The position numbers and the translations under genes are program-made. Positions 1 to 64,000 of a stretch of 64,000 nucleotides of DNA are shown here, piece after piece (the stretch's first letter is position 1; every line of letters begins with the position of its first letter). The notes under the pieces were generated by a model. That model saw only the letters and a list, made by a program, of their open reading frames with translations, did no database searches and was not told where the DNA came from. Source of the stretch: Agrypnia vestita (taxonomy: Eukaryota > Arthropoda > Insecta > Trichoptera > Phryganeidae); contig JADDOH010024956.1 in the NCBI GenBank assembly GCA_016648135.1, forward strand, positions 1-64,000. Reading direction: 5' to 3'.

Positions 1-655
1 ATATATACATATAAATATAAATATAAAGACATAAAACTTATTATGTTTGCGCGCATATCACGAGGTATACAGATCGATATACTTGATTCGAGGTATGTAG
101 CAATTATTGATCAGTTTCACAGTTTATATTAATATAGTATCATAATTTAAAAAATCATTTTATTTATTTGTATATTATCACAATTGCACTTTTTTTACAT
201 TTAGCTCATAACGTCCCACTGGGTGGAACCTGCTCTGGGGCTGTTATAATTTATATTTATATAGTCTATATTTTTCTTATTCTTGTTTGAGTTAAATTAT
301 ATAACATAAGAAAAGGAGTTATAATACAATAGAATTTTTTTTATTTGGAAATCGACTAGCGAAAAGTCGTTTGATATTCTCGTAACAGTCGATTAATTCC
401 CGAATAAAAATGGAATAAAAAAAAAACGTGAATTGATAATTAAAAAAAAAGAATCATATAATTATCAAATATTAACAGATTAGAAAAACATTAAATATTA
501 GAAAAAGAGTTATGATACAAAAGAGAAAAAAAATATATAAAAGATTGGATTATGGGCGGATCACATTCGTAGCATACTTTCTCCCTGATTTTTTTAGCCA
601 ATTTATTATTTTATATTTAAAATAGCTGAGTTTTACAGTTCCTTTGATTCGTTAG
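1..655. other. AT-rich intergenic or intronic DNA
   Basis: I see no gene, RNA or clear repeat here, only AT-rich sequence with A-runs. Confidence 0.6.
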
Positions 656-661
656 TTTTCG

Positions 662-1140
662 TTAGACGAAAGGAGCAGTCAAATTAATGTGTCTTTGTCC
701 AAAAGAGGTTTTCATGCTAGGCACATTAAAATTCATTCTGCTTGCTTGCCTTGTGACACTTGTTTGTTGGGTTCTAATATATGCTATTTTGTTCTTGTGA
801 AATTTTATAAGTACGACTTTAAGGTATAATTGCCTCGGGTCAAGAACGTCAAAAATTCTAAACAAATCATCCGAATGAAACATTTTGTTGATGATTCGAA
901 TGATATATTTTCGAGTCTTTGCTAATGAATCCATGACCGATTTTACACATCCTGCCCACCCAAGTACCCGATTAGATAATAGGGATTTTATAACGAAGTA
1001 GTATTTAGTTTTAAGGGTTACAATATCCACTATATTTCTTAGAATCCCATATATGTATCCCAATTTTCTTACCCTAGCTGATAGATCCTGAATGTGATTT
1101 TGCCAACAGAGTTTATTATCAATTAAAACCCCTTAGTATT
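662..1140 (-). pseudogene. LINE reverse transcriptase C-terminal fragment (CR1/Jockey-like)
   Basis: The minus strand keeps about 160 codons open without a stop. The order of motifs fits the end of a non-LTR retrotransposon RT: GVLIDNKLCWQNHIQDLS, matching the usual (Y)LGVxID..L.W..HI thumb motif, then RKLGYIYGILRN, QLYLKVVLIKFHKN, and SFGQRHINLTAPFV near the end. No palm-domain catalytic residues remain, so it is a 5'-truncated or eroded copy. The frame is unusually clean for a fossil, which suggests a fairly young insertion. The LINE clade is inferred from motif style only; a Jockey-superfamily or CR1 origin is most likely. Confidence 0.72.
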
Positions 1141-2510
1141 TTATTACACATGGGATAAACACAGTAGCAGTAATTACACAATCCACAGCTGGGTGGTTCG
1201 AGATTACCTAAGTGAATTTATTTTTACCTACCTACCTAAGATTACCTAAGGTAATCCTATTTTAAGGTAGATGATTTATGTACGTTTTAAATTTAACTAC
1301 TATGTAACAACATTTTTAATAAATTTCAATTCATTTTTCCTCAAGGTTTTTTCCAACTTTTCAAAAGGCACAAACAATGATTAATAAAAATACCCCAGGT
1401 CTGCTTGGAAACCTGAATTAGCAATGAGAAGACCAAAATAAATTTGTAAAGAAGTCAAATTACTCCAAAAAGAAAGAAATACCCCAACAATATAAGATCA
1501 AAATAAACTGAAACAACCCCTTATTTGGATCAGCTCGTAGCAGATATTATTAATTTGAAACTGGATGAATTTCTGAGGAAGTAAAGTTGTCAATAAATCA
1601 TTGTAGGCGTTTTGTATTTAATTTTATGTACGCGAGTTCATTCCAAATACTCCAAATTATTATTTAAATTTACTTTGCTTCTTGCCAAACATCAATTTAT
1701 CTTCAGTATATATTTTAACTTAATAAATATGTATACTGTATATAGTATTTTTTAAAGTATAGAAGCGTTTTTTGATCTACGAGATATAGAGATACACTTA
1801 ACATACTAAAATTTAATTTTACAACCCAAAATCATTTTTGTTTTCTTGGTATTAAATTCTTTAATAAACTCTCCCTAACAATCTAAAGAATAACAGATCA
1901 AAATAAATTTAAAATTGAAACTGAGTAATAAGTATAGACACGATGATCATGGAACTGTTTGAAAATGTCAGTTCACAACAAATTGCACCTTACAACCCAA
2001 TATTATCATCAAATAAACACAGAATTTTAGGCCAGTACTACTTCTTACTAATATAATATTTATTTGTTTATAATCACCGTTATACATTCAATTATATTTT
2101 GTTCTACTTAGATTAATTAATTCATATTTATAACTTTACACCTGCAATACTCCTTCTCTATACAGTCTCTGACTCTCATAGAGATAGTAGAATACATTGT
2201 TTCCTTATTTTAAATGATAAATTATATTAATTTATTTAAAAATAACAAATAAACAAAATAAAATAAAAAATTAACAAAATAAAATACACACAGGTACAAT
2301 GTCGTATGTACACACAGGTCAATTTATGTCTGATTTTTATTTTTAAATCGACAAATTTGCTTTGAAATTAAACTTTCCTTGCCACATTAAGAGTTACCAA
2401 TGTTTATAGTAATTTTTAAAATGGTTGACGTAAGTACTTGGTGCTATTTCAATAGTTAAGTTTTTTACGCCACTGGCAGCTTAAGTTTTCTTCTTAGCTC
2501 AGTTTTTCCT
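1141..2510. other. AT-rich stretch without recognisable genes
   Basis: No supported coding region. Around 1200-1275 the motif 'acctaag' and its complement recur several times, a small imperfect fold-back. The rest looks like neutral AT-rich DNA. Confidence 0.5.
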
Positions 2511-2538
2511 ATTACTGAAGTACACAGTGACCGTCTAC

Positions 2539-2600
2539 GGTAAAACGGTAGGCTCCGATGGCGGTGTTCTAACACCGCCATCGGAGCCTACCGTTTTACC
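2539..2600. repeat. Near-perfect 30-bp-arm hairpin
   Basis: Bases 2539-2568 and 2571-2600 are exact reverse complements separated by only two bases. The arms are much richer in GC than the flanks. A transcript from either strand would fold into a 30-bp duplex. It could be a fold-back transposon remnant, joined terminal repeats of a DNA transposon, or a hairpin small-RNA precursor. The almost absent loop argues against a standard microRNA precursor. Confidence 0.85.
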
Positions 2601-2604
2601 ATTT

Positions 2605-3345
2605 CATTGACTTGTCGCGCGTAATTTGAAAACAGTACTCAAAGCACAGATTACCGAAATATATAGAATTTTTTATTTTTTTAATTATATTTGTTTGGTA
2701 AATGTACAAACTTAAGAGTGACTGTATTAAATATAATATAATTAATACACATTAATATTACATTACACATTAATATTACATGCTTACCCACTTTTAAATG
2801 AGAATTTATTATCGTGTTTAAAAGTGGGGGCATTGTCATATATGTATATATCTATTGTTAATGTAATCGTCAGTGTACAACATTAGATTAAATAAGAAAG
2901 ATATAGACATGAAGATACATAATTATTACCTTATGAAAACAAATATTATTGACGAATTCAAAAAAATATTATAATTGTGTTCTATAACGCCACTCTGGGA
3001 CAGGCGTGGCCTAGTAAAGTGGTATAATCCACAAATATAACAAAAAAAAAATTGTGTAATCTTATCTTGTCATATTAGGATATTTTTATTGTTAAATTAT
3101 TATTAAGTACCTATATATTGTAAACAAGGATTTTTAGAAATAAATAAATAAAAATAAAGAACTAACCTTTTTCCTTTTTTATTTCCTGCTCCATTTTGGT
3201 TCCATACGTTACCATAGTTTTATATCCGTAAACACCAACACAACGAAACAATGTGCGTCGTTGCACGGCTTACATATACTAATTCGATTGTCTTTCTTAA
3301 ATGGAAAGAGGTCCACCTCTAGTATGGAATACCATGATTTGGATA
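2605..3345. other. AT-rich DNA, no gene seen
   Basis: Low-complexity A/T tracts dominate. I see no coding or structured RNA signal. Confidence 0.5.
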
Positions 3346-3349
3346 TTTG

Positions 3350-3500
3350 CCGTGCTTACTAACCAACACACCCACTCGCGTGGTTTCTTCGCTGAAGCGA
3401 TTTAGCCACTCCTGCAGGCCCTTTTTGATACTTGATAGTTTGACGTCGTCTGCAGAGAAGATTGACCTCGCTTACGAGGTGGAGGTGGAGATTCTAAGCT
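3350..3500 (-). pseudogene. LINE RT palm fragment with ADD motif (RTE-like)
   Basis: On the minus strand a short frame reads SADDVKLSSIKKGLQEW followed by LNRFSEETTRVGVLVS. This resembles the (F/Y)ADD catalytic block of RTE/Jockey-type reverse transcriptases, where the block is followed by GLQ..LN...EE..R.GL. It is only about 50 codons long, with no continuation on either side, so it is a dead fragment. Confidence 0.55.
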
Positions 3501-3955
3501 TATTTTATAATTACGAATGTCCAGATTGCCGGTATTTTCGATCTCATCTCTATAAAACAAGTTATATAAAAATATTTATTTGTGCTTAAATTAATTAGGG
3601 CGGGCTTCGAAACCGCGTAATTTATTTATGAATGGTGGCATTTTTTATTTGAACTTTTATGTAATATTTATTTCTTTCCTTGGGTATTTTCGCCAGCTAA
3701 AAACATGACACAATTTTCGCAATCATATTCTGGTTCACTGAGAAAACTGTTTACCATTTTGTTACGGTTCAGAATTGCCTCGTTGTTCCTGAAAGTATTA
3801 CGAACATTAATTTAAAAAGTATTTATAGACTGGTAGTTACAAGAAGTGTATTTTAAACGACTTTGAAATAAATGCACATTTTTTGAAGTATTTCTGGTAT
3901 TTATATTACGGTTACTGTTATATGTTTTCCGCGAATCATTCATCGTGTAAATTTG
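3501..3955. other. Non-coding, no feature recognised
   Basis: AT-rich sequence with no supported gene. Confidence 0.5.
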
Positions 3956-3961
3956 TGAGTA

Positions 3962-4185
3962 AATAAAATCAAGGTTGGATTAAAAATGGTTCGGTCGTAT
4001 GAACGAATTAAAGACGACAAATGGTAAGATATGGCATGAGTAGAAGATGGTCTTATTAGAAGCCTCCTCCATCGACGAGGAGATTTATTATCGTGGACGA
4101 GGCGAGAGTTGCGTATTAGGACATAAGTGGTGCACATCTGTTCTGCCTGCTCTCGCTGAGAAGGGGATAAATAAAAAATAGTCAT
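3962..4185 (+). pseudogene. LINE 3'-end fragment (family shared with 21.9, 34.2 and 50.8 kb)
   Basis: The plus strand contains a degraded version of the end of a LINE ORF2: 'MEDGLIRSLLHRRGD' is followed by a region ending in the equivalent of 'SACSR.EGDK'. The same order (LEDC..RSLNNRR ... VCQDRRVW ... LSAYPRG) occurs at about 22.07, 34.58 and, inverted, 50.8 kb in this window. Stops and frameshifts show it is inactive. Confidence 0.6.
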
Positions 4186-4189
4186 TTTG

Positions 4190-5270
4190 ATTCGAAGTCG
4201 ATTAGTGGTAAAGTAACATTTTTTATTTTATAATAATTTATTATTTATATATTTATTATAATTATCAACGTCCCTGTAGGGTTTTACAGTTATATATTAT
4301 ATAAAGTGAGACAATTTTGTATTTACCTTACGTAAAACATTTTAACCAGCTTAGACAAGTCAGGAAAATGAATAATTTATTAAATATTTCGCCTGTTCTT
4401 GTAGTAATTGGTGTTTTTAAGATTATTTATTTTTAAAAATTGTTTTCTGGACAATGATTAAACGGTTAATTGCGGTCATCGTCGCTCCTCCCCACGCAAT
4501 TACTCCATGTTTAATTATTGACTGTAAGACAGCGTAGTTTGTTTTTAAATTTAATTAAATTAATTTATTATATTTAACATATGAAAATCAAATCAGTCTC
4601 GCGATGACTTTCGTTAATCGAGCCAGCCTGTTGCAGACGCTTGACGCTCGTCTGAATGTGTAATATTATACGATTGTGTCTGAACTTCTGAGCTAAACGA
4701 GTGCAATCCGAACGTTACCCGAGCGTCATTGTCATGGAAATCTTTGAGCAAATACATTATTTCTTGTTGCTCTGCCTCGGTGTTCATTCCAGCATCTCTT
4801 ACTAGGGCAGTTTGTTCAAGCACTCCAACCGTGCTGCGATTAGATTATTTTCTAAGAGAATATATTTAATTTTCATTGGCGCCAAACAATAAAAGGACAA
4901 ATTTTTTGGTAATGTTTCGGGAAACTAAAACTAATGGACTTTCTAGTGAAATAAAGTAAATGTAAGACTAATGTAAGATTGTAATGTAATGTAAGACTCT
5001 TCAATTGAAAAGACTTGTGTTGGGGAGGAGATAGTTCACACATCATAAGTTGTTCGATGTGGTTATATATGATTAAAAGTTTTGAATAGTGTTAAATTTA
5101 TTCAGTATGTATAGTGTTTGATGTCCTCTTTCACCAGCATGCATTTGCTGCCTGGGGACTTTTTTTTCTTATATTTGTAAGCGAGTCAAATCAAGTTCGA
5201 GTAATCAGAGAACGCCCTGGTGGACGGGAAGTGTAAAACGAGCAGTTAATAAAAAGAAAAATGCATACTG
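4190..5270. other. Non-coding AT-rich DNA
   Basis: I see no supported gene. A tandem-like 'atgtaagac' motif repeats around 4958-4998. Confidence 0.45.
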
Positions 5271-5329
5271 CGAGTATCCATTTTCTCGTCCTCTCTACAG
5301 CTCAGTGATAAGGAAAGCTGAGCTTAGAT

Positions 5330-5775
5330 TCGATAGGGTATTCAAACGGTGTACCGCCCGACGCTTACGTACCAGATATGGATGCTAAACGAACGCACAC
5401 GTTCTAGAGTCCAAGCGGCCGAAATGAAGTACTTGAGAAGAGTGGCAGGGGTTACGAAATGGAGCGAATAAGAAACTTGACGATCCGAGGTGATTTAAAC
5501 ATTGAACCACTGCTACTCTTCATAGAAAAATTGCAACTGACATGGATTGGGCACATATTAAGAATATCTGATGACCGAATTACTAGGAAAAAAACTGAGT
5601 GCGATCCCTAAGGGAAGACGTCCAGTGGGCCGCCCCAGACACAGTTGGCGCGGCAACTCCAGAAACTGTGTGAGGAAAGGATGGGATTACAATGGACGGA
5701 GGCCGCACAACCAGCGCCAGACAGGGATGAATGGAGGCGCCTTGTCGATGCAATGGGTATATTTGTTACTCTTCT
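5330..5775 (+). pseudogene. LINE reverse transcriptase C-terminal fragment
   Basis: Across three plus-strand frames one can read RNEVLEKSGR, IRNLTIRGDLNIEPLLLF, IEKLQLTWIGHILRISDDR, KGRRPVGRPRHSW and WTEAAQPAPDRDEWRRLVDAM. This is the typical tail of RTE/Jockey-type RT proteins: helix, WxGHxxRM, GRPxxxW, and DRxxWRxLVxA. At least two frameshifts and an in-frame stop make it non-functional. It differs from the 34 kb family, so it is a separate LINE lineage. Confidence 0.75.
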
Positions 5776-5924
5776 GTTTCTATATGGTTAAAATATTAAT
5801 ATAATAAAATAAATATTAGTGGAATTAATAATTTAACGTAACTAAACGTTGGTTTTACACTAGCCTCCTTTTAAGATAAGATTTTTAATAAATAAATATC
5901 TGAATTTGTTAATTTATTATACGT

Positions 5925-5975
5925 AGTTTTGAGAGAGGAGAGGTCCCTCTTATCATCAGGTTTTTCACTGAACAG
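5925..5975 (-). ncRNA. Decayed hammerhead motif, GAGAGG family
   Basis: On the minus strand a CTGATGA box is followed by an unpaired T, an AAGAGGG.../...CTCTC hairpin, and then CAAAAC where GAAAC is expected (G12 changed). It belongs to the family at 7.05, 12.84, 13.12 and 18.62 kb. The G12 change predicts loss of cleavage. Confidence 0.5.
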
Positions 5976-6234
5976 ATATGAAATTGTGATTTAATTGAAA
6001 GTGTTGTTTAAGCAAATAAAATGGAGGATTACACATTTTAAACATGGTTCAACTGACCGCTGATTCGCAATGATATAACTTGAATGCATAAAAAAATATT
6101 TTTAGAAACCATTTATATATGCTCTAATGATTAATACCGGAATACGAAATCATTAATAAACAACAGTTTATAATTTCAGTTTATAACAAAAAGTTTATAA
6201 TTTTACATACTCATACCTGGTTCTAATTTAAATA

Positions 6235-6805
6235 CGCGTTACAAGACGACGGAAGAGTTATCCGCTTTCCAACTGGAAATAAATGCTTCGATGCGGTTAG
6301 GGAATGCAATTCCGAGTCGGAATTGTCCTTTCGTGATCCTTCGAGATTAGAATTTCCAATCCCGCGGGATCCCTAGTGATCGTGATCCCGAATGCTTTTG
6401 TGTTTTTTTTTGTATATAAAGCCCAATAGCAGTTAAAGATAACGCCTTGCATTTTATATCAGCAATTTTAATATAATTTTCATTATTAATCATTGGATTA
6501 AAGTTTTTGTAGGCGTTTTTCCAAGGATCAATCAGTCAATGTAGTAGAGTAAGTACAAGTTTTTATTACTATGTTAGGTTGATAAAATACAGCATATATT
6601 ATTCAAAGCAATTTTCAATATTTGAATGTGACATGAACATAATTTTTAAGTACTTACTAAAAGCTCTATAGACATGCACAATTAAACATACAAAACATAA
6701 AAAAAATGTTGATGAATCCCGATAATCCCGTCCGATTTTTCGGTTCGGGATTGATCTCGTAAAATGCATCGAATTAGATACACCACATGCAATCCCGCGA
6801 GGTCG
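6235..6805. repeat. Eroded repeat rich in CGGGAT/ATCCCG words
   Basis: Between 6340-6400 and 6710-6800 the words 'atcccg' and 'cgggat' recur in both orientations ('aatcccgcgggatccc', 'gaatcccgataatcccg', 'aatcccgcgaggtcggg'). This looks like the remains of a DNA transposon with inverted subterminal repeats. I cannot assign a family. Confidence 0.4.
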
Positions 6806-6954
6806 GGATGGGTTAGATGGTTAGACGTGGTCACGAACAACATGAAGAAAATAAGTTGGTAGTTTTCGAATGAAAAATATAAATATCTTTTTGGACTTAC
6901 GCAAGAAAATGTTACTTTCTTAATGAAAAAAATGTGAGAATTCGAAAACAGTAT

Positions 6955-7095
6955 TATTGACTGACATGGCTGTTACTTTGTGGTGCAATGTGGTTATTTT
7001 AATTCATACTAAATTATACTGTGTAATACACGCACGTCGAGTAATCTTGACTGCAGTTTCGAGAGGAGCAGTCCCTCTCACATTTAGTTAATATT
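6955..7095 (-). mobile_element. PLE 3'-end remnant with partial hammerhead, GAGAGG family
   Basis: Minus-strand sequence 7080-7047 gives the helix II hairpin GAGAGG...CCTCTC, then GAAAC. Helix III is a perfect palindrome, ACTGCAGT, followed by C as position 17. The CTGATGA box is mutated (the 5' side reads AAATGTGAG). The downstream body (6955-7045 on this strand) is shared with 13150-13250 ('attactc.acgtg.gtgt', 'gcaccac.aagtaac.gcc'), which defines a dispersed element whose 3' region carries the ribozyme. Confidence 0.6.
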
Positions 7096-7229
7096 AATTG
7101 ATAACTAACCTAAATTCAGAATGTTGTCAACCTATTCAGGAAACAGATCTTTTAAATTCGTATCATGGATTGTCAACTGGCATAGATTCAACCATAGCGT
7201 TATTAAATAAGGTAAGTGAGTTACATAAA

Positions 7230-7415
7230 TACCATATATATACAACTTTCCAAATTTGATAGATCTGTGGTCGATCATGGGTGGAATCGGTGAAAGTTAC
7301 ATTGTATAAAGTGATCACTTAAGCCAGCCTACAACAGGTTGTAAACCGCGCAAACGCCCGTAAACCGTTTTCATTTAAATAGCTTCGTCTCTGTGAGACA
7401 TCTATAATTTATCTT
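7230..7415 (+). repeat. Dispersed repeat ('acttaagccagc' family), copy 1
   Basis: The words 'gtgatcacttaagccagc', 'cttcgtctctgtgagac' and 'ataatttatcttaa' occur in the same order at 63.37-63.49 kb and, inverted, at 11.67-11.85 and 26.44-26.64 kb. No coding potential; probably a non-autonomous transposable element. Confidence 0.65.
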
Positions 7416-7420
7416 AAGAA

Positions 7421-7768
7421 ATGATCCCTTTGGGGACAAAATTCAGTAATTTTGTTCTTAAAAATTTTAACGTACCTACTCAAAAAAAGATTGTAAATAT
7501 GAATATATTTAAAAACCTCGACAATAATAATAGAGTCGCTACTAAGTGCTATTATGGATCACTTGTTGCGATTAGATTGAGTGTTTATTTCAAGTGCATC
7601 GTTCGTCTTATCAATCTAATCCCCAAGTCGGAGATCTTATTTTCACTCCAAGAAATGTACACCCTTTCATTTTATTATAAAACCTTTCTTTCTCAAACAT
7701 TTCTACGGTCCCTACGTATACTGTCGAATCTATTATACGAAAATTATTTTTTCGTTTTACTATCGTAA
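7421..7768 (+). other. Open frame of 115 codons, probably fortuitous
   Basis: An uninterrupted frame starts at an ATG directly next to a dispersed repeat. The protein is rich in N, F, L, K and I, as expected from AT-rich DNA, and shows no motif I know. No splice context or codon signature supports a gene. I list it only because it is the longest non-transposon frame in this interval. Confidence 0.12.
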
Positions 7769-8115
7769 ATCATCCAATTCATTCTATATTTTTGGACAAT
7801 GTTGAAAAAAATTCTAATTTTCGTTTTAAACAACGCGTTTATTAAAGGAAAATTAAAGTTTTTTTTGACATTATCCGAAAGTATAGAGTAAATCGGATGG
7901 TTTAAGATACACGTGGGGACTGTTAATTTTTTTTTAGGAACATTGATTAATGAATAAAAAAGTGATCTTTACTTTTACTAAAAATTTTAGGTCCGCTATT
8001 AAAAACCTCTATAATTAATATTTTTAATATTTAAAGCATTCACTTTGTGCTGAGACATTTTAACAAAATGTACGTTATGTTACTATACATAATATAACCA
8101 CTGACGGAGATTTTT

Positions 8116-8156
8116 GGTCTACCGTTTCGAGACGTACACGTCTCTTCATCAGTATA
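8116..8156 (-). ncRNA. Hammerhead motif, GAGACG family
   Basis: The minus strand reads CTGATGA, an unpaired A, GAGACG-TGTA-CGTCTC (six-pair helix II), GAA, ACGGT, A, GACC. Helix III has lost one base relative to ACCGGT, and helix I on the 5' side (GTATA) no longer matches GACC. The catalytic core is complete but folding of helices I and III is weakened. Confidence 0.65.
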
Positions 8157-8192
8157 CCCACTATATAAGCATGTAAATATAATTTAGTGGTT

Positions 8193-8232
8193 GTCCTGAC
8201 GAAGAGACGGGTATATTTCGAAACCAATAGAC
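8193..8232 (+). ncRNA. Hammerhead motif, GAGACG family
   Basis: Plus strand: GTC, CTGACGA, unpaired A, GAGACG-GGTA then a decayed 3' arm TATTTC, GAA, ACCAAT, A, GAC. Helix I (GTC/GAC) is kept; helices II and III are damaged. Partner of the minus-strand copy at 8116-8156. Confidence 0.6.
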
Positions 8233-8984
8233 TAAAAATCTTCGTGAGGGTTATATGTTAACATAACTAACGTTTTGTTAGAGATCTTCTATCTCATTCT
8301 TCGGTATTTTAGTTTGGTCGACTTCAGGGTTGCTATGGTTTTCGGCTAAAGATGTCGAAAAATTCAGCGTCCGTACAGAAGAGTTTGATTACTAGTCCAG
8401 ACCCTTTAGAAGGTTTAATTTTGGAATATTTGGTTTGTCTTCGTTAGTTTTACCACAGGTTTCGCGCTTAACTTAAAGACCAAACTTTTGTTCAAAATTT
8501 AGTGTGGCGTCTCACAGCTCTCTCATGTCCCATAGATTTATTTTTTCGAAGGGCAAAACGAAAGAAAATGAAAAATATTTAAGTGACTTATTTTCATGTT
8601 CTTTTTCGATAGAAAAAAAAATTCTTTGATCACATTCACTCACTATTTGCTGATGCGTATAATTTTTTTTAGTTAAATTACTATTACGAATTATAATAAC
8701 TATTCTAAAGTTAAGTTACCCTCCATTTTAACAATGTACGAGTATCTCGAATTTTTTAACTAACCATTTATGTGTTTTTACTTTCTACAGTGACGATATA
8801 ACTTTTTGACAGAAATAGATCACCACATCATTAATAGAAATGGATTATCCGACTATATTGGAATGTGTTTGTGATTCTAAATCATTATACTGCTCATTTA
8901 TATGACCCAATTAAGGTATTTAATAAATATTCTCTCATATGTTCGTACGTCTAAATGTTTATTTATTGAAACAAAAATCTTACT

Positions 8985-9542
8985 CTATTATATGAGGGGC
9001 ATAAAAGTACAGGCAGCAGTATCCAAAAAAAATATTAAAAAATGTTTTGAATACAGTCACTGAGGATAACTAATTTAAAATAAATTCTGAATTTCAAATT
9101 TTATAGAAAAAATCTATCCCTCCCAAAACCATGCTTCCAAAAGGCTATTAAAAGCAAATGCAGTAATATCCACTACACCCAATCAACCCCCAAAGATGTG
9201 TGACAAAATGGCCGCTGCATACTAAAATGACAGTTGATGTCGATTTTAGACTGGAAAATCGATCCAATCATACATCCAATTATGTATGTATGTACACTAT
9301 TTGGTAGCAAACACGGTAATATCCATATTTGAAAGTTTAATATTTATTTATAGAAATACACGTATATAAAAGGAAAACTGAGGTGGCAATCGTTTATAAA
9401 AACTAATTTCCAATAAAATGTAGGTTTCATAGATTCCAGAGAAATTTCCTTGAGTAGTGACAGGTTTTTTGTATTCACTTCAGAAACAACTCAGTGGAAT
9501 ATTGCTGCCTTAAATAGTGGTATATACCCCTCGTATAAGAGA
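8985..9542. mobile_element. MITE-like element with imperfect terminal inverted repeats
   Basis: The left end (from 8985, 'tattatatgaggggcata', then 'ggcagcagtatcc') is mirrored at the right end (up to 9542, 'ggaatattgctgcc' then 'tatatacccctcgtataaga'). Related shorter ends occur at about 11.03, 28.2 and 41.6-41.84 kb, so this is a multi-copy non-autonomous DNA element. No transposase frame is present. Confidence 0.65.
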
Positions 9543-9956
9543 ATATAACGTAAAAATGTCGAGATATATCATAGTACACTTCTTGATAAGTATCTAATAT
9601 TGTCATGTATTGAATATTACAAATTTACTACATTGTCCTTAATAATTAATTAATAATTATAATAATGATTGTAATATGTATTTATAATACTAAGTAATAA
9701 TTCTTAATATTTAATAATTATTACAAATTTTCCACTAATGCCCTTTAATAATTTAATGGCAGTAATTTTTTTCGAAAAAGAGTTTGAGAGGTAAAGAAAA
9801 GGTGTAAAAGATTCCTATAGAAGAGTAGGTCGATGAGAAACGAAAGTTTATTTAATTAAAGTTTTTTTTATTTTTTCAATTGATTCAGCAACATTGACAT
9901 TTAAAAAAAATTGATTGTATTATTTGTATAAAACTACTTATATTATTTGATTTATT

Positions 9957-9998
9957 ACACCTACATGTTTCGGAAATACCTTTCCATCGTCAGGGTGT
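9957..9998 (-). ncRNA. Hammerhead ribozyme, GGAAA family (all helices intact)
   Basis: Minus strand, in order: ACACC (helix I 5'), CTGACGA core, one unpaired T, GGAAA-GGTA-TTTCC (helix II), GAA, ACATGT (self-complementary helix III, no loop), A (position 17), GGTGT (helix I 3', fully complementary to ACACC). All conserved hammerhead core positions are present. Self-cleavage is expected after the A. Hammerheads of this minimal type are known from the terminal regions of Penelope-like elements. Confidence 0.85.
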
Positions 9999-10149
9999 TA
10001 TATATATGTCAAAATATCAAAATGAATAATGTCTTTTGTTTTTTGATTTTCTAAATTATTTGAAAATTTATTTTTAAATATTATAAGTTCTTGATTACTC
10101 GCAATTATTGGAAAATTTTTTAGAATTGGGCTAGTAGTTAAAAAACCGT

Positions 10150-10455
10150 TTGGAATTTTAATGTAAGAGTTAAAGAGCAATTGAGATGTCTGAATAATCA
10201 TGATTTTTTTAAATTTGCAAATCATTTATTAGAAAATGATCACGGTTTTGATAAAAATTTAGGTCTTTCTATTTTACACATAAATAATTTTGGTCTGAAA
10301 TTGAATAATTTAGAATCATTAGAAATTAGTAAAGCATGTAATAGTAAACAAAATATTATTAATAATCAATTAAATTTAACTGCTAGGCCAATTCTAAACT
10401 TTTTTCCAATAATTGCGAATAATCAAGAACTTCAGCAATAATATTTAAAAATAAA
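10150..10455 (+). pseudogene. C-terminal tail of a Penelope-like RT/endonuclease polyprotein
   Basis: The plus strand encodes VKEQLRCLNNHDFFKFANHL, then LLENDHGFDKNLGLSILHIN, LKLNNLESLEISKACNSKQ, NIINNQLNLTARPILNFF. This matches the known end of PLE proteins after the GIY-YIG core (a FAxHLLE.xH motif, an IL.IN stretch, a K.LES.EI motif and an N.Q..L..SP.L..F tail). The RT and the GIY-YIG active site are missing because the copy starts here, at the head-to-head junction. The opposite arm encodes the last part of the same tail (LTTSPILKNFPIIASNQEL) on the minus strand. Confidence 0.8.
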
Positions 10456-10511
10456 TTAGAAAAACAAAAAACAAAAGATATTATTCATTTTGATATTTTG
10501 ACATATATATA

Positions 10512-10553
10512 ACACCCTGACGATGGAAAGGTATTTTCGAAACATGTAGGTGT
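10512..10553 (+). ncRNA. Hammerhead ribozyme, GGAAA family (intact core)
   Basis: ACACC (10512-10516), CTGACGA (10517-10523), unpaired T, GGAAA-GGTA-TTTTC with one G-T pair (10525-10538), GAA, ACATGT (10542-10547), A at 10548, GGTGT (10549-10553). The predicted cut is between 10548 and 10549. It lies about 60 bases past the PLE coding tail and mirrors the copy at 9957-9998. Confidence 0.85.
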
Positions 10554-10984
10554 AATTAAACAAATAATATAAGTATATTTATACAAATAATACAATCAAT
10601 ATTTAAAAAAATAATAATTAGGTTTCTTCAACAAAAATGTTTTAAAACGGTTTTATTTATTTTATGCCTTTGTTAATATTTTTTAATTTAACTTTACGTC
10701 TCTCGGAAGATGCGAAATTGATTGGATATAATATTACGATGGCTTTGGGGTAAGGATATGGGTGGCAAGCGTTCGGGGTGGCCAAACTTTTGACGACGCA
10801 GTTATAAAATTCTTCAAACAAAATAAAAATCTTCAACAACAAACCGACAAATTAGTTTTTACTTGTTTTGGCGACACAAATACACAATATTTTAACGTTT
10901 TTTATCATTGATGATTATGAATAATAAGCTATTAAATCATTTGTCTTCTGATAGAATAAATAATAAAATATTGTAATTTATCGA

Positions 10985-11530
10985 CATTTACAGTAGGTAC
11001 ATTCTAAATTAGTAATCCTCGGTGCGTTGAAAACATATTTTTTATATTGCTGCCATTGCTTTTATACTCGTCAAGTATAGTTAACGTAAGCAGTTCGAGC
11101 TCAGGGTTTCTCGTAGTTAGTAGCAAAAATTTCGGGACACTCTTCTTCATTTAATTTTGAATAAAAAACATTATTTACGCTTTGAATGGAATGTGACAGT
11201 TACGGAGATATATGCAAGTTTGCATTTTTTTTTTTCAATATTTCTTACTTATTTTCTATTAATCGTTGGACTATCACTACAATAAATTATATGGAGTATT
11301 AAAAAATTAAAGTATTAAAAAAAACCTTACTTTTTTTTCAAATATCTTCAAGGTTTCAATGATTTTATTTATATTATATTGACGTGTTTTAAGTCCATCG
11401 TTATACAGAAAATAAGTTAGAAATGTTGAAAAAAATGCCCATTTTGATGTCGCTTATCTCCTTAACTGTAGACAAAATTTAATGAAGAAGATTCTCTTGA
11501 AGTTTTTGGTTCTAGCTAAGAGACATCATG
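10985..11530. repeat. Composite of MITE end and inverted dispersed repeat
   Basis: At 10995-11075 a MITE right end ('ttagtaatcctcggtg', 'attgctgcc.ttgcttttatactc') matches 28.15-28.23 and 41.76-41.83 kb. Between 11095 and 11530 two inverted arms share 'ttcttcatttaattttg' and its complement with the words 'gttacggagata' / 'cttatctccttaac'. A third copy of the arm is at 41.94-42.09 kb. No coding capacity. Confidence 0.6.
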
Positions 11531-11539
11531 TACGTAATA

Positions 11540-12010
11540 TTTATTATACAAGAGCAGAAGACATCTGGAAAAAAGACGACATGCAGGTCTGCGCTTTGGT
11601 GGTTCTATACAGTGTGGTATATACCATGCACAATTTAAAGCTGTAACAGCATTTTTGGACATAAACGAATTATTCATCAATTAAGACAAATTATAGAAGT
11701 CACACAGAGACGAAGCTAGGAAACGTGTATGATATTCTTCAAAGGATGGCCCAGGGCTTATGACCTGTAGGAACTGACTTAAGTGACCACTTTACACAAT
11801 ACAACGTACATAAATTCCACCGTAAGAACATCTCAAATTGTTGAAATCGGTATTCTTTCAAATATTTTAAGGGACTATGCCAGAGACAACTATGGTCTTT
11901 CCCATGACATAGTTAGTATACACGAATTTTGCAGCTTTGATTTATCTTATCAATAATTATCCCTCTGTGGACAAAATCAAGTTATTGTGTTCTCAGAACA
12001 TATGTACACG
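11540..12010 (-). repeat. Dispersed repeat ('acttaagccagc' family), copy 2
   Basis: Inverted relative to 7.3 and 63.4 kb: 'gacgaagctaggaaacgtg', 'tggcccagggcttatgacct', 'gacttaagtgaccacttta', and a terminal word 'ccctctgtggacaaaatc' near 11965 that is also found at 26.45 kb. Non-coding. Confidence 0.65.
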
Positions 12011-12035
12011 TAAAATATTTTTATAATTTTATTTA

Positions 12036-12381
12036 TCAGTTCATTTTAATTGTCACTCGGAAGACAGTGGTTTGCCAATTTGAGAAATAAATCGTTACTG
12101 TAAACACGAATTGCCCAGGGCTCGGAATCGGGGACGCGCCGCAGCTCGGGCCCGGTTGCCCGCCCCTGGCATCTCCGGCGGGCGCACGTGGCGGCGCGCG
12201 TGAAGGGCGGCTCACGTGCGCGGCCTCCCCGCGCCCACGCTCGCCCGCGCTCGCCGGCCGCGTCCTGCCATTCCTCCGCCGGCCCCCACGGCTCGCGCAC
12301 GCCGCGCGGCTCTCTTGGGACATGTCGCTCCGCCGCTGAGGCAGGCTGGCGTGGCCACGGGACAAGCACGGCTACTTCGAC
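12036..12381 (+). promoter_or_regulatory. GC-rich promoter/5'UTR island
   Basis: The GC content rises sharply at about 12110 and stays high up to the exon at 12382. A six-codon upstream ORF (12322-12339) lies in the same frame as the main ATG and stops before it. No TATA box is convincing. A promoter/5'UTR role is inferred from the composition jump and the following coding exon; the long frames in several directions here are a side effect of GC richness. Confidence 0.45.
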
Positions 12382-12532
12382 ATGGCTGCGGAGACCCGCG
12401 AGGGCCCCGCGACCAGCGAGGGCCGCGCGGCTCTCGAGACGCGCAACCCCTGGCTGGTCTGGTCGCCGCCGCCGGTGCAGCCGCACTTCTCGGACTTCCA
12501 GCCGCCGCCGCCCAAGAGATTCCTCCTAGCAG
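12382..12532 (+). CDS. Putative first coding exon A of an unidentified host gene
   Basis: The ATG at 12382 (G at -3, G at +4) opens a frame that begins MAAETREGPATSEGRAA and continues with TRNPWLVWSPPPVQPHF and SDFQPPPPKRFLLA. The coding part stops at a good splice donor, GCAG|GTACCC, after base 12532, leaving phase 1. The peptide is proline-rich but has a protein-like spread of W, F, V and charged residues. An in-frame stop at 12337-12339 fixes the ATG. The same phase occurs at the second GC-rich exon candidate (37258-37375), so the two could be alternative first exons spliced to one downstream acceptor outside the window. I do not recognise the protein. Chance coding in a GC island remains possible. 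Confidence 0.5.
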
Positions 12533-12819
12533 GTACCCCACTTCCGTCCACATCGACGGAATATGCTTTGTCCCGACCGTGTTTTAGAAAAGGCTCCATT
12601 GTCTGATGCTTTGGCGAACTCGGCGGTTCATGAAGCTGCGTCCAAAGAAAACGAGTGTTTTTTTTTTTTTTTTAATATCTAATCATATTTAAACTTATCC
12701 AATACGTTTCTATATTGCGCAAATGCGTACATTCCACTTCGTACTAAAACATACAATGAAGTTTTAATTTACACAAACTAAACATTATAATATACACATG
12801 TTGAGTTATATTTTACAAT

Positions 12820-13255
12820 AGTATAAGATTCGAAAGGAGCAATCCCTCTCATCATTAACATTTACACATGGTGATGCTCTTCTAGAATCTATACTAGTGA
12901 TAAATATATGACTCAATGTGCATGTGGCGGTCTCTGTAGCCCAGTTGATGTACGACACTGGTTTCTAATACCGGAGGTTTCAGGTTCGATTCCTGGTGAG
13001 GTCACATTACACCAATGTGATTTAATCAAGCCTGGGTGTTATTGTGAAGTCTTTCGCTACAGTAATTGAGTCTCATGGACTGTTATAGCGTTAGAAATTG
13101 ACACCTAAAGATGAGAGGGGCTGCTCCTTTCGAAACTACAGTAGTGTCGAAATTACTCAACGTGTGTGTGCATTACAGAGTTAAGTTTGGTGAAAATTAA
13201 AATAATCACGTTGCACCACTAAGTAACTGCCCTATCAATCAGTAATACTGCAATG
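12820..13255. mobile_element. Hammerhead-bearing element pair, GAGAGG family, with a SINE between
   Basis: A minus-strand decayed hammerhead (12828-12860) and a plus-strand one (13103-13150) face outward, with a tRNA-derived SINE lying between them. The plus copy reads CTAAAGA (core G5 changed to A), unpaired T, GAGAGG...CCTTTC helix II, GAA, then ACTACAGTAGT, which can form a 4-bp helix III with a 3-base loop. Position 17 is G, which is not cleavable. The body 13150-13255 matches 6955-7045. Both ribozymes are predicted inactive. Confidence 0.6.
12925..13095 (+). mobile_element. tRNA-derived SINE, family 1, copy 1
   Basis: The head 'tggcggtctctgtagcccag' has an A-box-like 'gtagcccagttgatg', and 'ggttcgattcc' is a B box. 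The body 'gtgaggtcaca...aagcctgggtgtt...ttcgct.cagtaattg' is shared with copies at 49.73 and 63.16 kb. It is a Pol III retroposon with no protein. Confidence 0.8.
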
Positions 13256-13259
13256 AAGT

Positions 13260-13880
13260 TGTTCGGACCTACTATTTTTGTCTTGGAAAAAAACAAGTAT
13301 TGCATTTAGTACATTAGGAACGTTACATTTGTAAACGTATATTTTCTTATATTATCGCTGGAATCGGCGTTAAATTTTTAGAGATTATCCATGATCATCA
13401 TCAAAATGCATGGAATGAAACTGTGTTGGCTCTACTTGAGTTTTTTTAATTTTATTATTATTTATTACTATTTATTAAACCACTCGAGTTTCGAGAGTGA
13501 CTAAACCTGAAAGGTTCAGTCACTGTGGTCAGTATGTTGAGAATCATACTTCACCTTTAAATGAGAGTTTATGTCACTTTCATAACTCAAGTAGTTTAAT
13601 ACATAATTAAACTCAGGTAGAGTAAACATGGTTATTCCATTCATTTTGAAGATCATTACTTTTCTAGTCTATTTTTACCTTTTTTATATATTTTTTATAT
13701 TTATTAGAGGCACTAACAGAATAATAGGTACATGATTCTGTAATAATAAAACATTAAAAGTGAAGACTATGCCCATTATCCCAATTACAAGTGTCTTCGG
13801 CACTTTGTATTTTTGTACACATCTTCGACATGTATTTTTGCATTTAAGTATATTTTACATGTAAATTTACGTGTATTGTA
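13260..13880. other. Non-coding DNA, no feature recognised
   Basis: AT-rich; a short inverted motif around 13485-13520 ('cactcgagtttcgagagtg'). Confidence 0.4.
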
Positions 13881-13883
13881 TAT

Positions 13884-14069
13884 TTAGTGTTTGAATATAG
13901 TGCGATTAGTAGTTAATAAATATTTGATTTGATGGATCTGTATGTTCAGGTCATCGTTTAGAAAATGAATGTTGTGTATGAGTGAGTTTTTGAACGATGA
14001 TAAGGTATCTGCAAGAATATCAGCATCAATGTTAGGGTCAGCACCATACATATTATATGTGCGACACAA
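13884..14069 (-). pseudogene. LINE RT fragment around the FADD motif
   Basis: The minus-strand frame contains SLIHNIHFLNDDLNIQIHQI, close to the VNVLLFADDLNIQIPK stretch read on the minus strand at about 54.39 kb. This suggests the same CR1/Jockey-like LINE lineage, with the catalytic F-A-D-D changed to L-N-D-D. Only about 60 codons remain. Confidence 0.5.
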
Positions 14070-14074
14070 CCTTA

Positions 14075-14960
14075 TGAAAAATAAATTCTATTTTTCTTTT
14101 CCTTCTCTTAGTGTCCATGATTTAAATAATTTTAGAATAGTACCAGAATGTAGGTATTTCACGAACATCTGAGATAAACTTAATTTTTTTTGCGTGCGTG
14201 TATGTATATGTGACCTTAATTGTATGTAAGATTGTGTTGTCTTCGACATCAAGTCAATGTGCAAAATTTCAGCTGGATTGGATGACGGAAAGTGAGTTAA
14301 TTTTCACTTCCAAGATTTTTCCACGTTCAAGACCGGCGGTGAAGTTAACATAATTGATTTAAAAATACAATTTTATAATGATAATAATATTTGGATAATA
14401 TATATAGCGCCGTTTTCGCGAAAACTCACCTCAAGGGCGCTTATTAATCCTTAGTTTATTGTCAATTTAGCAAAACTATATATATTGTTTGAAATAATTG
14501 TTATAATTTTATTATTATTATTATTACTATTCTCAACATGCTTAAGTTTTTCTGCTAATAAGTAAGTCTCTTTTTCTTTTGTTTAAATTTTTTTATTCTT
14601 TCTTGTTATATTATTCTTAACATGCGTAAGTCTATTTCATAATATACGAGTATTTATCATTATTAACATAATTCTAAAAGTGGAGACCTGTAATTGGCCA
14701 TGTAAATTATATTAATGTTTTCTATGCTTCTTTGTTATGCTGTTGGTCTTCCGTGAATATTAAAAAAAATATTATTTATTATCTATTCTCGAAACAAAAA
14801 AAATGCATACTTAAATACATGTACATACATAATTACACTTTTGGATAGCTTTCTGAAAATAAAACATCGAAAATAAACGTAGTTTACAAATCCAGGTCTG
14901 TGTAGATATTCTCTATTTTTAAAAATATAAATAGTGAATACGTGTCCCATAACTATTCTC
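14075..14960. other. AT-rich non-coding DNA
   Basis: No gene recognised. Two related stretches around 14540-14660 share 'acatg(c/cg)taagt' words. Confidence 0.4.
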
Positions 14961-14963
14961 AGT

Positions 14964-15096
14964 ATTTTCAAAATAAGCTGAACGCTTGTGCTATGAAAAT
15001 AGGACTAACTTGCTGGTGTCCGGGAATGGGGCTCGAACCACCGACCTCATCACTAGACCAGAGTCACAACTACACCACAAATACACCAACAATCTA
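14964..15096 (-). mobile_element. tRNA-derived SINE, family 2, copy 1
   Basis: On the minus strand: 'ttgttggtgta' head, 'gtggtgtagttgtgactc' A-box region, 'ggttcgagcccc' B box, then 'agcaagttagtcctattttc' and 'gcacaagcgttcagctta'. Related copies are at 52.71 (+), 54.66 (-) and 57.18 kb (-). Confidence 0.75.
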
Positions 15097-15099
15097 ATC

Positions 15100-16015
15100 A
15101 TATCTTTATTTCACATCATTTTAAAAATATGTCAATGTGTCGCCTGAAAGCCTTAAAATTTTAGTCACCGCTAGCAGAGCTGTACATGGATAGAAACCTC
15201 TGTGTAAATTCTGGAAGATTATTTAAAGTCTAAAAAAGTCCCTCACGTTGCTAAATTCTTCGATTGTACACATTAAGTATAACAATCATATACACAACAT
15301 TCAATACAAGTGAGTGGTTTCGCTGTGTGCAAAATTATTTATATTTTGTCACTATCAAACTCACTTTTATTTTTTTTCAATTTTATTTGTTAGCAAAAAA
15401 TATTATTTGTTTTCTTTATTTTTCGGTGGATTCGAATAGAGCTTTGAATCGTATCTTTAAACGCGAATAAATGATTTACAGGAACGTAGCTTTTTAAGAT
15501 AATTTTTTATTGTCGAATTCAATGAAAAACATAATCGATAAAAGAAAAATGATTAAATACTAAATCTATAACAAATAATTGATACCTAATCCGAATACAC
15601 CTCCACTCTTTGCGTTATTATTTTATTTAGTATTACTATATTTTTATTGTCTTCTTGATAATGCAGCCATTAGTCACTAATCTTAAATTGCTAATTTACA
15701 GATCGATGCAACATGCACTCACTATTTAAATCTTATTAGGAAAAACATAGTGTATAATAATGTTACGTTTAGATTAAAATAATTGTGCAGCAGACAAACA
15801 TAATATGTTTGTATTATGCTGTTCCCGACGCCGACGCGACGGTGCTAACTAGGTGGACGCTATGCAAAAACTGGATGCCTTTTGAAATTTATTACAATGT
15901 GTGACTTATGATAATACGGAGTTGTTTATTTTTAATAACATGTATGTAGGTGAGTACAATGTTAAAGACATGAGAAGCAAATTACCTACTTGTAAATTTG
16001 CCTATAAATTTTTAT
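15100..16015. other. Non-coding AT-rich DNA
   Basis: No supported gene or repeat. A short open frame at 15264-15470 is F/Y/I-rich and looks like AT-rich noise. Confidence 0.4.
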
Positions 16016-16021
16016 AACAAT

Positions 16022-16250
16022 ACTAGCGGACCCGTCAGACGTTGTCTGTCTGAACATTGTCTGGATATGACGTCTGGCAGGTCCGTAATAAAAAAAATCC
16101 TAGAATCCGACTGCAGCACCACCTACCGGGCCCAGTTGTAAATCTAAACCATCCAGGGACCCACTCGGGCGCACACAAAAAATTCATTAAAACCGGCCCA
16201 GCCGTTCCCAATCCCCATATAATAAAAATTTCAAATGTCCATCCGTAACC
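16022..16250 (+). mobile_element. Retroelement 3' fragment ('gacccgtcagacgttgtc' type)
   Basis: The start 'tagcggacccgtcagacgtt' and the end 'aaaaccggcccagccgttcc' are signatures I associate with a widespread arthropod non-LTR or SINE-like repeat tail. The fragment is GC-richer than its flanks. The family assignment is from memory of the motif style and is uncertain. Confidence 0.45.
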
Positions 16251-16254
16251 GTAA

Positions 16255-17045
16255 CTAGAATCCAATAGCTGATTGCATTCTGTTTTCAAAATTAGTATGA
16301 TTTCAAATACTACGCATAAAAGTTTACATTTTAGATTGATTTCCCAATACACTTTTTTATTTTGCCTTATTAATATATAAATAATAATGAATTATTGGTG
16401 ACGGTTTATAGCTAATACTCAAATATCTAACTTTATTTATAGATTATCGTTCCCGAACGCATACACATATAACGTGGTTTCCAAAATATTTTAGTTTTTT
16501 TTTTAAATAAAAGCTGTTTTGCGTTGCTCTGAAAAGAGTATATATTTTATTAACAAAAGAACACAATATATCACTTCAAAATTTAAAAATAATAAAAGTA
16601 CACATCATACCTCAAAAGAGAAACAACATTTAAATCTATTATTTAATATTAGAAAAATTTATTAAATATTATTCACCGGTACATTTTCATTAAAAAACAT
16701 AATTTTCACAATAGGTCGATTGTCAGTTGTTTGTTTGTGAAAGAATTTTCACGCAAATTTAAATGTTCTATTTACCAATTAAAATTAAATGAAGATCAGT
16801 AGGTATCTACTGTACAAAATGTACAAAATAACGTTAGAATACACTACGAAAAAAAAATGTAGCGTTTAAAGTTGTCATTGTATGCAGTTTGCAATCTAGA
16901 TGATCTCTTTGGAAGGTTGCAGTAAAGTTACAGCCCGAAGATAGGCCGAATATAATACAGCTACAGCAGAAAAGTTTTCGGTTCAGGGATATCGGTTCAT
17001 ACGGATAAAACATGTGCGCAAACAAGTAAACTTAATTAAAGATTT
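16255..17045. other. Non-coding AT-rich DNA
   Basis: Nothing recognisable; short frames only. Confidence 0.4.
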
Positions 17046-17120
17046 AAGGTTGGTATAACGGTCGTCAGACATTTTGAACTGAAAAAGGTTACGGATATTT
17101 TATACGAACCGTATGTTTTT

Positions 17121-17162
17121 TCTCGACGTTTCGTTGAATTTATATTCAACGTCATCAGGAGG
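17121..17162 (-). ncRNA. Hammerhead ribozyme, GTTGAAT family
   Basis: Minus strand: CCTC (helix I 5'), CTGATGA, unpaired C, GTTGAAT-ATAA-ATTCAAC (seven perfect pairs), GAA, ACGT (palindromic helix III), C (position 17), GAG (helix I 3', pairing with CTC). The full catalytic core is present. The mirror position in the right arm (about 18425-18470) keeps the GTTGAAT/AATTCAA hairpin but has lost the core. Confidence 0.78.
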
Positions 17163-17634
17163 ACGACCTGATAATGCTTTCGGGAGCGTAAATTATATGC
17201 ACTTTGTTGTGGTGTGTTCACTTCTTCTACGATAGAGGCCGCCAGTGTGCAATATGTACCGGTTACGTTGGTGGAATTTTCTGCGACGTCTCTCAAAGGT
17301 TGAATCAAAGTCGTAAGAACAGGGAGCCAAATACTTGATTGTTTGTAACTGTCATCTCTATTGATATTGGGATGTTTGTATATTTCAATGGATTCCCTCA
17401 TTAATCTGGGTATAAGGCGCGGTTCTGTTGATAAGATTTTTTCTTGTCAAATCTGATGAAGTGACAGAGATTCCCTTTGGATGCATGTTCGCAGATTGCT
17501 GATATATTGGAGTTGTTATTTTTAATTGATCCAATATGTTCCTTCAAACGTGTAGCGGTATTGCGTTTGGTTTGTGCTATGTAGAATGCACCACAATCGC
17601 ATGGCACTCTGTATACACCTGGAGACTCGAATGC
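17163..17634 (-). pseudogene. Penelope-like GIY-YIG endonuclease and C-terminal tail (left arm)
   Basis: Minus strand: FESPGVYRVPCDCGAFYI, then AQTKRNTATRLKEHIGSIKN, ISAICEHASKGNLCHFIRFD, and, after a frameshift near 17401, RESIEIYKHPNINRDDSYKQ and SSIWLPVLTTLIQPLRDVAE. This is the GIY-YIG nuclease of PLEs: VYRVPCDCG..YIG(A here)QTKR with the Y and R residues of the fold, and the catalytic glutamate in the RESIEI block. The usual YIGQTKR reads YIAQTKR in this arm. The frameshift makes it non-functional. Confidence 0.8.
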
Positions 17635-17788
17635 GACTACTTATTCATGGAATACTTTGAAGAAAAAGCGCTAAGAACAGTCACTCACCCACCCTCAATT
17701 TGGCTAAGATACGTGGATGACACGTTTTTGTATTTACCCACACGGACGTGAAGCGCTCAATAACTTTTTAGCATATTTAAATGGCCAA
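17627..17788 (+). pseudogene. Penelope-like RT fragment with YVDDTF (left arm)
   Basis: Plus strand: DYLFMEYFEEKALRTVTHPP then SIWLRYVDDTFLYLP. YVDD is the catalytic aspartate motif of the PLE reverse transcriptase, and the following LP(H)GREALNNFLAYLN region can be read after a one-base frameshift at about 17745. It points toward the palindrome centre, opposite to the neighbouring endonuclease. Confidence 0.78.
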
Positions 17789-17945
17789 CATCCACCATGT
17801 TGGTCATTTAAATATGCTAAAAATTATTGAGCGCTTCACGTCCGTCTGGGTAAATACAAAACGTATCATCCACGTATCTTAGCCAAATTGGGGAGGGAGA
17901 TTGTTCTTAGTGCTTTTTCTTCAAAGTATTCCATGAATAAGTAGT
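17789..17945 (-). pseudogene. Penelope-like RT fragment (right arm)
   Basis: The mirror image of 17627-17788: YLFMEYFEEKALRTI on the minus strand, then the YVDDTF block in a shifted frame. It has the same truncation points as the left arm, which shows that the arms are copies of one another. Confidence 0.75.
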
Positions 17946-18425
17946 CGCATTCGAGTTTCCAGGTGTATACAGAGTGCCATGCGATTGTGGTGCATTCTAC
18001 ATAGGACAGACCAAACGCAATACCGTTACAAGTTTGAAGGAACGTATCGGAGCAATTAAAAATAACAACTCCAAAATATCGGCAATCTGCGAAAATGCAT
18101 CCAAAGGGAATCTCTGCCATTTCATCAGATTTGACAAGACAAAAATCTTATCAACAGAACCGCACCTTATACCCAGATTACTGAGGGAATCCATTGAAAT
18201 ATACAAACATCCATTTTCAATATAGATGACAGTTACAAACAATCAAGTATTTGCCTCCCTGTTCTTACGATTTTGATTCAACCTTTGAGGGACGTCGCAG
18301 AAAAGTTCACCGACGTAACCGGTATATATTGCACACTGGCGACCTCTATCGTAGAAGAAGTGAACAAAGTGCATATAATTTACGCTCCCGGAAGCATTAA
18401 TCAGTCCGCCCTGTGCCTCCGCCGG
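17946..18425 (+). pseudogene. Penelope-like GIY-YIG endonuclease and tail (right arm)
   Basis: Plus strand: GVYRVPCDCGAFYIGQTKR, NTVTSLKERIGAIKNNNSKI, SAICENASKGNLCHFIRFDK, and TKILSTEPHLIPRLLRESIE followed by IYKHP. This arm retains the canonical YIGQTKR and runs longer in frame (to about 18225) than the left arm before a frameshift. LIQPLRDVAEKFTDVTGIYC follows in another frame. Confidence 0.82.
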
Positions 18426-18599
18426 TACAGGTCGTTGAATACGAATTCAAGGTAACATCGAAAATCACTTCTCGGAATAACATACGGTTCGCGTAAAATA
18501 TCCGTAACCATTTACAGTTAAAAAAAGTAAATTTTATTTAAAATATGTTTTACTTTACTTTGTAATACACACACATGTAATACTTATATGAGTTATTAA

Positions 18600-18652
18600 A
18601 TTACTACTATAGTTCAGAGAGGAGCAATCTCTCTCATCATCAGGTATAATAG
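18600..18652 (-). ncRNA. Hammerhead motif, GAGAGG family (decayed)
   Basis: Minus strand: ACC, CTGATGA, unpaired T, GAGAG...CTCTC helix II around an 'agattgctc' loop, then TGAAC in place of GAAAC, and CTATAG as the remnant of helix III. The 5' core is intact, but the 3' junction has gained a T and lost A15.1, so cleavage is unlikely. Confidence 0.55.
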
Positions 18653-18659
18653 TAAATTT

Positions 18660-19560
18660 AAGATCGCAAAGGAAGCATTGGCATGACGTTGCAAGCGATT
18701 ATATCGGAATTAAAATACTAGTCATAAGTTTCGGAATCGTACTTTAATCCGTATAATAACGGCTAGAATTTTTCGCGGTCTTTTCATAAAATTAGGATTA
18801 GGTACTAATTTCTTCTTTAATTCACAGATTCTTTAGAAATGCATATAATGCATTTTTTTGTTTGTATGCTCTGCGCGCTCCTGCTATACATATAAAACTA
18901 AATGAAGTTATAAGATATGATAAATAAAAAATAATATTTTTGCCGTGTTTTTTATATTAAGTCAGACTGCGTGTGAAATTCCATATTGCGCGTCCCAGCT
19001 TGTATTACTGGGGTAAGAATTTATTATTTTTTTAAAAAGAAGAGAAGCGAAATTATTTTAATTCTATTTAATAATACTTGCAAATTGTTACAAAACGATC
19101 GACTATGAATTTCACATCGAAAATCAATTTTGATTATTTATTTTTTCATTTTATAGTTTACGAAAGCCTCAAAATTGATATGTCCTCTAGGGATTTCTTT
19201 AATTCGATAAAGTGGTCTGGAATATACAATCTCATTTACTAAGGGGATGTTATGTATATAAAGCTAATTCCACAGTACTGCGTGTTTAGTTTAATAAAAG
19301 GTTCCTCCCATTTATTTTAAGTGGATCTAAAACATAATCTGAAATGTTAAATTAATATTTATATAACTAATGCAATATTTTGAGTATAATATATATTTTT
19401 TAAAAATGAAATATTTTAATTTCGTCTCATTTACACTTGTTTATAATTTAAAAGAATCTGAAGAATTTATGCTTATTTTTTTATAAAAAAAAAGGTTGTA
19501 TTGAAATATGTTTTGTTTTAAATTTTTTTTCCTTGTACATCATTTCAAAAGCACATTTGA
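18660..19560. other. Non-coding AT-rich DNA
   Basis: No gene or clear repeat. Confidence 0.4.
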
Positions 19561-19599
19561 TTATAAATATTCTTAGGTTTTCACAACCGTTTAGAATGT

Positions 19600-19820
19600 T
19601 CTGATTTGAGTTTTATATGATATTCTGAAGTTTCGCATCCTATTGCGGGGTCTGTCATCGGGCTGATGTGTTCTTATGAGTGTTGATGATGTTGAAAGCA
19701 GCTTTCGACACTTAACCACAAAATTACAACACTAATAAAAATATATCAGCCCTGATGATAGACCTTGCGATGGGATCCGAAATGTCTGGCAGTAAGGTCG
19801 CAAAATATCCCAGAATCATT
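19600..19820. repeat. Old palindrome with hammerhead-like ends
   Basis: The left part 19610-19690 is an inverse, diverged copy of 19735-19815: 'caacact.ataa', 'atcagccc(t)gatga.agacc', 'gcgatgggatccgaaa' and 'gaat.atatataaaa' in mirrored order. The plus-side copy reads CCTGATGA (19752-19759), T, a decayed helix II, then GAAA. It matches the head-to-head hammerhead layout, but helices I-III no longer pair well. Confidence 0.5.
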
Positions 19821-19993
19821 ATATAAAAATAGATTACTTGTCTGAGACCACTAATGAGTTTAAAACTACACTAGTTTCGACAACTACCGATGTTGTCATC
19901 ATTCGATGATATGATGACAACATCGGTAGTTGTCGAAACTAGTCGTGTAGTTTTAAACTCATTAGTGGTCTCAGACAAGTAATCTTTTTATAT
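19821..19993. repeat. Near-perfect palindrome containing split hammerheads
   Basis: Arms 19821-19902 and 19911-19993 are almost exact inverted copies with an 8-base centre. Each arm starts in the middle of a hammerhead core: the preserved part is ATGATGACAAC...GTTGTC (helix II), GAA, ACTAGT (palindromic helix III), position 17, then 3' flank. The missing 'CTG' of CTGATGA shows that both copies were truncated at the same place inside the ribozyme. The arms have few mismatches, so the insertion is young. Confidence 0.85.
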
Positions 19994-20029
19994 ACAATTA
20001 TAATGTCATTCCACAAAGTTAACGCCAAT

Positions 20030-20425
20030 TCAATAAATAATAACCCAGAATCATCATCATCATCTTCATCCCCTTTTCCCAGTAGAGTCGGGGTCCCAAA
20101 GACTCGACAAGGTGCTTTCATATTCCCCTTCCGTGCTTGTGCTGCTTCTAAATGTGATAACCAGTCAAGACCCATCGTGTTTTCGTACCCTTTTTTATTG
20201 TTTCCCCCATCTTAACCTGGGGCGACCCACCGGTATTCCTTCCGGGGTTGCCAAGAATATATTTCTTCATACTCGTTCCTCTAGCATTCTTAGCATATGT
20301 CCAAGCCACCTCGTTTCTCTATGTGCTGGAGTACCTTATGTCGGCACTTCTCAATCGTCCACCAATACGACTCCCGCTCTCCCCTTGAAAAGTTATCTCA
20401 GCAATCTGGACTCTCTCAGCTCTCA
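20030..20425 (-). pseudogene. LINE RT C-terminal remnant
   Basis: Minus strand: HMLRMLEERV, RNIFLATPEGIPVGRPRLRW GK block, then RKHDGS and LWDPDSTGKRG, followed by a D-rich tail. GRPRLRW is the typical C-terminal motif of LINE reverse transcriptases. Multiple stops are present. Confidence 0.55.
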
Positions 20426-20429
20426 TTCT

Positions 20430-21480
20430 CGCCCTTAGGATCCAAATTTGATGGCTATATATTAGAATGGTCCATTTCTTACATTATCATACAGTTTTGA
20501 AAACAGTCAGTTTTGTCTTGATAGCTTGGATTTTCTTATCACCGCATTTTATATCCCAGAACACGGCAGAACATCCCAGAAGAGGATTGGTTATATTTCA
20601 AAACATTTGTTTGCAATATTTAAAAAGCACAATATCAATATACCTACACCATAAAAGCCGTTTCGTAAATACGGTTTATTTTTAAATTTCAAATAAAAAT
20701 ATACGTCTTTAAAAAACAATTAGCCAAGAACACAACTTTTTCATACAATTTCAATTTGAATTCCCCGATACACTCACCATATCATTAGCTAGATGAAAAC
20801 GGTTTTTCTCGCGTTTTTTTTCTACTACTCATAATACTGATTTTTATTCTCAATCCTCCGTATAATAACACAGTTACGAATGCCAGGGGGTACTTTTATA
20901 TTTCCGACAGTAAATCATGCATTAACGTACAATTTTCCGTACAGTGCGCCTCTCGGGGGACCGGTCTACCCAACTATCTTTCGAGTCCAATCAACTAAAT
21001 TGCTCCGTAAAACACGTTACACGGTCTTCCGTCGGTATGAAATTCAGGTATTCGGTAAGATGTTTTAATTTCCATAAGCGACTCTCCGCTCCGAGTTTAT
21101 TATTCAATGATTAGCGCCCCGTACTCCCGAACGTGTGAATTTCCCCATGAATAAATGTACGAGCGTTTTACGACAAAGCTCTTCCACGTGCGGATGCTGC
21201 TTTGTATTAGAATCCGCTTTGTCAAAATTAATTCCCACAAGACAGAAAAGGTTTTTGAAGAGTTCCTCGTTCTAAATCGGTGTCGGGAAATGCATCGATG
21301 AATTATTCGAGTCGTATATTCTCCCACTTGTGAAAGTACTTCATAAAATATGTCCCTATTCAAATGCGATTCAAAATGTGTATTTGTTGTCATTTTAAAT
21401 TAAACTTACATAATAAAAATTATCTACCATATTACGCAATACTCTCTTTCCGGCGTAACCGTAAAAATATTATTTTACAG
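20430..21480. other. Non-coding DNA, no gene supported
   Basis: Moderately GC-rich patches (20880-21080 and 21100-21390) give short frames in both directions, but none has a recognisable motif. Unlike the flanks, this interval lacks obvious transposon signatures. Confidence 0.35.
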
Positions 21481-21519
21481 ATTGGTAGTTAACATTGTAA
21501 AAACCACTACCAGATTTTA

Positions 21520-21561
21520 GGTCTACCGGTTTCGAGACGTACCCGTCTCTTCGTCAGGACC
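21520..21561 (-). ncRNA. Hammerhead ribozyme, GAGACG family (intact)
   Basis: Minus strand: GGTC, CTGACGA, unpaired A, GAGACG-GGTA-CGTCTC, GAA, ACCGGT, A, GACC. Helix I GGTC/GACC and helix II are perfect; helix III is the self-complementary ACCGGT without a loop. Identical to its partner at 21759-21800. Confidence 0.85.
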
Positions 21562-21758
21562 AACACTACACCAGTACATTTACAACACTACACACATCGA
21601 CCATAGTATTGTTACACTTCCACCAATAATTGATCACATGCCATTAGGCTAATCAGTGCATGTTTGTCCCTGACAAGATTAACACGCATGTGATTGGTGG
21701 AAGTGTAACAATACTATGGTTGAGGTGTGTAGTGTTGTGAATGTAGTGGTGTAGTGTT

Positions 21759-21800
21759 GGTCCTGACGAAGAGACGGGTACGTCTCGAAACCGGTAGACC
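21759..21800 (+). ncRNA. Hammerhead ribozyme, GAGACG family (intact)
   Basis: GGTC (21759-21762), CTGACGA (21763-21769), unpaired A at 21770, GAGACG-GGTA-CGTCTC (21771-21786), GAA (21787-21789), ACCGGT (21790-21795), A at 21796, GACC (21797-21800). Cleavage is expected between 21796 and 21797. If the host-gene model holds, it sits on the sense strand of a large intron. Confidence 0.85.
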
Positions 21801-21924
21801 TAAAATCTGGTAGTGGTTTTTACAAAGTTAACTAACAATCTGTTATAATGTCTAACCACAAAGTTAATGCTTTAAATATTAATAATATATAATTTTTTTA
21901 CTTACGAGGTTACACCAATTAGAC

Positions 21925-22215
21925 ATTTTCAAAAAAAAATTACGAGGAAACAATGGTAAAAAAGATATATGATGCAAATGTTGACGGCGCCAGAAAGAAA
22001 GGGAGGTCGCATAAGACGTGGCGTGACCAGATTAATGTTTGATAATTAATAGCGTGGCTGATGATGGAAGATGGTCCTATTAGGAGTCTCAATAGTCGTC
22101 GAGTCGAGTCGTCGAGTTGCATGCGATGATGTATGAATATGGTCGAGCGTTGTGTGTTAGGACAGGAGAATGTGACCCTCTACCCTCTCTGCCTACCCCC
22201 GCGTGATAGTGTGTA
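21925..22215 (+). pseudogene. LINE 3'-end fragment (family of 34.2 kb)
   Basis: The plus strand reads KKIYDANVDGARKK-GRS and KTWRDQINV, then EDGPIRSLNSRR and, further on, CVRTGECDPLPSLPTPA. Same order and wording as at 34.14-34.74 kb ('ggcgccagaaag', 'gaagatggtcctattaggag', 'ctctctgcctaccc'). The gap 'gtcgagtcgagtcgtcgag' at 22096 is a small internal slippage duplication. Confidence 0.7.
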
Positions 22216-22219
22216 AGTA

Positions 22220-24250
22220 TGTAAGACAATAGTCATAATAATAATTACCTACGATATTTTTAGTTGTATGTCATAACAAAAGCACCGTAATTGCGTCCAT
22301 TCTATAGTACGTTACCAAATAAGACTCACTAACGATAAAATATTTTTATTAAGTATCTAACAAGATTAATAATGTAAACATTCCGTTTAGTTTTGCATTC
22401 GTTTCATTTGATTGGTTCACTGATCGATTTAATTATTGCACGGCTTAAGATTTATTCTCTCTCCTTTTGCCGCCAGATTTATCCTGAATTTTTTTTTATT
22501 GAACCTCCCTTATAAACCGCTACCAGGGTGTCAAAGTTACATAGGAGCTAGAATGTAATAATTTGAATACACCCATCACGTCATACTCGACGTGGTCCTG
22601 GCACGAAACCCAGAGAATAGAACCTTATTTGTATGGTGCCATCTCCTATCGGAGGTCGGCGATCGTTCTGGCGGTTACGACTCTATTTACCGCCGCACGG
22701 AAAAATTCAGAATGAAATAAATATCATAAATCAATAAATTAGAACAGAATCGGATTCGTTGTTTTATATTTTAAGCGAAATTGGCCGTCTCTGAATCCTT
22801 TTTTTTAAAAATAAATTCTATTTTAATTGGTCGATAATGTACTCATTTGTACCATGCGTACTTATAAAGTAACGAATTTTTACGCTCGGGGTTTGGGGAG
22901 AGGGTGAATCATCATGACTGGATGATTTATACCGGGTATATTTATGCACAAATACGACGTACGAAGTAGTGTCTCATCACCGCTTACTAAATGGACTAAC
23001 CATTGCATCCCAATTCATTTGAAAACATTATTACAGACAAATTGAAATTGCAGAAAGCGATTAGGTTTCGTAATTGATTACATGTTGTGGTCGAAGAAGA
23101 CCACTAATGCTAATGCTCTTTTTCTGAAAATTTTCCCAAAAGTTTATGCAGATAATATTCCATTTTATAAATTTTGTCCAGTGCTTTGAAATAATCTCAG
23201 TAGAAGCGTTGCTTCTCTTTGGTGCGTAGACATTAGATAAACTTGATCAGAGGGCTTGATTCAAATGGAGATATTTGTACGTTTTTTTTTACAAATTATG
23301 AAATTGCAAACCGTGGATGCTTGAATGAGTAATGTTGAAAAACTACTAAATGCTTAAATCAAGTGAATTTACGTGGTTTAAATCCCAGATTATAAATTCC
23401 AGAGTATAATAATATACAGAAATGAAATAAATCTCTTCTTTGGGCGAGGAGTTTTGGGTACAGTGGAAATATGTTCTCTCTCGCGTACCTACATTTAAGA
23501 CAACTGATAATGCTGTCTAAACATTTACTTTTGCATCATTTACATTAAATCGCCCAATAAACAATACGTATTTTTAAAATAGACGTTGATTTTTCGTCTA
23601 TTTTAAAAATACAAATACAAATCGAGTCCCTTCGAGTAAAAACATATTTTTGTAATAAAGCGCGACTAACTTACTAAGGTATTATACTTTTTAAGAGTAT
23701 TTTGTTGGACTTTTTAATAATTGTTCCAAAAAAATGCTGGTTCATGTCCGTATATTTTGCCGGTCTGAGGTTTGGATGAATTTCCGCAAGCATTCATGAA
23801 TTTGTAAATTTTTTATTTTTAAAAGTACAAATAGAATGTGCAACTTATTATTTAAAGATGGAAATAGCTCCATTTGAATAGACACTCCTCATTCTCATAA
23901 AATATGTTTCTAAACTCTAAATCATACTTCCGCCTCCGTATTATCATTATATTCACCGTTCGATAATTCAAATTGATAGATATTTTAAAATTTATCTCTC
24001 GATTCACACTGGGTTATCATAACATTGATAAGATATCGTTATGTTTACCAAAGAAAAAGTCTACAAACAATGAAAATGGTTGCTGTAATATCAAATTACT
24101 AAATTGACCGAGTGCGTGTGTGTTAAAATTTTTATTTCTGAACCTACTGTAATTCGCCACTCAAAATAATCAATCAAATATTATTTATATCTTTTTTAAT
24201 TCAGAGAGAATTATGAAATAGAGTTGAATATTAGAAGACGCTTGCCCAAT
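22220..24250. other. Non-coding DNA; one short perfect hairpin
   Basis: No gene supported. 22560-22690 is GC-richer ('ggtgccatctcctatcggag') and may be a retroelement scrap. A perfect 18-bp inverted repeat lies at 23568-23585 / 23595-23612. Confidence 0.4.
23568..23612. repeat. Perfect 18-bp-arm hairpin
   Basis: Arms 'gtatttttaaaatagacg' and its exact complement are separated by nine T-rich bases. Probably a small fold-back remnant. Confidence 0.7.
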
Positions 24251-24256
24251 TACCAA

Positions 24257-24989
24257 TCTATACCTATAAAACTCTGTCTGTCTGTCTATTCTCTATACAA
24301 ATCTATACCGTCTGTCTGATTCGATTCAAATTTTGCATGCTTATGCTTTAGGACCCGGCGGGTAACATAGGCAACATTTCCCCCCTATTCTCTTACCCCT
24401 TCCCCTCCCAATGACATATTTTCGATGCAAATCTGTACCGTTTGACCGCTCGGACTCAAAATTTGGAAACTTATTCTTTAGGACTTGGCGGGTAACATAG
24501 GCAACATTTTCCACCTATGTCATATCCCTTCCCCTCCACCTGACATGTTTTCGATGCAAATCTGTACCATTTGACCGATTGGACTCAAAATTTGGAAAAT
24601 TATTCTTATGGACACTGTGGGTAATATATGCGACATTTCCCCCCTATTCTTTTAACCTTTCCCCTCCCCTGATATATTCAAATGTGTACCGTTTGACCGA
24701 TCGAATTTGGAAACTTATTTTTAAGATCTCAGCGGGTAACATTTGCGACATTTCCTCCGTATTATTTTACCCAATCCCTTCCCCCTGACATATTTTCAAT
24801 GCAAATCTGTACCGTTCGACCGATCGGACTAAAATTTGGAAACTTAGGACCTCCCCTTTTACCTTTTACACTCCCCCTGATATATTTTCGATGCACATTT
24901 GTATTGTTCGAATCAAACCTTTGTTTACCGCCACAAATTTATTTTCAACTTAATCCGTAACCCGTGCAACGCCGGGTACGAACAGCTAA
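24257..24989 (+). mobile_element. Non-autonomous Helitron with internal tandem array
   Basis: It starts with TC right after an A (A|TCTATACC) and ends with CTAA before a T, preceded by a GC-rich hairpin ACCCG...CGGGT at 24960-24977 in the context 'cccgtgcaacgccgggta'. These are Helitron 5' and 3' end rules, with insertion between A and T. The body is five to six degenerate units of about 125-129 bp starting near 24295, 24421, 24550, 24676, 24795 and 24887, each with 'caaatctgtaccgttt', 'gggtaaca' and C-rich 'ttccccc' words. No Rep/helicase frame is present. Confidence 0.78.
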
Positions 24990-25379
24990 TTATCAATTTT
25001 TTTTCGAATTTGGTTCGAGTCTCGGATAACGCTTAAACAAACGAGCAGTAGATGACTGAAAAGTGCTAGTGAAAATTAAATTAGTTATATTATAGAAAAT
25101 AACTTTGCTAACTTGTTGTCTAGGCCTAAGTCGAAAAATTGACATATGCTTTTATTCTTTAAATAATTTGAAATTTATTTTCAAAAGTTTTTTCCTATGA
25201 TTATTTTTAAAACTTTCAATTAAAAACAGCAGTGTATAAATATCTTAATTAATACTAACTTCTCATAAAGTTCAATAGAGTTAACTGTTTTTTTAAAATA
25301 ATTTTAATGTTAAGAATGTATAAATAAATAGATATAGAATTTTTATCAGTGAATGAAATTCTAAATTTTTTCTTACTTA

Positions 25380-25475
25380 GTAATAATTTTTATATATATT
25401 GTACCCTGACGAAGGGACCATCGGCCCTGAAACATGTTGATATTTTCAATAAATAAGTGGTGGAAACAAAGTATA
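25380..25475 (+). mobile_element. PLE 3' end, AGGG hammerhead family
   Basis: A hammerhead (25401-25443) is followed by 'ttttcaataaataagtggtg' and 'gaaacaaagt'. The same tail follows the hammerheads at 50.78 (-), 61.77 (-) and 62.10 kb (+). No coding part is recognisable upstream, so the copy is strongly 5'-truncated. Confidence 0.7.
25401..25443 (+). ncRNA. Hammerhead ribozyme, AGGG family
   Basis: GTACC, CTGACGA (25406-25412), AGGG...CCCT helix II (25413-25428), GAA, ACATGT (25432-25437), T at 25438, GATAT. Helix I is GTACC against GATAT, with one A/C mismatch; the sister copy at 50.8 kb has GTATC, which restores it. In this family the base after the core can pair (A with T), so there is no forced bulge. 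Confidence 0.75.
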
Positions 25476-25707
25476 TTTTTGTTAATTATTATATATAAAA
25501 ATTATTATATATTGTATATATAAATTTTAGCATATAAACTTATTTTAAAATTTTATACCACAGTATATAAGGGTAGATTCTTGACGCGTTTTTTCTTATC
25601 AAAAAAGTTTTGGAGATGCCTGGTATCGATCTCGGTATCGGTAAAGGTAAAGTTAAGTGAGTGTATATCAAAACGAAATTTTCTGAAACGGTATCTCTAT
25701 ATTTCTA

Positions 25708-25770
25708 AGGCCCGGTTGTTTCAAGTTGGATTAAAGTAAAAGTTTGTTTAAATAAATTTTAGCGTTTCAC
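25708..25770 (+). repeat. Half copy of the AGGCCCGG MITE
   Basis: 'ctaaggcccggttgtttcaa' at 25705-25724 matches the TIR of the MITE at 30816-30961. No mirrored end follows, so it is a single-end remnant. Confidence 0.6.
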
Positions 25771-25779
25771 AGTTTTCGT

Positions 25780-26435
25780 GATATTTTTTCCGAATTACCC
25801 ACTTCTATATTAAAAACACGAATTTCCAATATTAAAATAATATTTTTTACATCTATGTACCTGCCTGGGAATATGTTTGTCGTCAATCATTATTTTTTAG
25901 ACATTACCTTGTTTTAACTTTAAAAAGATGATGTTGATTCATTTTAAAGATATTTTTTAAGGATAAATCTTAATGTACTTTTTATATTTCGGGATTATTG
26001 AATAAATGAAACTTATAATGTATAATGTTTAGCAAATAGGGTAGTTAGTAAAAGTGTAAAGCTATAGAGCTGATGATTCACTTGTAGCAGTAGACTAGGT
26101 GGTCTAGCCGCATATAGAGTACTCAGAGTATCGTAGACTCTAAGGGATTGCAAAAAAGGGATTTAAATACGAAATTAATTTTAAATTTTTAAGTAGGGAT
26201 TTTAATATTTGATATTTAAACATCTTAGCTCGCGTCTTCTTTACCCCAAAACTACTAGAGTAATCTGAGAAATCGATTGCGTATTTCATTCGATAGCTGC
26301 AAAATGTTAAACTTAGAAATTCTCAAGTTCTATAATTTAAAGACTTGCTCCAAAATAAAAATATGATCCCATCCACACAAAGCTAAGCAACAAAATGTAA
26401 TTTTAACAATATTTTTATACGCATGTTCCAAGAAC
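25780..26435. other. Non-coding AT-rich DNA
   Basis: Nothing recognisable. Confidence 0.4.
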
Positions 26436-26439
26436 ACAG

Positions 26440-26645
26440 TTACTGGATTTTGTCCACAGAGGGGTAATCATTAATTAAGATAAATTATAAAAGTCTCGCA
26501 GCGACGAAGCTATTTATATGGAAAACGTGTATGGAAGTCTTTTTATAGGGTGGCCACAGAGCTTGCGACCTGTATTAGCTGGCTTAAGTGATCACTTTAC
26601 ACAGTGCAATGTTCACCGATTCCACCGAAAGAACGTCCACATATT
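26440..26645 (-). repeat. Dispersed repeat ('acttaagccagc' family), copy 3
   Basis: Contains in order 'acagttactggattttgtcc', 'acagaggggtaatcatt', 'gcagcgacgaagctattta', 'tagctggcttaagtgatcac'. The most complete copy in the window; inverted relative to 63.37-63.49 kb. Confidence 0.7.
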
Positions 26646-26649
26646 ATTA

Positions 26650-27560
26650 AATTTTTAAATACGGTAATTTTTTCTACAAATTTCATCACGATTTTTCCGA
26701 CAATTTTAAAGAATAACTAAAAAATTTCAAACACAGAATATTTTTTATTTGTACCTACTGCTGCGCAAAAATTGTATATATCAACAAATGTATTTTACTT
26801 TAAATTACCTGCAATATTAGGTTTACGAAGATAATAATATAATATAAATTAAATATGCCACCATAAGCCAAATTCGCAATATTCGCTTATGTCGAGGACT
26901 GTCGCGTGTCACGTGATTAGACTCACTTGATTATCTTTAGAACCCACACACAAGACCTGAGCTTTGGTCTTATTTAATTTAGACGTTGATCACTGTCAAG
27001 CTTAAACATCTCCAACCGTGGATTATCCTTTGTAGTTAACTGGATTTTTTCAGATTCAGCATACACCTGCAAGCAAATAAATGCTCATTAGTTGTAAAGT
27101 AATAACGTACATTTTCTAAAAATATTTTGTTAATTCATCGTCGGGCGGATTCGATCGTGTAATCTTAATTAGGATGGACGTGAAATGAATAATATATTTC
27201 ATGTCCGACCGTGTTTAATCAAAGTGGATCACACAAATTTAGCTATTATTCAAAATTAATATGGTGCATTATTTGCTCTATAGATATCGCTCTGTAGTTC
27301 TTCGAGTAGGTACTTGTTATTCACGAACAGACAAAGAACTGTAGGACATATAGTTCATAAGGGTGGGTCGGTATAAGGGATGTTCGGTTCGCAGATGTGC
27401 AGTGCGGCGTTGCTTTAATCGTTTAAAAGAAGAGAAATTCAAAACGTAGTCCAGGGTCGTATCGATGCCAAGTGAAGTCAGAACGAAATAAAACATTATA
27501 TATACATTAGGTAAAGGCGGAAATATCCAAAAAAAAAACTAACCCATGGAAACCAAGTTT
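26650..27560. other. Non-coding DNA, no gene recognised
   Basis: AT-rich; a short patch at 27130-27220 is mirrored ('ggatggacgtgaaatg' / 'atttcatgtccgacc'). No supported coding region. Confidence 0.35.
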
Positions 27561-27566
27561 TCGTTA

Positions 27567-28062
27567 TACTCCCTTTCTCATTTGTATAGTTTCCTATTTG
27601 ATATTCTATCAACATATTCCTTTATTGCTTATTGCTCCATTGCTTTAAATTCATGAGGAAAATCTATTCCATGTATATTATTATCCTTAAAACTTATAGA
27701 ATATTGAAAACGTAATATTGGTATAGCGGGGCACGGCGTCGGCAAAACCGTCTGATCGGACCCATGGCTCGAGTCAGCCTAGCTGAAACAAGTTTCGCGT
27801 CTTCTCCACGCGTCGGGCTCCTTTCTCATTTGTAGTTTCCAATTTGAAAAAAACGTCAAAATTTCGAAAAATCCAAAATATACTATAGTAAATTTTTTTA
27901 AACGAAAATTGGTTAGATCATTTTTATCGTCGCCACGAGTCTGCCTATTAAGTTTCAGCTCTATTGGATCACGGGAAAAGGGTCAAAAATCGATCTAAAG
28001 TTTTTTTTACGGCAAGCCGGCAAGCAAGCAAGCAGACGCCACGAGTTAATATAAAGGGAGTA
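27567..28062 (+). mobile_element. Non-autonomous TIR element, copy 1
   Basis: It is bounded by 'atactccctttct' on the left and 'ataaagggagta' on the right, short inverted ends. The inside carries 'gtcgccacgagtctgcc', 'gatcacgggaaaagggtcaa' and 'gcaagcaagcaagcagacgcc'. An inverted sister copy lies at 29.70-30.20 kb. No transposase. Confidence 0.6.
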
Positions 28063-28084
28063 AAAATGTTTTGAATTGAGAATT

Positions 28085-28235
28085 ACTAATTCAAAATGTA
28101 CTAAATTCTAGATTTTTCGTTTCTACGCCTTTTATAAAATCATCTCGAATTCAGTACGTTATAAATTAGTAATCCCCGATGAATGCATTTAATTTTTTTT
28201 GATATTGCTGCCTTTGCTTTTATACTCCACATATG
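28085..28235 (-). repeat. MITE right-half copy (family of 9.0 and 41.6 kb)
   Basis: 'ttcagtacgttataaattag', 'taatcccc.atgaatgcatt' and 'atattgctgcctttgctttt' match 41.74-41.83 and 11.0-11.07 kb. Confidence 0.6.
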
Positions 28236-28239
28236 TTTG

Positions 28240-29690
28240 CATGGTACTCATGTCCTGTTCGGCACAACTTTGATAAAAATAAAACAGCTTTGTTTTGGAG
28301 AGAGGTGGTGCGAGAACATCGAACCAGTAGTCGCCTAACGTGTAGTCACCGCTGAGCAACAGGCTGCCTTAAAGTGTTCATGGATCCTGTCTTCTCGGTG
28401 GTGCAATTTCATAGCGGTTTTCTGTGGGCCTAATGGCATACACTTTCTTTCTCTGCATCCGCATTCTGAAGGCTCTGAATTGTTCCCGGAATGAATATTA
28501 TACTTGCGCCATATCGAAATGTTGTCTCTCTTTATATTGGAAACGGACTATGTATTTCTGTATGTTTCTTCAAATACTCTTGTGCAGTATTTACAATTGC
28601 TGCAGCTGAAGAATTGCTCAAGTCAAATAGTATAACGCTACATTACATAAGTACGTATTTCTGAATTCACGGTGCGCAAAAAAGAGCTGATAACAAATCA
28701 ATGATTTTTTGAAGATGGCCTTTCATATTTGACTTTTATCGAAATGCTTTGTTTGACATTGCAATGCATGTAAAGCACAATTATCAAAATATACAATTTA
28801 TTACAATTAAATCTGATTGAAACATCCCTGATATGCAATGTTTTAGTCGCCAATCTTAACCCGGGTGTCTACGAGAAAATATACTTTTAAATCATCTACC
28901 GCTAAATGTGATCATTTATATAATTAGCAAGACACTTATTCCACGATATTTTCAGGAGTATATTTGCATAAATTCTGTGTTGAAATATTTTGTTTTTTAT
29001 TAAGATTATTTTTTTCTATTTTTAACGGAAATTGGACTAATGCGTACAATATCTATCAATTATATAAGTTTACTAAATTTACTAAAATTTAAATTTAAAA
29101 AAAATTTAAAACTAAAAAAATTTAAAATATTTACTAAAATATCTTTAAATTCTCCGACAAACAATCCCCCCCGGTTTCGTGTGTTAAATATATTTAGGAA
29201 GAAGCGTTATTAATATTATAATTTTATTATTATTATTTAAATATATTCAGGAAGAGCCGTTGTACTCGTATTTTGTGTGTTAAATATATTTAGGTAGAGC
29301 ATAATATTCCGAATGGCCGTGAAAATCTAGGAACATTTTGAAATTAATGAACATACTTGAATATTCATGGCATTAAGGCGGCACAGCGTTAAAGATGCAT
29401 CATAAAAGTTAAAAAAAAATTAATGTACCTAGCTCTGGAATTAAAAAATAATGAAGTAAACGAAATGACACTAGAATATGTCACAGATCTCTGTGTGATG
29501 CATGGCTCGGTGGGGCGGTGGGCTCGAACAGGTTGGTCGGACAAGCGCTCCGATAGAATGAATGATAATATGCATAATTTGCGCCTTTGCAGAGAGGAAC
29601 CGTTTGCCCATTGCGACACTCGATCTTAGATATCTCTTTAAACCTTACTGTTTGAATGATATCAATATTAATATGGCCTTTTTATATTGA
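28240..29690. other. Non-coding DNA with a short repeated motif
   Basis: No gene supported. Between 29175 and 29305 'gtgttaaatatatttagg' and close variants recur three times in tandem-like spacing. A GC-richer patch at 29490-29640 gives frames on both strands, without known motifs. Confidence 0.4.
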
Positions 29691-29696
29691 TACATT

Positions 29697-30202
29697 TTTA
29701 TTCCCTTGGTATTAACTCGTGGCGTCTGCTTGCTTGCCGTCAACAAAAACTTTGGATCGATTTTTGACCCTTTTCCCGTGATCCAATCGAGCTGAAACTT
29801 GGCAAGTAGACTCGTGGCGACGATCAAGAAGATCTGTCAAATTTTCGTTGAAAAATTTAAAATTATAGTATAATTTCGGATTTTTAGAAATTTTATTAGT
29901 TTTTTCAAATTGGAATCATTAGAAAAGTTTGATTACGGTGGCCCGATAACGTCGCGAAATATTTTCTAAATTTGAATTACTCCGTCGGTATGCATAATAG
30001 GTACTTCAATACGAATGTCGAAAATCTAAATTGACTGACAAATGTTTTTAGAATTTAATCTTCGAAGCATGAAGTGTCTTATCAAAGCTCAAAACATCTG
30101 ATATTTTAGAAATATATTTAATTACTGTAAGTTTAGTGCTATGTCATATGTTTTAATTCGTCTTTAATTGTTGTTATATTTTACAAAGAAAGGGAGTATA
30201 AT
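29697..30202 (-). mobile_element. Non-autonomous TIR element, copy 2 (inverted)
   Basis: Begins 'attcccttggtattaactcg' and ends 'aaagaaagggagtataata', the inverse of the element at 27567-28062. It shares 'gcgtctgcttgcttgcc', 'gacccttttcccgtgatcc' and 'gactcgtggcgacga'. Diverged by substitutions and a different length of the AT-rich core. Confidence 0.62.
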
Positions 30203-30204
30203 AA

Positions 30205-30810
30205 AAACTTGGTTTTTATGGGTTACTTTTTTATATAATTTTTTTACAAATTTCCAAAGCGCATATTTTCTCTATCATCGCTAACAACGCTATAAAAATG
30301 GGTCCGTTATTCATAATAACAAGAATCTAACACAATACACATCTTATTGGTCATTGGCTTCTGTAAGCTCGTTGCTAGGCCCAGCAAGCGCCTTTATATA
30401 TAATTAAGATAAAAGTCATAAATATTTTATAATTAATATTCCTTTGATTTTAGACTTCTCTTATGCAACACTCGTGCTTTCAAAATTCACAGTTTATTTT
30501 AAAATACCTATATAAATTATTAGACGTGTATAAATATTAAATGCATTATTTATTTAAGTGACTCGAATAATAAATAATGTTTATAATATTTATATAAATC
30601 TATATGCATTTTAAAACTATCCGTACATCTCGCTAGTTTATACGATTTCAACATTTTATTATTTTTTCTCGATAATGGCAGGGTACGCGCGCATTGGTTG
30701 ATAGGTTTTTAGCGCAATCATAATATAGATTTAAAAAATAAAATTAATATATAATACCGATATATACACGGATATACACATCAATATTATTACTACAATA
30801 CAAATTTCCA
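30205..30810. other. AT-rich DNA with a dispersed repeat shared with 58.9 kb
   Basis: 30595-30735 ('catctcgctagtttatacga', then 'cattggttg.taggt') resembles 58930-59065. No coding region. Confidence 0.4.
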
Positions 30811-30815
30811 GACTA

Positions 30816-30961
30816 AGGCCCGGTTGTTTCAAATTCGATCAAAGTAAGCGTAGAGTTTAAACTGAAATTTTACGTTCTCCATCAATCAGACGATCCGTTT
30901 TCGTAAAAATCTATGCTTTTATCGACCGCTTACTTTGATCGAACTTGAAACAACCGGGCCT
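30816..30961. mobile_element. MITE, 146 bp, AGGCCCGG termini with TA duplication
   Basis: The termini 'aggcccggttgtttcaa' and 'ttgaaacaaccgggcct' are perfect inverted repeats, and the pairing continues inward ('gatcaaagtaagcg' / 'cgcttactttgatc'). TA flanks both sides (30814-30815, 30962-30963). Non-coding; mobilised in trans by an unknown transposase. Confidence 0.82.
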
Positions 30962-31529
30962 TAGTGTGTATGCTATAAAATTTTACCTGTATAATATGAG
31001 CCTTGATGTGCTGGGAAAAAACCCTATTTTTCCGTAAAAACTTAACCAAAGAATTTAATTCTAAAATTGCATACCTACCAAAGATTTTAGTCCTACAATA
31101 TTGCAGTTAGAAGAAACTGTTGATAGTCGAACCGTTATTTTAACCAGTTTCTTAACAACCGTTATTTAAGATTAGTATCTGATTATATCGATTATTGGTA
31201 ACTGATTTTTTGCAATTCTATGGGCAAGATTACTAGAAATCTATTGAATCTCAGTTACCCATGATCGATACAATCAAATACAAATCTCAAATAACGGTTT
31301 AAATCTCTAGTATAAGCGTATTTATAAAATAAAATGCATAATAATAGAACACATTTCATTGTAAAATTACTTACCTCATTATATTTTACCGTTATCATCA
31401 TTATTTTAAGTTCTCGAAATTCGTTGACATTTTTCGTTTTAGGAGCACACCCGAACTAAATAATTACTCAGACTTAGCATGTGCCAGTAGGATTGAGCAC
31501 AGTTGAATGGAATAAATTTTTATTTATTT

Positions 31530-31965
31530 TTTGTTATTCTTTAATTAGTACCATTCTGAATTTGTCTTTTGCCAATAATTCTTTATTTTTACTGTGTCAT
31601 TACTTTTTGAAAGGTTTTAATTTTTTCTGTTTACTTTGATACTAATCATTGTTTATATATTTATTTATTTTAAAGAGTTTTCATGATTGTTCATTTTTTT
31701 AAATGTGTTTTATTGCAATCTATTATTTTTTGGGTATATTTTATCTTCTTTTCTTGTTGATCTGGTATATTGGTTTAAATATCTTTATTTTTTTATTTCA
31801 AAATTTTTTACCATTAGGTTTGGTATCTTATCATTTTTTACCATTTTATATTAATTTTGCTTTTATACTAATCATTGTTCATACATATTTATTTAAAATG
31901 TTTTCATATTGGTTCATTTCTTTTGAATTAGTTTATTTCTATTAATTTTTAGTTTATTTTAAAAC
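31530..31965. other. T-skewed tract with internal duplication
   Basis: The plus strand is extremely T-rich with few A or C. Two parts (31641-31710 and 31866-31945) share 'tactaatcattgtt.ata' and 'gttttcat.ttg.ttcatt'. A long frame through it encodes mostly F, L, I and Y, a consequence of composition. No gene is claimed. Confidence 0.5.
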
Positions 31966-32387
31966 GTGTTTTATGTTTATATAAAAATTCTATATATGTA
32001 TGCGCCAGTCCGGTGCACGCGCGGATCGACCAACTGACCCAGTGTGGTTTTTTTAATTTCTGCGCTTGTTTGTCATTTTTTCTTTGTATTATTCAGGTAT
32101 CGGCATACCAGTGTACTAATACGTGACACGTACACTGCACGTTTTTACAATAATTATTGAACAAGATAATACTTTATTTATATAAGGAAAACATAACTGT
32201 ACGTGTCTAAACAGATTTTCTTAATGTGACCAGTGAAGTTTCCTGGGGTAAACATAATAAAATTTAGCAAAAACAAAATAAATTTACGATACATAAAATG
32301 AAGTGTCCAAAAAAAAAATTAAAGGAATATTATATTTTAATTTAATTGAAAATTACACACATATTCGCACACATAAATACATATACA

Positions 32388-32648
32388 TATATATCGACGG
32401 CTCCTACGTATAATATCGTAACCCACAAATCGACGATTGTGAGTTTTTTGTGTATTTCATATGTATTTAATATATCTTTAATTCCAAGAAAAAAAAAAAT
32501 ATAATAAAAAACGTTATTTATTGCAAAATGTTTTTTTTTTCTTGGAATTAAAGATATAATTAAATACATATGAAATACACAAAAAACTCAAAATCATCGA
32601 TTTGTGGGTTTTGTGTGGGGGATATTATACGTAGAAGCCGTCGATATG
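32388..32648. repeat. Fold-back element with ~110 bp arms
   Basis: The left arm (32388-32495) and right arm (32540-32648) are inverted copies: 'tatcgacggctcctacgtat' / 'atacgtagaagccgtcgata', 'tttaattccaagaaaaa' / 'tttttcttggaattaaa'. The centre is AT-rich. No coding capacity; MITE-like. Confidence 0.75.
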
Positions 32649-32904
32649 TTAAATCGAAGGCTTTAAATGTTAGTTCTAACTACTTTGGGGGTAACCCGCG
32701 TCAAATTCTGGTCATCAGGACCAGTCGTCTGCCGACGTTCTCACCGTCAAGTGAGAGTTTGAAAAATTCTGCGTCAGGTGTTTGTAGAGAAGTGGACAAT
32801 TTAGCAAAATAAATATATATATATATATATTGTTAAACTTATAAAACATTCTAATCTTATTAACTAAAAATATATTTTTTTAATATATTATATTTTTAAA
32901 ATTA

Positions 32905-33660
32905 TTCTGAATTCTCAGCGTTCGGGTCATTATTTTTAGAAACAGTTTGTCTTTCGACATAGGCCTCCTCTAAAGATTTCTATTTTTCTCTATACTTTGC
33001 AACTCTGATCCATTCTGGACCAGCCACCTTTTTTAGATCGTCTTCCCATCTTTTCGTTTTTCCACCTTTGTTTCTTTTACCGTCTCTTGGATACCACTTT
33101 GTTATTATTCTGGTCCATTTCTCTTGCCTTTCTCTCTAGTCCATCGCCATTTTAGTGTTCGATATACAGAATGTGTCTGTTTGAATTGAGTTCTGTTTTT
33201 ATTTCTGTTAATTTTACTTTATTGGCTATTCTCCCATCGATTTCTTTGTCCATGGTTTTGTTGGGCGATATAAGTTGTCCTAAGTACTCAAAGATGTACT
33301 CGTCTACGTATTGTATTTGTTGTGTGTTTACTATGATATCATGTGTCTTTAGGAATTAGTCATGACTTTTGTCTTGGTGATGTTCACTGATAGCCCTGCC
33401 ATAGCCTAGCCGCACTCTGATCTGATAACTGTTATAACATATGTTGTAGCTTTCTTGGGCACTCAGAGAACAGTATCAGATCGTCTGCAAAACGTAGACG
33501 GCTTAGATTTTCTCCATTAATATTGAGACCATTCTCATCCCATTCTAGGTTTCGAAATATCATCTCCAGGACTGCCGTAAATAGTTTGGACGAGATAGGA
33601 TCACCTTGTCGGACGCCTCGCTCTATGGGGAATACTTCGCTTGTTTTCTCCAGTCTACTT
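32905..33660 (-). pseudogene. RTE-like LINE RT fragment with RQGDP and FADD
   Basis: Minus strand, frames interrupted: PIERGVRQGDPISSKLFTAV, LEMIFRNLEWDENGLNINGE, NLSRLRFADDLILFSECPRK, a degraded KTKVMTN region, and at the 3' side YPRDGKRNKGGKTKRWEDDL then KKVAGPEWIRVAKYREK. These are RT motifs B (RQGDP) and C (FADD) and the RTE-type tail (RW.DDL.K.AG..W). In-frame stops lie between about 33360 and 33450. Inactive. Confidence 0.82.
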
Positions 33661-33664
33661 GTAA

Positions 33665-34130
33665 AGGACTTTTACACTCCCGACGTTTCGAATAAGTATA
33701 TTCATTCTCAAAGACCTTCTATCTTGAATCCTGCCCAAAACCGGACGAGTAAAAAATGTAAAGTGTACAAGTGTAAAAGTTCTTTTCATTTCAAAAGGAC
33801 TATTTGACGTGGGTTCCCTCAGAAAATAATTCATCATCTTTTAACCCTTGAAAATCTTAAATATAACATTTAATTTAATCGTTATCTGCAAAACATATTA
33901 TTGGTAACTGAGCAAGGGTCTTCTAATATTCAAATCTATTTCATAATTTTCTCCGAATTAAAAAATATATAAATAAATTTGATTGAAATACCTACATATG
34001 CCTATATATATTTCCTAAAAACATTCCTTTCTCGGGTAATAAATACTCTAACCACGAGGAGAAAGGATTTGGGAAACGTATAATTGTGTATTTGAGAAGT
34101 ACGAGTACATACTATATTTTCGATAAAAGA
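33665..34130. other. Non-coding DNA
   Basis: Short frames only; no recognisable feature. Confidence 0.4.
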
Positions 34131-34139
34131 CGAAAAGCT

Positions 34140-34745
34140 TAAAAAGATATCGAGAGGAGACTGGAGGGAATAAGGCGAATTGTGCTTTGAATACAATAAT
34201 TTCTAATAGATACATGTCAATCGAGGCAAGAACGGTGGTACACAATGGAATTCTGGTGCCATCACTGATTTATGGAAGTGATGCCTGGAGCTGGCAGAAA
34301 AGGAACCAAAGTACATACATACTAATTGCAGTCGAAACGACATCATTTAGACATATGTGTGGCAAATCCATTTACGATATAGTGAAGAAATAACAAATTA
34401 GGAAAGAGTGTAAAGCTGTTATAAGCATAGTGAATAGAATTAAAAAAGGGTCACTTATGTGGTTTGGGCACGTAGAACGAATTAATGATGAAAGAATGAT
34501 AAGGATGATAAAAAAAGATATACGACGCAAGTGTTAATGGCGCCAGAAAGGGCGACCGCGTAAAACGTGGATACTAGAAGATTGTTCTGTTCGGAGCCTC
34601 AACAATCGTCGAGCCGTTTTATCTATCATACGATATCTATCAAGCGAAGATGTATGAATGTGGATAAGACGAGGGTTGGGTCAGGACAGAAAAGTGTGGC
34701 ATTCCATACTCTCTGCCTACCCTCGCGGAATTTGGCGTGATGGTT
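34140..34745 (+). pseudogene. LINE RT C-terminal fragment (reference copy of this family)
   Basis: Plus strand: MSIEARTVVHNGILVPSLIY, GSDAWSWQKRNQ, IAVETTSFRHMCGKSIYD, then KKGSLMWFGHVERINDERM, GRPRKTW, LEDCSVRSLNNRRA, LGQDRKVWHSILSAYPRG. This is the connection/thumb and C-terminal end of a non-LTR RT protein: a LVPSLIYGS.AW block, WxGHVER, GRPRKTW. Several stops and frameshifts. Copies of the 3' part lie at 4.0, 22.0 and 50.8 kb. Confidence 0.8.
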
Positions 34746-34749
34746 AGTT

Positions 34750-36095
34750 ATTTGGTTGTCTAGAGAGGTTGAAAAGATAACATTTTAAACATTTTATCGA
34801 ACTGGCTGTCGTTAAATAAAGATAGCAATGGACGTTTCAGTCGTAGGCGGCATCTATTTTGAAGTGCATGGTAAAGTTAGGGTGCTGTTTATTTGTTGAA
34901 TCTACCGATGCACCAAAAATAAATCGCAAAAGCGTGCCCACGGTATATTAAACTTAATACAAAATCCAATTCAATCCGAAAATGTAAATCGTCCCACGCT
35001 AATAATAAAAAAAAAATAGCGGTATTTTTTTCATTACTTCACGTAAATACATTGCGACATATTATTTTTAAATTACGTAAAAAATAGTTTTTAATATAGA
35101 TAAAAATTTGTTTTTAATATTACACATCAAATTATTTATTCTCTTATAAGTATATGTAATTATTAATATTAAATTTTTTGTCACTTAAAAATATTTAAAT
35201 CTAATATTGATTGAGCAAAAATAAAAAATGTACGGGTTTTGATTTGTGTCATATTTATAAAAACTGTAACTGGTTATCTTACAGTACAAAAGTATGAAAT
35301 AAAAAATAGTACTCAAAAATATATATTTACCAGCTTGAAAATTTATCTTTCAAATCAGTTTTATGATTAATATATTGATATTTATGGTAATCTGTAGTCT
35401 TATAGATACACAGATTCAAATAGTACAGAAAATACATGTTTTTGCTACCGGGACATTACCCAGAACAATCTATTGCCAATAGTGAGCGTTCCTTCTCTTC
35501 AACTTTGATTTTTATTTGAATTGTATCTGAATGTGAGCAATAGATCTGATTCTGAAGATGAGTAATTTTTTTAATTATTAAGAAGTATTGGAAATAATCG
35601 TAACTTTAAAAAAAATACTATATAAAATGATACTAATATAAAATGATCAGAAAACCCAAATTTTATAATTAATAAAACTATGTTCATATTAAGTTTTCTC
35701 TTGCAACACTAGGTGTCGTTGCCGCGATACTCATAGTAATACGGTCGATGGAAGTAAGGAAAAATATATGCCAGCAAATGGATCTAAAGATTGTACTCTT
35801 AATATCTTTCTTCTAATGCATACTTAATATGAGTGTGTACGCACGGAGCGGACTAGTCTAAATTATATGAAATATTGTATCGGAGCCCACACATTGGCTC
35901 TTTATAAATGCATAATCCGAGAGTTCTTTCCTTCTATATCCAATTATATTACACGGCGTAGGGAAGCCATTTAGCTTCACAGGCAGGTCACAAGAATCAC
36001 ATTTCACATCTACCACTCCTTCGGTAGCTTACATCCATCATACGTTCATTTCATTCGTGTCTTTTACTGTCATTACACGATGGTCCACGCGCTTG
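34750..36095. other. AT-rich non-coding DNA
   Basis: No gene, no clear repeat; 35705-35790 and 35870-36095 are slightly GC-richer. Confidence 0.4.
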
Positions 36096-36099
36096 AGAA

Positions 36100-37180
36100 A
36101 ATAACTCGAATTCATTCATTCGTGGTCCTAAAGCTCTATCGTCTGTTGATTCCTTATCATTTTAATTATTTTCAAAATAATAATAAAAAACAAGATCGAA
36201 TCGGTTAATCAGTGAAAGAAATGCGACAAATTTTAAATACACGAATCATCAGTTAACAATCTACGAATATCCAGACGCGACGGTTTAACCGCGTCAGCGG
36301 GGACCGAATCAGGGAAAATGTGGGCCGGTCCACGTGTGAAATTTCGCTACAGATTCGCAACAATACTAATCACGCATTGCGGAACTTCTTCGGTATTAAT
36401 GCAAATCACGTTTCGACAACTCGAAACCTACTCACATTTTGGTCGCAGGGCGGTGATGAAATATCGAAACCTGTTATCGCGCAAATGGTGTATTTGGCGT
36501 AACCTGACGAATTTTGGTCCGCCTAATTTTATAGAAATTTATCTTCAATATTATGTTTGTTTTAGGAATATTATTATTATCAGTTTTTAATAATAACTCG
36601 AGACGAGTCGTTGATATCGAAGAGGTTATCGTTACGCGTATTAATCATTCGAGATAAACGTCACATCGACCAAATATTTGGTCGATTGGAAATATTTAGT
36701 CGATTGTAAGCGTAATTAAAATGATTTTTTTATTATTATTTATAATAAAAGCGAACCGAAGACATGCATGCGTGATAACCGTGTTCACGGAAACGTCGGT
36801 GCGGAGCGCGGTGGCTGGTGGGGGCCAGCGGAAGGCAGCGCTGTCAGAGCGGAGGCTTCAGTGCAAGTCGAGCGGTTGACGGTCCAAGCCGACTCTCGCC
36901 TCCACTGCGCCGGCCTCCGGAACCGACTCCGCCTCGTACCGAAACACGCTCGGTCTTCGGAATAAAGCGGTTTAATAAACACCTCCGTTTATGTGGTTTG
37001 TGCATGACGCGGCAAAAGCTGTTTATTTAGTATTTTGTATGTGGCGTAATCTCGCGAACCGAACAAGTTCGCGGACAACCGGGACAGAAGACTCGACTCG
37101 GATGTTCCTCGGAACGAAAGGTGTTTCGGGACTGAGTGAAGGCTGCGGTGACTGTGAAACGTACTGAATTCCCCGGTGCC
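36100..37180 (+). promoter_or_regulatory. GC-rich island upstream of exon B, with octamer and E-box
   Basis: Composition departs from the AT-rich background from about 36260. Visible sites are an E-box CACGTG at 36331-36336 and a POU octamer ATGCAAAT at 36399-36406. 36790-36970 and 37040-37180 are strongly GC-rich and probably hold the promoter and 5'UTR of the exon at 37258. An Inr-like TTCAGTG lies at 36857-36863. Function is inferred. Confidence 0.4.
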
Positions 37181-37186
37181 CCTAGT

Positions 37187-37207
37187 ATGAGCCGCCCCCG
37201 GTGCTAG
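37187..37207 (+). other. Short upstream ORF
   Basis: ATG to TAG, six codons (MSRPRC), ends 50 bases before the main ATG. It may damp translation of exon B; the first exon candidate at 12.38 kb also has a tiny upstream ORF. Confidence 0.35.
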
Positions 37208-37257
37208 GCAGCAGCGAGGGCAGTGAGGTCCTGGCAGACGAGAAGGCAGAGGCAGCC

Positions 37258-37375
37258 ATGGAGTACCAGCACGGGGCTCCGCTGGGCCCCCCCGCGCCGC
37301 CGCCCCCCGCGCAGCCCAGCCTCCCCACGGCCGACCAGTATCATCACTTCTGGAGACAGCACGTCTACATCAACG
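37258..37375 (+). CDS. Putative first coding exon B of an unidentified host gene
   Basis: The ATG at 37258 lies in GCAGCCATGG, a strong start context, and the frame is closed upstream by TAG at 37183-37185. The peptide reads MEYQHGAPLGPPAPPPPAQP, then SLPTADQYHHFWRQHVYIN. It is proline-rich first, then changes to an aromatic- and histidine-rich stretch unlike translated GC noise. A donor follows at AACG|GTCAGA (base 37375), phase 1. It is a weaker donor than the one at 12532 but leaves the same phase. With exon A it fits a gene with alternative first exons whose shared body lies right of the window. I do not recognise the protein. Confidence 0.5.
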
Positions 37376-37379
37376 GTCA

Positions 37380-40300
37380 GATACGGGCAACTTTCGCCCA
37401 ATTTTTATACCAAAATCACCCGATCGCGCTCTTTTCGCTCGGCCCTAGCCGCCGCTCCACGCTCGTAATGACCCTGCGCAGTTCGGTGATGTCGGATAAT
37501 TTGTTTTTATCAACGTCGTGGACTAGGTTGTGTTTTGTCGTCATTATCTTATTCAACAATTATTTCCAACACACGTATTATTACTTCATTGTATAATGTC
37601 TTTGCAGCGCAGACTTGAGATAATTATCTCAATGTTTGATATCAACGTTATCTTTTGTTTTCGCCCTTGAGTTGGTAACTCAGTCGGGTGAAAAACTTAG
37701 ACTATACTAACTCACCCACATCAGCTGATTATCATATTTTTCAACCACTATTACTTACTATAATTACTAATTTTGCCTTAATTACTAATTTCAAATTCAT
37801 TATACACCCATATCATTCGGCGCTAAAATTAGCTACAAACGTAAAAGGTACGTGGCAAATTATAAGCTGTCAAAAATCGAGTAGTGTTATTTTATTATTC
37901 GCATTGGACAAGACCGCGACATCTGATCGAAACGAATGTAAATCCTATTGGTTCGTTAAGTTCTCGGACCGTTCATTGCTGACCGCTGAATCGAGCGGGC
38001 CACCGTAGCAGCCGAAACAAAAAGAAAGTAAACTTGTTTAGAAAAGATTATGGGGCAAAATTCAGATATAACTTTCACTTTTCTGACTAATGAATGCTTT
38101 GGGTATGGATTCAAATGCGGTTGACTTTATATCACTGCGGTGCGGGCCGCGAGCGATGGACGTTACTGTAGCCAAAGTGCGGGCTGAAAAACCTTTTGGA
38201 ATGCTGCACCCCGGATGATGAGACTCCACCGAGAGACAAATCACTTTCGTCTTCCCAAATCGGTATGAGGGCAATTTAAAAATAAATAATGTAGCGTTAT
38301 TTAACATTATTTACAACTGTCACTGTATGACTTTGGTTTTATTAAATTAATGTTGACAAATATCTGTCCGTCCTCTTCTTCTTCCGTCGATCTTTACCTT
38401 TGTTACTATAGTTACGAAAGTTACAGTTTCGCAGGAGGAAACGACCGAAACATTTACCAATTTACAAATTAATTTAAATATTATAGCCTTGCCCTGCTAG
38501 TTTATTTAAATTATTTCTGCTAGGCCCTGCGGGCGGTTATGTGTTTGCTATGCAGAAAACACAATTGTTTACCTATGCCTACGTCAGCCGCTTCGCGGTC
38601 AATTGTGTCTGTCAAGTTTCCTTAATATACAGATACGAAGAAAATGACGGAGTAAAATCAATGATATGCACAATGCAATGCATAAAATGCGTAAAATGAC
38701 ATTAAGTTCACTTCGCAGTTTAAAAAAATATAAATTGTAATAAATGTTTCTTAATTTTTGTTCAAAAATTAAATTTTTGAACAAAAATATTTGTTCAAAA
38801 AGTAAAATAAAAGTTAATGAATATATTATTGAAGCAAGTTTAATGCAAAAATATAAAAACAAAAGAGATTGAGAAGAGAAACAAGCTTACGTCAAACGTC
38901 AAAAAGCGGTATTACCAGCACAAAAAATATATTTCCGCGTCACAGTTGGCTGTTTTCTACGACAATAAAAACACGGATTTTTAAAATATTCCACGAAAAT
39001 ATTTAAAAACAACGATTAATTCCCGATAGAATATAATTTGAATGTTTTTTAATATCAGTTTGTTCGTATTCCTATATTTTTTATCTTTTTAATGTAATCT
39101 AAAATGTTTTTTTAACTGGCAACAGAAATCATCCGCTAACAACAACAACATCATCATTTTTAGTGTAATTAATATATAGACTTATTATTTTGCTTGTTTT
39201 TCAGAGCTTGACAATAAAGAAAATATTGAAGAGAATCTATTTGTTAAACTCATATTGGGCTAAGATAAAAGTGCTTGTATCCGATAGCTTCTAACGTATC
39301 CATGTACACATTTATTGTAGTTTTTCTATACTTGTATTTACCCAATTTAGCGAAAAATTCGCGATACTGTTGTCAAATTTATAGAAATGGTTTTTATTTA
39401 TTTAAATGTTTATGTTTGTGTAATTGGTCAGATAAATAAATATCAAAGCAATTCGTAACGTAATTTCTGTCCGGTCATAATTATTGTACAGAATGTTTAT
39501 CAAAGACGTCGATGAAATTCTATTTGAGGAGATAAATGTAAAAAATACGAAACGAATCGTTGATCCATCGATCAAACTATACATCTATTATATTGCAATG
39601 CGGAATCGACATCATCGGAACCATCGCTGAATGCTAGGTTTTAAAAAGGCATCCCATTCGGATTCGTCTATTAATTAAACTGGTACAGTTGCCGGAAAAC
39701 TTATTGAAATTTTTTGGCGTATTGGGGGAATGCGCAGAAGACAAAATTTGGGTCTCTTTGTGACTGGAATGGTACATGCGCAAACTTCCCCCCACTACGC
39801 CGTAAAATTTCAAGATGTTTGCCGGCTACTGTACTGTCTTCTAAAGTACGGTTTTCTAAAATCAAAAGATTTGAAGTTTAAATGGATTTGTGAGATTATT
39901 GTAAAATTAAGATTTTTAAATTTTATTATTCCGGGCACAATTCATAGCTATAATATAATTAATATAGGTGGACATTTATTTGCCAAGTAGACAAGTATTT
40001 TACTATTGCCGTGAAAATTTATGGTTGTCAACTAGAAATATGCTTGTACATTAATTTTCCAGAGTTGTAAATGTTACTGTAGTAATTCACGACTCGAATA
40101 TTTACAAGGATTACCGAGCTATGCTACGGTTAATACGAGCTTTGAGAGAAATTATAAGATTAAATGAGATTGAAAGAGATCAACTTGCACCCAATTGTTT
40201 TGGTAAAGATTTCTATAAATCATTTTTTTATAGTTATTTGAAATCATTATATAAGACATTTGTTTCTGCTGTTTTTGAAATATTTTTATAAATTGTTATT

Positions 40301-41580
40301 TTTTCTTGATTAGGTATTCCGCTTATTAAATAATCGTGAGATAACAAATGACAAGATAGTCATACATTAGTCATACAATCTTTAATCGAATGTTTCAATG
40401 AACAATGGAAAACATAAATACACATACATATGTAGGTAGATAGCTATATTCAGTGTCACAGTAGGTTATTATGTAAGCATAATATTTCACTAAAGACTCC
40501 CTATTTCTGGTCTAATAGCATTTTAATTAACAAGTTTCGTTATTATTATGTTATCTAAGCTTTCCAAAAGTCTCAAACCAGTTTGTATGAAATGAGTTTC
40601 TTTAAGTAGTTCAGTTTTAATATATTATATTTGATGTAGGTGTATATAAATGCAGTGGTAAACATGTGTTTATTTTAGAAAGATAATAATTTTTTTATGG
40701 GTATCGCTAAGCTTTTTGCAAATTTATAGCAATATCAAGTCGTTCCACCGTTTCACAACAGTCATAATCCGATGAGTACTAAATAATTTTTTTCACTACT
40801 AGCCAGACGGACTTGTGTAGGCAGGAAAACATTTGTGCGTATGAATGTCCCCCACACATTTACACTGAAATACGCCCACCTCTCCTGCTTCATTTGTTTG
40901 GGGGAAAAATAAAGATTCGATATTTGTTTGAAATATTATTTGACCACCGTAGTAGGTATAATATATGACAAGATTTCTAATAGCTAATCTAATCATGTCG
41001 TCCATATAACATACGTTTGTGTACTAATAAATTTATATTTCGCGGGAACTTCTTTGCATTTATTTATAAATACAGAAACACATATACAAGTATCAAAATA
41101 ATAAGTAAGTGCGTCGATCTTCGAGTCGAAAAGATTGCTTTGTGTATAATTTTATAATAGTTTGCAATTGGAATTTGACTGGCTTCTTGTGGATTTTGCA
41201 AACACTATTAATTTTATTAAACATTTTTTATACTTTTTGTTAAAATCCACATGCTATAGTATATTTTACAAATGTATAATATTATGCATTGTGCTATAAT
41301 ATTTTTATAATCTTCTCATTCTTTGTATAAAATAAATTTTAAAATATTTATTAAAATAATTCCAACGTTATCATATAAATTCATTCATTTAAAAATATTA
41401 ATTTAAATTTAAAACCTAAAAACTTACAATACAAACTTATAAACATATTAACTAAAAATGACTTGTAATAAGGAGAATAAGGAGGCAAATTGTTGGGCAG
41501 TTCAAGACCCATCAGGTCAGAGTCAATAGGATCATGAGTACGGCAATTTGGCGAGAGTGAAATCAAAGTGTATTTATTAT
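37380..41580. other. Long interval without supported genes
   Basis: 37.4-38.3 kb is moderately GC-rich and may hold intronic regulatory DNA. 38.5-41.5 kb is AT-rich. 39105-39185 ('taactggcaacagaaatcat', 'gtgtaattaatatatag') is a repeat shared with 58.99-59.06 kb. Short frames at 38599-38862 and 39730-39990 show no known motif. Confidence 0.4.
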
Positions 41581-41582
41581 AT

Positions 41583-41840
41583 TATGTGGGGTATGAAGGC
41601 AAAGATAGCAATATCCAACAAAATTTGAATGCAGTCATCGACGAATATTTTATAATGTACCGAATTCGAGATTTTATAGAAAACAACCTATAATTTTATA
41701 GGACATGATTTTGGAAGGGATAGATACATACGAGTAAAATCTAGAATTCAGTACCTTTTAAATTAGTAATCCTCACTGACTGCATTCAAAATATATTTTT
41801 TTAAATTTTTTGGATATTATTGCCTTTGCCCACATTGGAA
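41583..41840. mobile_element. MITE with 'atgtgggg' ends
   Basis: The left end 'atgtggggtatgaaggcaaa', then 'gatagcaatatcc', is mirrored on the right by 'ggatattattgcctttgccc' and 'acat'. The interior is also inverted ('gaatgcagtcatcgacga' / 'tcactgactgcattc'). Related copies lie at 9.0-9.5, 11.0 and 28.1 kb. Confidence 0.7.
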
Positions 41841-41889
41841 TACCAAAAATTCATTCGATTTATTACAATAAAATAGCAAAAACCTTATA

Positions 41890-42180
41890 AAAAATTATTT
41901 TCAAATTTCTGCATGGTTTTAATAATTTCATTTGACACAGTATCACAGCGAATGAATTTTATGGCTTATCTCCGTAACTATCCACATTTCATTCAAAGTG
42001 TTAATAATATTTTCTATTCAAAATTAAATGAAGAAGACTTTCCTGTAGTTTTTGCTGCTAGTTTCAAGATATTCTGTATATTAATGAGTTTAATTAAACA
42101 AAAAAAATCTAAACTGGACTACCAATTTTATTTATTTATTTTAGGAAAAGTTAACAGTAAATCTTAAATAAATATACAAT
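41890..42180 (+). repeat. Dispersed repeat shared with 11.1-11.5 kb
   Basis: 'cttatctccgtaact', 'ttcaaaattaaatgaagaag' and 'gtttttgctgctagtttc' match both arms of the inverted repeat at 11095-11530. The open frame 41913-42167 lies inside this repeat and is not a convincing gene. Confidence 0.5.
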
Positions 42181-42190
42181 ATAATATATA

Positions 42191-43476
42191 TTAGGTCCTT
42201 ACATATGAAATTGGCGTTTAGTATGGGAGGAACATAAAGCCGATTTTTTTTTATTATAATATATTTATTTAATCAATGTATGTATCATTGCTATCTATGC
42301 ACTTTTGCCATCTCATAGGTAGTTCATCGATCCCTTTACTAAAAAAACCATACGGACGGGAATCAATAAAATCTTTGAAGGCGGTTTGGACTGCCCCATC
42401 GGAGTTGAATTTTTTCCTTTGCAAGAAGTTATCCAAATTTCGAAAAAAAGGATAATCTGTTGGGGCAAGGTCCGGAGAGTACGGTGAATGTCTTAGACAT
42501 TCCAATTGAAGCTCCTCTAATTTGGTAGCCGTCTGTTGTGCAGTGTGTGGTCTAGCGTTATCATGAAGCAGCAGTGGCCTAGAGCGATTAACCAGCCTCG
42601 GTTGTTTAGCAGCTAGCTTTTCCATCATGGTTTGCAGTTGCTGACAATAGACATCTGCCGTAATCGTCTGGCCAGATTTAAGAAAGCTGTAGTGAACGAC
42701 ACCAGCACTAGTCCACCAAACGCTCACAAGTAACTTTTTTGGAGTCAATTTTCGCTTGGGGCATGGTTTGGCTGGTTCGGCAGGGTTCAGCCATTGCGAT
42801 GAGCGCTTCCGATTATCGTACAGGATCCACTTTTCATCACAGGTAATGATTCGATTTAAAATCCCTTCATTATTGTGCCGGTTGAGTAATGCAACGCAGC
42901 AGTCAACGCGCGTTTGTTGATTTGCTTCACTCAATTCGTGAGGTACCCACCTTTCAAGCTTTTTCACCTTACCAATTTGCTTCAAGTGGATTAAAACAGT
43001 TTTATCACTAACACCGCAGCCTGCAGCTAACTCGGATGTGGTTTGCGATGGATCCGCTTCCACAATAGCCTTCAATTCTTCATTATCAACTTTGGTCTCC
43101 GGCCGTCCACGGGGCTTGTTCTGCAGGTCGAAATTTCCAGAACGAAAACGTTGGAACCAAAAACGCACTGTGTTTTCTTTTGCGGCACCGTCGCCATACA
43201 CATCATTAATCCTTCGAGCCGTTTCTGCAGCACAGGTGCCACGGTGGAACTCGTACTCGTAAATAACGCGATATTTCAAGTTATTCATTTTGTAAACTGA
43301 GTGACGCAAAGAAAAAAACAATTGAGGAAAAAACAAATGAATTATAATTTTCTAAACACAAATACATGAGTAAATAGCTGTATAAATTTGGATTTGGAAT
43401 TCCTAACCAAAGAGAAGATATTTGAGATCAAATTTGCCAGTACGGCAAAACGCCAATTTCATATGTAAGGACCTAA
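42191..43476 (-). mobile_element. Complete mariner transposon, TA target duplication
   Basis: 1286 bp, bounded by 29-bp identical terminal inverted repeats beginning TTAGGTCCTTACATATGAAA, with TA on each side (42189-42190 and 43477-43478). It contains one uninterrupted transposase gene. Size, TIR start (TTAGG) and protein type fit the mariner family of IS630-Tc1-mariner elements, close in style to the cecropia/Hsmar1 group. Identical TIRs and an open gene point to a recent arrival. Confidence 0.95.
42269..43288 (-). CDS. Mariner transposase (D,D34D), full length
   Basis: 339 codons from the ATG at 43288. I prefer this start over an ATG 16 codons upstream (43336) because mariner proteins begin just before the first helix-turn-helix. 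N-terminal HTH pair: YEYEFHRGTCAAETARRIND and the HTH with SELAAGCGVSDKTVLIHLKQ. Linker WVPHEL is canonical. The catalytic triad is complete: D in TCDEKWILYDN, D in LLHDNARPH, and D in YSPDLAPTDYPFF with exactly 34 residues between the last two. It cuts at the TIRs and inserts at TA. The family consensus SPDLAPSDY reads SPDLAPTDY here. No frameshift or stop is seen, so it may be active. Confidence 0.95.
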   Translation of the reverse strand: MNNLKYRVIYEYEFHRGTCAAETARRINDVYGDGAAKENTVRFWFQRFRSGNFDLQNKPRGRPETKVDNEELKAIVEADPSQTTSELAAGCGVSDKTVLIHLKQIGKVKKLERWVPHELSEANQQTRVDCCVALLNRHNNEGILNRIITCDEKWILYDNRKRSSQWLNPAEPAKPCPKRKLTPKKLLVSVWWTSAGVVHYSFLKSGQTITADVYCQQLQTMMEKLAAKQPRLVNRSRPLLLHDNARPHTAQQTATKLEELQLECLRHSPYSPDLAPTDYPFFRNLDNFLQRKKFNSDGAVQTAFKDFIDSRPYGFFSKGIDELPMRWQKCIDSNDTYID

Positions 43477-43499
43477 TAATTTCACAAATTTTTCAGCGT

Positions 43500-44555
43500 C
43501 CTTGAGTAGATAAATTATTTTTTAGCTCGGCGAAAAAAGTTTATTGAAGAGCAGTTATATGGAAAATATTACAAAACTTGAATCGTACTTATCTGCCATC
43601 AAAAGTATAGTTACACCGTTAGAGCACCGCGAGCTTTAAGAAATGCAGCCAAGCAGGGTGAATATATATGTATAATTTCGTAAAAATGGCAATTTTCATT
43701 TTTGCGTTGCTTTCTTGTGTAATTAATAATGAATGCTTCTTGAGGGGTGATTCATTCATCTACGCGCCCTCTTTGCGAGGGAAACGCGGGCGAGGAAACA
43801 TCCCCTCACAGGAAATTGAGGGTCACCCCTGCATCAGCTAGGGGTACTTTTTTGGGGGTGTAGAGTTATGCCTAAAATCACCAATGCTGAAAGGGAGTTC
43901 TGAAGAAGATATTAATTTGTTGATTCAACTGGTTAATTCGCACAACAATTTAAGCACAAGATTCGATTTATTTAAACGGAGAAAATTAGTATTTCTGAGT
44001 GATTGATTATGTTGACATATATATTTTTTTTTTCGTTAAAACTTTTCTCGATAAATTTATACTTCACCAAGACGTATACATAATAATCGTTGAATCTCTA
44101 TTATGTTCTAAAGAATCTATGCCATATTTCTAAAGGGTTAGAAAAAGAGGATGAAACATCAGAGTTCAATATCACTAACTATTGAATAAAATCAACGTAT
44201 AGTATATAAATCAGTCCAAAGATTGCTCGAAAATCGGTTTTAGAGCCTGAAATCAAAGAAAATAGCCCAAGAGAAACAAATTGAGCTAATTTATCTGCAA
44301 ACTATTAAGCTCTAGGATTAATTGTTGCATTATTAAAATTTAGACAAAAATATGTCAGCTAATAAGCCAATCATTGACATTCAGGACCGTGACCAAGGGA
44401 TAGCAATTAAAAAAATTGTAATACATTGTTTTTAATTTGAAAAATTTAAATTTGGATTCTAAAAAATGAAATAAAATAAATAAGTTGGATACACTAACCA
44501 TGGTAAATGATATTTCAGAGGTATACCGTGAGATTCCAGGGATATTTTGTATATG
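43500..44555. other. Non-coding DNA with one GC-rich patch
   Basis: 43740-43865 is GC-rich, with 'gaggggtgattcattcatct' and 'gaggaaacatcccctcac' showing short inverted words. No gene is supported. Confidence 0.4.
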
Positions 44556-44619
44556 TATAATGTAATGTACACAACCCAATAAAAACTGTCATTATAATAT
44601 TTCAACAAATATTATTCTT

Positions 44620-44760
44620 TTTTTTTTCAATCAACAAGAAACAAAAGACATTATTCATTTTGACAGTTATACAACACCCTGACAATGGAAAGGTTTTTTC
44701 CGAAACAAGTTAGTGTAATTAATCGAATAAAATAGTAGATACATACAAATAATAAAATCA
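44620..44760 (+). mobile_element. PLE 3'-end fragment, GGAAA family
   Basis: 'acaaaagacattattcattt' followed by a decayed hammerhead and 'taattaatcgaataaa' parallels 10470-10570. 5'-truncated; no coding sequence. Confidence 0.7.
44674..44716 (+). ncRNA. Hammerhead motif, GGAAA family (core mutated)
   Basis: ACACC, CTGACAA (G8 changed to A), unpaired T, GGAAA...TTTCC, GAA, ACAAGT (palindrome broken), T, AGTGT. Loss of G8, the general acid region of the ribozyme, predicts inactivity. Confidence 0.7.
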
Positions 44761-44954
44761 ATATTTTTTAAATATTATTCACTTGAAACGCACAGTTCAG
44801 ATTATCAAAATGTTAAGGACTTAAATAAATAAGGGTTCCATATTTTGAATCTGTCCCCTCGTATGTAAAAATAGAACATCAATGAATAAGTAGTTGCAGA
44901 TCTTCGCCGATACATTCGACTTAGTTGAGAATACGGTTCTCAGCTAATGTGTTG

Positions 44955-45165
44955 AATCACCCGGTGAGAGCCCGCTCTAGGCGTCGCGATGCACTAGGTC
45001 GGGTTCCCTGACCTTGCTCGGGCGGCGTCTCCCACTTGACGGCGCGGCGAGGCCTTCCCCTACATCCTGCAGCCCCATTCCTTACTTCCCGGCCCTCCTC
45101 GAGACCACCCCAGTCGGCAGGCAGCTTCAAGGGTGAATTTTTGTAGGGGGTGCGTTAAGTACTAG
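44955..45165. other. GC-rich island, function unknown
   Basis: Sharp rise in GC within AT-rich DNA ('gctcgggcggcgtctcccac', 'gacggcgcggcgagg'). No open frame with a motif; could be a regulatory element or a captured transposon piece. Confidence 0.35.
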
Positions 45166-45779
45166 CGCAAGAAAACACGGGCTTATTGATCTCGTTTCAA
45201 CCATTTCTGCAAAGCTGTTGCAAATATAAATAGTATCCTCTCATCTTCAGAGAAAGAAAGTCTGCCACGCATAGTTTTGAGGATTTTGTGCGCGAGTTTC
45301 AGAACGGTACGCGAAAGCGAAACCACAAAACAACAAATAAGAATGAAACCACACTTTTTTTTTGGGAAATATCATTTTTGTTTTAAAATTTACGGTACAA
45401 ACAAAAGTCGATAATATTATACACATTGTATATTTGAACTTTATTAATTGTATAAATTCATGTAGGTAGAGTATCATTACAGGATAACTACAATAATCTT
45501 ACATATTATTTATGCAAAGGGTTTGGGTCAACTTTCGACAGTCAATTGCCCCACGTCGATTGCCCGACAAACCAACTGCCCGACAGCCCAATTTCTGACT
45601 AAAAATTTCATTTTTAAGATTTTTTTTGCCTATTTTTGGAAGCTACGATCAAAATAATCATGAATGGCGCAGATAATCGATCGGTAATGAACTACCTTCG
45701 TGGTATTGCGCGCAGAATTACATTTTAAAACGTGTACAATTTAATATGAAAATATGATAAGGTTTTGTTTATTTATGTA

Positions 45780-46115
45780 TCATCATCACCATCATCACTC
45801 TTGGCTCTAGAAACCCTGGTGGGTCTTGGCCTCCTTAAAAGTCTTCCCCACTCATTTCCGTTTAGTACCAGCTCTCTTTAGTTTAGAAACTCCAAGGTAG
45901 ATATGTCTTGGAGGACGTTGTCGCTCCATCTTAATTTTGACCTTCCTAAGCTTCTTCGTCCTGTCGGCCTTGAGTTCAGCAGGGACTTTGGTGCTTGATG
46001 CTCGGTCATTCTCTCCACATGACCCAGCCACCGAAGTCTTCCCAGTTTTATAAATCTCCTGACGTTTAGCTCCATAAACAGAGTACAGAACTTTTTGTTT
46101 TTAGAGTACACTCAG
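45780..46115 (-). pseudogene. LINE RT C-terminal fragment
   Basis: Minus strand: LGRLRWLGHVERMTEHQAPK, GRRSLGRSKLRWSDNVLQDI, then ELVLNGNEWGRLLRRPRP and a D-rich end. It matches the common RT tail WLGHVERM ... GRPK.RW.D.V..D. A stop separates the two parts. A different lineage from the 34 kb family. Confidence 0.75.
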
Positions 46116-46454
46116 AGTACAGTCATTTTGCACGTCTGCGCCAAAGTCCATTTTCTAGAACCGATCCGAAGATACGCCTCAAAACTATATGTACATTTAA
46201 CAGTAAATTCGTGAAATTATTATGCATCTTTTGTTATTAAGAAATAAATACACTTCATGTACATAAAGTTTAGTAATTAGTAATATTTCTATTACTTTTA
46301 TTTATTAATTATTAATAATTGACGAAATATGCACTTCTCATAAATGCTTTTGCACTTTAAAAAATAATGAAAATTTTGTTTTAAATATTCATTCGATTAA
46401 ACGTGTAGAAATTATGATGTTAGAATTAAGGAGCACTTGAGGTATATAGCGTAG

Positions 46455-46590
46455 AGTAGCAATAATTATTCCAAATTTGCGAATTATATTTTGGTTATGA
46501 ATCGTTCTTTTGATATTAATAAGGGTTTACAAATTTTACATACAAATTATACAGAATTCCAGTTTGATAAATTAGAAATTTTGAAATAAG
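46455..46590 (+). pseudogene. Penelope-like C-terminal tail fragment
   Basis: The plus strand reads SNNYSKFANYILVMNRSFDI then NKGLQILHTNYTEFQFDKLE ILK. This corresponds to FANHLLENDHGFDKN..LSILHIN...LKLNNLESLEI at 10.2 kb. It is short, ends in a stop, and lies 150 bases upstream of a hammerhead of the AGGG family, so this is the tail of a second PLE lineage. Confidence 0.68.
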
Positions 46591-46741
46591 AATATATATA
46601 ATAGGAATCAGATCCTTTTTACAAATAGTTATCTTTTAAATATGTTTTCATGTTAGTACTTAATTATTATTTATTTCCTATAAATTATTTTTTAATATTT
46701 TGATTATCAATACTTTGATTTTTAATTTGTTAATATACATT

Positions 46742-46785
46742 GTATCCTGATGAAGGGACCATTGCCCCTGAAGTATGTTAACACT
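46742..46785 (+). ncRNA. Hammerhead motif, AGGG family (decayed)
   Basis: GTATC, CTGATGA (46747-46753), AGGG...CCCT, GAA, GTATGT (A15.1 changed to G), T. The 5' core and helix II are sound; helix III is damaged. Confidence 0.65.
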
Positions 46786-46894
46786 AGACAAACATTATAA
46801 ATAAAATTTAAGAAAGGACATCGAAAAAGCCACCAATAAATATGCGAATGCATTAGGACAGTAATAAATCACTTAGGTTAAAAATAGGCTTTTG

Positions 46895-47040
46895 TTTGAA
46901 CACAGACACCCCCAATTCTGAAGTCGGGAAAGTTCGGGAAAGGGAAGTGGTGGGGCCGGGGGCGCCCTAGACAGGAGGGCGGCGGAGTGCAGCCCTAACG
47001 CGTCAAGCTTGACGTAGGCCGGAAAACAGCAGGGTGTATT
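46895..47040. other. GC-rich patch
   Basis: 'ggggccgggggcgccct' and neighbours stand out from AT-rich flanks. No gene recognised. Confidence 0.3.
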
Positions 47041-47099
47041 ATTTTTTCTTATTAAATTCAAAAGGGTTTGTCTTCAAATTATTCAAACATATTTAACCA

Positions 47100-49150
47100 C
47101 CCAAGAATTTACTGGTATTTTAATTTAACACGCATCTTAATAAATAAATATTAAACGAAGATTAGATTTTTCATAGCATGATTTCCATTGACTATAATTT
47201 TTCCGCTTTAGTATGTTATTCCATATTAATTAAAGAGATACAGCTATAAATCTGTCTGCAGAAATTTATAAATATTCATACTTTTAAAAAGGATACGTTC
47301 ACATTAATGAAACTTTCTGACGCCAGTATTCAGTCTCTTTTTATATCACATACAATTTAATAATGTTTCTGCCGATTCTAAATATGTATATGTAGCTCTT
47401 CAGTGACCCCTAATTCCACAAGAGGGATGAGCGAAAGGAAACTGTACACATCCCCCAACCATCACGCAATAACATTTCATTACTCCAGAGGGTAGGAATG
47501 TTTAAATAGAAAAAGGATATTAATTTTTGTGTGTTTTATAAATTACTTACAACGGAATAAAATATTTTATTACAAATATATAAACATAATGCAATGGAAT
47601 ACTGTTGTTTACTTAGGATAGATAAATAGTACATTTTTATTTAACCAAGTTAAATTAAAATCTTCAAATATAATAATAATAATATTACGGTGTGAGCCAA
47701 TTGTCTGGAATTCCATAAAGTACAAGAGATTCTGCATTGGTACAATAAGATCTTGACGATTTCAGTATACTGTTGAAATGTTAAATTTTTCTATGGGGTT
47801 TTATACAATCGAAGAAGAAAATTATAGGCAAAGGAGAAACCTTCAGCGTGATCTATTGCCAGGTATCTACGAAAAATTTAGCTAACTTGCCTATCAGGCT
47901 CTTGCAGTCAGTACATTCAAACATAAGTTGTACGTATATTATGTAAATAAGAAATTTAATATTTACCTATCGAGATACGATGCATCAGTAATCTCTCAAA
48001 GCAAATCAAAAAGTTAAAATTTTCTTAAAATCAAACTTAAATTCATAAATCATTTAAAACTATAGCTTTTTTCAAAATAACTCCTATACTTTCATTATCA
48101 ATTTACATTTTATACTGTATTAATAAATAACTTGTATACACTATGTACCTATATATTATAACAAGGAATAAGAACTGTGGCTCCCTCATCAGACTCAAGA
48201 GCTTCTCTTCACTGATGAGGTCTACATGACTACCAAGTATTTAAAAAAAATGTTTAATCTGATATGTTATATATAAGAACTGCATTTGTACCATAAATTA
48301 AATAAATAAAAAAATCTGACAGAATTATTATGATAATTAAAGCTTATTTTGAAGACGTGACTACCTACTTCTGTTGTGTACTAGCATCCCCAAACAAAAA
48401 TTTTCTATATATATATACATAGTTAAATTCATAAGTAAACATACGTATGTAATAACGGCATCAAAAAATATTTTTAAATACGACTTGTGAACGAAACCTC
48501 TAAATTAGACAACGTTCTATAGACAGACAACAACTCTCGGGTCGTAAGAATTTGAAAAAAATGTGTACAACCGAGCCGTTTCTAAAATATACAAACTTCG
48601 TAAGAAGGGCGTTCCTCGCCCCCATTTTACAGCCCCTTGAATATAAAGTTTTAGAAGTATTCGAAGGGAATAGAAAAACTGAATTTACACGCATAGAACA
48701 TTTATCGTGGCCCGACAGCCAGGAAGGTCCAAGGAAATCCAAGTCAAATCCCCTTTGTGATAGGGGATGAAACGAGTATGTACGTCGTAAGCATTACCTT
48801 CAGAATGACGGGAAAATTAATGTTTCTGGAGTAATCTCCATGAGCAGATGGGAAATGTTGTTTACCCACGGTTTTTTATGATCGTCGCCACGATATTTTT
48901 AATTTTATTAAAATCAAAAATAACATTATATAAATATAACGTTTAGGTTCGTGACTTTGCATTATTGTTTTTTGTTGTATTTAAAAATATCATCATAATG
49001 AAGATTTAACATATTTATAATATTGATGTGGCTTGAATTCCAATGTTCGACACATTTACTCGAAATTATTTTTTCTAATGGTTTAGTTTTTCCTGTACAT
49101 TTAAATCTTTTATATATTATTCTTTGCAAATAAAATAAATTATTATTTTA
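47100..49150. other. Non-coding DNA
   Basis: No supported gene. 48490-48780 is more mixed in composition and gives short overlapping frames on both strands without motifs. Confidence 0.4.
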
Positions 49151-49194
49151 TTAATTATGATTGAGAAAAATATTCAAACGCGTATATTAATATC

Positions 49195-49480
49195 AATAAT
49201 CGGGTTATTGGTTTGACTGGGACCATTCCAGGGATTTGCCCTCTCTCCGGAGTAGAATCGGTCCAATAATTTGTGCGCAACCTGGCTCGGGGTCCAGGCC
49301 GGTGGCTGGATGACGTGGAGCGGTCCAGATCAATGCAGCTGGTGTGCATCTGCGCCGCTGCGTCTCTTGATCCTGACATTGATTCAGAGGCGAGCCCTTG
49401 AAATGGGCTAACTGTGCTCGCATTGGCTGTACTGTCGCCATATTTTGAGAATTTGTCATAATAAAACCTTGAAATGTTTA
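49195..49480 (+). other. Possible LINE tail remnant
   Basis: The plus strand includes RGPGRWLDDVERSR, reminiscent of the P.(T/R)W.DD(V/L) motif of RTE-type RT tails, in a GC-rich patch. Too short and degraded to be certain. Confidence 0.25.
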
Positions 49481-49727
49481 TAATTTTAATTAATCGCACT
49501 AGTGTGTTAACGAAAGTTATATATATATACTAGTTTAAAAAATGGATTATATTAGTCGAAATATGTGACGATTTCTCTCTCTCTCTCTCTGCATGACATG
49601 TAGTATTATGTAACTTAATGGTGAATATATATATATATGTATGGCTATTTCCAAAATTTATCCGAAAATGTTGAGAATGTTTATAAGAGTACCTAATAGT
49701 TTGTAAGAACAAATATTTATATAATCG

Positions 49728-49893
49728 AGGCGGCTCTCGTAGCCCAGTGGATATGACACTGGCTTCTCACACTGAGAGTTCCGGGTTCGATTTCCGGTGA
49801 GGTCACAATAAATCTAAATGATTTACTCAAGCCTGGGTGTCTTGTGAAGTATTTCGCTTCAGTAATTGGCCTGTTAAAACGTAAAAAAAAATA
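49728..49893 (+). mobile_element. tRNA-derived SINE, family 1, copy 2
   Basis: A box 'gtagcccagtggatatgaca', B box 'gggttcgatttcc', then 'ggtgaggtcacaataa', 'caagcctgggtgtctt' and an A-rich end. The clearest copy of the family. Confidence 0.85.
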
Positions 49894-50309
49894 GCTTAAG
49901 CGTGGACAATAGTTACATTTACAAATGAAGCAGAACTTACGCACAAAACTTGTGTGCATACTTGCTTAATCGACTATTATTTGTAACACGTAAATGTTTT
50001 TACGTGTTGTCTAAAACACGCAAAAGTTAGTTAACTAGCTATCTACCACTTAGTCCAGAGCTGTAATTAATTCTGTTTATGTGGATAAAAATATGAAAAA
50101 AGAAAATTTTATATTTATTTTCAGTTAGTTATCTTACAAGTAAAAGACCAGAACAGGTTAAAAGTTTTTGCTGATTCCGATGCCCGGAAGAAATAGTAAA
50201 CAAAATATCTGAAATACGCACGACTTTCCCGAGAATCCCTCACACAGGTTCCCCTTTTATTTCCACCAAAATAAGAAGTTCCCCTTCTTTTCTGATACCC
50301 CAACATTTT

Positions 50310-50460
50310 ACGTGGAGAAACGCACCCTGCCCACCTGCGCCAATTCCGTGACCGCGAAAGCCTGGCTCTTGAATCGCTGCGAAGGTCTACGATCGATACT
50401 AAGGCTGTGCACGATATTAAGGCTGTGCACTGTGCACCCCCCTACAACGCACTTGGTTTA
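50310..50460. other. GC-rich patch with a short duplication
   Basis: 'taaggctgtgcac' occurs twice (50401 and 50420 area) within GC-rich sequence. No gene. Confidence 0.35.
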
Positions 50461-50611
50461 GAAATTCACTCCGTTTATACTCACAGTATAATATATGTGC
50501 GTGTGTGAAGGCTTACGAATGTATTAATTTACATATATGTGGAGATTTACTGGTGTAGAAAAAAGTAGTAACGGGATACACTTATTGTAGTATATTTATA
50601 AAAATAATCAG

Positions 50612-50665
50612 ATTTTAGTACATTTCTTCACCTGAAAACGGGAGCATCGCTTTCGAAACATCATC
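50612..50665 (+). ncRNA. Hammerhead-like remnant, GGGAGC type
   Basis: ACC, CTGAAAA (G8 lost), C, GGGAGC-ATC-GCTTTC (six pairs including two G-T), GAA, ACATC. Again a single base lies between the core and helix II. Probably a further PLE hammerhead family, inactive here. Confidence 0.45.
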
Positions 50666-50754
50666 AATTTTTAAAATATGAATTAGTCTGGCTGATAATG
50701 TGAGCAAAATTCAGCGTTTTTTCTCATTAAATATAATTTTGTATAATTAATATT

Positions 50755-50822
50755 TGTTTTCACCACTTATTTATTGAAAATATCAACATGTTCCAATAGT
50801 CCCTTCGTCAGGATACAATGTA
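50755..50822 (-). ncRNA. Hammerhead motif, AGGG family, helix II truncated
   Basis: Minus strand: TGTATC, CTGACGA, AGGG, then a deletion that removes CCCT and GA, ACATGT, T, GATAT, 'tttcaataaataagtgg'. Helix I (GTATC/GATAT, with one G-T pair) is intact, which shows what the 25.4 kb copy has lost. Confidence 0.65.
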
Positions 50823-51345
50823 AAAATAACAAATTTAAAATTTAATCCATCTCGCCGTTTCCCAGAGGGGTAGGAAGAGAGGAAAGAACGCCACACTCTT
50901 CTGTCTTGGCATACCACTTTTGCTTCTTTATCTTTCATACACCTTCTCGTGCGCGCTCTTCGGTTGTTGAAGCTTCTAACATCCATCCAGCCATCTTCCA
51001 ATATTTTATTTATCTAGTTATGTCAGGTCTTTTTAGGCGCCCTCTTTTTCTTTGCCTTCACCACTAACCTGATAAATTTTCTTTATCCTTTATATAATAT
51101 CCTTTCCTTGCTCATCCGTTTCACATGGCTAAACCATCTCAGCGATTCTTTCTTTATTCTATATACTGTTACAACCAGCATTACATTCACTTCTAATTCG
51201 TTCATTCCTCACTCTGTCGTACAAAAATTTTCCTCACGTACGTCTCAGCGGCCATTTATCTACCGCATTAATATACTAACGTTCTTTTTTTTCTAATTCC
51301 AGACTTCACTTCCATACATCAGAGATGGAACTTCATTCCATTATG
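50783..51345 (-). pseudogene. LINE RT C-terminal fragment (34 kb family)
   Basis: Minus strand: VPSLMYGSEVWN, then a degraded middle, MAAETYVRKIF, LAMWNG, and KVVCQDRRVWRSFLSSYPSG at the 3' end, after LEDGWMDVRSFNNRRARTR. Same order as at 34.14-34.74 kb. Multiple stops. Its 3' end overlaps or abuts the hammerhead-bearing PLE end at 50.76-50.82 kb, so one element inserted at the edge of the other. Confidence 0.75.
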
Positions 51346-51349
51346 TATC

Positions 51350-52010
51350 GCTAGTTTTGCATCTTATATTTTTTTTATACTACAAGGATTCCGCAAGGAC
51401 ATGATAAATGAAATGTCACCAATAGATCACGACCTTCAATATAAAAGTAATAAATATTATTGCGTATCTTAAGGACTGCATTTTATAAGCATTTTTTGAC
51501 AATAAAAGTAAAAGTATAATCAGAGACGTTCATGAAAACTTTTTGATAAGGTTGTTCTTACATTTCAAATATTCTCTTCGTTGTCGATCTCTATTATTAT
51601 TTCGTCTAAATTTGACAGCGTAGCACAAATAATGCAGGATTTTATAATTTTGATGCTGTATTATATTAATTTTCAGTAAAATATAAACCAAAATGTTTAA
51701 GGTAGGCGTATAATATAGTGTTTTAAAAATTAAATAGTTAATGAATTGTAAATAAAACCACATTATAATGCAATCATGCGATCATTATGCGAATTTATTA
51801 TTTCTTTAAAGATGAACATTATATTTGATTTTAAATACGTAAGTATTTATAAAAGAACTGTAGGTAAGGAGTTTATTGATTTTAGAATTGACATTATAGA
51901 ATGATAAATTTCCTTGTCACGCGTCTATAAACAATCATCGATCACTCATATTTTAAAATATCCCTTTCCACGGGACACTTTTCTCCAGGTCTGTACGCAA
52001 ACAAGTAAAG
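51350..52010. other. AT-rich non-coding DNA
   Basis: Nothing recognised. Confidence 0.4.
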
Positions 52011-52014
52011 CATG

Positions 52015-52190
52015 TCCATACTACCCGGCTGCGTATAGTACGAGCGCTGTCTGGTGCAGCGGGGGCGGGGGCGATGCACCCACCCCCCACCCCCGGCCTG
52101 CGCTGGTTGCCACGGCAACAGACCAACCCTCGCTGAGGGAGTCTACCCTCTTATACATACTTCTTCGTGCAGCGGGATGAGGGTGCTTTC
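52015..52190. promoter_or_regulatory. GC-rich island with RFX-type X-box and GC box
   Basis: GTTGCCACGGCAAC at 52106-52119 is a perfect inverted X-box, the binding site type for RFX factors. 'gggggcgggggcg' near 52060 is a GC/KLF-type box, and a C-rich run follows. The rest of the neighbourhood is AT-rich. An intronic enhancer or a promoter is likely, but function is inferred from motifs only. Confidence 0.45.
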
Positions 52191-52713
52191 TTCTCGTTTC
52201 GTGCATAAGATTTGGATCTGCACTCTAAGTATAATATTTCAAAATATTCGAAAGAATTCGTTTTGTTGAATTTCTTGATATGTGAATTTATACTACCAAT
52301 ACGCTTGGTACCCTTATAACATTGAAAAAATATCCCAACTGCATTAAAATAATATTTTAAATTCGTAAAAGCATCATACTATCTCGACAACTAACAATTT
52401 ACAGGTTTTTTTTAAACTAAAACAATAATTAATGTTTTATGCAAATATTTTGTTAAAATGACGCTGACGATACTTACTTACAAAACAATTAACCAAACTA
52501 TTGCAGACGTCTGTGTCATCATCAAAACGATCTTTGTCTATGGTTTAACATAATTTTTTTATTGAAGTATTTCATTTTCTTTTAAAAATAATCTTTTGAA
52601 CCATTCCGCCACTGATAATATAGTCGGTAGTGAAATATTAGTAATCGTGAAAAGTCATTTTAAATACGCAAACTCTAAAACAATATTAATTGTTAATATT
52701 ATTAACAACTTTT

Positions 52714-52805
52714 GAGTAGCTTGTTGGTCTTGTGGTTAGGACACTGGCCTCGTGATCCAAAGGTTGCGGGTTCGAACCTCACTCCAGACTAGCAAGTTAG
52801 TTTCT
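52714..52805 (+). mobile_element. tRNA-derived SINE, family 2, copy 2
   Basis: 'cttgttggtcttgtggttag', 'gacactggcctcgtgatcc', B box 'gggttcgaacctc', 'agcaagttagt'. It has the best preserved tRNA-like head in this family and might fold as a tRNA pseudogene; no genuine tRNA is claimed. Confidence 0.75.
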
Positions 52806-52809
52806 ACCA

Positions 52810-53210
52810 TTATTTTATTATATTTTCAATACAATATTCTTAAAAATAAAAATACGTATCCCGCGCAATTATTTTAATTTTCGGTTTAGTTTTTGCTTAC
52901 GTTGTTTTTTTTTCATTGCTGTTATCATGGATTAATTAAAGACATGATGGATTCTTTAAAACTTAAATAGCATCTCGCGCTGTCATGCCACAATTTGAGA
53001 GTACAATGATTTTGTTTCAAATTACTTGTTTTATTATAAAAATGAAAATATTAACCAAGTTGAGTGGCTTTTTCCTTAAATTTTCATAGTCAATCCGGAG
53101 AGAGAATATGTTTTCTAATTTTGTTTTATAATCGTTGTGATACTTTTTATATAGTTAAAAGACGTTATTTAGTAACATTGTTTTCACTATGACAATTCAA
53201 TACAAGACGA
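52810..53210. other. Non-coding DNA
   Basis: No feature recognised. Confidence 0.35.
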
Positions 53211-53224
53211 AAAAATATCCATTA

Positions 53225-53391
53225 GTGACCCACCCTAGTGGACAGGACAGAGTATTGTAAGTATCCTAAACAGCGATCGTCGGTGGAAATCCAGGCACCT
53301 ACATGTGTATGTTAAAAATAGAAAGTTACAAACAAACGAACATATAAAGTCATACTTAAAATACCCTATACTGTCCACTAGGGTGGGCCAC
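53225..53391. mobile_element. MITE, 167 bp, TA duplication
   Basis: Ends GTGACCCACCCTAGTGGACA and its near-perfect inverse (CTGTCCACTAGGGTGGGCCA C) face each other, with TA at 53223-53224 and 53392-53393. No coding sequence. A TA target suggests a Tc1/mariner-class partner. Confidence 0.8.
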
Positions 53392-53399
53392 TAACGTTT

Positions 53400-54395
53400 G
53401 GAAAAAAATTTACTCTTATATTTTTTTCGAATCTTTGAGGCCAATCCGATGGCAGAAGATGATTTTCAATTTGAATAATATTTTAAACACGTAATTTTGA
53501 CGTCATTTGACCATTCTGTCGTTATTAGAATCGCGCCATTTCAAAAAAAAATCGGACGGGCCTACTGTCCGCCCATCTGAGACTCTCCTCGTCTAAAAGA
53601 CCTTTGTTACTTTTACTAGTCCATTATAATAAATGAAACAAATTTTGCAATAAGTAAATTTTTAACCTAAGGTGCAATTTGATGAAATTAATCTTAAAAT
53701 TACCATAAACGAATCGATGATATTGAACTTTGAGGAAAGCGCCAACCCGCTCTGTCTATTCTATAATTTTCTAAATGACCATACAATATGGCATATAATT
53801 CCGATTATTCATTTGATTAAATAACTCTCATTTAAAATTTGGAAACATTAATATCACCGAAGTTATTCTCGTGAATAAATGTTTTTGAAAAAACCTATCA
53901 AACCGTAAGTGTACTTCGCTTCCCTAATTACCTTAGAGATGATTTGATTTTGAGAATAGTATATGTGCTGGTTTCCTATATTTAGTGTACAAAATGAACT
54001 TGAAGGGCAATAATAGACTGGGATATGTTTTTGTATTTTTTTGAAACTGGTAGTGATATAAATAGTGAAACATTTTTTTCGTCATCGTTCATCTTTTTTG
54101 AAATGTTCTCAGCATGAGGCATGAAACTTAGTTTAGGATCAAAGTTTTTCAAAGGTATTCAATTACGGACACTGATACTACTCTACTAAGACTACGCTGA
54201 TATTTTTGAGTAGTTGAAGAAAATGGGATTCTTTACATTAAAAAAAAATCATTACTCGACACTTATTTATATGGAGAAAAGCTTATTTTTGGAGTGACAT
54301 GCTTGTGATTTACCCAATTTCATTGAGAGTGCGATTATTTTCTGTGTTATTTTGAATTTATTTAGGTATTTGAATATTTAGGTCGTCAGCGAACA
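53400..54395. other. Non-coding; 3' part probably eroded LINE
   Basis: 54160-54395 on the minus strand continues the LINE RT at 54.4-54.65 kb in broken frames. The rest shows nothing recognisable. Confidence 0.35.
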
Positions 54396-54655
54396 AAAGG
54401 ACGTTGACTCATTGATCGTTAAATAAAAAAAAATCACATAAAGAATCCAAATAGAACTAGACTAAGGTGTGAGCCTTGAGGAACACCACTAGATGCAAAG
54501 AAATCGTAGGAAGATATTTCGCTTAATTTGATACATAGCTTTCTGTTAGCGAGATATCTCTTCAACAAATTTAACAGACTCCCATTTTTTTCAATCTCTG
54601 AGATCTTTCTTTTTATAGAGATATGAACACGGACTGCGTGTCGCATCAATGTTCT
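54370..54655 (-). pseudogene. LINE RT fragment with SGVPQGS and FADD (CR1/Jockey-like)
   Basis: Minus strand: SLLNLLKRYLANRKLCIKLS, then FFASSGVPQGSHLSLVLFGF, and about 50 bases further VNVLLFADDLNIQIPK. These are RT motifs 4 (SGVPQGSxLSPVLF) and 5 (FADD). The clade fits the fragment at 0.66-1.14 kb, which covers a later part of the protein. The ORF is broken by stops between the motifs. Confidence 0.82.
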
Positions 54656-54663
54656 TATTATCT

Positions 54664-54792
54664 TGAAACTAAGCTAAACGCTTGCGCTATGAAAATAAGA
54701 CTAGCTTTCTATTCCTAGAATGGGGACCCAACCACTACCACTAGATAACTAGACGTGAGTCGTAACCACTACACCAACGAGCTATCCTATTA
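54664..54792 (-). mobile_element. tRNA-derived SINE, family 2, copy 3
   Basis: 'gctaaacgcttgcgctatga', 'aaataagactagctttc', a decayed B box, 'cgtaaccactacaccaacga'. Same order as at 14.97 kb. Confidence 0.7.
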
Positions 54793-54799
54793 CTTTATT

Positions 54800-55560
54800 A
54801 AATATTATTGTTATTTTTTATCTACGATTACGAATTAATTCTTATTACACAATGTTATCAAATTTACTTTTGTTAAGAAATAAAGAATTGTCTCGCTGAG
54901 AAAAGCTAGGAAACGCGTACTGAAAAGGTGCCAGAACTTAGATCACCTCAAATCCGTGGAAATAAGGGTTAAGATGGAATATACGTCACCCCAGTCCCTG
55001 TCCACTCAGACACTTTCACCTGCCAATAATCCCGCGTCCCTGGAATATCCACGCAGCCTGAGAAGAGGGATGCTCCACCCTCTTCTGTCCCTTTGCTGTA
55101 TCACCACATCTCTCGACCGAGAAAAGTGGAGCCTTCGGAAATAAATAAATTCAAGTGCCTACGTTAATCGCTAGGGACGAAGTGCAAGAAATATTGGCGA
55201 AATACTTGTAGTAGACCTACAAGCAGATTTAGTTAGCAAGTATATCTGACAAATAAAATAGAATAAAGACGAAATATTTACATTACAATTATTGACATAG
55301 TCAATACTTTACGAATGAGATTTATTTTTCAATAATAATAATAATAGAACTATAAACGTTAGAGATCATTTTAACACTACTAAAAATAAATTATTGTAGC
55401 AATATCGTGTCCGAAAAAAATCATATTAACGAATTTAAAGTATGTGAAGTGCTTCGCGGAATTATACAATATAAATAAAATATTCTCTCATAATTATGAG
55501 AGAAAAACAGTCACAACATACCTTTGAATCATGTTAACCCTTACGCCTGCAGTGCAAAAT
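54800..55560. other. Non-coding DNA
   Basis: 54940-55145 is GC-richer and holds a short frame (MEIRVKMEYTSPQSLSTQ...) without recognisable motif or splice context. The rest is AT-rich. Confidence 0.35.
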
Positions 55561-55564
55561 ATTT

Positions 55565-55725
55565 TCTTCATCCCTAATGGATGCACGTCCCCATTCATGT
55601 TCCACGGCTATTCAGGCGACACGCAGCGACACAGAGTCTAGGACCACTCCAGACGCTGGGCGCCCGGCGAGCCACGCCCTAGTCGGCGGGTCGGACGCGC
55701 ACCTACCTGCACTACCTACCACCGG
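55565..55725. promoter_or_regulatory. GC-rich island
   Basis: Contains 'gacgctgggcgcccggcg' and E-box-like 'cacctacctgcacctacc' variants. A plus-strand frame (MDARPHSCSTAIQATRSD...) is open, but no good splice donor follows. Regulatory DNA is the simplest reading. Confidence 0.3.
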
Positions 55726-56091
55726 AAAACTTTTTATTTACTTTCCATTAAGTCGTTTATACTTTGATTTTTTACTTAATTCATCGATATTGATATTGAC
55801 TATTAATATAGGTACATACGTATCTACAGCGATACTTAACGAACACATTTTCCGAGTACAATACTATCACAATTAATTTAATTTCAAAATCGCAGTTTAT
55901 CAAAAATGCAACACTCAGTGCGATATTTATAATTATATTATTAATAAATTTTTAAATTGGTTTCAGAATATTTTATTATATATTCAAAACATAAATCAGT
56001 TATACGGAGTGAACCTACAATCGATAGTTAGATGGACGTTTAAAAAAAATGCATACGCGTATACAAATACAAGAAATACAGACTATCAACA

Positions 56092-56638
56092 TCAATATAT
56101 ATATATATATATATATATACCGTGATACCGTGTCGAAACGTCGGCCTTGGTCTTCTCACGGAGACCATTTACAGAAAACGCGAGGGAGTCCAGAAGTTCC
56201 TTTTGCTACATACAATAACGCTCGCGGAAACCTCAAGCAAAACATATATATATATATAAAGAAACCCGTGTTTTCTCCACAACCGGCCACAACCATCCAC
56301 CGGCGGTTATGGTGGTGGATAGCCCTTGGTGTCACATCGAAAATATGCGAGTTTAGTGGGGGTGGCTGTGCGTGGGTGACGAAAATGTGCTTTCTAGCAC
56401 ATTTTTTTGTTGAAAAACCTGCTCTAGAAAATTCCCGAAAGTTCGGGTATAATGTACTATCTATAAGGTACTAAACTGAGTGGCGGAATGTGGCGGTATG
56501 TCTAGAAGGTTCCTGTACATTCGATAAATTTCTTGAAAGTTCTGGAAGGAGAATGTTCGAGAAGGTTTGCGAAAGTTCTGCGACGATCCAAACAGTGTAC
56601 TAAAAAACTACGCGTGCGAAGCCGCGCGGCACAGCTAG
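56092..56638 (+). mobile_element. Non-autonomous Helitron
   Basis: It ends in CTAG before a T (56635-56638), preceded by a GC-rich hairpin CGCG...CGCG in 'cgcgtgcgaagccgcgcgg'. The likely 5' end is A|TC at 56091/56092 followed by a TA run. The body has 'gaaagttc' and 'agaaggtt' words repeated around 56430-56580 and two TA microsatellites. The 3' end is firm; the 5' end is an inference. Confidence 0.65.
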
Positions 56639-56780
56639 TATTATATATAGACATGAACTAACCATTTCTTGGTTCGCGGTCTCGTACCATGATTGGTTTC
56701 ACATTGACTTGTTTAAAAAATATAAAACGTCTGACTTATTTAAAAAATACTACAAGCTTGTAAATTTGGAAACAAGTGTG

Positions 56781-56853
56781 GTGTATGGATGCAAAATCGC
56801 CACCATCCATATGGGCTCCATATGGATAGTGGCGATTTTGCATCTATACGATA
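56781..56853. repeat. Hairpin with ~34-bp arms
   Basis: 56781-56814 and 56818-56853 are inverted copies ('atgcaaaatcgccac' / 'gtggcgattttgca', 'catccatatgg' / 'ccatatggat') with a three-base loop and a few mismatches. It could be a fold-back transposon or a hairpin RNA source. Confidence 0.75.
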
Positions 56854-57181
56854 CATCACAATTGGTAGATAAAGATCAAACTGACTACTCAGAATAATGT
56901 CTTAGTAAAAACGTCACGCTTTATTACAAATATATGTTTTTCTTGAAAAGACTCAGTTTGAAACGAAATTCGTATATTGCAAAAAAAATACGTTTTTCTT
57001 GCTCGGGGATTTAATTGTGCAAGAATGAATATTTTAAATGTATTAGAATTGTGTCTTAAATATACGCGAGGGGGGACATATTTCCACTGTATCTCAATCC
57101 CTTCACCTAAAGAAGGGGTTTAGTTGACCTCTGTACATTTTTTTATTCTGTGGTATCAAATCAGTATTGATATTGTTTTCA

Positions 57182-57293
57182 AACTAAGCTTAACGCTTGT
57201 GGCGTAAAAATTGGACTAAGTTATAGACCCTGGAACGAAGCTAGAACCCCCAACGAGAGTCTTAACCACTATACCAACAAGTTTCTAAAACAG
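57182..57293 (-). mobile_element. tRNA-derived SINE, family 2, copy 4
   Basis: 'agcttaacgcttgtggcgta', 'aaaattggactaagtta', 'gagtcttaaccactatacca', 'acaagtttc'. Diverged copy. Confidence 0.65.
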
Positions 57294-57439
57294 AAACAGA
57301 AACAAAGAGATACAACAAATCTTGTTTATATTATATTTTTAACATATAATGGGCCTTAATTAAAATAGAAATCGAATGAAAAAATATTTCTTTCCTGAAA
57401 ATATTTTTATCATTTCCTGGTACTTGGTCTCCACCACAC

Positions 57440-58145
57440 ACGGCATGTTACAGTGGCATGCATGCGGCGCACGGTGCTCGTGTACAAGGCAGATTAAGTA
57501 GGTACCCACTTACTACTAACACAGAGCCCACAATCTGGCGACCTAGTCTAGACTGTGCGATGCAAGTACCGAGCGCGCCTCCCCCCTGGCGGGCTGTGGC
57601 GGGGCGCCCCTCCCCCTGCCGGGCCCGCCTACCCCGTTTCAGAGGATGGCACTGGCTTCATGGGAAACGTCTGGGAATCCAACAGAAAGAGGTTAATGGG
57701 AAACCAATCAATTCTGTCTGAATCCAAATTAACGAAAAATAAGTTATTTTTATCAACCATTTTCAATCCGTATCATTTATTCAGTGAAACTACAGATTCA
57801 CCAAAAATCAATAAAACTAATTGCCAATGGCTGTGGTGGGCAATTCGCGGCCAATGGTGGCCACTGCACGGTGTCTGCTTGCTGCAAGGCCATGCTGTCG
57901 GTTATGGTAGTCGCTTCGCGACAATTGATGCCTGCTACGCAAATAGGTCTGATAGGTCTTAATGGCGGCTATCTAGGTATATATGTATGATAATTTCGTT
58001 GTCTCTCGGTCCGCAATGTCCGTAACTTGTTGGAATTACAACTTAAGTTAATTAGAGCGTGACACGCAACCAGCCCGTGGGCCAGGTCACGCGCGAGGGT
58101 CGTTGTTAATTACGCCCGTGATTTTTCATGGGTGTACGGGTAGTT
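57440..58145. promoter_or_regulatory. GC-rich, motif-dense region
   Basis: 57450-57640 is strongly GC-rich. 57820-57880 has two CCAAT boxes ('gccaatggctgtggtggg', 'gcggccaatggtggcc'). 58040-58125 has 'ccaggtcacg' (nuclear-receptor half site AGGTCA) and 'gttaattacg' / 'gttaattag' (homeodomain type). No transposon signature. A plausible intronic enhancer cluster; unverified. Confidence 0.35.
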
Positions 58146-58149
58146 TAGA

Positions 58150-60300
58150 TATAATAAGGCGAAGTATTTGTTCGTCCTATTAATAAGTCAGAGCGGAGTT
58201 TTAAAATTAATATTTTGAACATGCTTTAAAATTTATTAATAGTTCAAGTTAATTGATCAGTTGTCAATTGTCAAATTAAGATTCTTTGCCATCTATTAAA
58301 AAACGTGGTCCAATTTCCTTAAAATTCTGAACAATTTTTTTTCGTATTTTTTCGTATTTATCAAAATAAAACAATCACATTTTAAAAAGGATTTTCTTGC
58401 ACTAAATTTAAAGAAAGATTTATCAAATACAATTTCATCGTATTTTTTCTTAATGCCGTTGTTCTGTATGTCCTCATATTATTAATGTTCTGGAAAATAT
58501 AAATTATCACTTCCGAAACACGAAATTCTAACCTGAAAGACATGAATATGACAGTCAAATATCATACATAATTATGTACTGCACGTGATTCCGTTATCTA
58601 AAATCCGCGATTTGATTCATTTCATTCACTATAATATAACATTTTTCCAACTAAAAGTAGCTTTTTAAAGCGATAAATAGTTTAAAGAGAAAACGTGAAT
58701 ACTTCGATAACATAGCTGTGATCGCTCCAATATGACGACAATTGCGCTGAACTCCCGAACTGGGTTATGGCTGGGTTTACATAACCAAAAAAAGATATGG
58801 CGAAATTTACAAACAATTTCGAAACACAAATATGTATATCAAAAATTAATAAACATGTACAAATATTAAGTATATTATTTTTATAAGTGACCATTTTTAT
58901 TATACGTGTATAATATTTCTACACATTAAATATTATCTGCATGTATTTTCAAACAATCCATACTTCTCGCTACTTTATACGATTTCGCCATTTGTTTTTT
59001 TTTAACTGGCAACAGAAATCATCCAGCAGCGACATTGGTTAGCGTAATTAATATATAGATTATGATTAAAAATTATATATATTCTTCTTTTTCGTTTGTT
59101 AGATCTGTTGATCTGTGGTACAGAAAACTACGCCTCTTGGGATGATGAGGTCCAGCTATCCTTCGATCTTCTAGGTGGTCTCCCAGATGTGAATCTGAAT
59201 CTCTCACTGTTCATCCTGAAGATTATATCTTACCACTATATCTTACCACTAATCCACTTATATCTTACCACTAAAAATAATGCAAAATGTAATCCAAACG
59301 AATTAATTTAGTTTTATAAAGAATACAGACTATTTTTTTTAAATGAATTATTTAAAAAGAAATGTAAAGATAGAGTTAAAATAAATAATATATACTAAGT
59401 TTTATTTAAAAAAATATTCGATGATTGAAATGAAGTGAATGGCTTTTTAAATATGACACACTGAAGGAAACTATTTATGATTAATAAAAATTAAAATGTT
59501 TTTTAAAAATCTATTAAATCCGTAAAACTAAAAGGAAACTATTTATGATTAATAAAAATTAAAATGCCACATATTCTTGATAAATAGTTAAATTGTTAAC
59601 ATTGAATTGGAGAAAGATCAATGATAATTCTGGGAGTTCTTTTCTCTAAGATTTGATAAAATATTATTACTAATACGTTTTAAGATTTTACAGAGAATAC
59701 TTAGTAAAATAATATTTATCAATATTGGATAATATGGGTGGGCCAAGAATGCCCCCCATCACATTCATGATTTTAAAATTCTCTCACAAACGAAACGAAA
59801 CGGAGTGAAAGAATTCACAAAAATAAGGACCTGGTTAGTTAAACACTGCACTTGGAATTTCAACTACAATAGCGTCTATTAGTGTTTTTGAATTTAAAAA
59901 ATATTTTAATAATATAAATGAACACTTTTATACCGGATATTATCTTAAGTACATTCATATCCCTACGATATACTCAGTTTTCCTTCTAAAGTCATATGCC
60001 TTATTTATTTTTCGGGACCTTCAGATGATTGTAGAGTTTCTTATGGGTTGTTTCACCGTGGAGCAGTATTTAGGAATTACATCAATAAAATGCGGCGTGA
60101 AATTATAAATACTCCACGCCAGATAGCTCGGCAAACATTCTAGTATCACTTAAGCTTTGTTTATACTAGAATTTGCCAAGATCCTCCAAGATAACCGTTC
60201 AAACTAAACTGTCATCTCTATTAATTGGCAATACGTAAGCTATTCTACTAGAATCGAAATGAAGATATATTTGCAAACTTTTTTTGGACACTATATTTTT
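58150..60300. other. AT-rich non-coding DNA
   Basis: 58930-59070 is a dispersed repeat shared with 30.6 and 39.1 kb. 59460-59570 has a 35-40 bp direct duplication ('aaggaaactatttatgatta' twice). No gene. Confidence 0.45.
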
Positions 60301-60309
60301 TAATATCAA

Positions 60310-60480
60310 TAGAAAATCCAATGGTTTTCCGATAACGCCACTGACGTCACGACTACAGCCGTGCACCCCTATTGACGTCCCCTGTCTGGATCGCACACCA
60401 TAACGTCACGTACTTATCCATTCCGTCTGGTAGGCCGTCTCCTTTATCGCAACTATCGACGCGAAGGAAAGAGAGGGATG
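60310..60480. promoter_or_regulatory. CRE cluster
   Basis: A full cAMP-response element TGACGTCA lies at 60342-60349, with two further half/near sites ('attgacgtcccc' near 60371 and 'aacgtcacgta' near 60402). A CCAAT word is at about 60318. CREB/ATF-type regulation is the motif-based inference. Confidence 0.4.
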
Positions 60481-60484
60481 AAGG

Positions 60485-61700
60485 CGTCTATGAAGGGTTG
60501 GCATTTAATCCAGGATTTTGCTAAACTCCACAGGGTTGCAGGAAATGCGAGCAGGTAGAATAAAGCCGACGAGGCGATGAACGAAGGTTAATTGTGAATG
60601 TGGAAAAAGAAGAAAGTTATCCAGCGAGCAGACTGGTATGTTTTCAAACTTCAGAGAGGGTAATAGACGAATGTGTTGGAATCTGTGTTTACCTGAGTAC
60701 ATATCTCCGTAGTAGACAAAATGGAATCAACAGTTTCGGCTTACTTTAAGAGTATTTAGTAGACTTTAATCTGGATCGGCTCTCATAAAAGCAATTTATA
60801 TATCACTTCAATCTTTATGATGAATATAATACACAGTGGACTCTAGACGAATCAGCAAGAATAATGTGGATCAATATTTTGCGTAATCAAAATGTATAAA
60901 ACAAAGGTAAACTGTTGATATGTTATATTATTGTGGGTGCATATAATTGGATGAAGGATATTTATCACTATTTTTTTAATTTGATTGTAATCTTATAAAT
61001 AAAATAAAAATTACAATTATCCACATCTATTTTCGAAATACCACCAACCAGTGCCGGCAACTTTACAATATTTGCAGTTACACAACAAAACATTGAATGT
61101 TTCGACAACTGTGTCTTTAGTATATTGAATAGCGTTAGAACAAATATTTTGCCTAAAAGTATAGAAGAATTACCAGATGATGGTTTGCTAAGAATTATTC
61201 ATAATGAATATCACACGGATATAAAGATCTACGTGTACAGTCTATTTCTAATTATTTCTATTTTTTTAATTTTTTTTATTTATTTATTAACGCCCTTCAG
61301 GGCTTTTACAAACATAAGGTAAAGTGTACATTAAATTAATGAATACTTATAACATTCATAGTCGTTGAATACAAACAAGAAAATATAATAATATAAAGTG
61401 GAAAGCAAATACATAGCAGTAGCACAATATAATAGAAAATAAAATAATAATAATAATATAGAGTAAAAAGCAATAGCACAAGTTTAGTAAAGCATAATAT
61501 AATAAAAATTTTACATAACAGTTTGTTATCTCCCCCATCAAAAACTGAAATACAATCCACTTATTTACGTCCAATTTGACGAATACTAGTAATTCTTGAG
61601 GGTTTGTTAATAATATTATTTCCTATATAGGTGCGGACATTTATTTGTTTAACAAATAAACAAAAAATTATTAACTTCTTCTTCAAATGTAGCAAATTTA
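60485..61700. other. Non-coding DNA
   Basis: No gene recognised; two AT-rich frames at 61125-61322 and 61336-61574 look fortuitous. Confidence 0.4.
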
Positions 61701-61767
61701 TTTTGTGGTAAGATAATTATAATTAATATAAATTAACTTTGTTTAAACTACTTATTTATTGAAAAAA

Positions 61768-61808
61768 AATCAACATGTTTCAAAGCCAATGGCTTCTTCA
61801 TCAGGAAA
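61768..61808 (-). ncRNA. Hammerhead ribozyme, GAAGCC family
   Basis: Minus strand: TTTTC, CTGATGA, unpaired A, GAAGCC-ATT-GGCTTT (six pairs, one G-T), GAA, ACATGT, T, GATTT. Core intact; helix I has only two firm pairs. Confidence 0.75.
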
Positions 61809-62099
61809 ACAAAAATAATATTAAAAATCGAATTATAGATCAAAATATTAAAAAGAATATGGAAAATAATAATATAAAGTACCTAATTAATATGAAAATA
61901 AATTTAAAAGATAACTATTTGCAAAAAGGACCTGATTATTTATAATATTCAATTTACTATTTACAATAATCAGGTCCTTTTTGCAAATAGTTATCTTTTA
62001 AATTTATTTTCATATTAATTAGGTACTTTATATTATTATTTTCCATATATAACTTTTTAATATTTTGATCTATAATTCGATTTTTAAATATTATTTTTG

Positions 62100-62145
62100 T
62101 TTTCCTGATGAAGAAGCCATTGGCTTTGAAACATGTTGATTTTTT
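62100..62145 (+). ncRNA. Hammerhead ribozyme, GAAGCC family
   Basis: Mirror of the minus-strand copy: CTGATGA 62105-62111, A at 62112, helix II 62113-62127, GAA 62128-62130, ACATGT 62131-62136, T at 62137, then GATTT. Predicted cleavage after 62137. Confidence 0.75.
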
Positions 62146-62234
62146 TCAATAAATAAGTGGTTTAAACAAAGTTAATTTATATTAATTAAAAAAATTATTA
62201 TATATGAAACAAAATACATGTGTATCACATATTT

Positions 62235-62600
62235 GGAGTCACAGAAAATATCCTGCAGTGCCTGCAAGCCAGACCACGTGACTAGCGTATCATGCACAGA
62301 CGGGTCGATAGGACGCACAATTAGTCTGCTGCATGAAGGGCGGTACGTGTCTGGGGCTTTGTGCAAGTGGAGAGCTCTTGGAGCGACCTCGTGGAGGACC
62401 ACGTCCAGAGTGCCTTCATTTTATGATCGCCCTCGAGGATTACTATGCGGGCGACGATACATCATGTCAAACTCGGACTCCGGAATCGAGTTTCGTATGA
62501 ACTCGCGGTCGAACTTCGTAATTGGGACGCCAACTTCGTTAATTTTATCGTACTTCATACAAGCTCTGAAAACTCCATCATACCGATGAAGATAATTTTT
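62235..62600. other. GC-rich segment with open frames, unassigned
   Basis: A 123-codon plus-strand frame (MCITYLESQKISCSACKPDH...) and an opposite frame run through it. There is an E-box in 'gaccacgtgact' at 62272-62283. Neither frame shows a motif I know or a clear splice context. Could be regulatory DNA, an unannotated exon, or a transposon fragment. Confidence 0.3.
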
Positions 62601-62604
62601 TATC

Positions 62605-63155
62605 GAGCATCGAAAAAATATATTTTAAGTAAAAATAATTTTGTGAATTTCTTTCAAGGCGAAAAATTATGTTAGATAATTTAATTGTAAGACCTTTGTT
62701 TTTTCTTTAAAATATTTTATGTTATCTTCCTTTCCCAGAAATTTAATCATACTTTAGAAGTATTTTTTAAAATTTTATATCTTGAACTAGCTTTACTATT
62801 TTTAATTTCATTCTTGTTATATCTTATTATACGATGTTTATAAATATTTTTTTATTATTTATGAAATCGATATTTTCTCTATTTACATTTAAATCTAAAA
62901 TCATTAATATTTTTTCGGCGTTTAAGGGTATTGCCACTCCACTAGTCCGTAGGCGTGTGCTAGAGTGTACATTATATTTGTTTAATTTTTCTTAGTAGGT
63001 ATTTTTTTACAATATTTCGATAAAAAAATATATTTTAAGTTTAGAACGATTTTTATGAACATAGATACTTTAAGAATTATTAAAGAAAGAGTTAGGTTAG
63101 CGTAAGGTGTTTAAATGTCTCTAGCATAGTCCATACGAATATATGTGTAAAAGTA
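62605..63155. other. AT-rich non-coding DNA
   Basis: Nothing recognised. Confidence 0.4.
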
Positions 63156-63163
63156 ACTGAAAA

Positions 63164-63330
63164 AGCGGCTCGCGCAGCCCTGTGGGTATGACACTGGCTT
63201 CTCACATCAAAGGTTCCGGGTTCGATTCCCGGTGAGGTCACAATTAATCTATGTGATTCACTCAGGCCTGGGTGTTTTTTAATGTGTTTCCCCGTCTTGG
63301 CCTGTTGAAGCGGAAAAAAGAAAAAAAATA
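63164..63330 (+). mobile_element. tRNA-derived SINE, family 1, copy 3
   Basis: 'cggctcgcgcagccctgtgg', 'gacactggcttctcacatc', B box 'gggttcgattcccgg', 'tgaggtcacaatt', 'caggcctgggtgtttt', A-rich end. Confidence 0.85.
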
Positions 63331-63364
63331 TTGGTATACAATTTTCAAAAATTTGAGGACAAGT

Positions 63365-63495
63365 GAAAGTTGTATCGTGTAAAGTGATCACTTAAGCCAG
63401 CTCATACATAAGCCCTGGGCCACCACATAAAAGACTTCCAATCACGTTTCCCATAAAGATAGCTTGTCTTCTGTAATTTATCTTAATTGTTTAAA
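63365..63495 (+). repeat. Dispersed repeat ('acttaagccagc' family), copy 4
   Basis: 'gtgatcacttaagccagctc', 'aagccctgggccaccacata', 'agcttgtcttctgtaattta'. Same order as at 7.3 kb. Confidence 0.65.
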
Positions 63496-63519
63496 TGACA
63501 AAATAAAGCCATGTATTCA

Positions 63520-64000
63520 CTAGAGGACAAATCGCGAAACATTCCGCGCGGCATGTCGCATCAACATCTACGCCGGGGGACATTTCGGGGACAATGACGC
63601 GGTCATTCGACGTGTACACACCGGGACTCACATATCACCTGTCGCGGAAATGTCGCCCGATGAGGTTATGATGACAGCTGCGTATCTACCAATTTTAACG
63701 AGTTTATCGAAACGTAAGAGGAGAAAAAGGTGGTAGGTGTGAAATTATTTACTGCAAAGAGAAAGAAGGATGGATATTCTAAGCGATCTTTGAATGTCTG
63801 ACGGATCTTTTGTCAATCTCACTCGAATGACAACAACTGATTTTGACAATTTATTACAAATAATCGGGCCTTCCATAGCCGAGCGAGACAATATTAAGGA
63901 ACGCTGTTGGCCCTCATATCATTTTATTTTTATATTCACGGTTTGAAGTGTCCCACAAAATTCTACGGCTTTGGTAGAGCGCGATGAGTTGGAGAACAAT
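63520..64000 (+). mobile_element. Harbinger-like element, left part, running off the window
   Basis: 63525-63690 is GC-rich and repeats 'gacatttcg', 'catgtcgc' and 'gtcgcc' words, as in the subterminal region of Harbinger-type elements. The transposase remnant follows. The right end lies outside the window. Confidence 0.5.
63712..63905 (+). pseudogene. Harbinger/HARBI1-like transposase N-terminal remnant
   Basis: In one plus-strand frame: KRW(stop)V(stop)NYLLQRERRMDILSDL, stop, then MSDGSFVNLTRMTTTDFDNL and LQIIGPSIAERDNIKE. This matches the N-terminus of PIF/Harbinger nucleases (RRWWV...R...L...L...D...F.NF.RM....F..LL..I.P.I...D). Three in-frame stops and a loss of similarity after the IKE block show a dead copy. 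The DDE nuclease domain is not visible. Confidence 0.62.

Follow-up and report, generated by a model that had tools for sequence, protein, structure and literature searches.

We confirmed the presence of hammerhead-ribozyme-like motifs within the window (the whole 64-kb stretch of DNA analysed), and we conclude with good confidence that they belong to decayed, 5′-truncated insertions of Penelope-like elements (PLEs) from about six families, with about half of these insertions being head-to-head double copies. Because the double copies have their 3′ ends outward, hammerheads appear as opposite-strand pairs: seven head-to-head insertions, each with both arms of one family, account for 14 of the roughly 21 motifs, so that about 14 insertions are involved. 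Judging from their sequence, the motifs themselves are type I hammerheads of the minimal, dimer-type form, with PLEs as their most likely source. The density and family diversity that the original prediction had singled out are less remarkable when counted as insertions, since motif counts overstate independent ribozymes where one insertion brings two, and a coral genome, as described in the available text, holds over 6000 type I motifs that fall into 16 families (PMC7229834).

Searching the whole window for the plain pattern CTGANGA..GAAA returned 19 matches, 10 of which are core-complete hammerheads (8152-, 8196+, 9993-, 10517+, 17158-, 21557-, 21763+, 25406+, 61804-, 62105+), in agreement with the original estimate that around ten copies keep every core position. 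The other nine (5568+, 9060+, 19458+, 19752+, 35552+, 36504+, 45250-, 47403-, 54389-) were discarded, as they lack a convincing stem II or III. In eight of the ten core-complete loci stem II pairs and stem III is palindromic; at 8152- and 8196+ the core is complete and stem III is not palindromic. A descriptor combining core, stem II, stem III and H17 matched 9 positions, compared with a mean of 0.41 and a maximum of 2 in 100 shuffles of the window, which bears out the earlier expectation of hits above a shuffled background. We retained 8 of the 9, discarding 35552+ (3-bp stem, 26-nt loop). When helix I was also required to have 3 or more contiguous pairs, 5 positions remained (shuffles: mean 0.05, maximum 1), the three family 3 copies dropping out because only 1-2 pairs adjoin the core. 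Contiguous helix I pairs number 4-5 in both family 1 and family 2, 3 in family 4 and, next to the core, 1-2 in family 3, and 6 of 9 pairs are changed on both sides between families 1 and 2, i.e., show compensating changes.

Stem III is palindromic and 4-8 nt long, and in most families a single unpaired base separates A9 from stem II (U in families 1 and 5, A in family 2, C in family 4). When two copies were folded together, a double hammerhead was predicted for 4 of the 12 copies folded, namely the family 1 and family 2 copies that are intact, and not for the remaining 8. In three of the four palindromes that were folded, the hammerheads are predicted to pair with the mirror arm, so cleavage of isolated 42-nt pieces would test the motif and not the genomic copies; by these predictions, hammerhead copies inside intact palindromes are probably non-cleaving.

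We also trained a covariance model (R1) on six copies from families 1 and 2 only, which gave 33 matches in the window with E up to 10. Ranks 7-12, directly below the six training sequences, are all loci described here: 8111- at E 9.7e-6, which is of family 2 and thus of the same family as training copies, and 25402+, 61763-, 62099+ and 50780- (family 3) together with 13098+ (family 5) at E 0.042-0.061. R1 thereby ranks loci of two non-training families (3 and 5) above all background, the first unlisted match having E 0.56. The motifs at 18.6(-) and 17.12(-) kb lie amid background (E 1.2 and 2.3), and R1 does not recover the loci at 5.93, 7.05, 12.84, 19.9 and 46.74 kb; those at 7.05, 12.84 and 46.74 kb are decayed relatives recognised through DNA similarity. 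Rfam hammerhead models returned zero matches (at gathering level, and with E up to 10, on the window and two short stretches), so that the covariance-model search suggested earlier succeeded with the window-trained model and failed with those of Rfam, which can miss the minimal form; the extra base and the absent stem III loop may be the cause. Matches to Rfam miRNA families also occur in the window, all under those families' gathering scores, the matches listed being inverted repeats.

By DNA similarity we counted six families, in line with the at least five proposed. Family 1 comprises a head-to-head insertion at 9910..10600 (hammerheads 9953-9999 (-) and 10511-10557 (+); palindrome, descriptor, R1 and flanking duplication) and a single copy with a decayed core (CTGACAA) at 44673..44720 (+; motif search, DNA similarity and R1). 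Two head-to-head insertions represent family 2, one with a long left and a short right arm at 8013..8280 (hammerheads 8111-8160 (-) and 8190-8238 (+); DNA similarity and R1) and one with a short left and a long right arm at 21477..21894 (hammerheads 21515-21563 (-) and 21757-21805 (+); descriptor, DNA similarity and R1). Family 3 has a head-to-head insertion with intact cores at 61717..62191 (hammerheads 61763-61810 (-) and 62099-62146 (+); descriptor and R1), as well as single copies with an intact core at 25402..25443 (+; descriptor and R1), with a decayed hammerhead at 46606..46779 (+; DNA similarity), and with damaged core and stem II at 50780..50815 (-; motif search and R1). The family 4 palindrome at 17072..18524 carries a hammerhead at 17116-17164 (-) and a decayed partner near 18432 (+) (descriptor, DNA similarity and R1); this partner, at about 18.43(+) kb, was not among the loci originally listed.

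Family 5 includes a head-to-head insertion with a short left and a long right arm at 12762..13250 (decayed hammerheads near 12857 (-) and at 13098-13153 (+); DNA similarity and R1), whose arms are separated by a tRNA-like repeat (about 12926-13068). It further includes a single copy with a decayed hammerhead at 6949..7087 (-; DNA similarity), a nearly intact single copy at 18599..18649 (-; R1 and by eye) with the 8-nt palindrome ACTATAGT and a GAAA short of one base, and a possible remnant at 5912..5965 (-; by eye), downstream of which the arm-extension comparison found no alignable relative. The family 6 palindrome at 19815..20001 holds a candidate hammerhead without C3 and helix I (both strands; DNA similarity and by eye), C3 being missing because the sequence is truncated inside the hammerhead core. 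We left out a wider palindrome at 19631-19782 with CTGATGA at 19752, as a convincing stem II or III is absent. Of the originally listed loci, the one at 5.93 kb is recognised by eye only and that at 19.9 kb is truncated in its core. The window also contains a mariner transposase of Mos1 type, which suggests an animal-like genome.

Our assignment to PLEs rests on coding motifs read by eye. Endonuclease-like coding tails, found by translation, lie upstream of the family 1 hammerhead (99-aa open frame, 10142..10438, +) and of the 46.7-kb family 3 copy (44-aa open frame, 46455..46586, +); the two tails are related, and the former has no Pfam match. The family 1 frame ends at 10438 and its hammerhead begins at 10511, placing the hammerhead 3′ of the ORF, and families 3 and 4 are alike in this, which supports the earlier claim that hammerheads sit on the 3′ side of coding tails of Penelope-like type. 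That prediction did not include the clearest coding region, at 17.4-18.2 kb. Here the family 4 palindrome carries, as motifs seen by eye, a GIY-YIG-like endonuclease piece in its right arm (17941..18222, +) and in its left arm (17404..17640, -), a frame with an RT-like RYVDDTF piece inverted relative to the same-arm endonuclease (17530..17748, +), and a frame with the mirror RYVDDTF piece (17820..17906, -). RT-like (YVDD) and GIY-YIG-like coding therefore occur together in one palindrome, and the RYVDDTF-bearing pieces, which have no database match (Pfam, PDB), are confined to this family. Two other families likewise have related coding tails upstream. The endonuclease-like pieces, in which we read a GVY..YIG spacing by eye, match nothing in Pfam, PDB or the protein database, and structure prediction for one such piece gave a poor model (mean pLDDT 41.8). 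Relatives of the coding pieces were found in none of Pfam, PDB, the protein database and viral contigs, the viral-contig scans having used the endonuclease-like piece and the family 2 pattern.

For orientation and inner ends, we compiled a list of same-family opposite-strand neighbours by hand, with family labels taken from DNA similarity. Hammerheads point outward in 7/7 pairs, and the arms within a pair are 74-95% identical, none being fully so. Both arms end together in 4/7 pairs, and in the other 3/7 the outer ends are unequal, one arm being without a 43-51 nt 3′ extension present in its partner and resembling the optional PLE tail. In the two family 2 insertions, which are separate events, the short ends map to one element position to within 2 nt, a result resting mainly on DNA similarity and the 8L-8R and 8R-21R rows because some of the anchored arm extensions (21L-21R, 8L-21L, 8R-21L) overran the short end or stopped before it. 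The word ACCACAAAGT, common to the tails of families 2 and 5, is not significant (53/1000 random draws reach its length), and we claim no tail homology from it. Inner ends mostly match: the innermost exact 9-mers are separated by 8-53 nt in 5/7 pairs and by 258 nt in the family 1 pair at 10 kb. At 17.8 kb the palindrome centre is a 7-bp stem with a 5-nt loop, and both 17-18 kb arms carry the same RT/endonuclease inversion junction; this common inner rearrangement, together with the mostly matching inner ends, favours one arm having been copied from the other. Further palindromes without hammerheads are present in the window.

A perfect 11-bp target-site duplication (ATTTAAAAAAA; left copy 9899..9909, right copy 10601..10611) flanks the whole family 1 palindrome at 9910..10600, with random placements scoring at least 10 in 0.2% of cases. 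Duplications were sought at eight loci, with the 12.8/13.1 pair and other single copies outside the test, and this is the only one of the eight at which a duplication is convincing: the 21.5 kb flanks agree at 9/10 (equalled by 2.75% of random placements), those at 61.7 and 19.9 kb reach the 8% level, and the remaining loci tested are at chance. The original prediction contained neither the outward orientation in 7/7 pairs nor the target-site duplication nor the unequal arm ends.

Each insertion ends 50-130 nt after a minimal type I hammerhead such as PLEs carry in the pseudo-LTR, in a putatively dimer-working form (palindromic stem III of 4-8 nt, mostly with a single unpaired base linking A9 to stem II). 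In the insertion route that we propose, the element's endonuclease would cut an AT-rich target, and reverse transcription would be primed at the cut site, starting downstream of the hammerhead. For the second arm, the other cut strand may also prime, and a short inverted repeat would link the two products where their inner ends meet. Such priming on both target strands is our preferred route, held tentatively, and self-priming of a single cDNA comes close to it in likelihood, the evidence being mixed. In self-priming, the cDNA made at the target would fold its 3′ end back on a short inverted repeat and be copied outward into the second arm, which would account for the small central loops in 5/7 pairs, the 7-bp stem and 5-nt loop at 17.8 kb and the inversion junction common to both arms; the available text on rotifer PLEs proposes it too, there with an antisense template (PMC3846280). 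It does not predict the coinciding shorter outer ends of separate insertions, and the 258 nt between innermost 9-mers in the family 1 pair at 10 kb also speak against it. A further idea, which we consider unlikely, is that the palindromic stem III mainly holds two element RNAs together, with a dimeric protein-RNA complex templating both cut strands and head-to-head insertions as its direct product. If true, this would explain why a dimer-prone ribozyme is retained though cleavage is dispensable for insertion in vitro, as stated in the text available to us (PMC11167929).

Readings that do without PLE insertion fare worse. Inverted-repeat DNA transposons (MITE-like) with hammerhead-like sequence in their terminal repeats by accident would fit the other, hammerhead-free palindromes in the window, but the PLE-like coding, the partnerless single copies and the unequal arm ends and inner ends make them very improbable. 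Slightly less probable again are animal retrozymes with functional hammerheads, that is, small non-autonomous repeats that give rise to circRNAs: type I hammerheads with a weak stem III would suit them, and they coexist with PLEs in animals according to the available text (PMC7229834), but 0/20 tandem-repeat rows have a period of 150-450 nt and the hammerheads here lie 3′ of coding tails. Chance or an assembly artefact is scarcely credible, for even though palindromes arise easily in AT-rich DNA and many miRNA-model matches are mere inverted repeats, the shuffle controls, arms that are 74-95% alike rather than identical, and the duplication around one palindrome all argue against it.

Both the route of PLE insertion and the reason for keeping the hammerhead are open questions, and head-to-head pairs make it possible to compare two arms that stem from a single event. 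In our pairs the outer ends hint at separate reverse-transcription starts and the centres at fold-back copying; extended to a whole genome, the same arm comparison could show which of the two published ideas holds, self-priming or two-strand priming.

PLE hammerheads, head-to-head PLEs and tails are all already published. Minimal type I hammerheads of PLEs were reportedly described by Cervera and de la Pena (2014) and Lunse et al. (2017). Compared through citing papers, those hammerheads share with ours the type I order, a very short stem III, expected action as dimers and a place in the PLE pseudo-LTR (PMC7761336, available text), whereas most families here have one unpaired base after A9. 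The Penelope elements of the rotifer Adineta vaga, in the available part of their description, are likewise head-to-head, with inverted pLTRs, 8-10 bp target-site duplications, a 31-bp optional tail on one pLTR and junction palindromes, and hammerheads have 0 occurrences in that text (PMC3846280); in contrast, the window copies are short and decayed, come from about six families and have extensions of 43-51 nt. PAc/Poseidon of Anolis carolinensis resembles our proposal in having a hammerhead close to where reverse transcription starts, a pair of start sites matching and explaining an optional 30-40 bp tail, and a PLE protein by which both strands of AT-rich targets are cut and extended; its hammerhead requires protein to cleave, and the available text does not link head-to-head insertions to two-strand extension (PMC11167929). 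Finally, the plus-strand hammerhead of chrysanthemum chlorotic mottle viroid also has an extra unpaired base between A9 and 10.1, naturally A, with U raising the trans-cleavage rate 3-4-fold and C and G being detrimental according to the available text (PMC3705267), compared with U in families 1 and 5, A in family 2 and C in family 4 here.

A plain CTGANGA..GAAA pattern matched 19 times in the 64-kb window, with hammerhead surroundings at 10 of these 19 matches. Under a stricter descriptor (stem II, a stem III beginning with A15.1 and ending with U16.1, and H17), we found 9 positions in the window, 8 of which were retained as hammerheads, whereas 100 dinucleotide-preserving shuffles yielded 0.41 on average and never more than 2; at least 3 contiguous helix I pairs were present in 5 of the 8 retained positions (shuffle mean 0.05). 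The hammerhead-like motifs of the original prediction thus stand above shuffled background. Rfam models reported no hammerhead in the window, so the check suggested for them, a search with a hammerhead covariance model, would have failed despite their presence.

We trained our own covariance model on six family 1 and family 2 copies only (two of the six hammerhead families distinguished by DNA similarity) and searched with filters off. Six more of the predicted loci rank straight after the training sequences, with a family 2 locus outside training at E 9.7e-6 and, among untrained families, four family 3 loci and one family 5 locus at E 0.042-0.061. The first match off the predicted list appears at E 0.56, the family 4 (E 2.3) and 18.6 kb (E 1.2) hammerheads both fall within background, and five predicted loci gave no match in this search of the window. 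Between families 1 and 2, both sides are altered in 6 of 9 pairs, and paired cells reach 93% in their alignment vs. 13-54% when it is slid, a comparison comprising five distinct rows and a structure derived from those very copies.

Counting motif neighbours separated by under 1500 nt, we identified seven same-family opposite-strand pairs, all diverging with 3' ends outward (head-to-head), at 8.1, 10, 12.8/13.1, 17-18, 19.9, 21.6 and 62 kb; the single converging opposite-strand pair (18.43+ / 18.64-) has members from two different families. Together with seven single copies (5.93, 7.05, 18.6, 25.4, 44.7, 46.7 and 50.8 kb), these pairs make ~14 insertions that account for ~21 motifs. Identity between palindrome arms is 74-95%, indicating insertions of differing age. 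At 10 kb, the family 1 insertion has an exact 11-bp repeat at both boundaries (score at least 10 in 0.2% of random placements), so this palindrome most likely entered as a single unit. The flanking repeat at 21.5 kb is suggestive (9/10; 2.75% of random placements), and none was convincing at the remaining six loci tested. Between the 12.8/13.1 arms lies a tRNA-like repeat (29.2 bits, Rfam), probably a SINE, with three copies in the window (12929-13054, 49730-49855 and 63165-63290), the first reaching the Rfam tRNA cut-off over 12930-13004.

Each strand of the family 4 palindrome (17072-18524) bears a GIY-YIG-like piece as well as an RT-like piece containing RYVDDTF. Within each arm the RT-like piece is inverted relative to the endonuclease-like piece, so the rearrangement is either older than the palindrome or was copied into it; this inversion resembles twin-primed insertions. 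Endonuclease-like tails also lie upstream of a family 1 hammerhead (10142-10438) and a family 3 hammerhead (46455-46586), and are related (17/38 identical, E 2e-8 for a single comparison). We take RT-like and GIY-YIG-like pieces, and a hammerhead downstream of an endonuclease-like tail, to be features of Penelope-like elements (PLEs); database searches with the coding pieces returned no relative for any of them, so the PLE name derives from motifs and arrangement. Hammerheads in PLEs are already established (PMC7761336).

Elsewhere in the window, a nearly intact Mos1-type mariner transposase frame (42269-43351, minus strand, 360 aa) lies between perfect 31-bp inverted repeats (42189-42219 and 43448-43478) and looks young. 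Self-complementarity marks six palindromes with no recognisable hammerhead (7761-7909, 11229-11435, 30809-30968, 31157-31299, 32391-32647 and 56783-56849), which may be different foldback elements or earlier insertions like those above. We also found a tandem array (24287-24846, unit 129 nt, ~4.4 copies), two stretches of high G+C in a generally AT-rich window (12046-12587 and 36989-37596), each with long open frames on either strand, and a 156-aa minus-strand open frame (662-1132) which by eye resembles part of a non-LTR retrotransposon and had no match in a Pfam search.

The second arm of a head-to-head insertion could arise by self-priming or by priming on both cut target strands. Self-priming was proposed in 2013 for rotifer head-to-head PLEs, by authors who note that an antisense template would be required (PMC3846280). 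In 2024 a purified PLE protein was shown to cut and extend both target strands, in passages that draw no link to head-to-head insertions (PMC11167929). Evidence in the window points both ways. The outer ends resemble independent starts: of the two family 2 insertions, that at 21.5 kb (palindrome 21477-21843) has its short arm on the left and that at 8.1 kb on the right (ending at 8280, equivalent to 21845), the two short ends being at most 2 nt apart in element position, and the long arms extend jointly to 21894 and 8013. Some anchored alignments conflict with this: those of the left and right 21.5 kb arms, and of the two left arms, continued past the short end, and that of the right 8.1 kb arm with the left 21.5 kb arm ended sooner, over- and under-extension which AT-rich flanks permit. 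In family 5, the 12.8 kb left arm ends at 12762 against both the 7.05 and 13.11 copies, which share ~48 nt further (to 6949 and 13250). Overall, the arms are unequal, one short and one long, in 3 of 7 pairs and end together in the other 4; such a split in all three could be chance (1 in 8 given even, independent choices). The extension measures 43-51 nt; published PLE tails measure 31 bp in a rotifer (PMC3846280) and 30-40 bp (PMC11167929).

The inner ends lie close together in 5 of 7 pairs, with 8-53 nt separating the innermost exact 9-mers; the gap is 258 nt at 10 kb and 256 nt at 12.8/13.1, where a repeat was inserted later. At 17-18 kb, a tight central hairpin is flanked by arms with one and the same internal rearrangement, the outcome expected if one arm was copied from the other. 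We give self-priming and priming on both target strands near-even odds.

In predicted full-length folds of either strand, base pairing with the mirror arm takes up 45-49 of the 47-49 bases of the hammerhead at 10, 21.5 and 62 kb, and only 11-13 of 49-50 at 8.1 kb, where the arms have diverged; hammerheads in well-matched palindromes, if transcribed through, are thus predicted to be unlikely to cleave. Families 1 and 3 have ACAUGU as stem III, family 2 has ACCGGU, family 4 has ACGU and one copy of family 5 has ACUAUAGU, all palindromes that would let two RNAs build the stem jointly. For the four intact family 1 and family 2 copies, two-copy folding predicted a double hammerhead (helix I, stem II and 6-bp stem III), as it did for none of the 8 remaining pieces (12 folded in all). 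A single base separates A9 from stem II in families 1, 2, 4 and 5 (U, A, C and U, respectively), and in family 3 an A after A9 is able to pair with a U. An extra base after A9, naturally A, also occurs in the plus hammerhead of a chrysanthemum viroid, where substitution by U increased the trans-cleavage rate 3-4-fold and C and G were detrimental (PMC3705267).

PLE hammerheads, their dimeric action, their many families, head-to-head PLEs and tails are already published, one coral being described with over 6000 type I motifs from 16 families (PMC7229834). Among the titles and abstract openings covered by our literature search, none used arm ends to tell two origins apart. Collectively, the hammerheads described here are most likely of the known PLE type, and the insertions that carry them are of moderate value as a test case.
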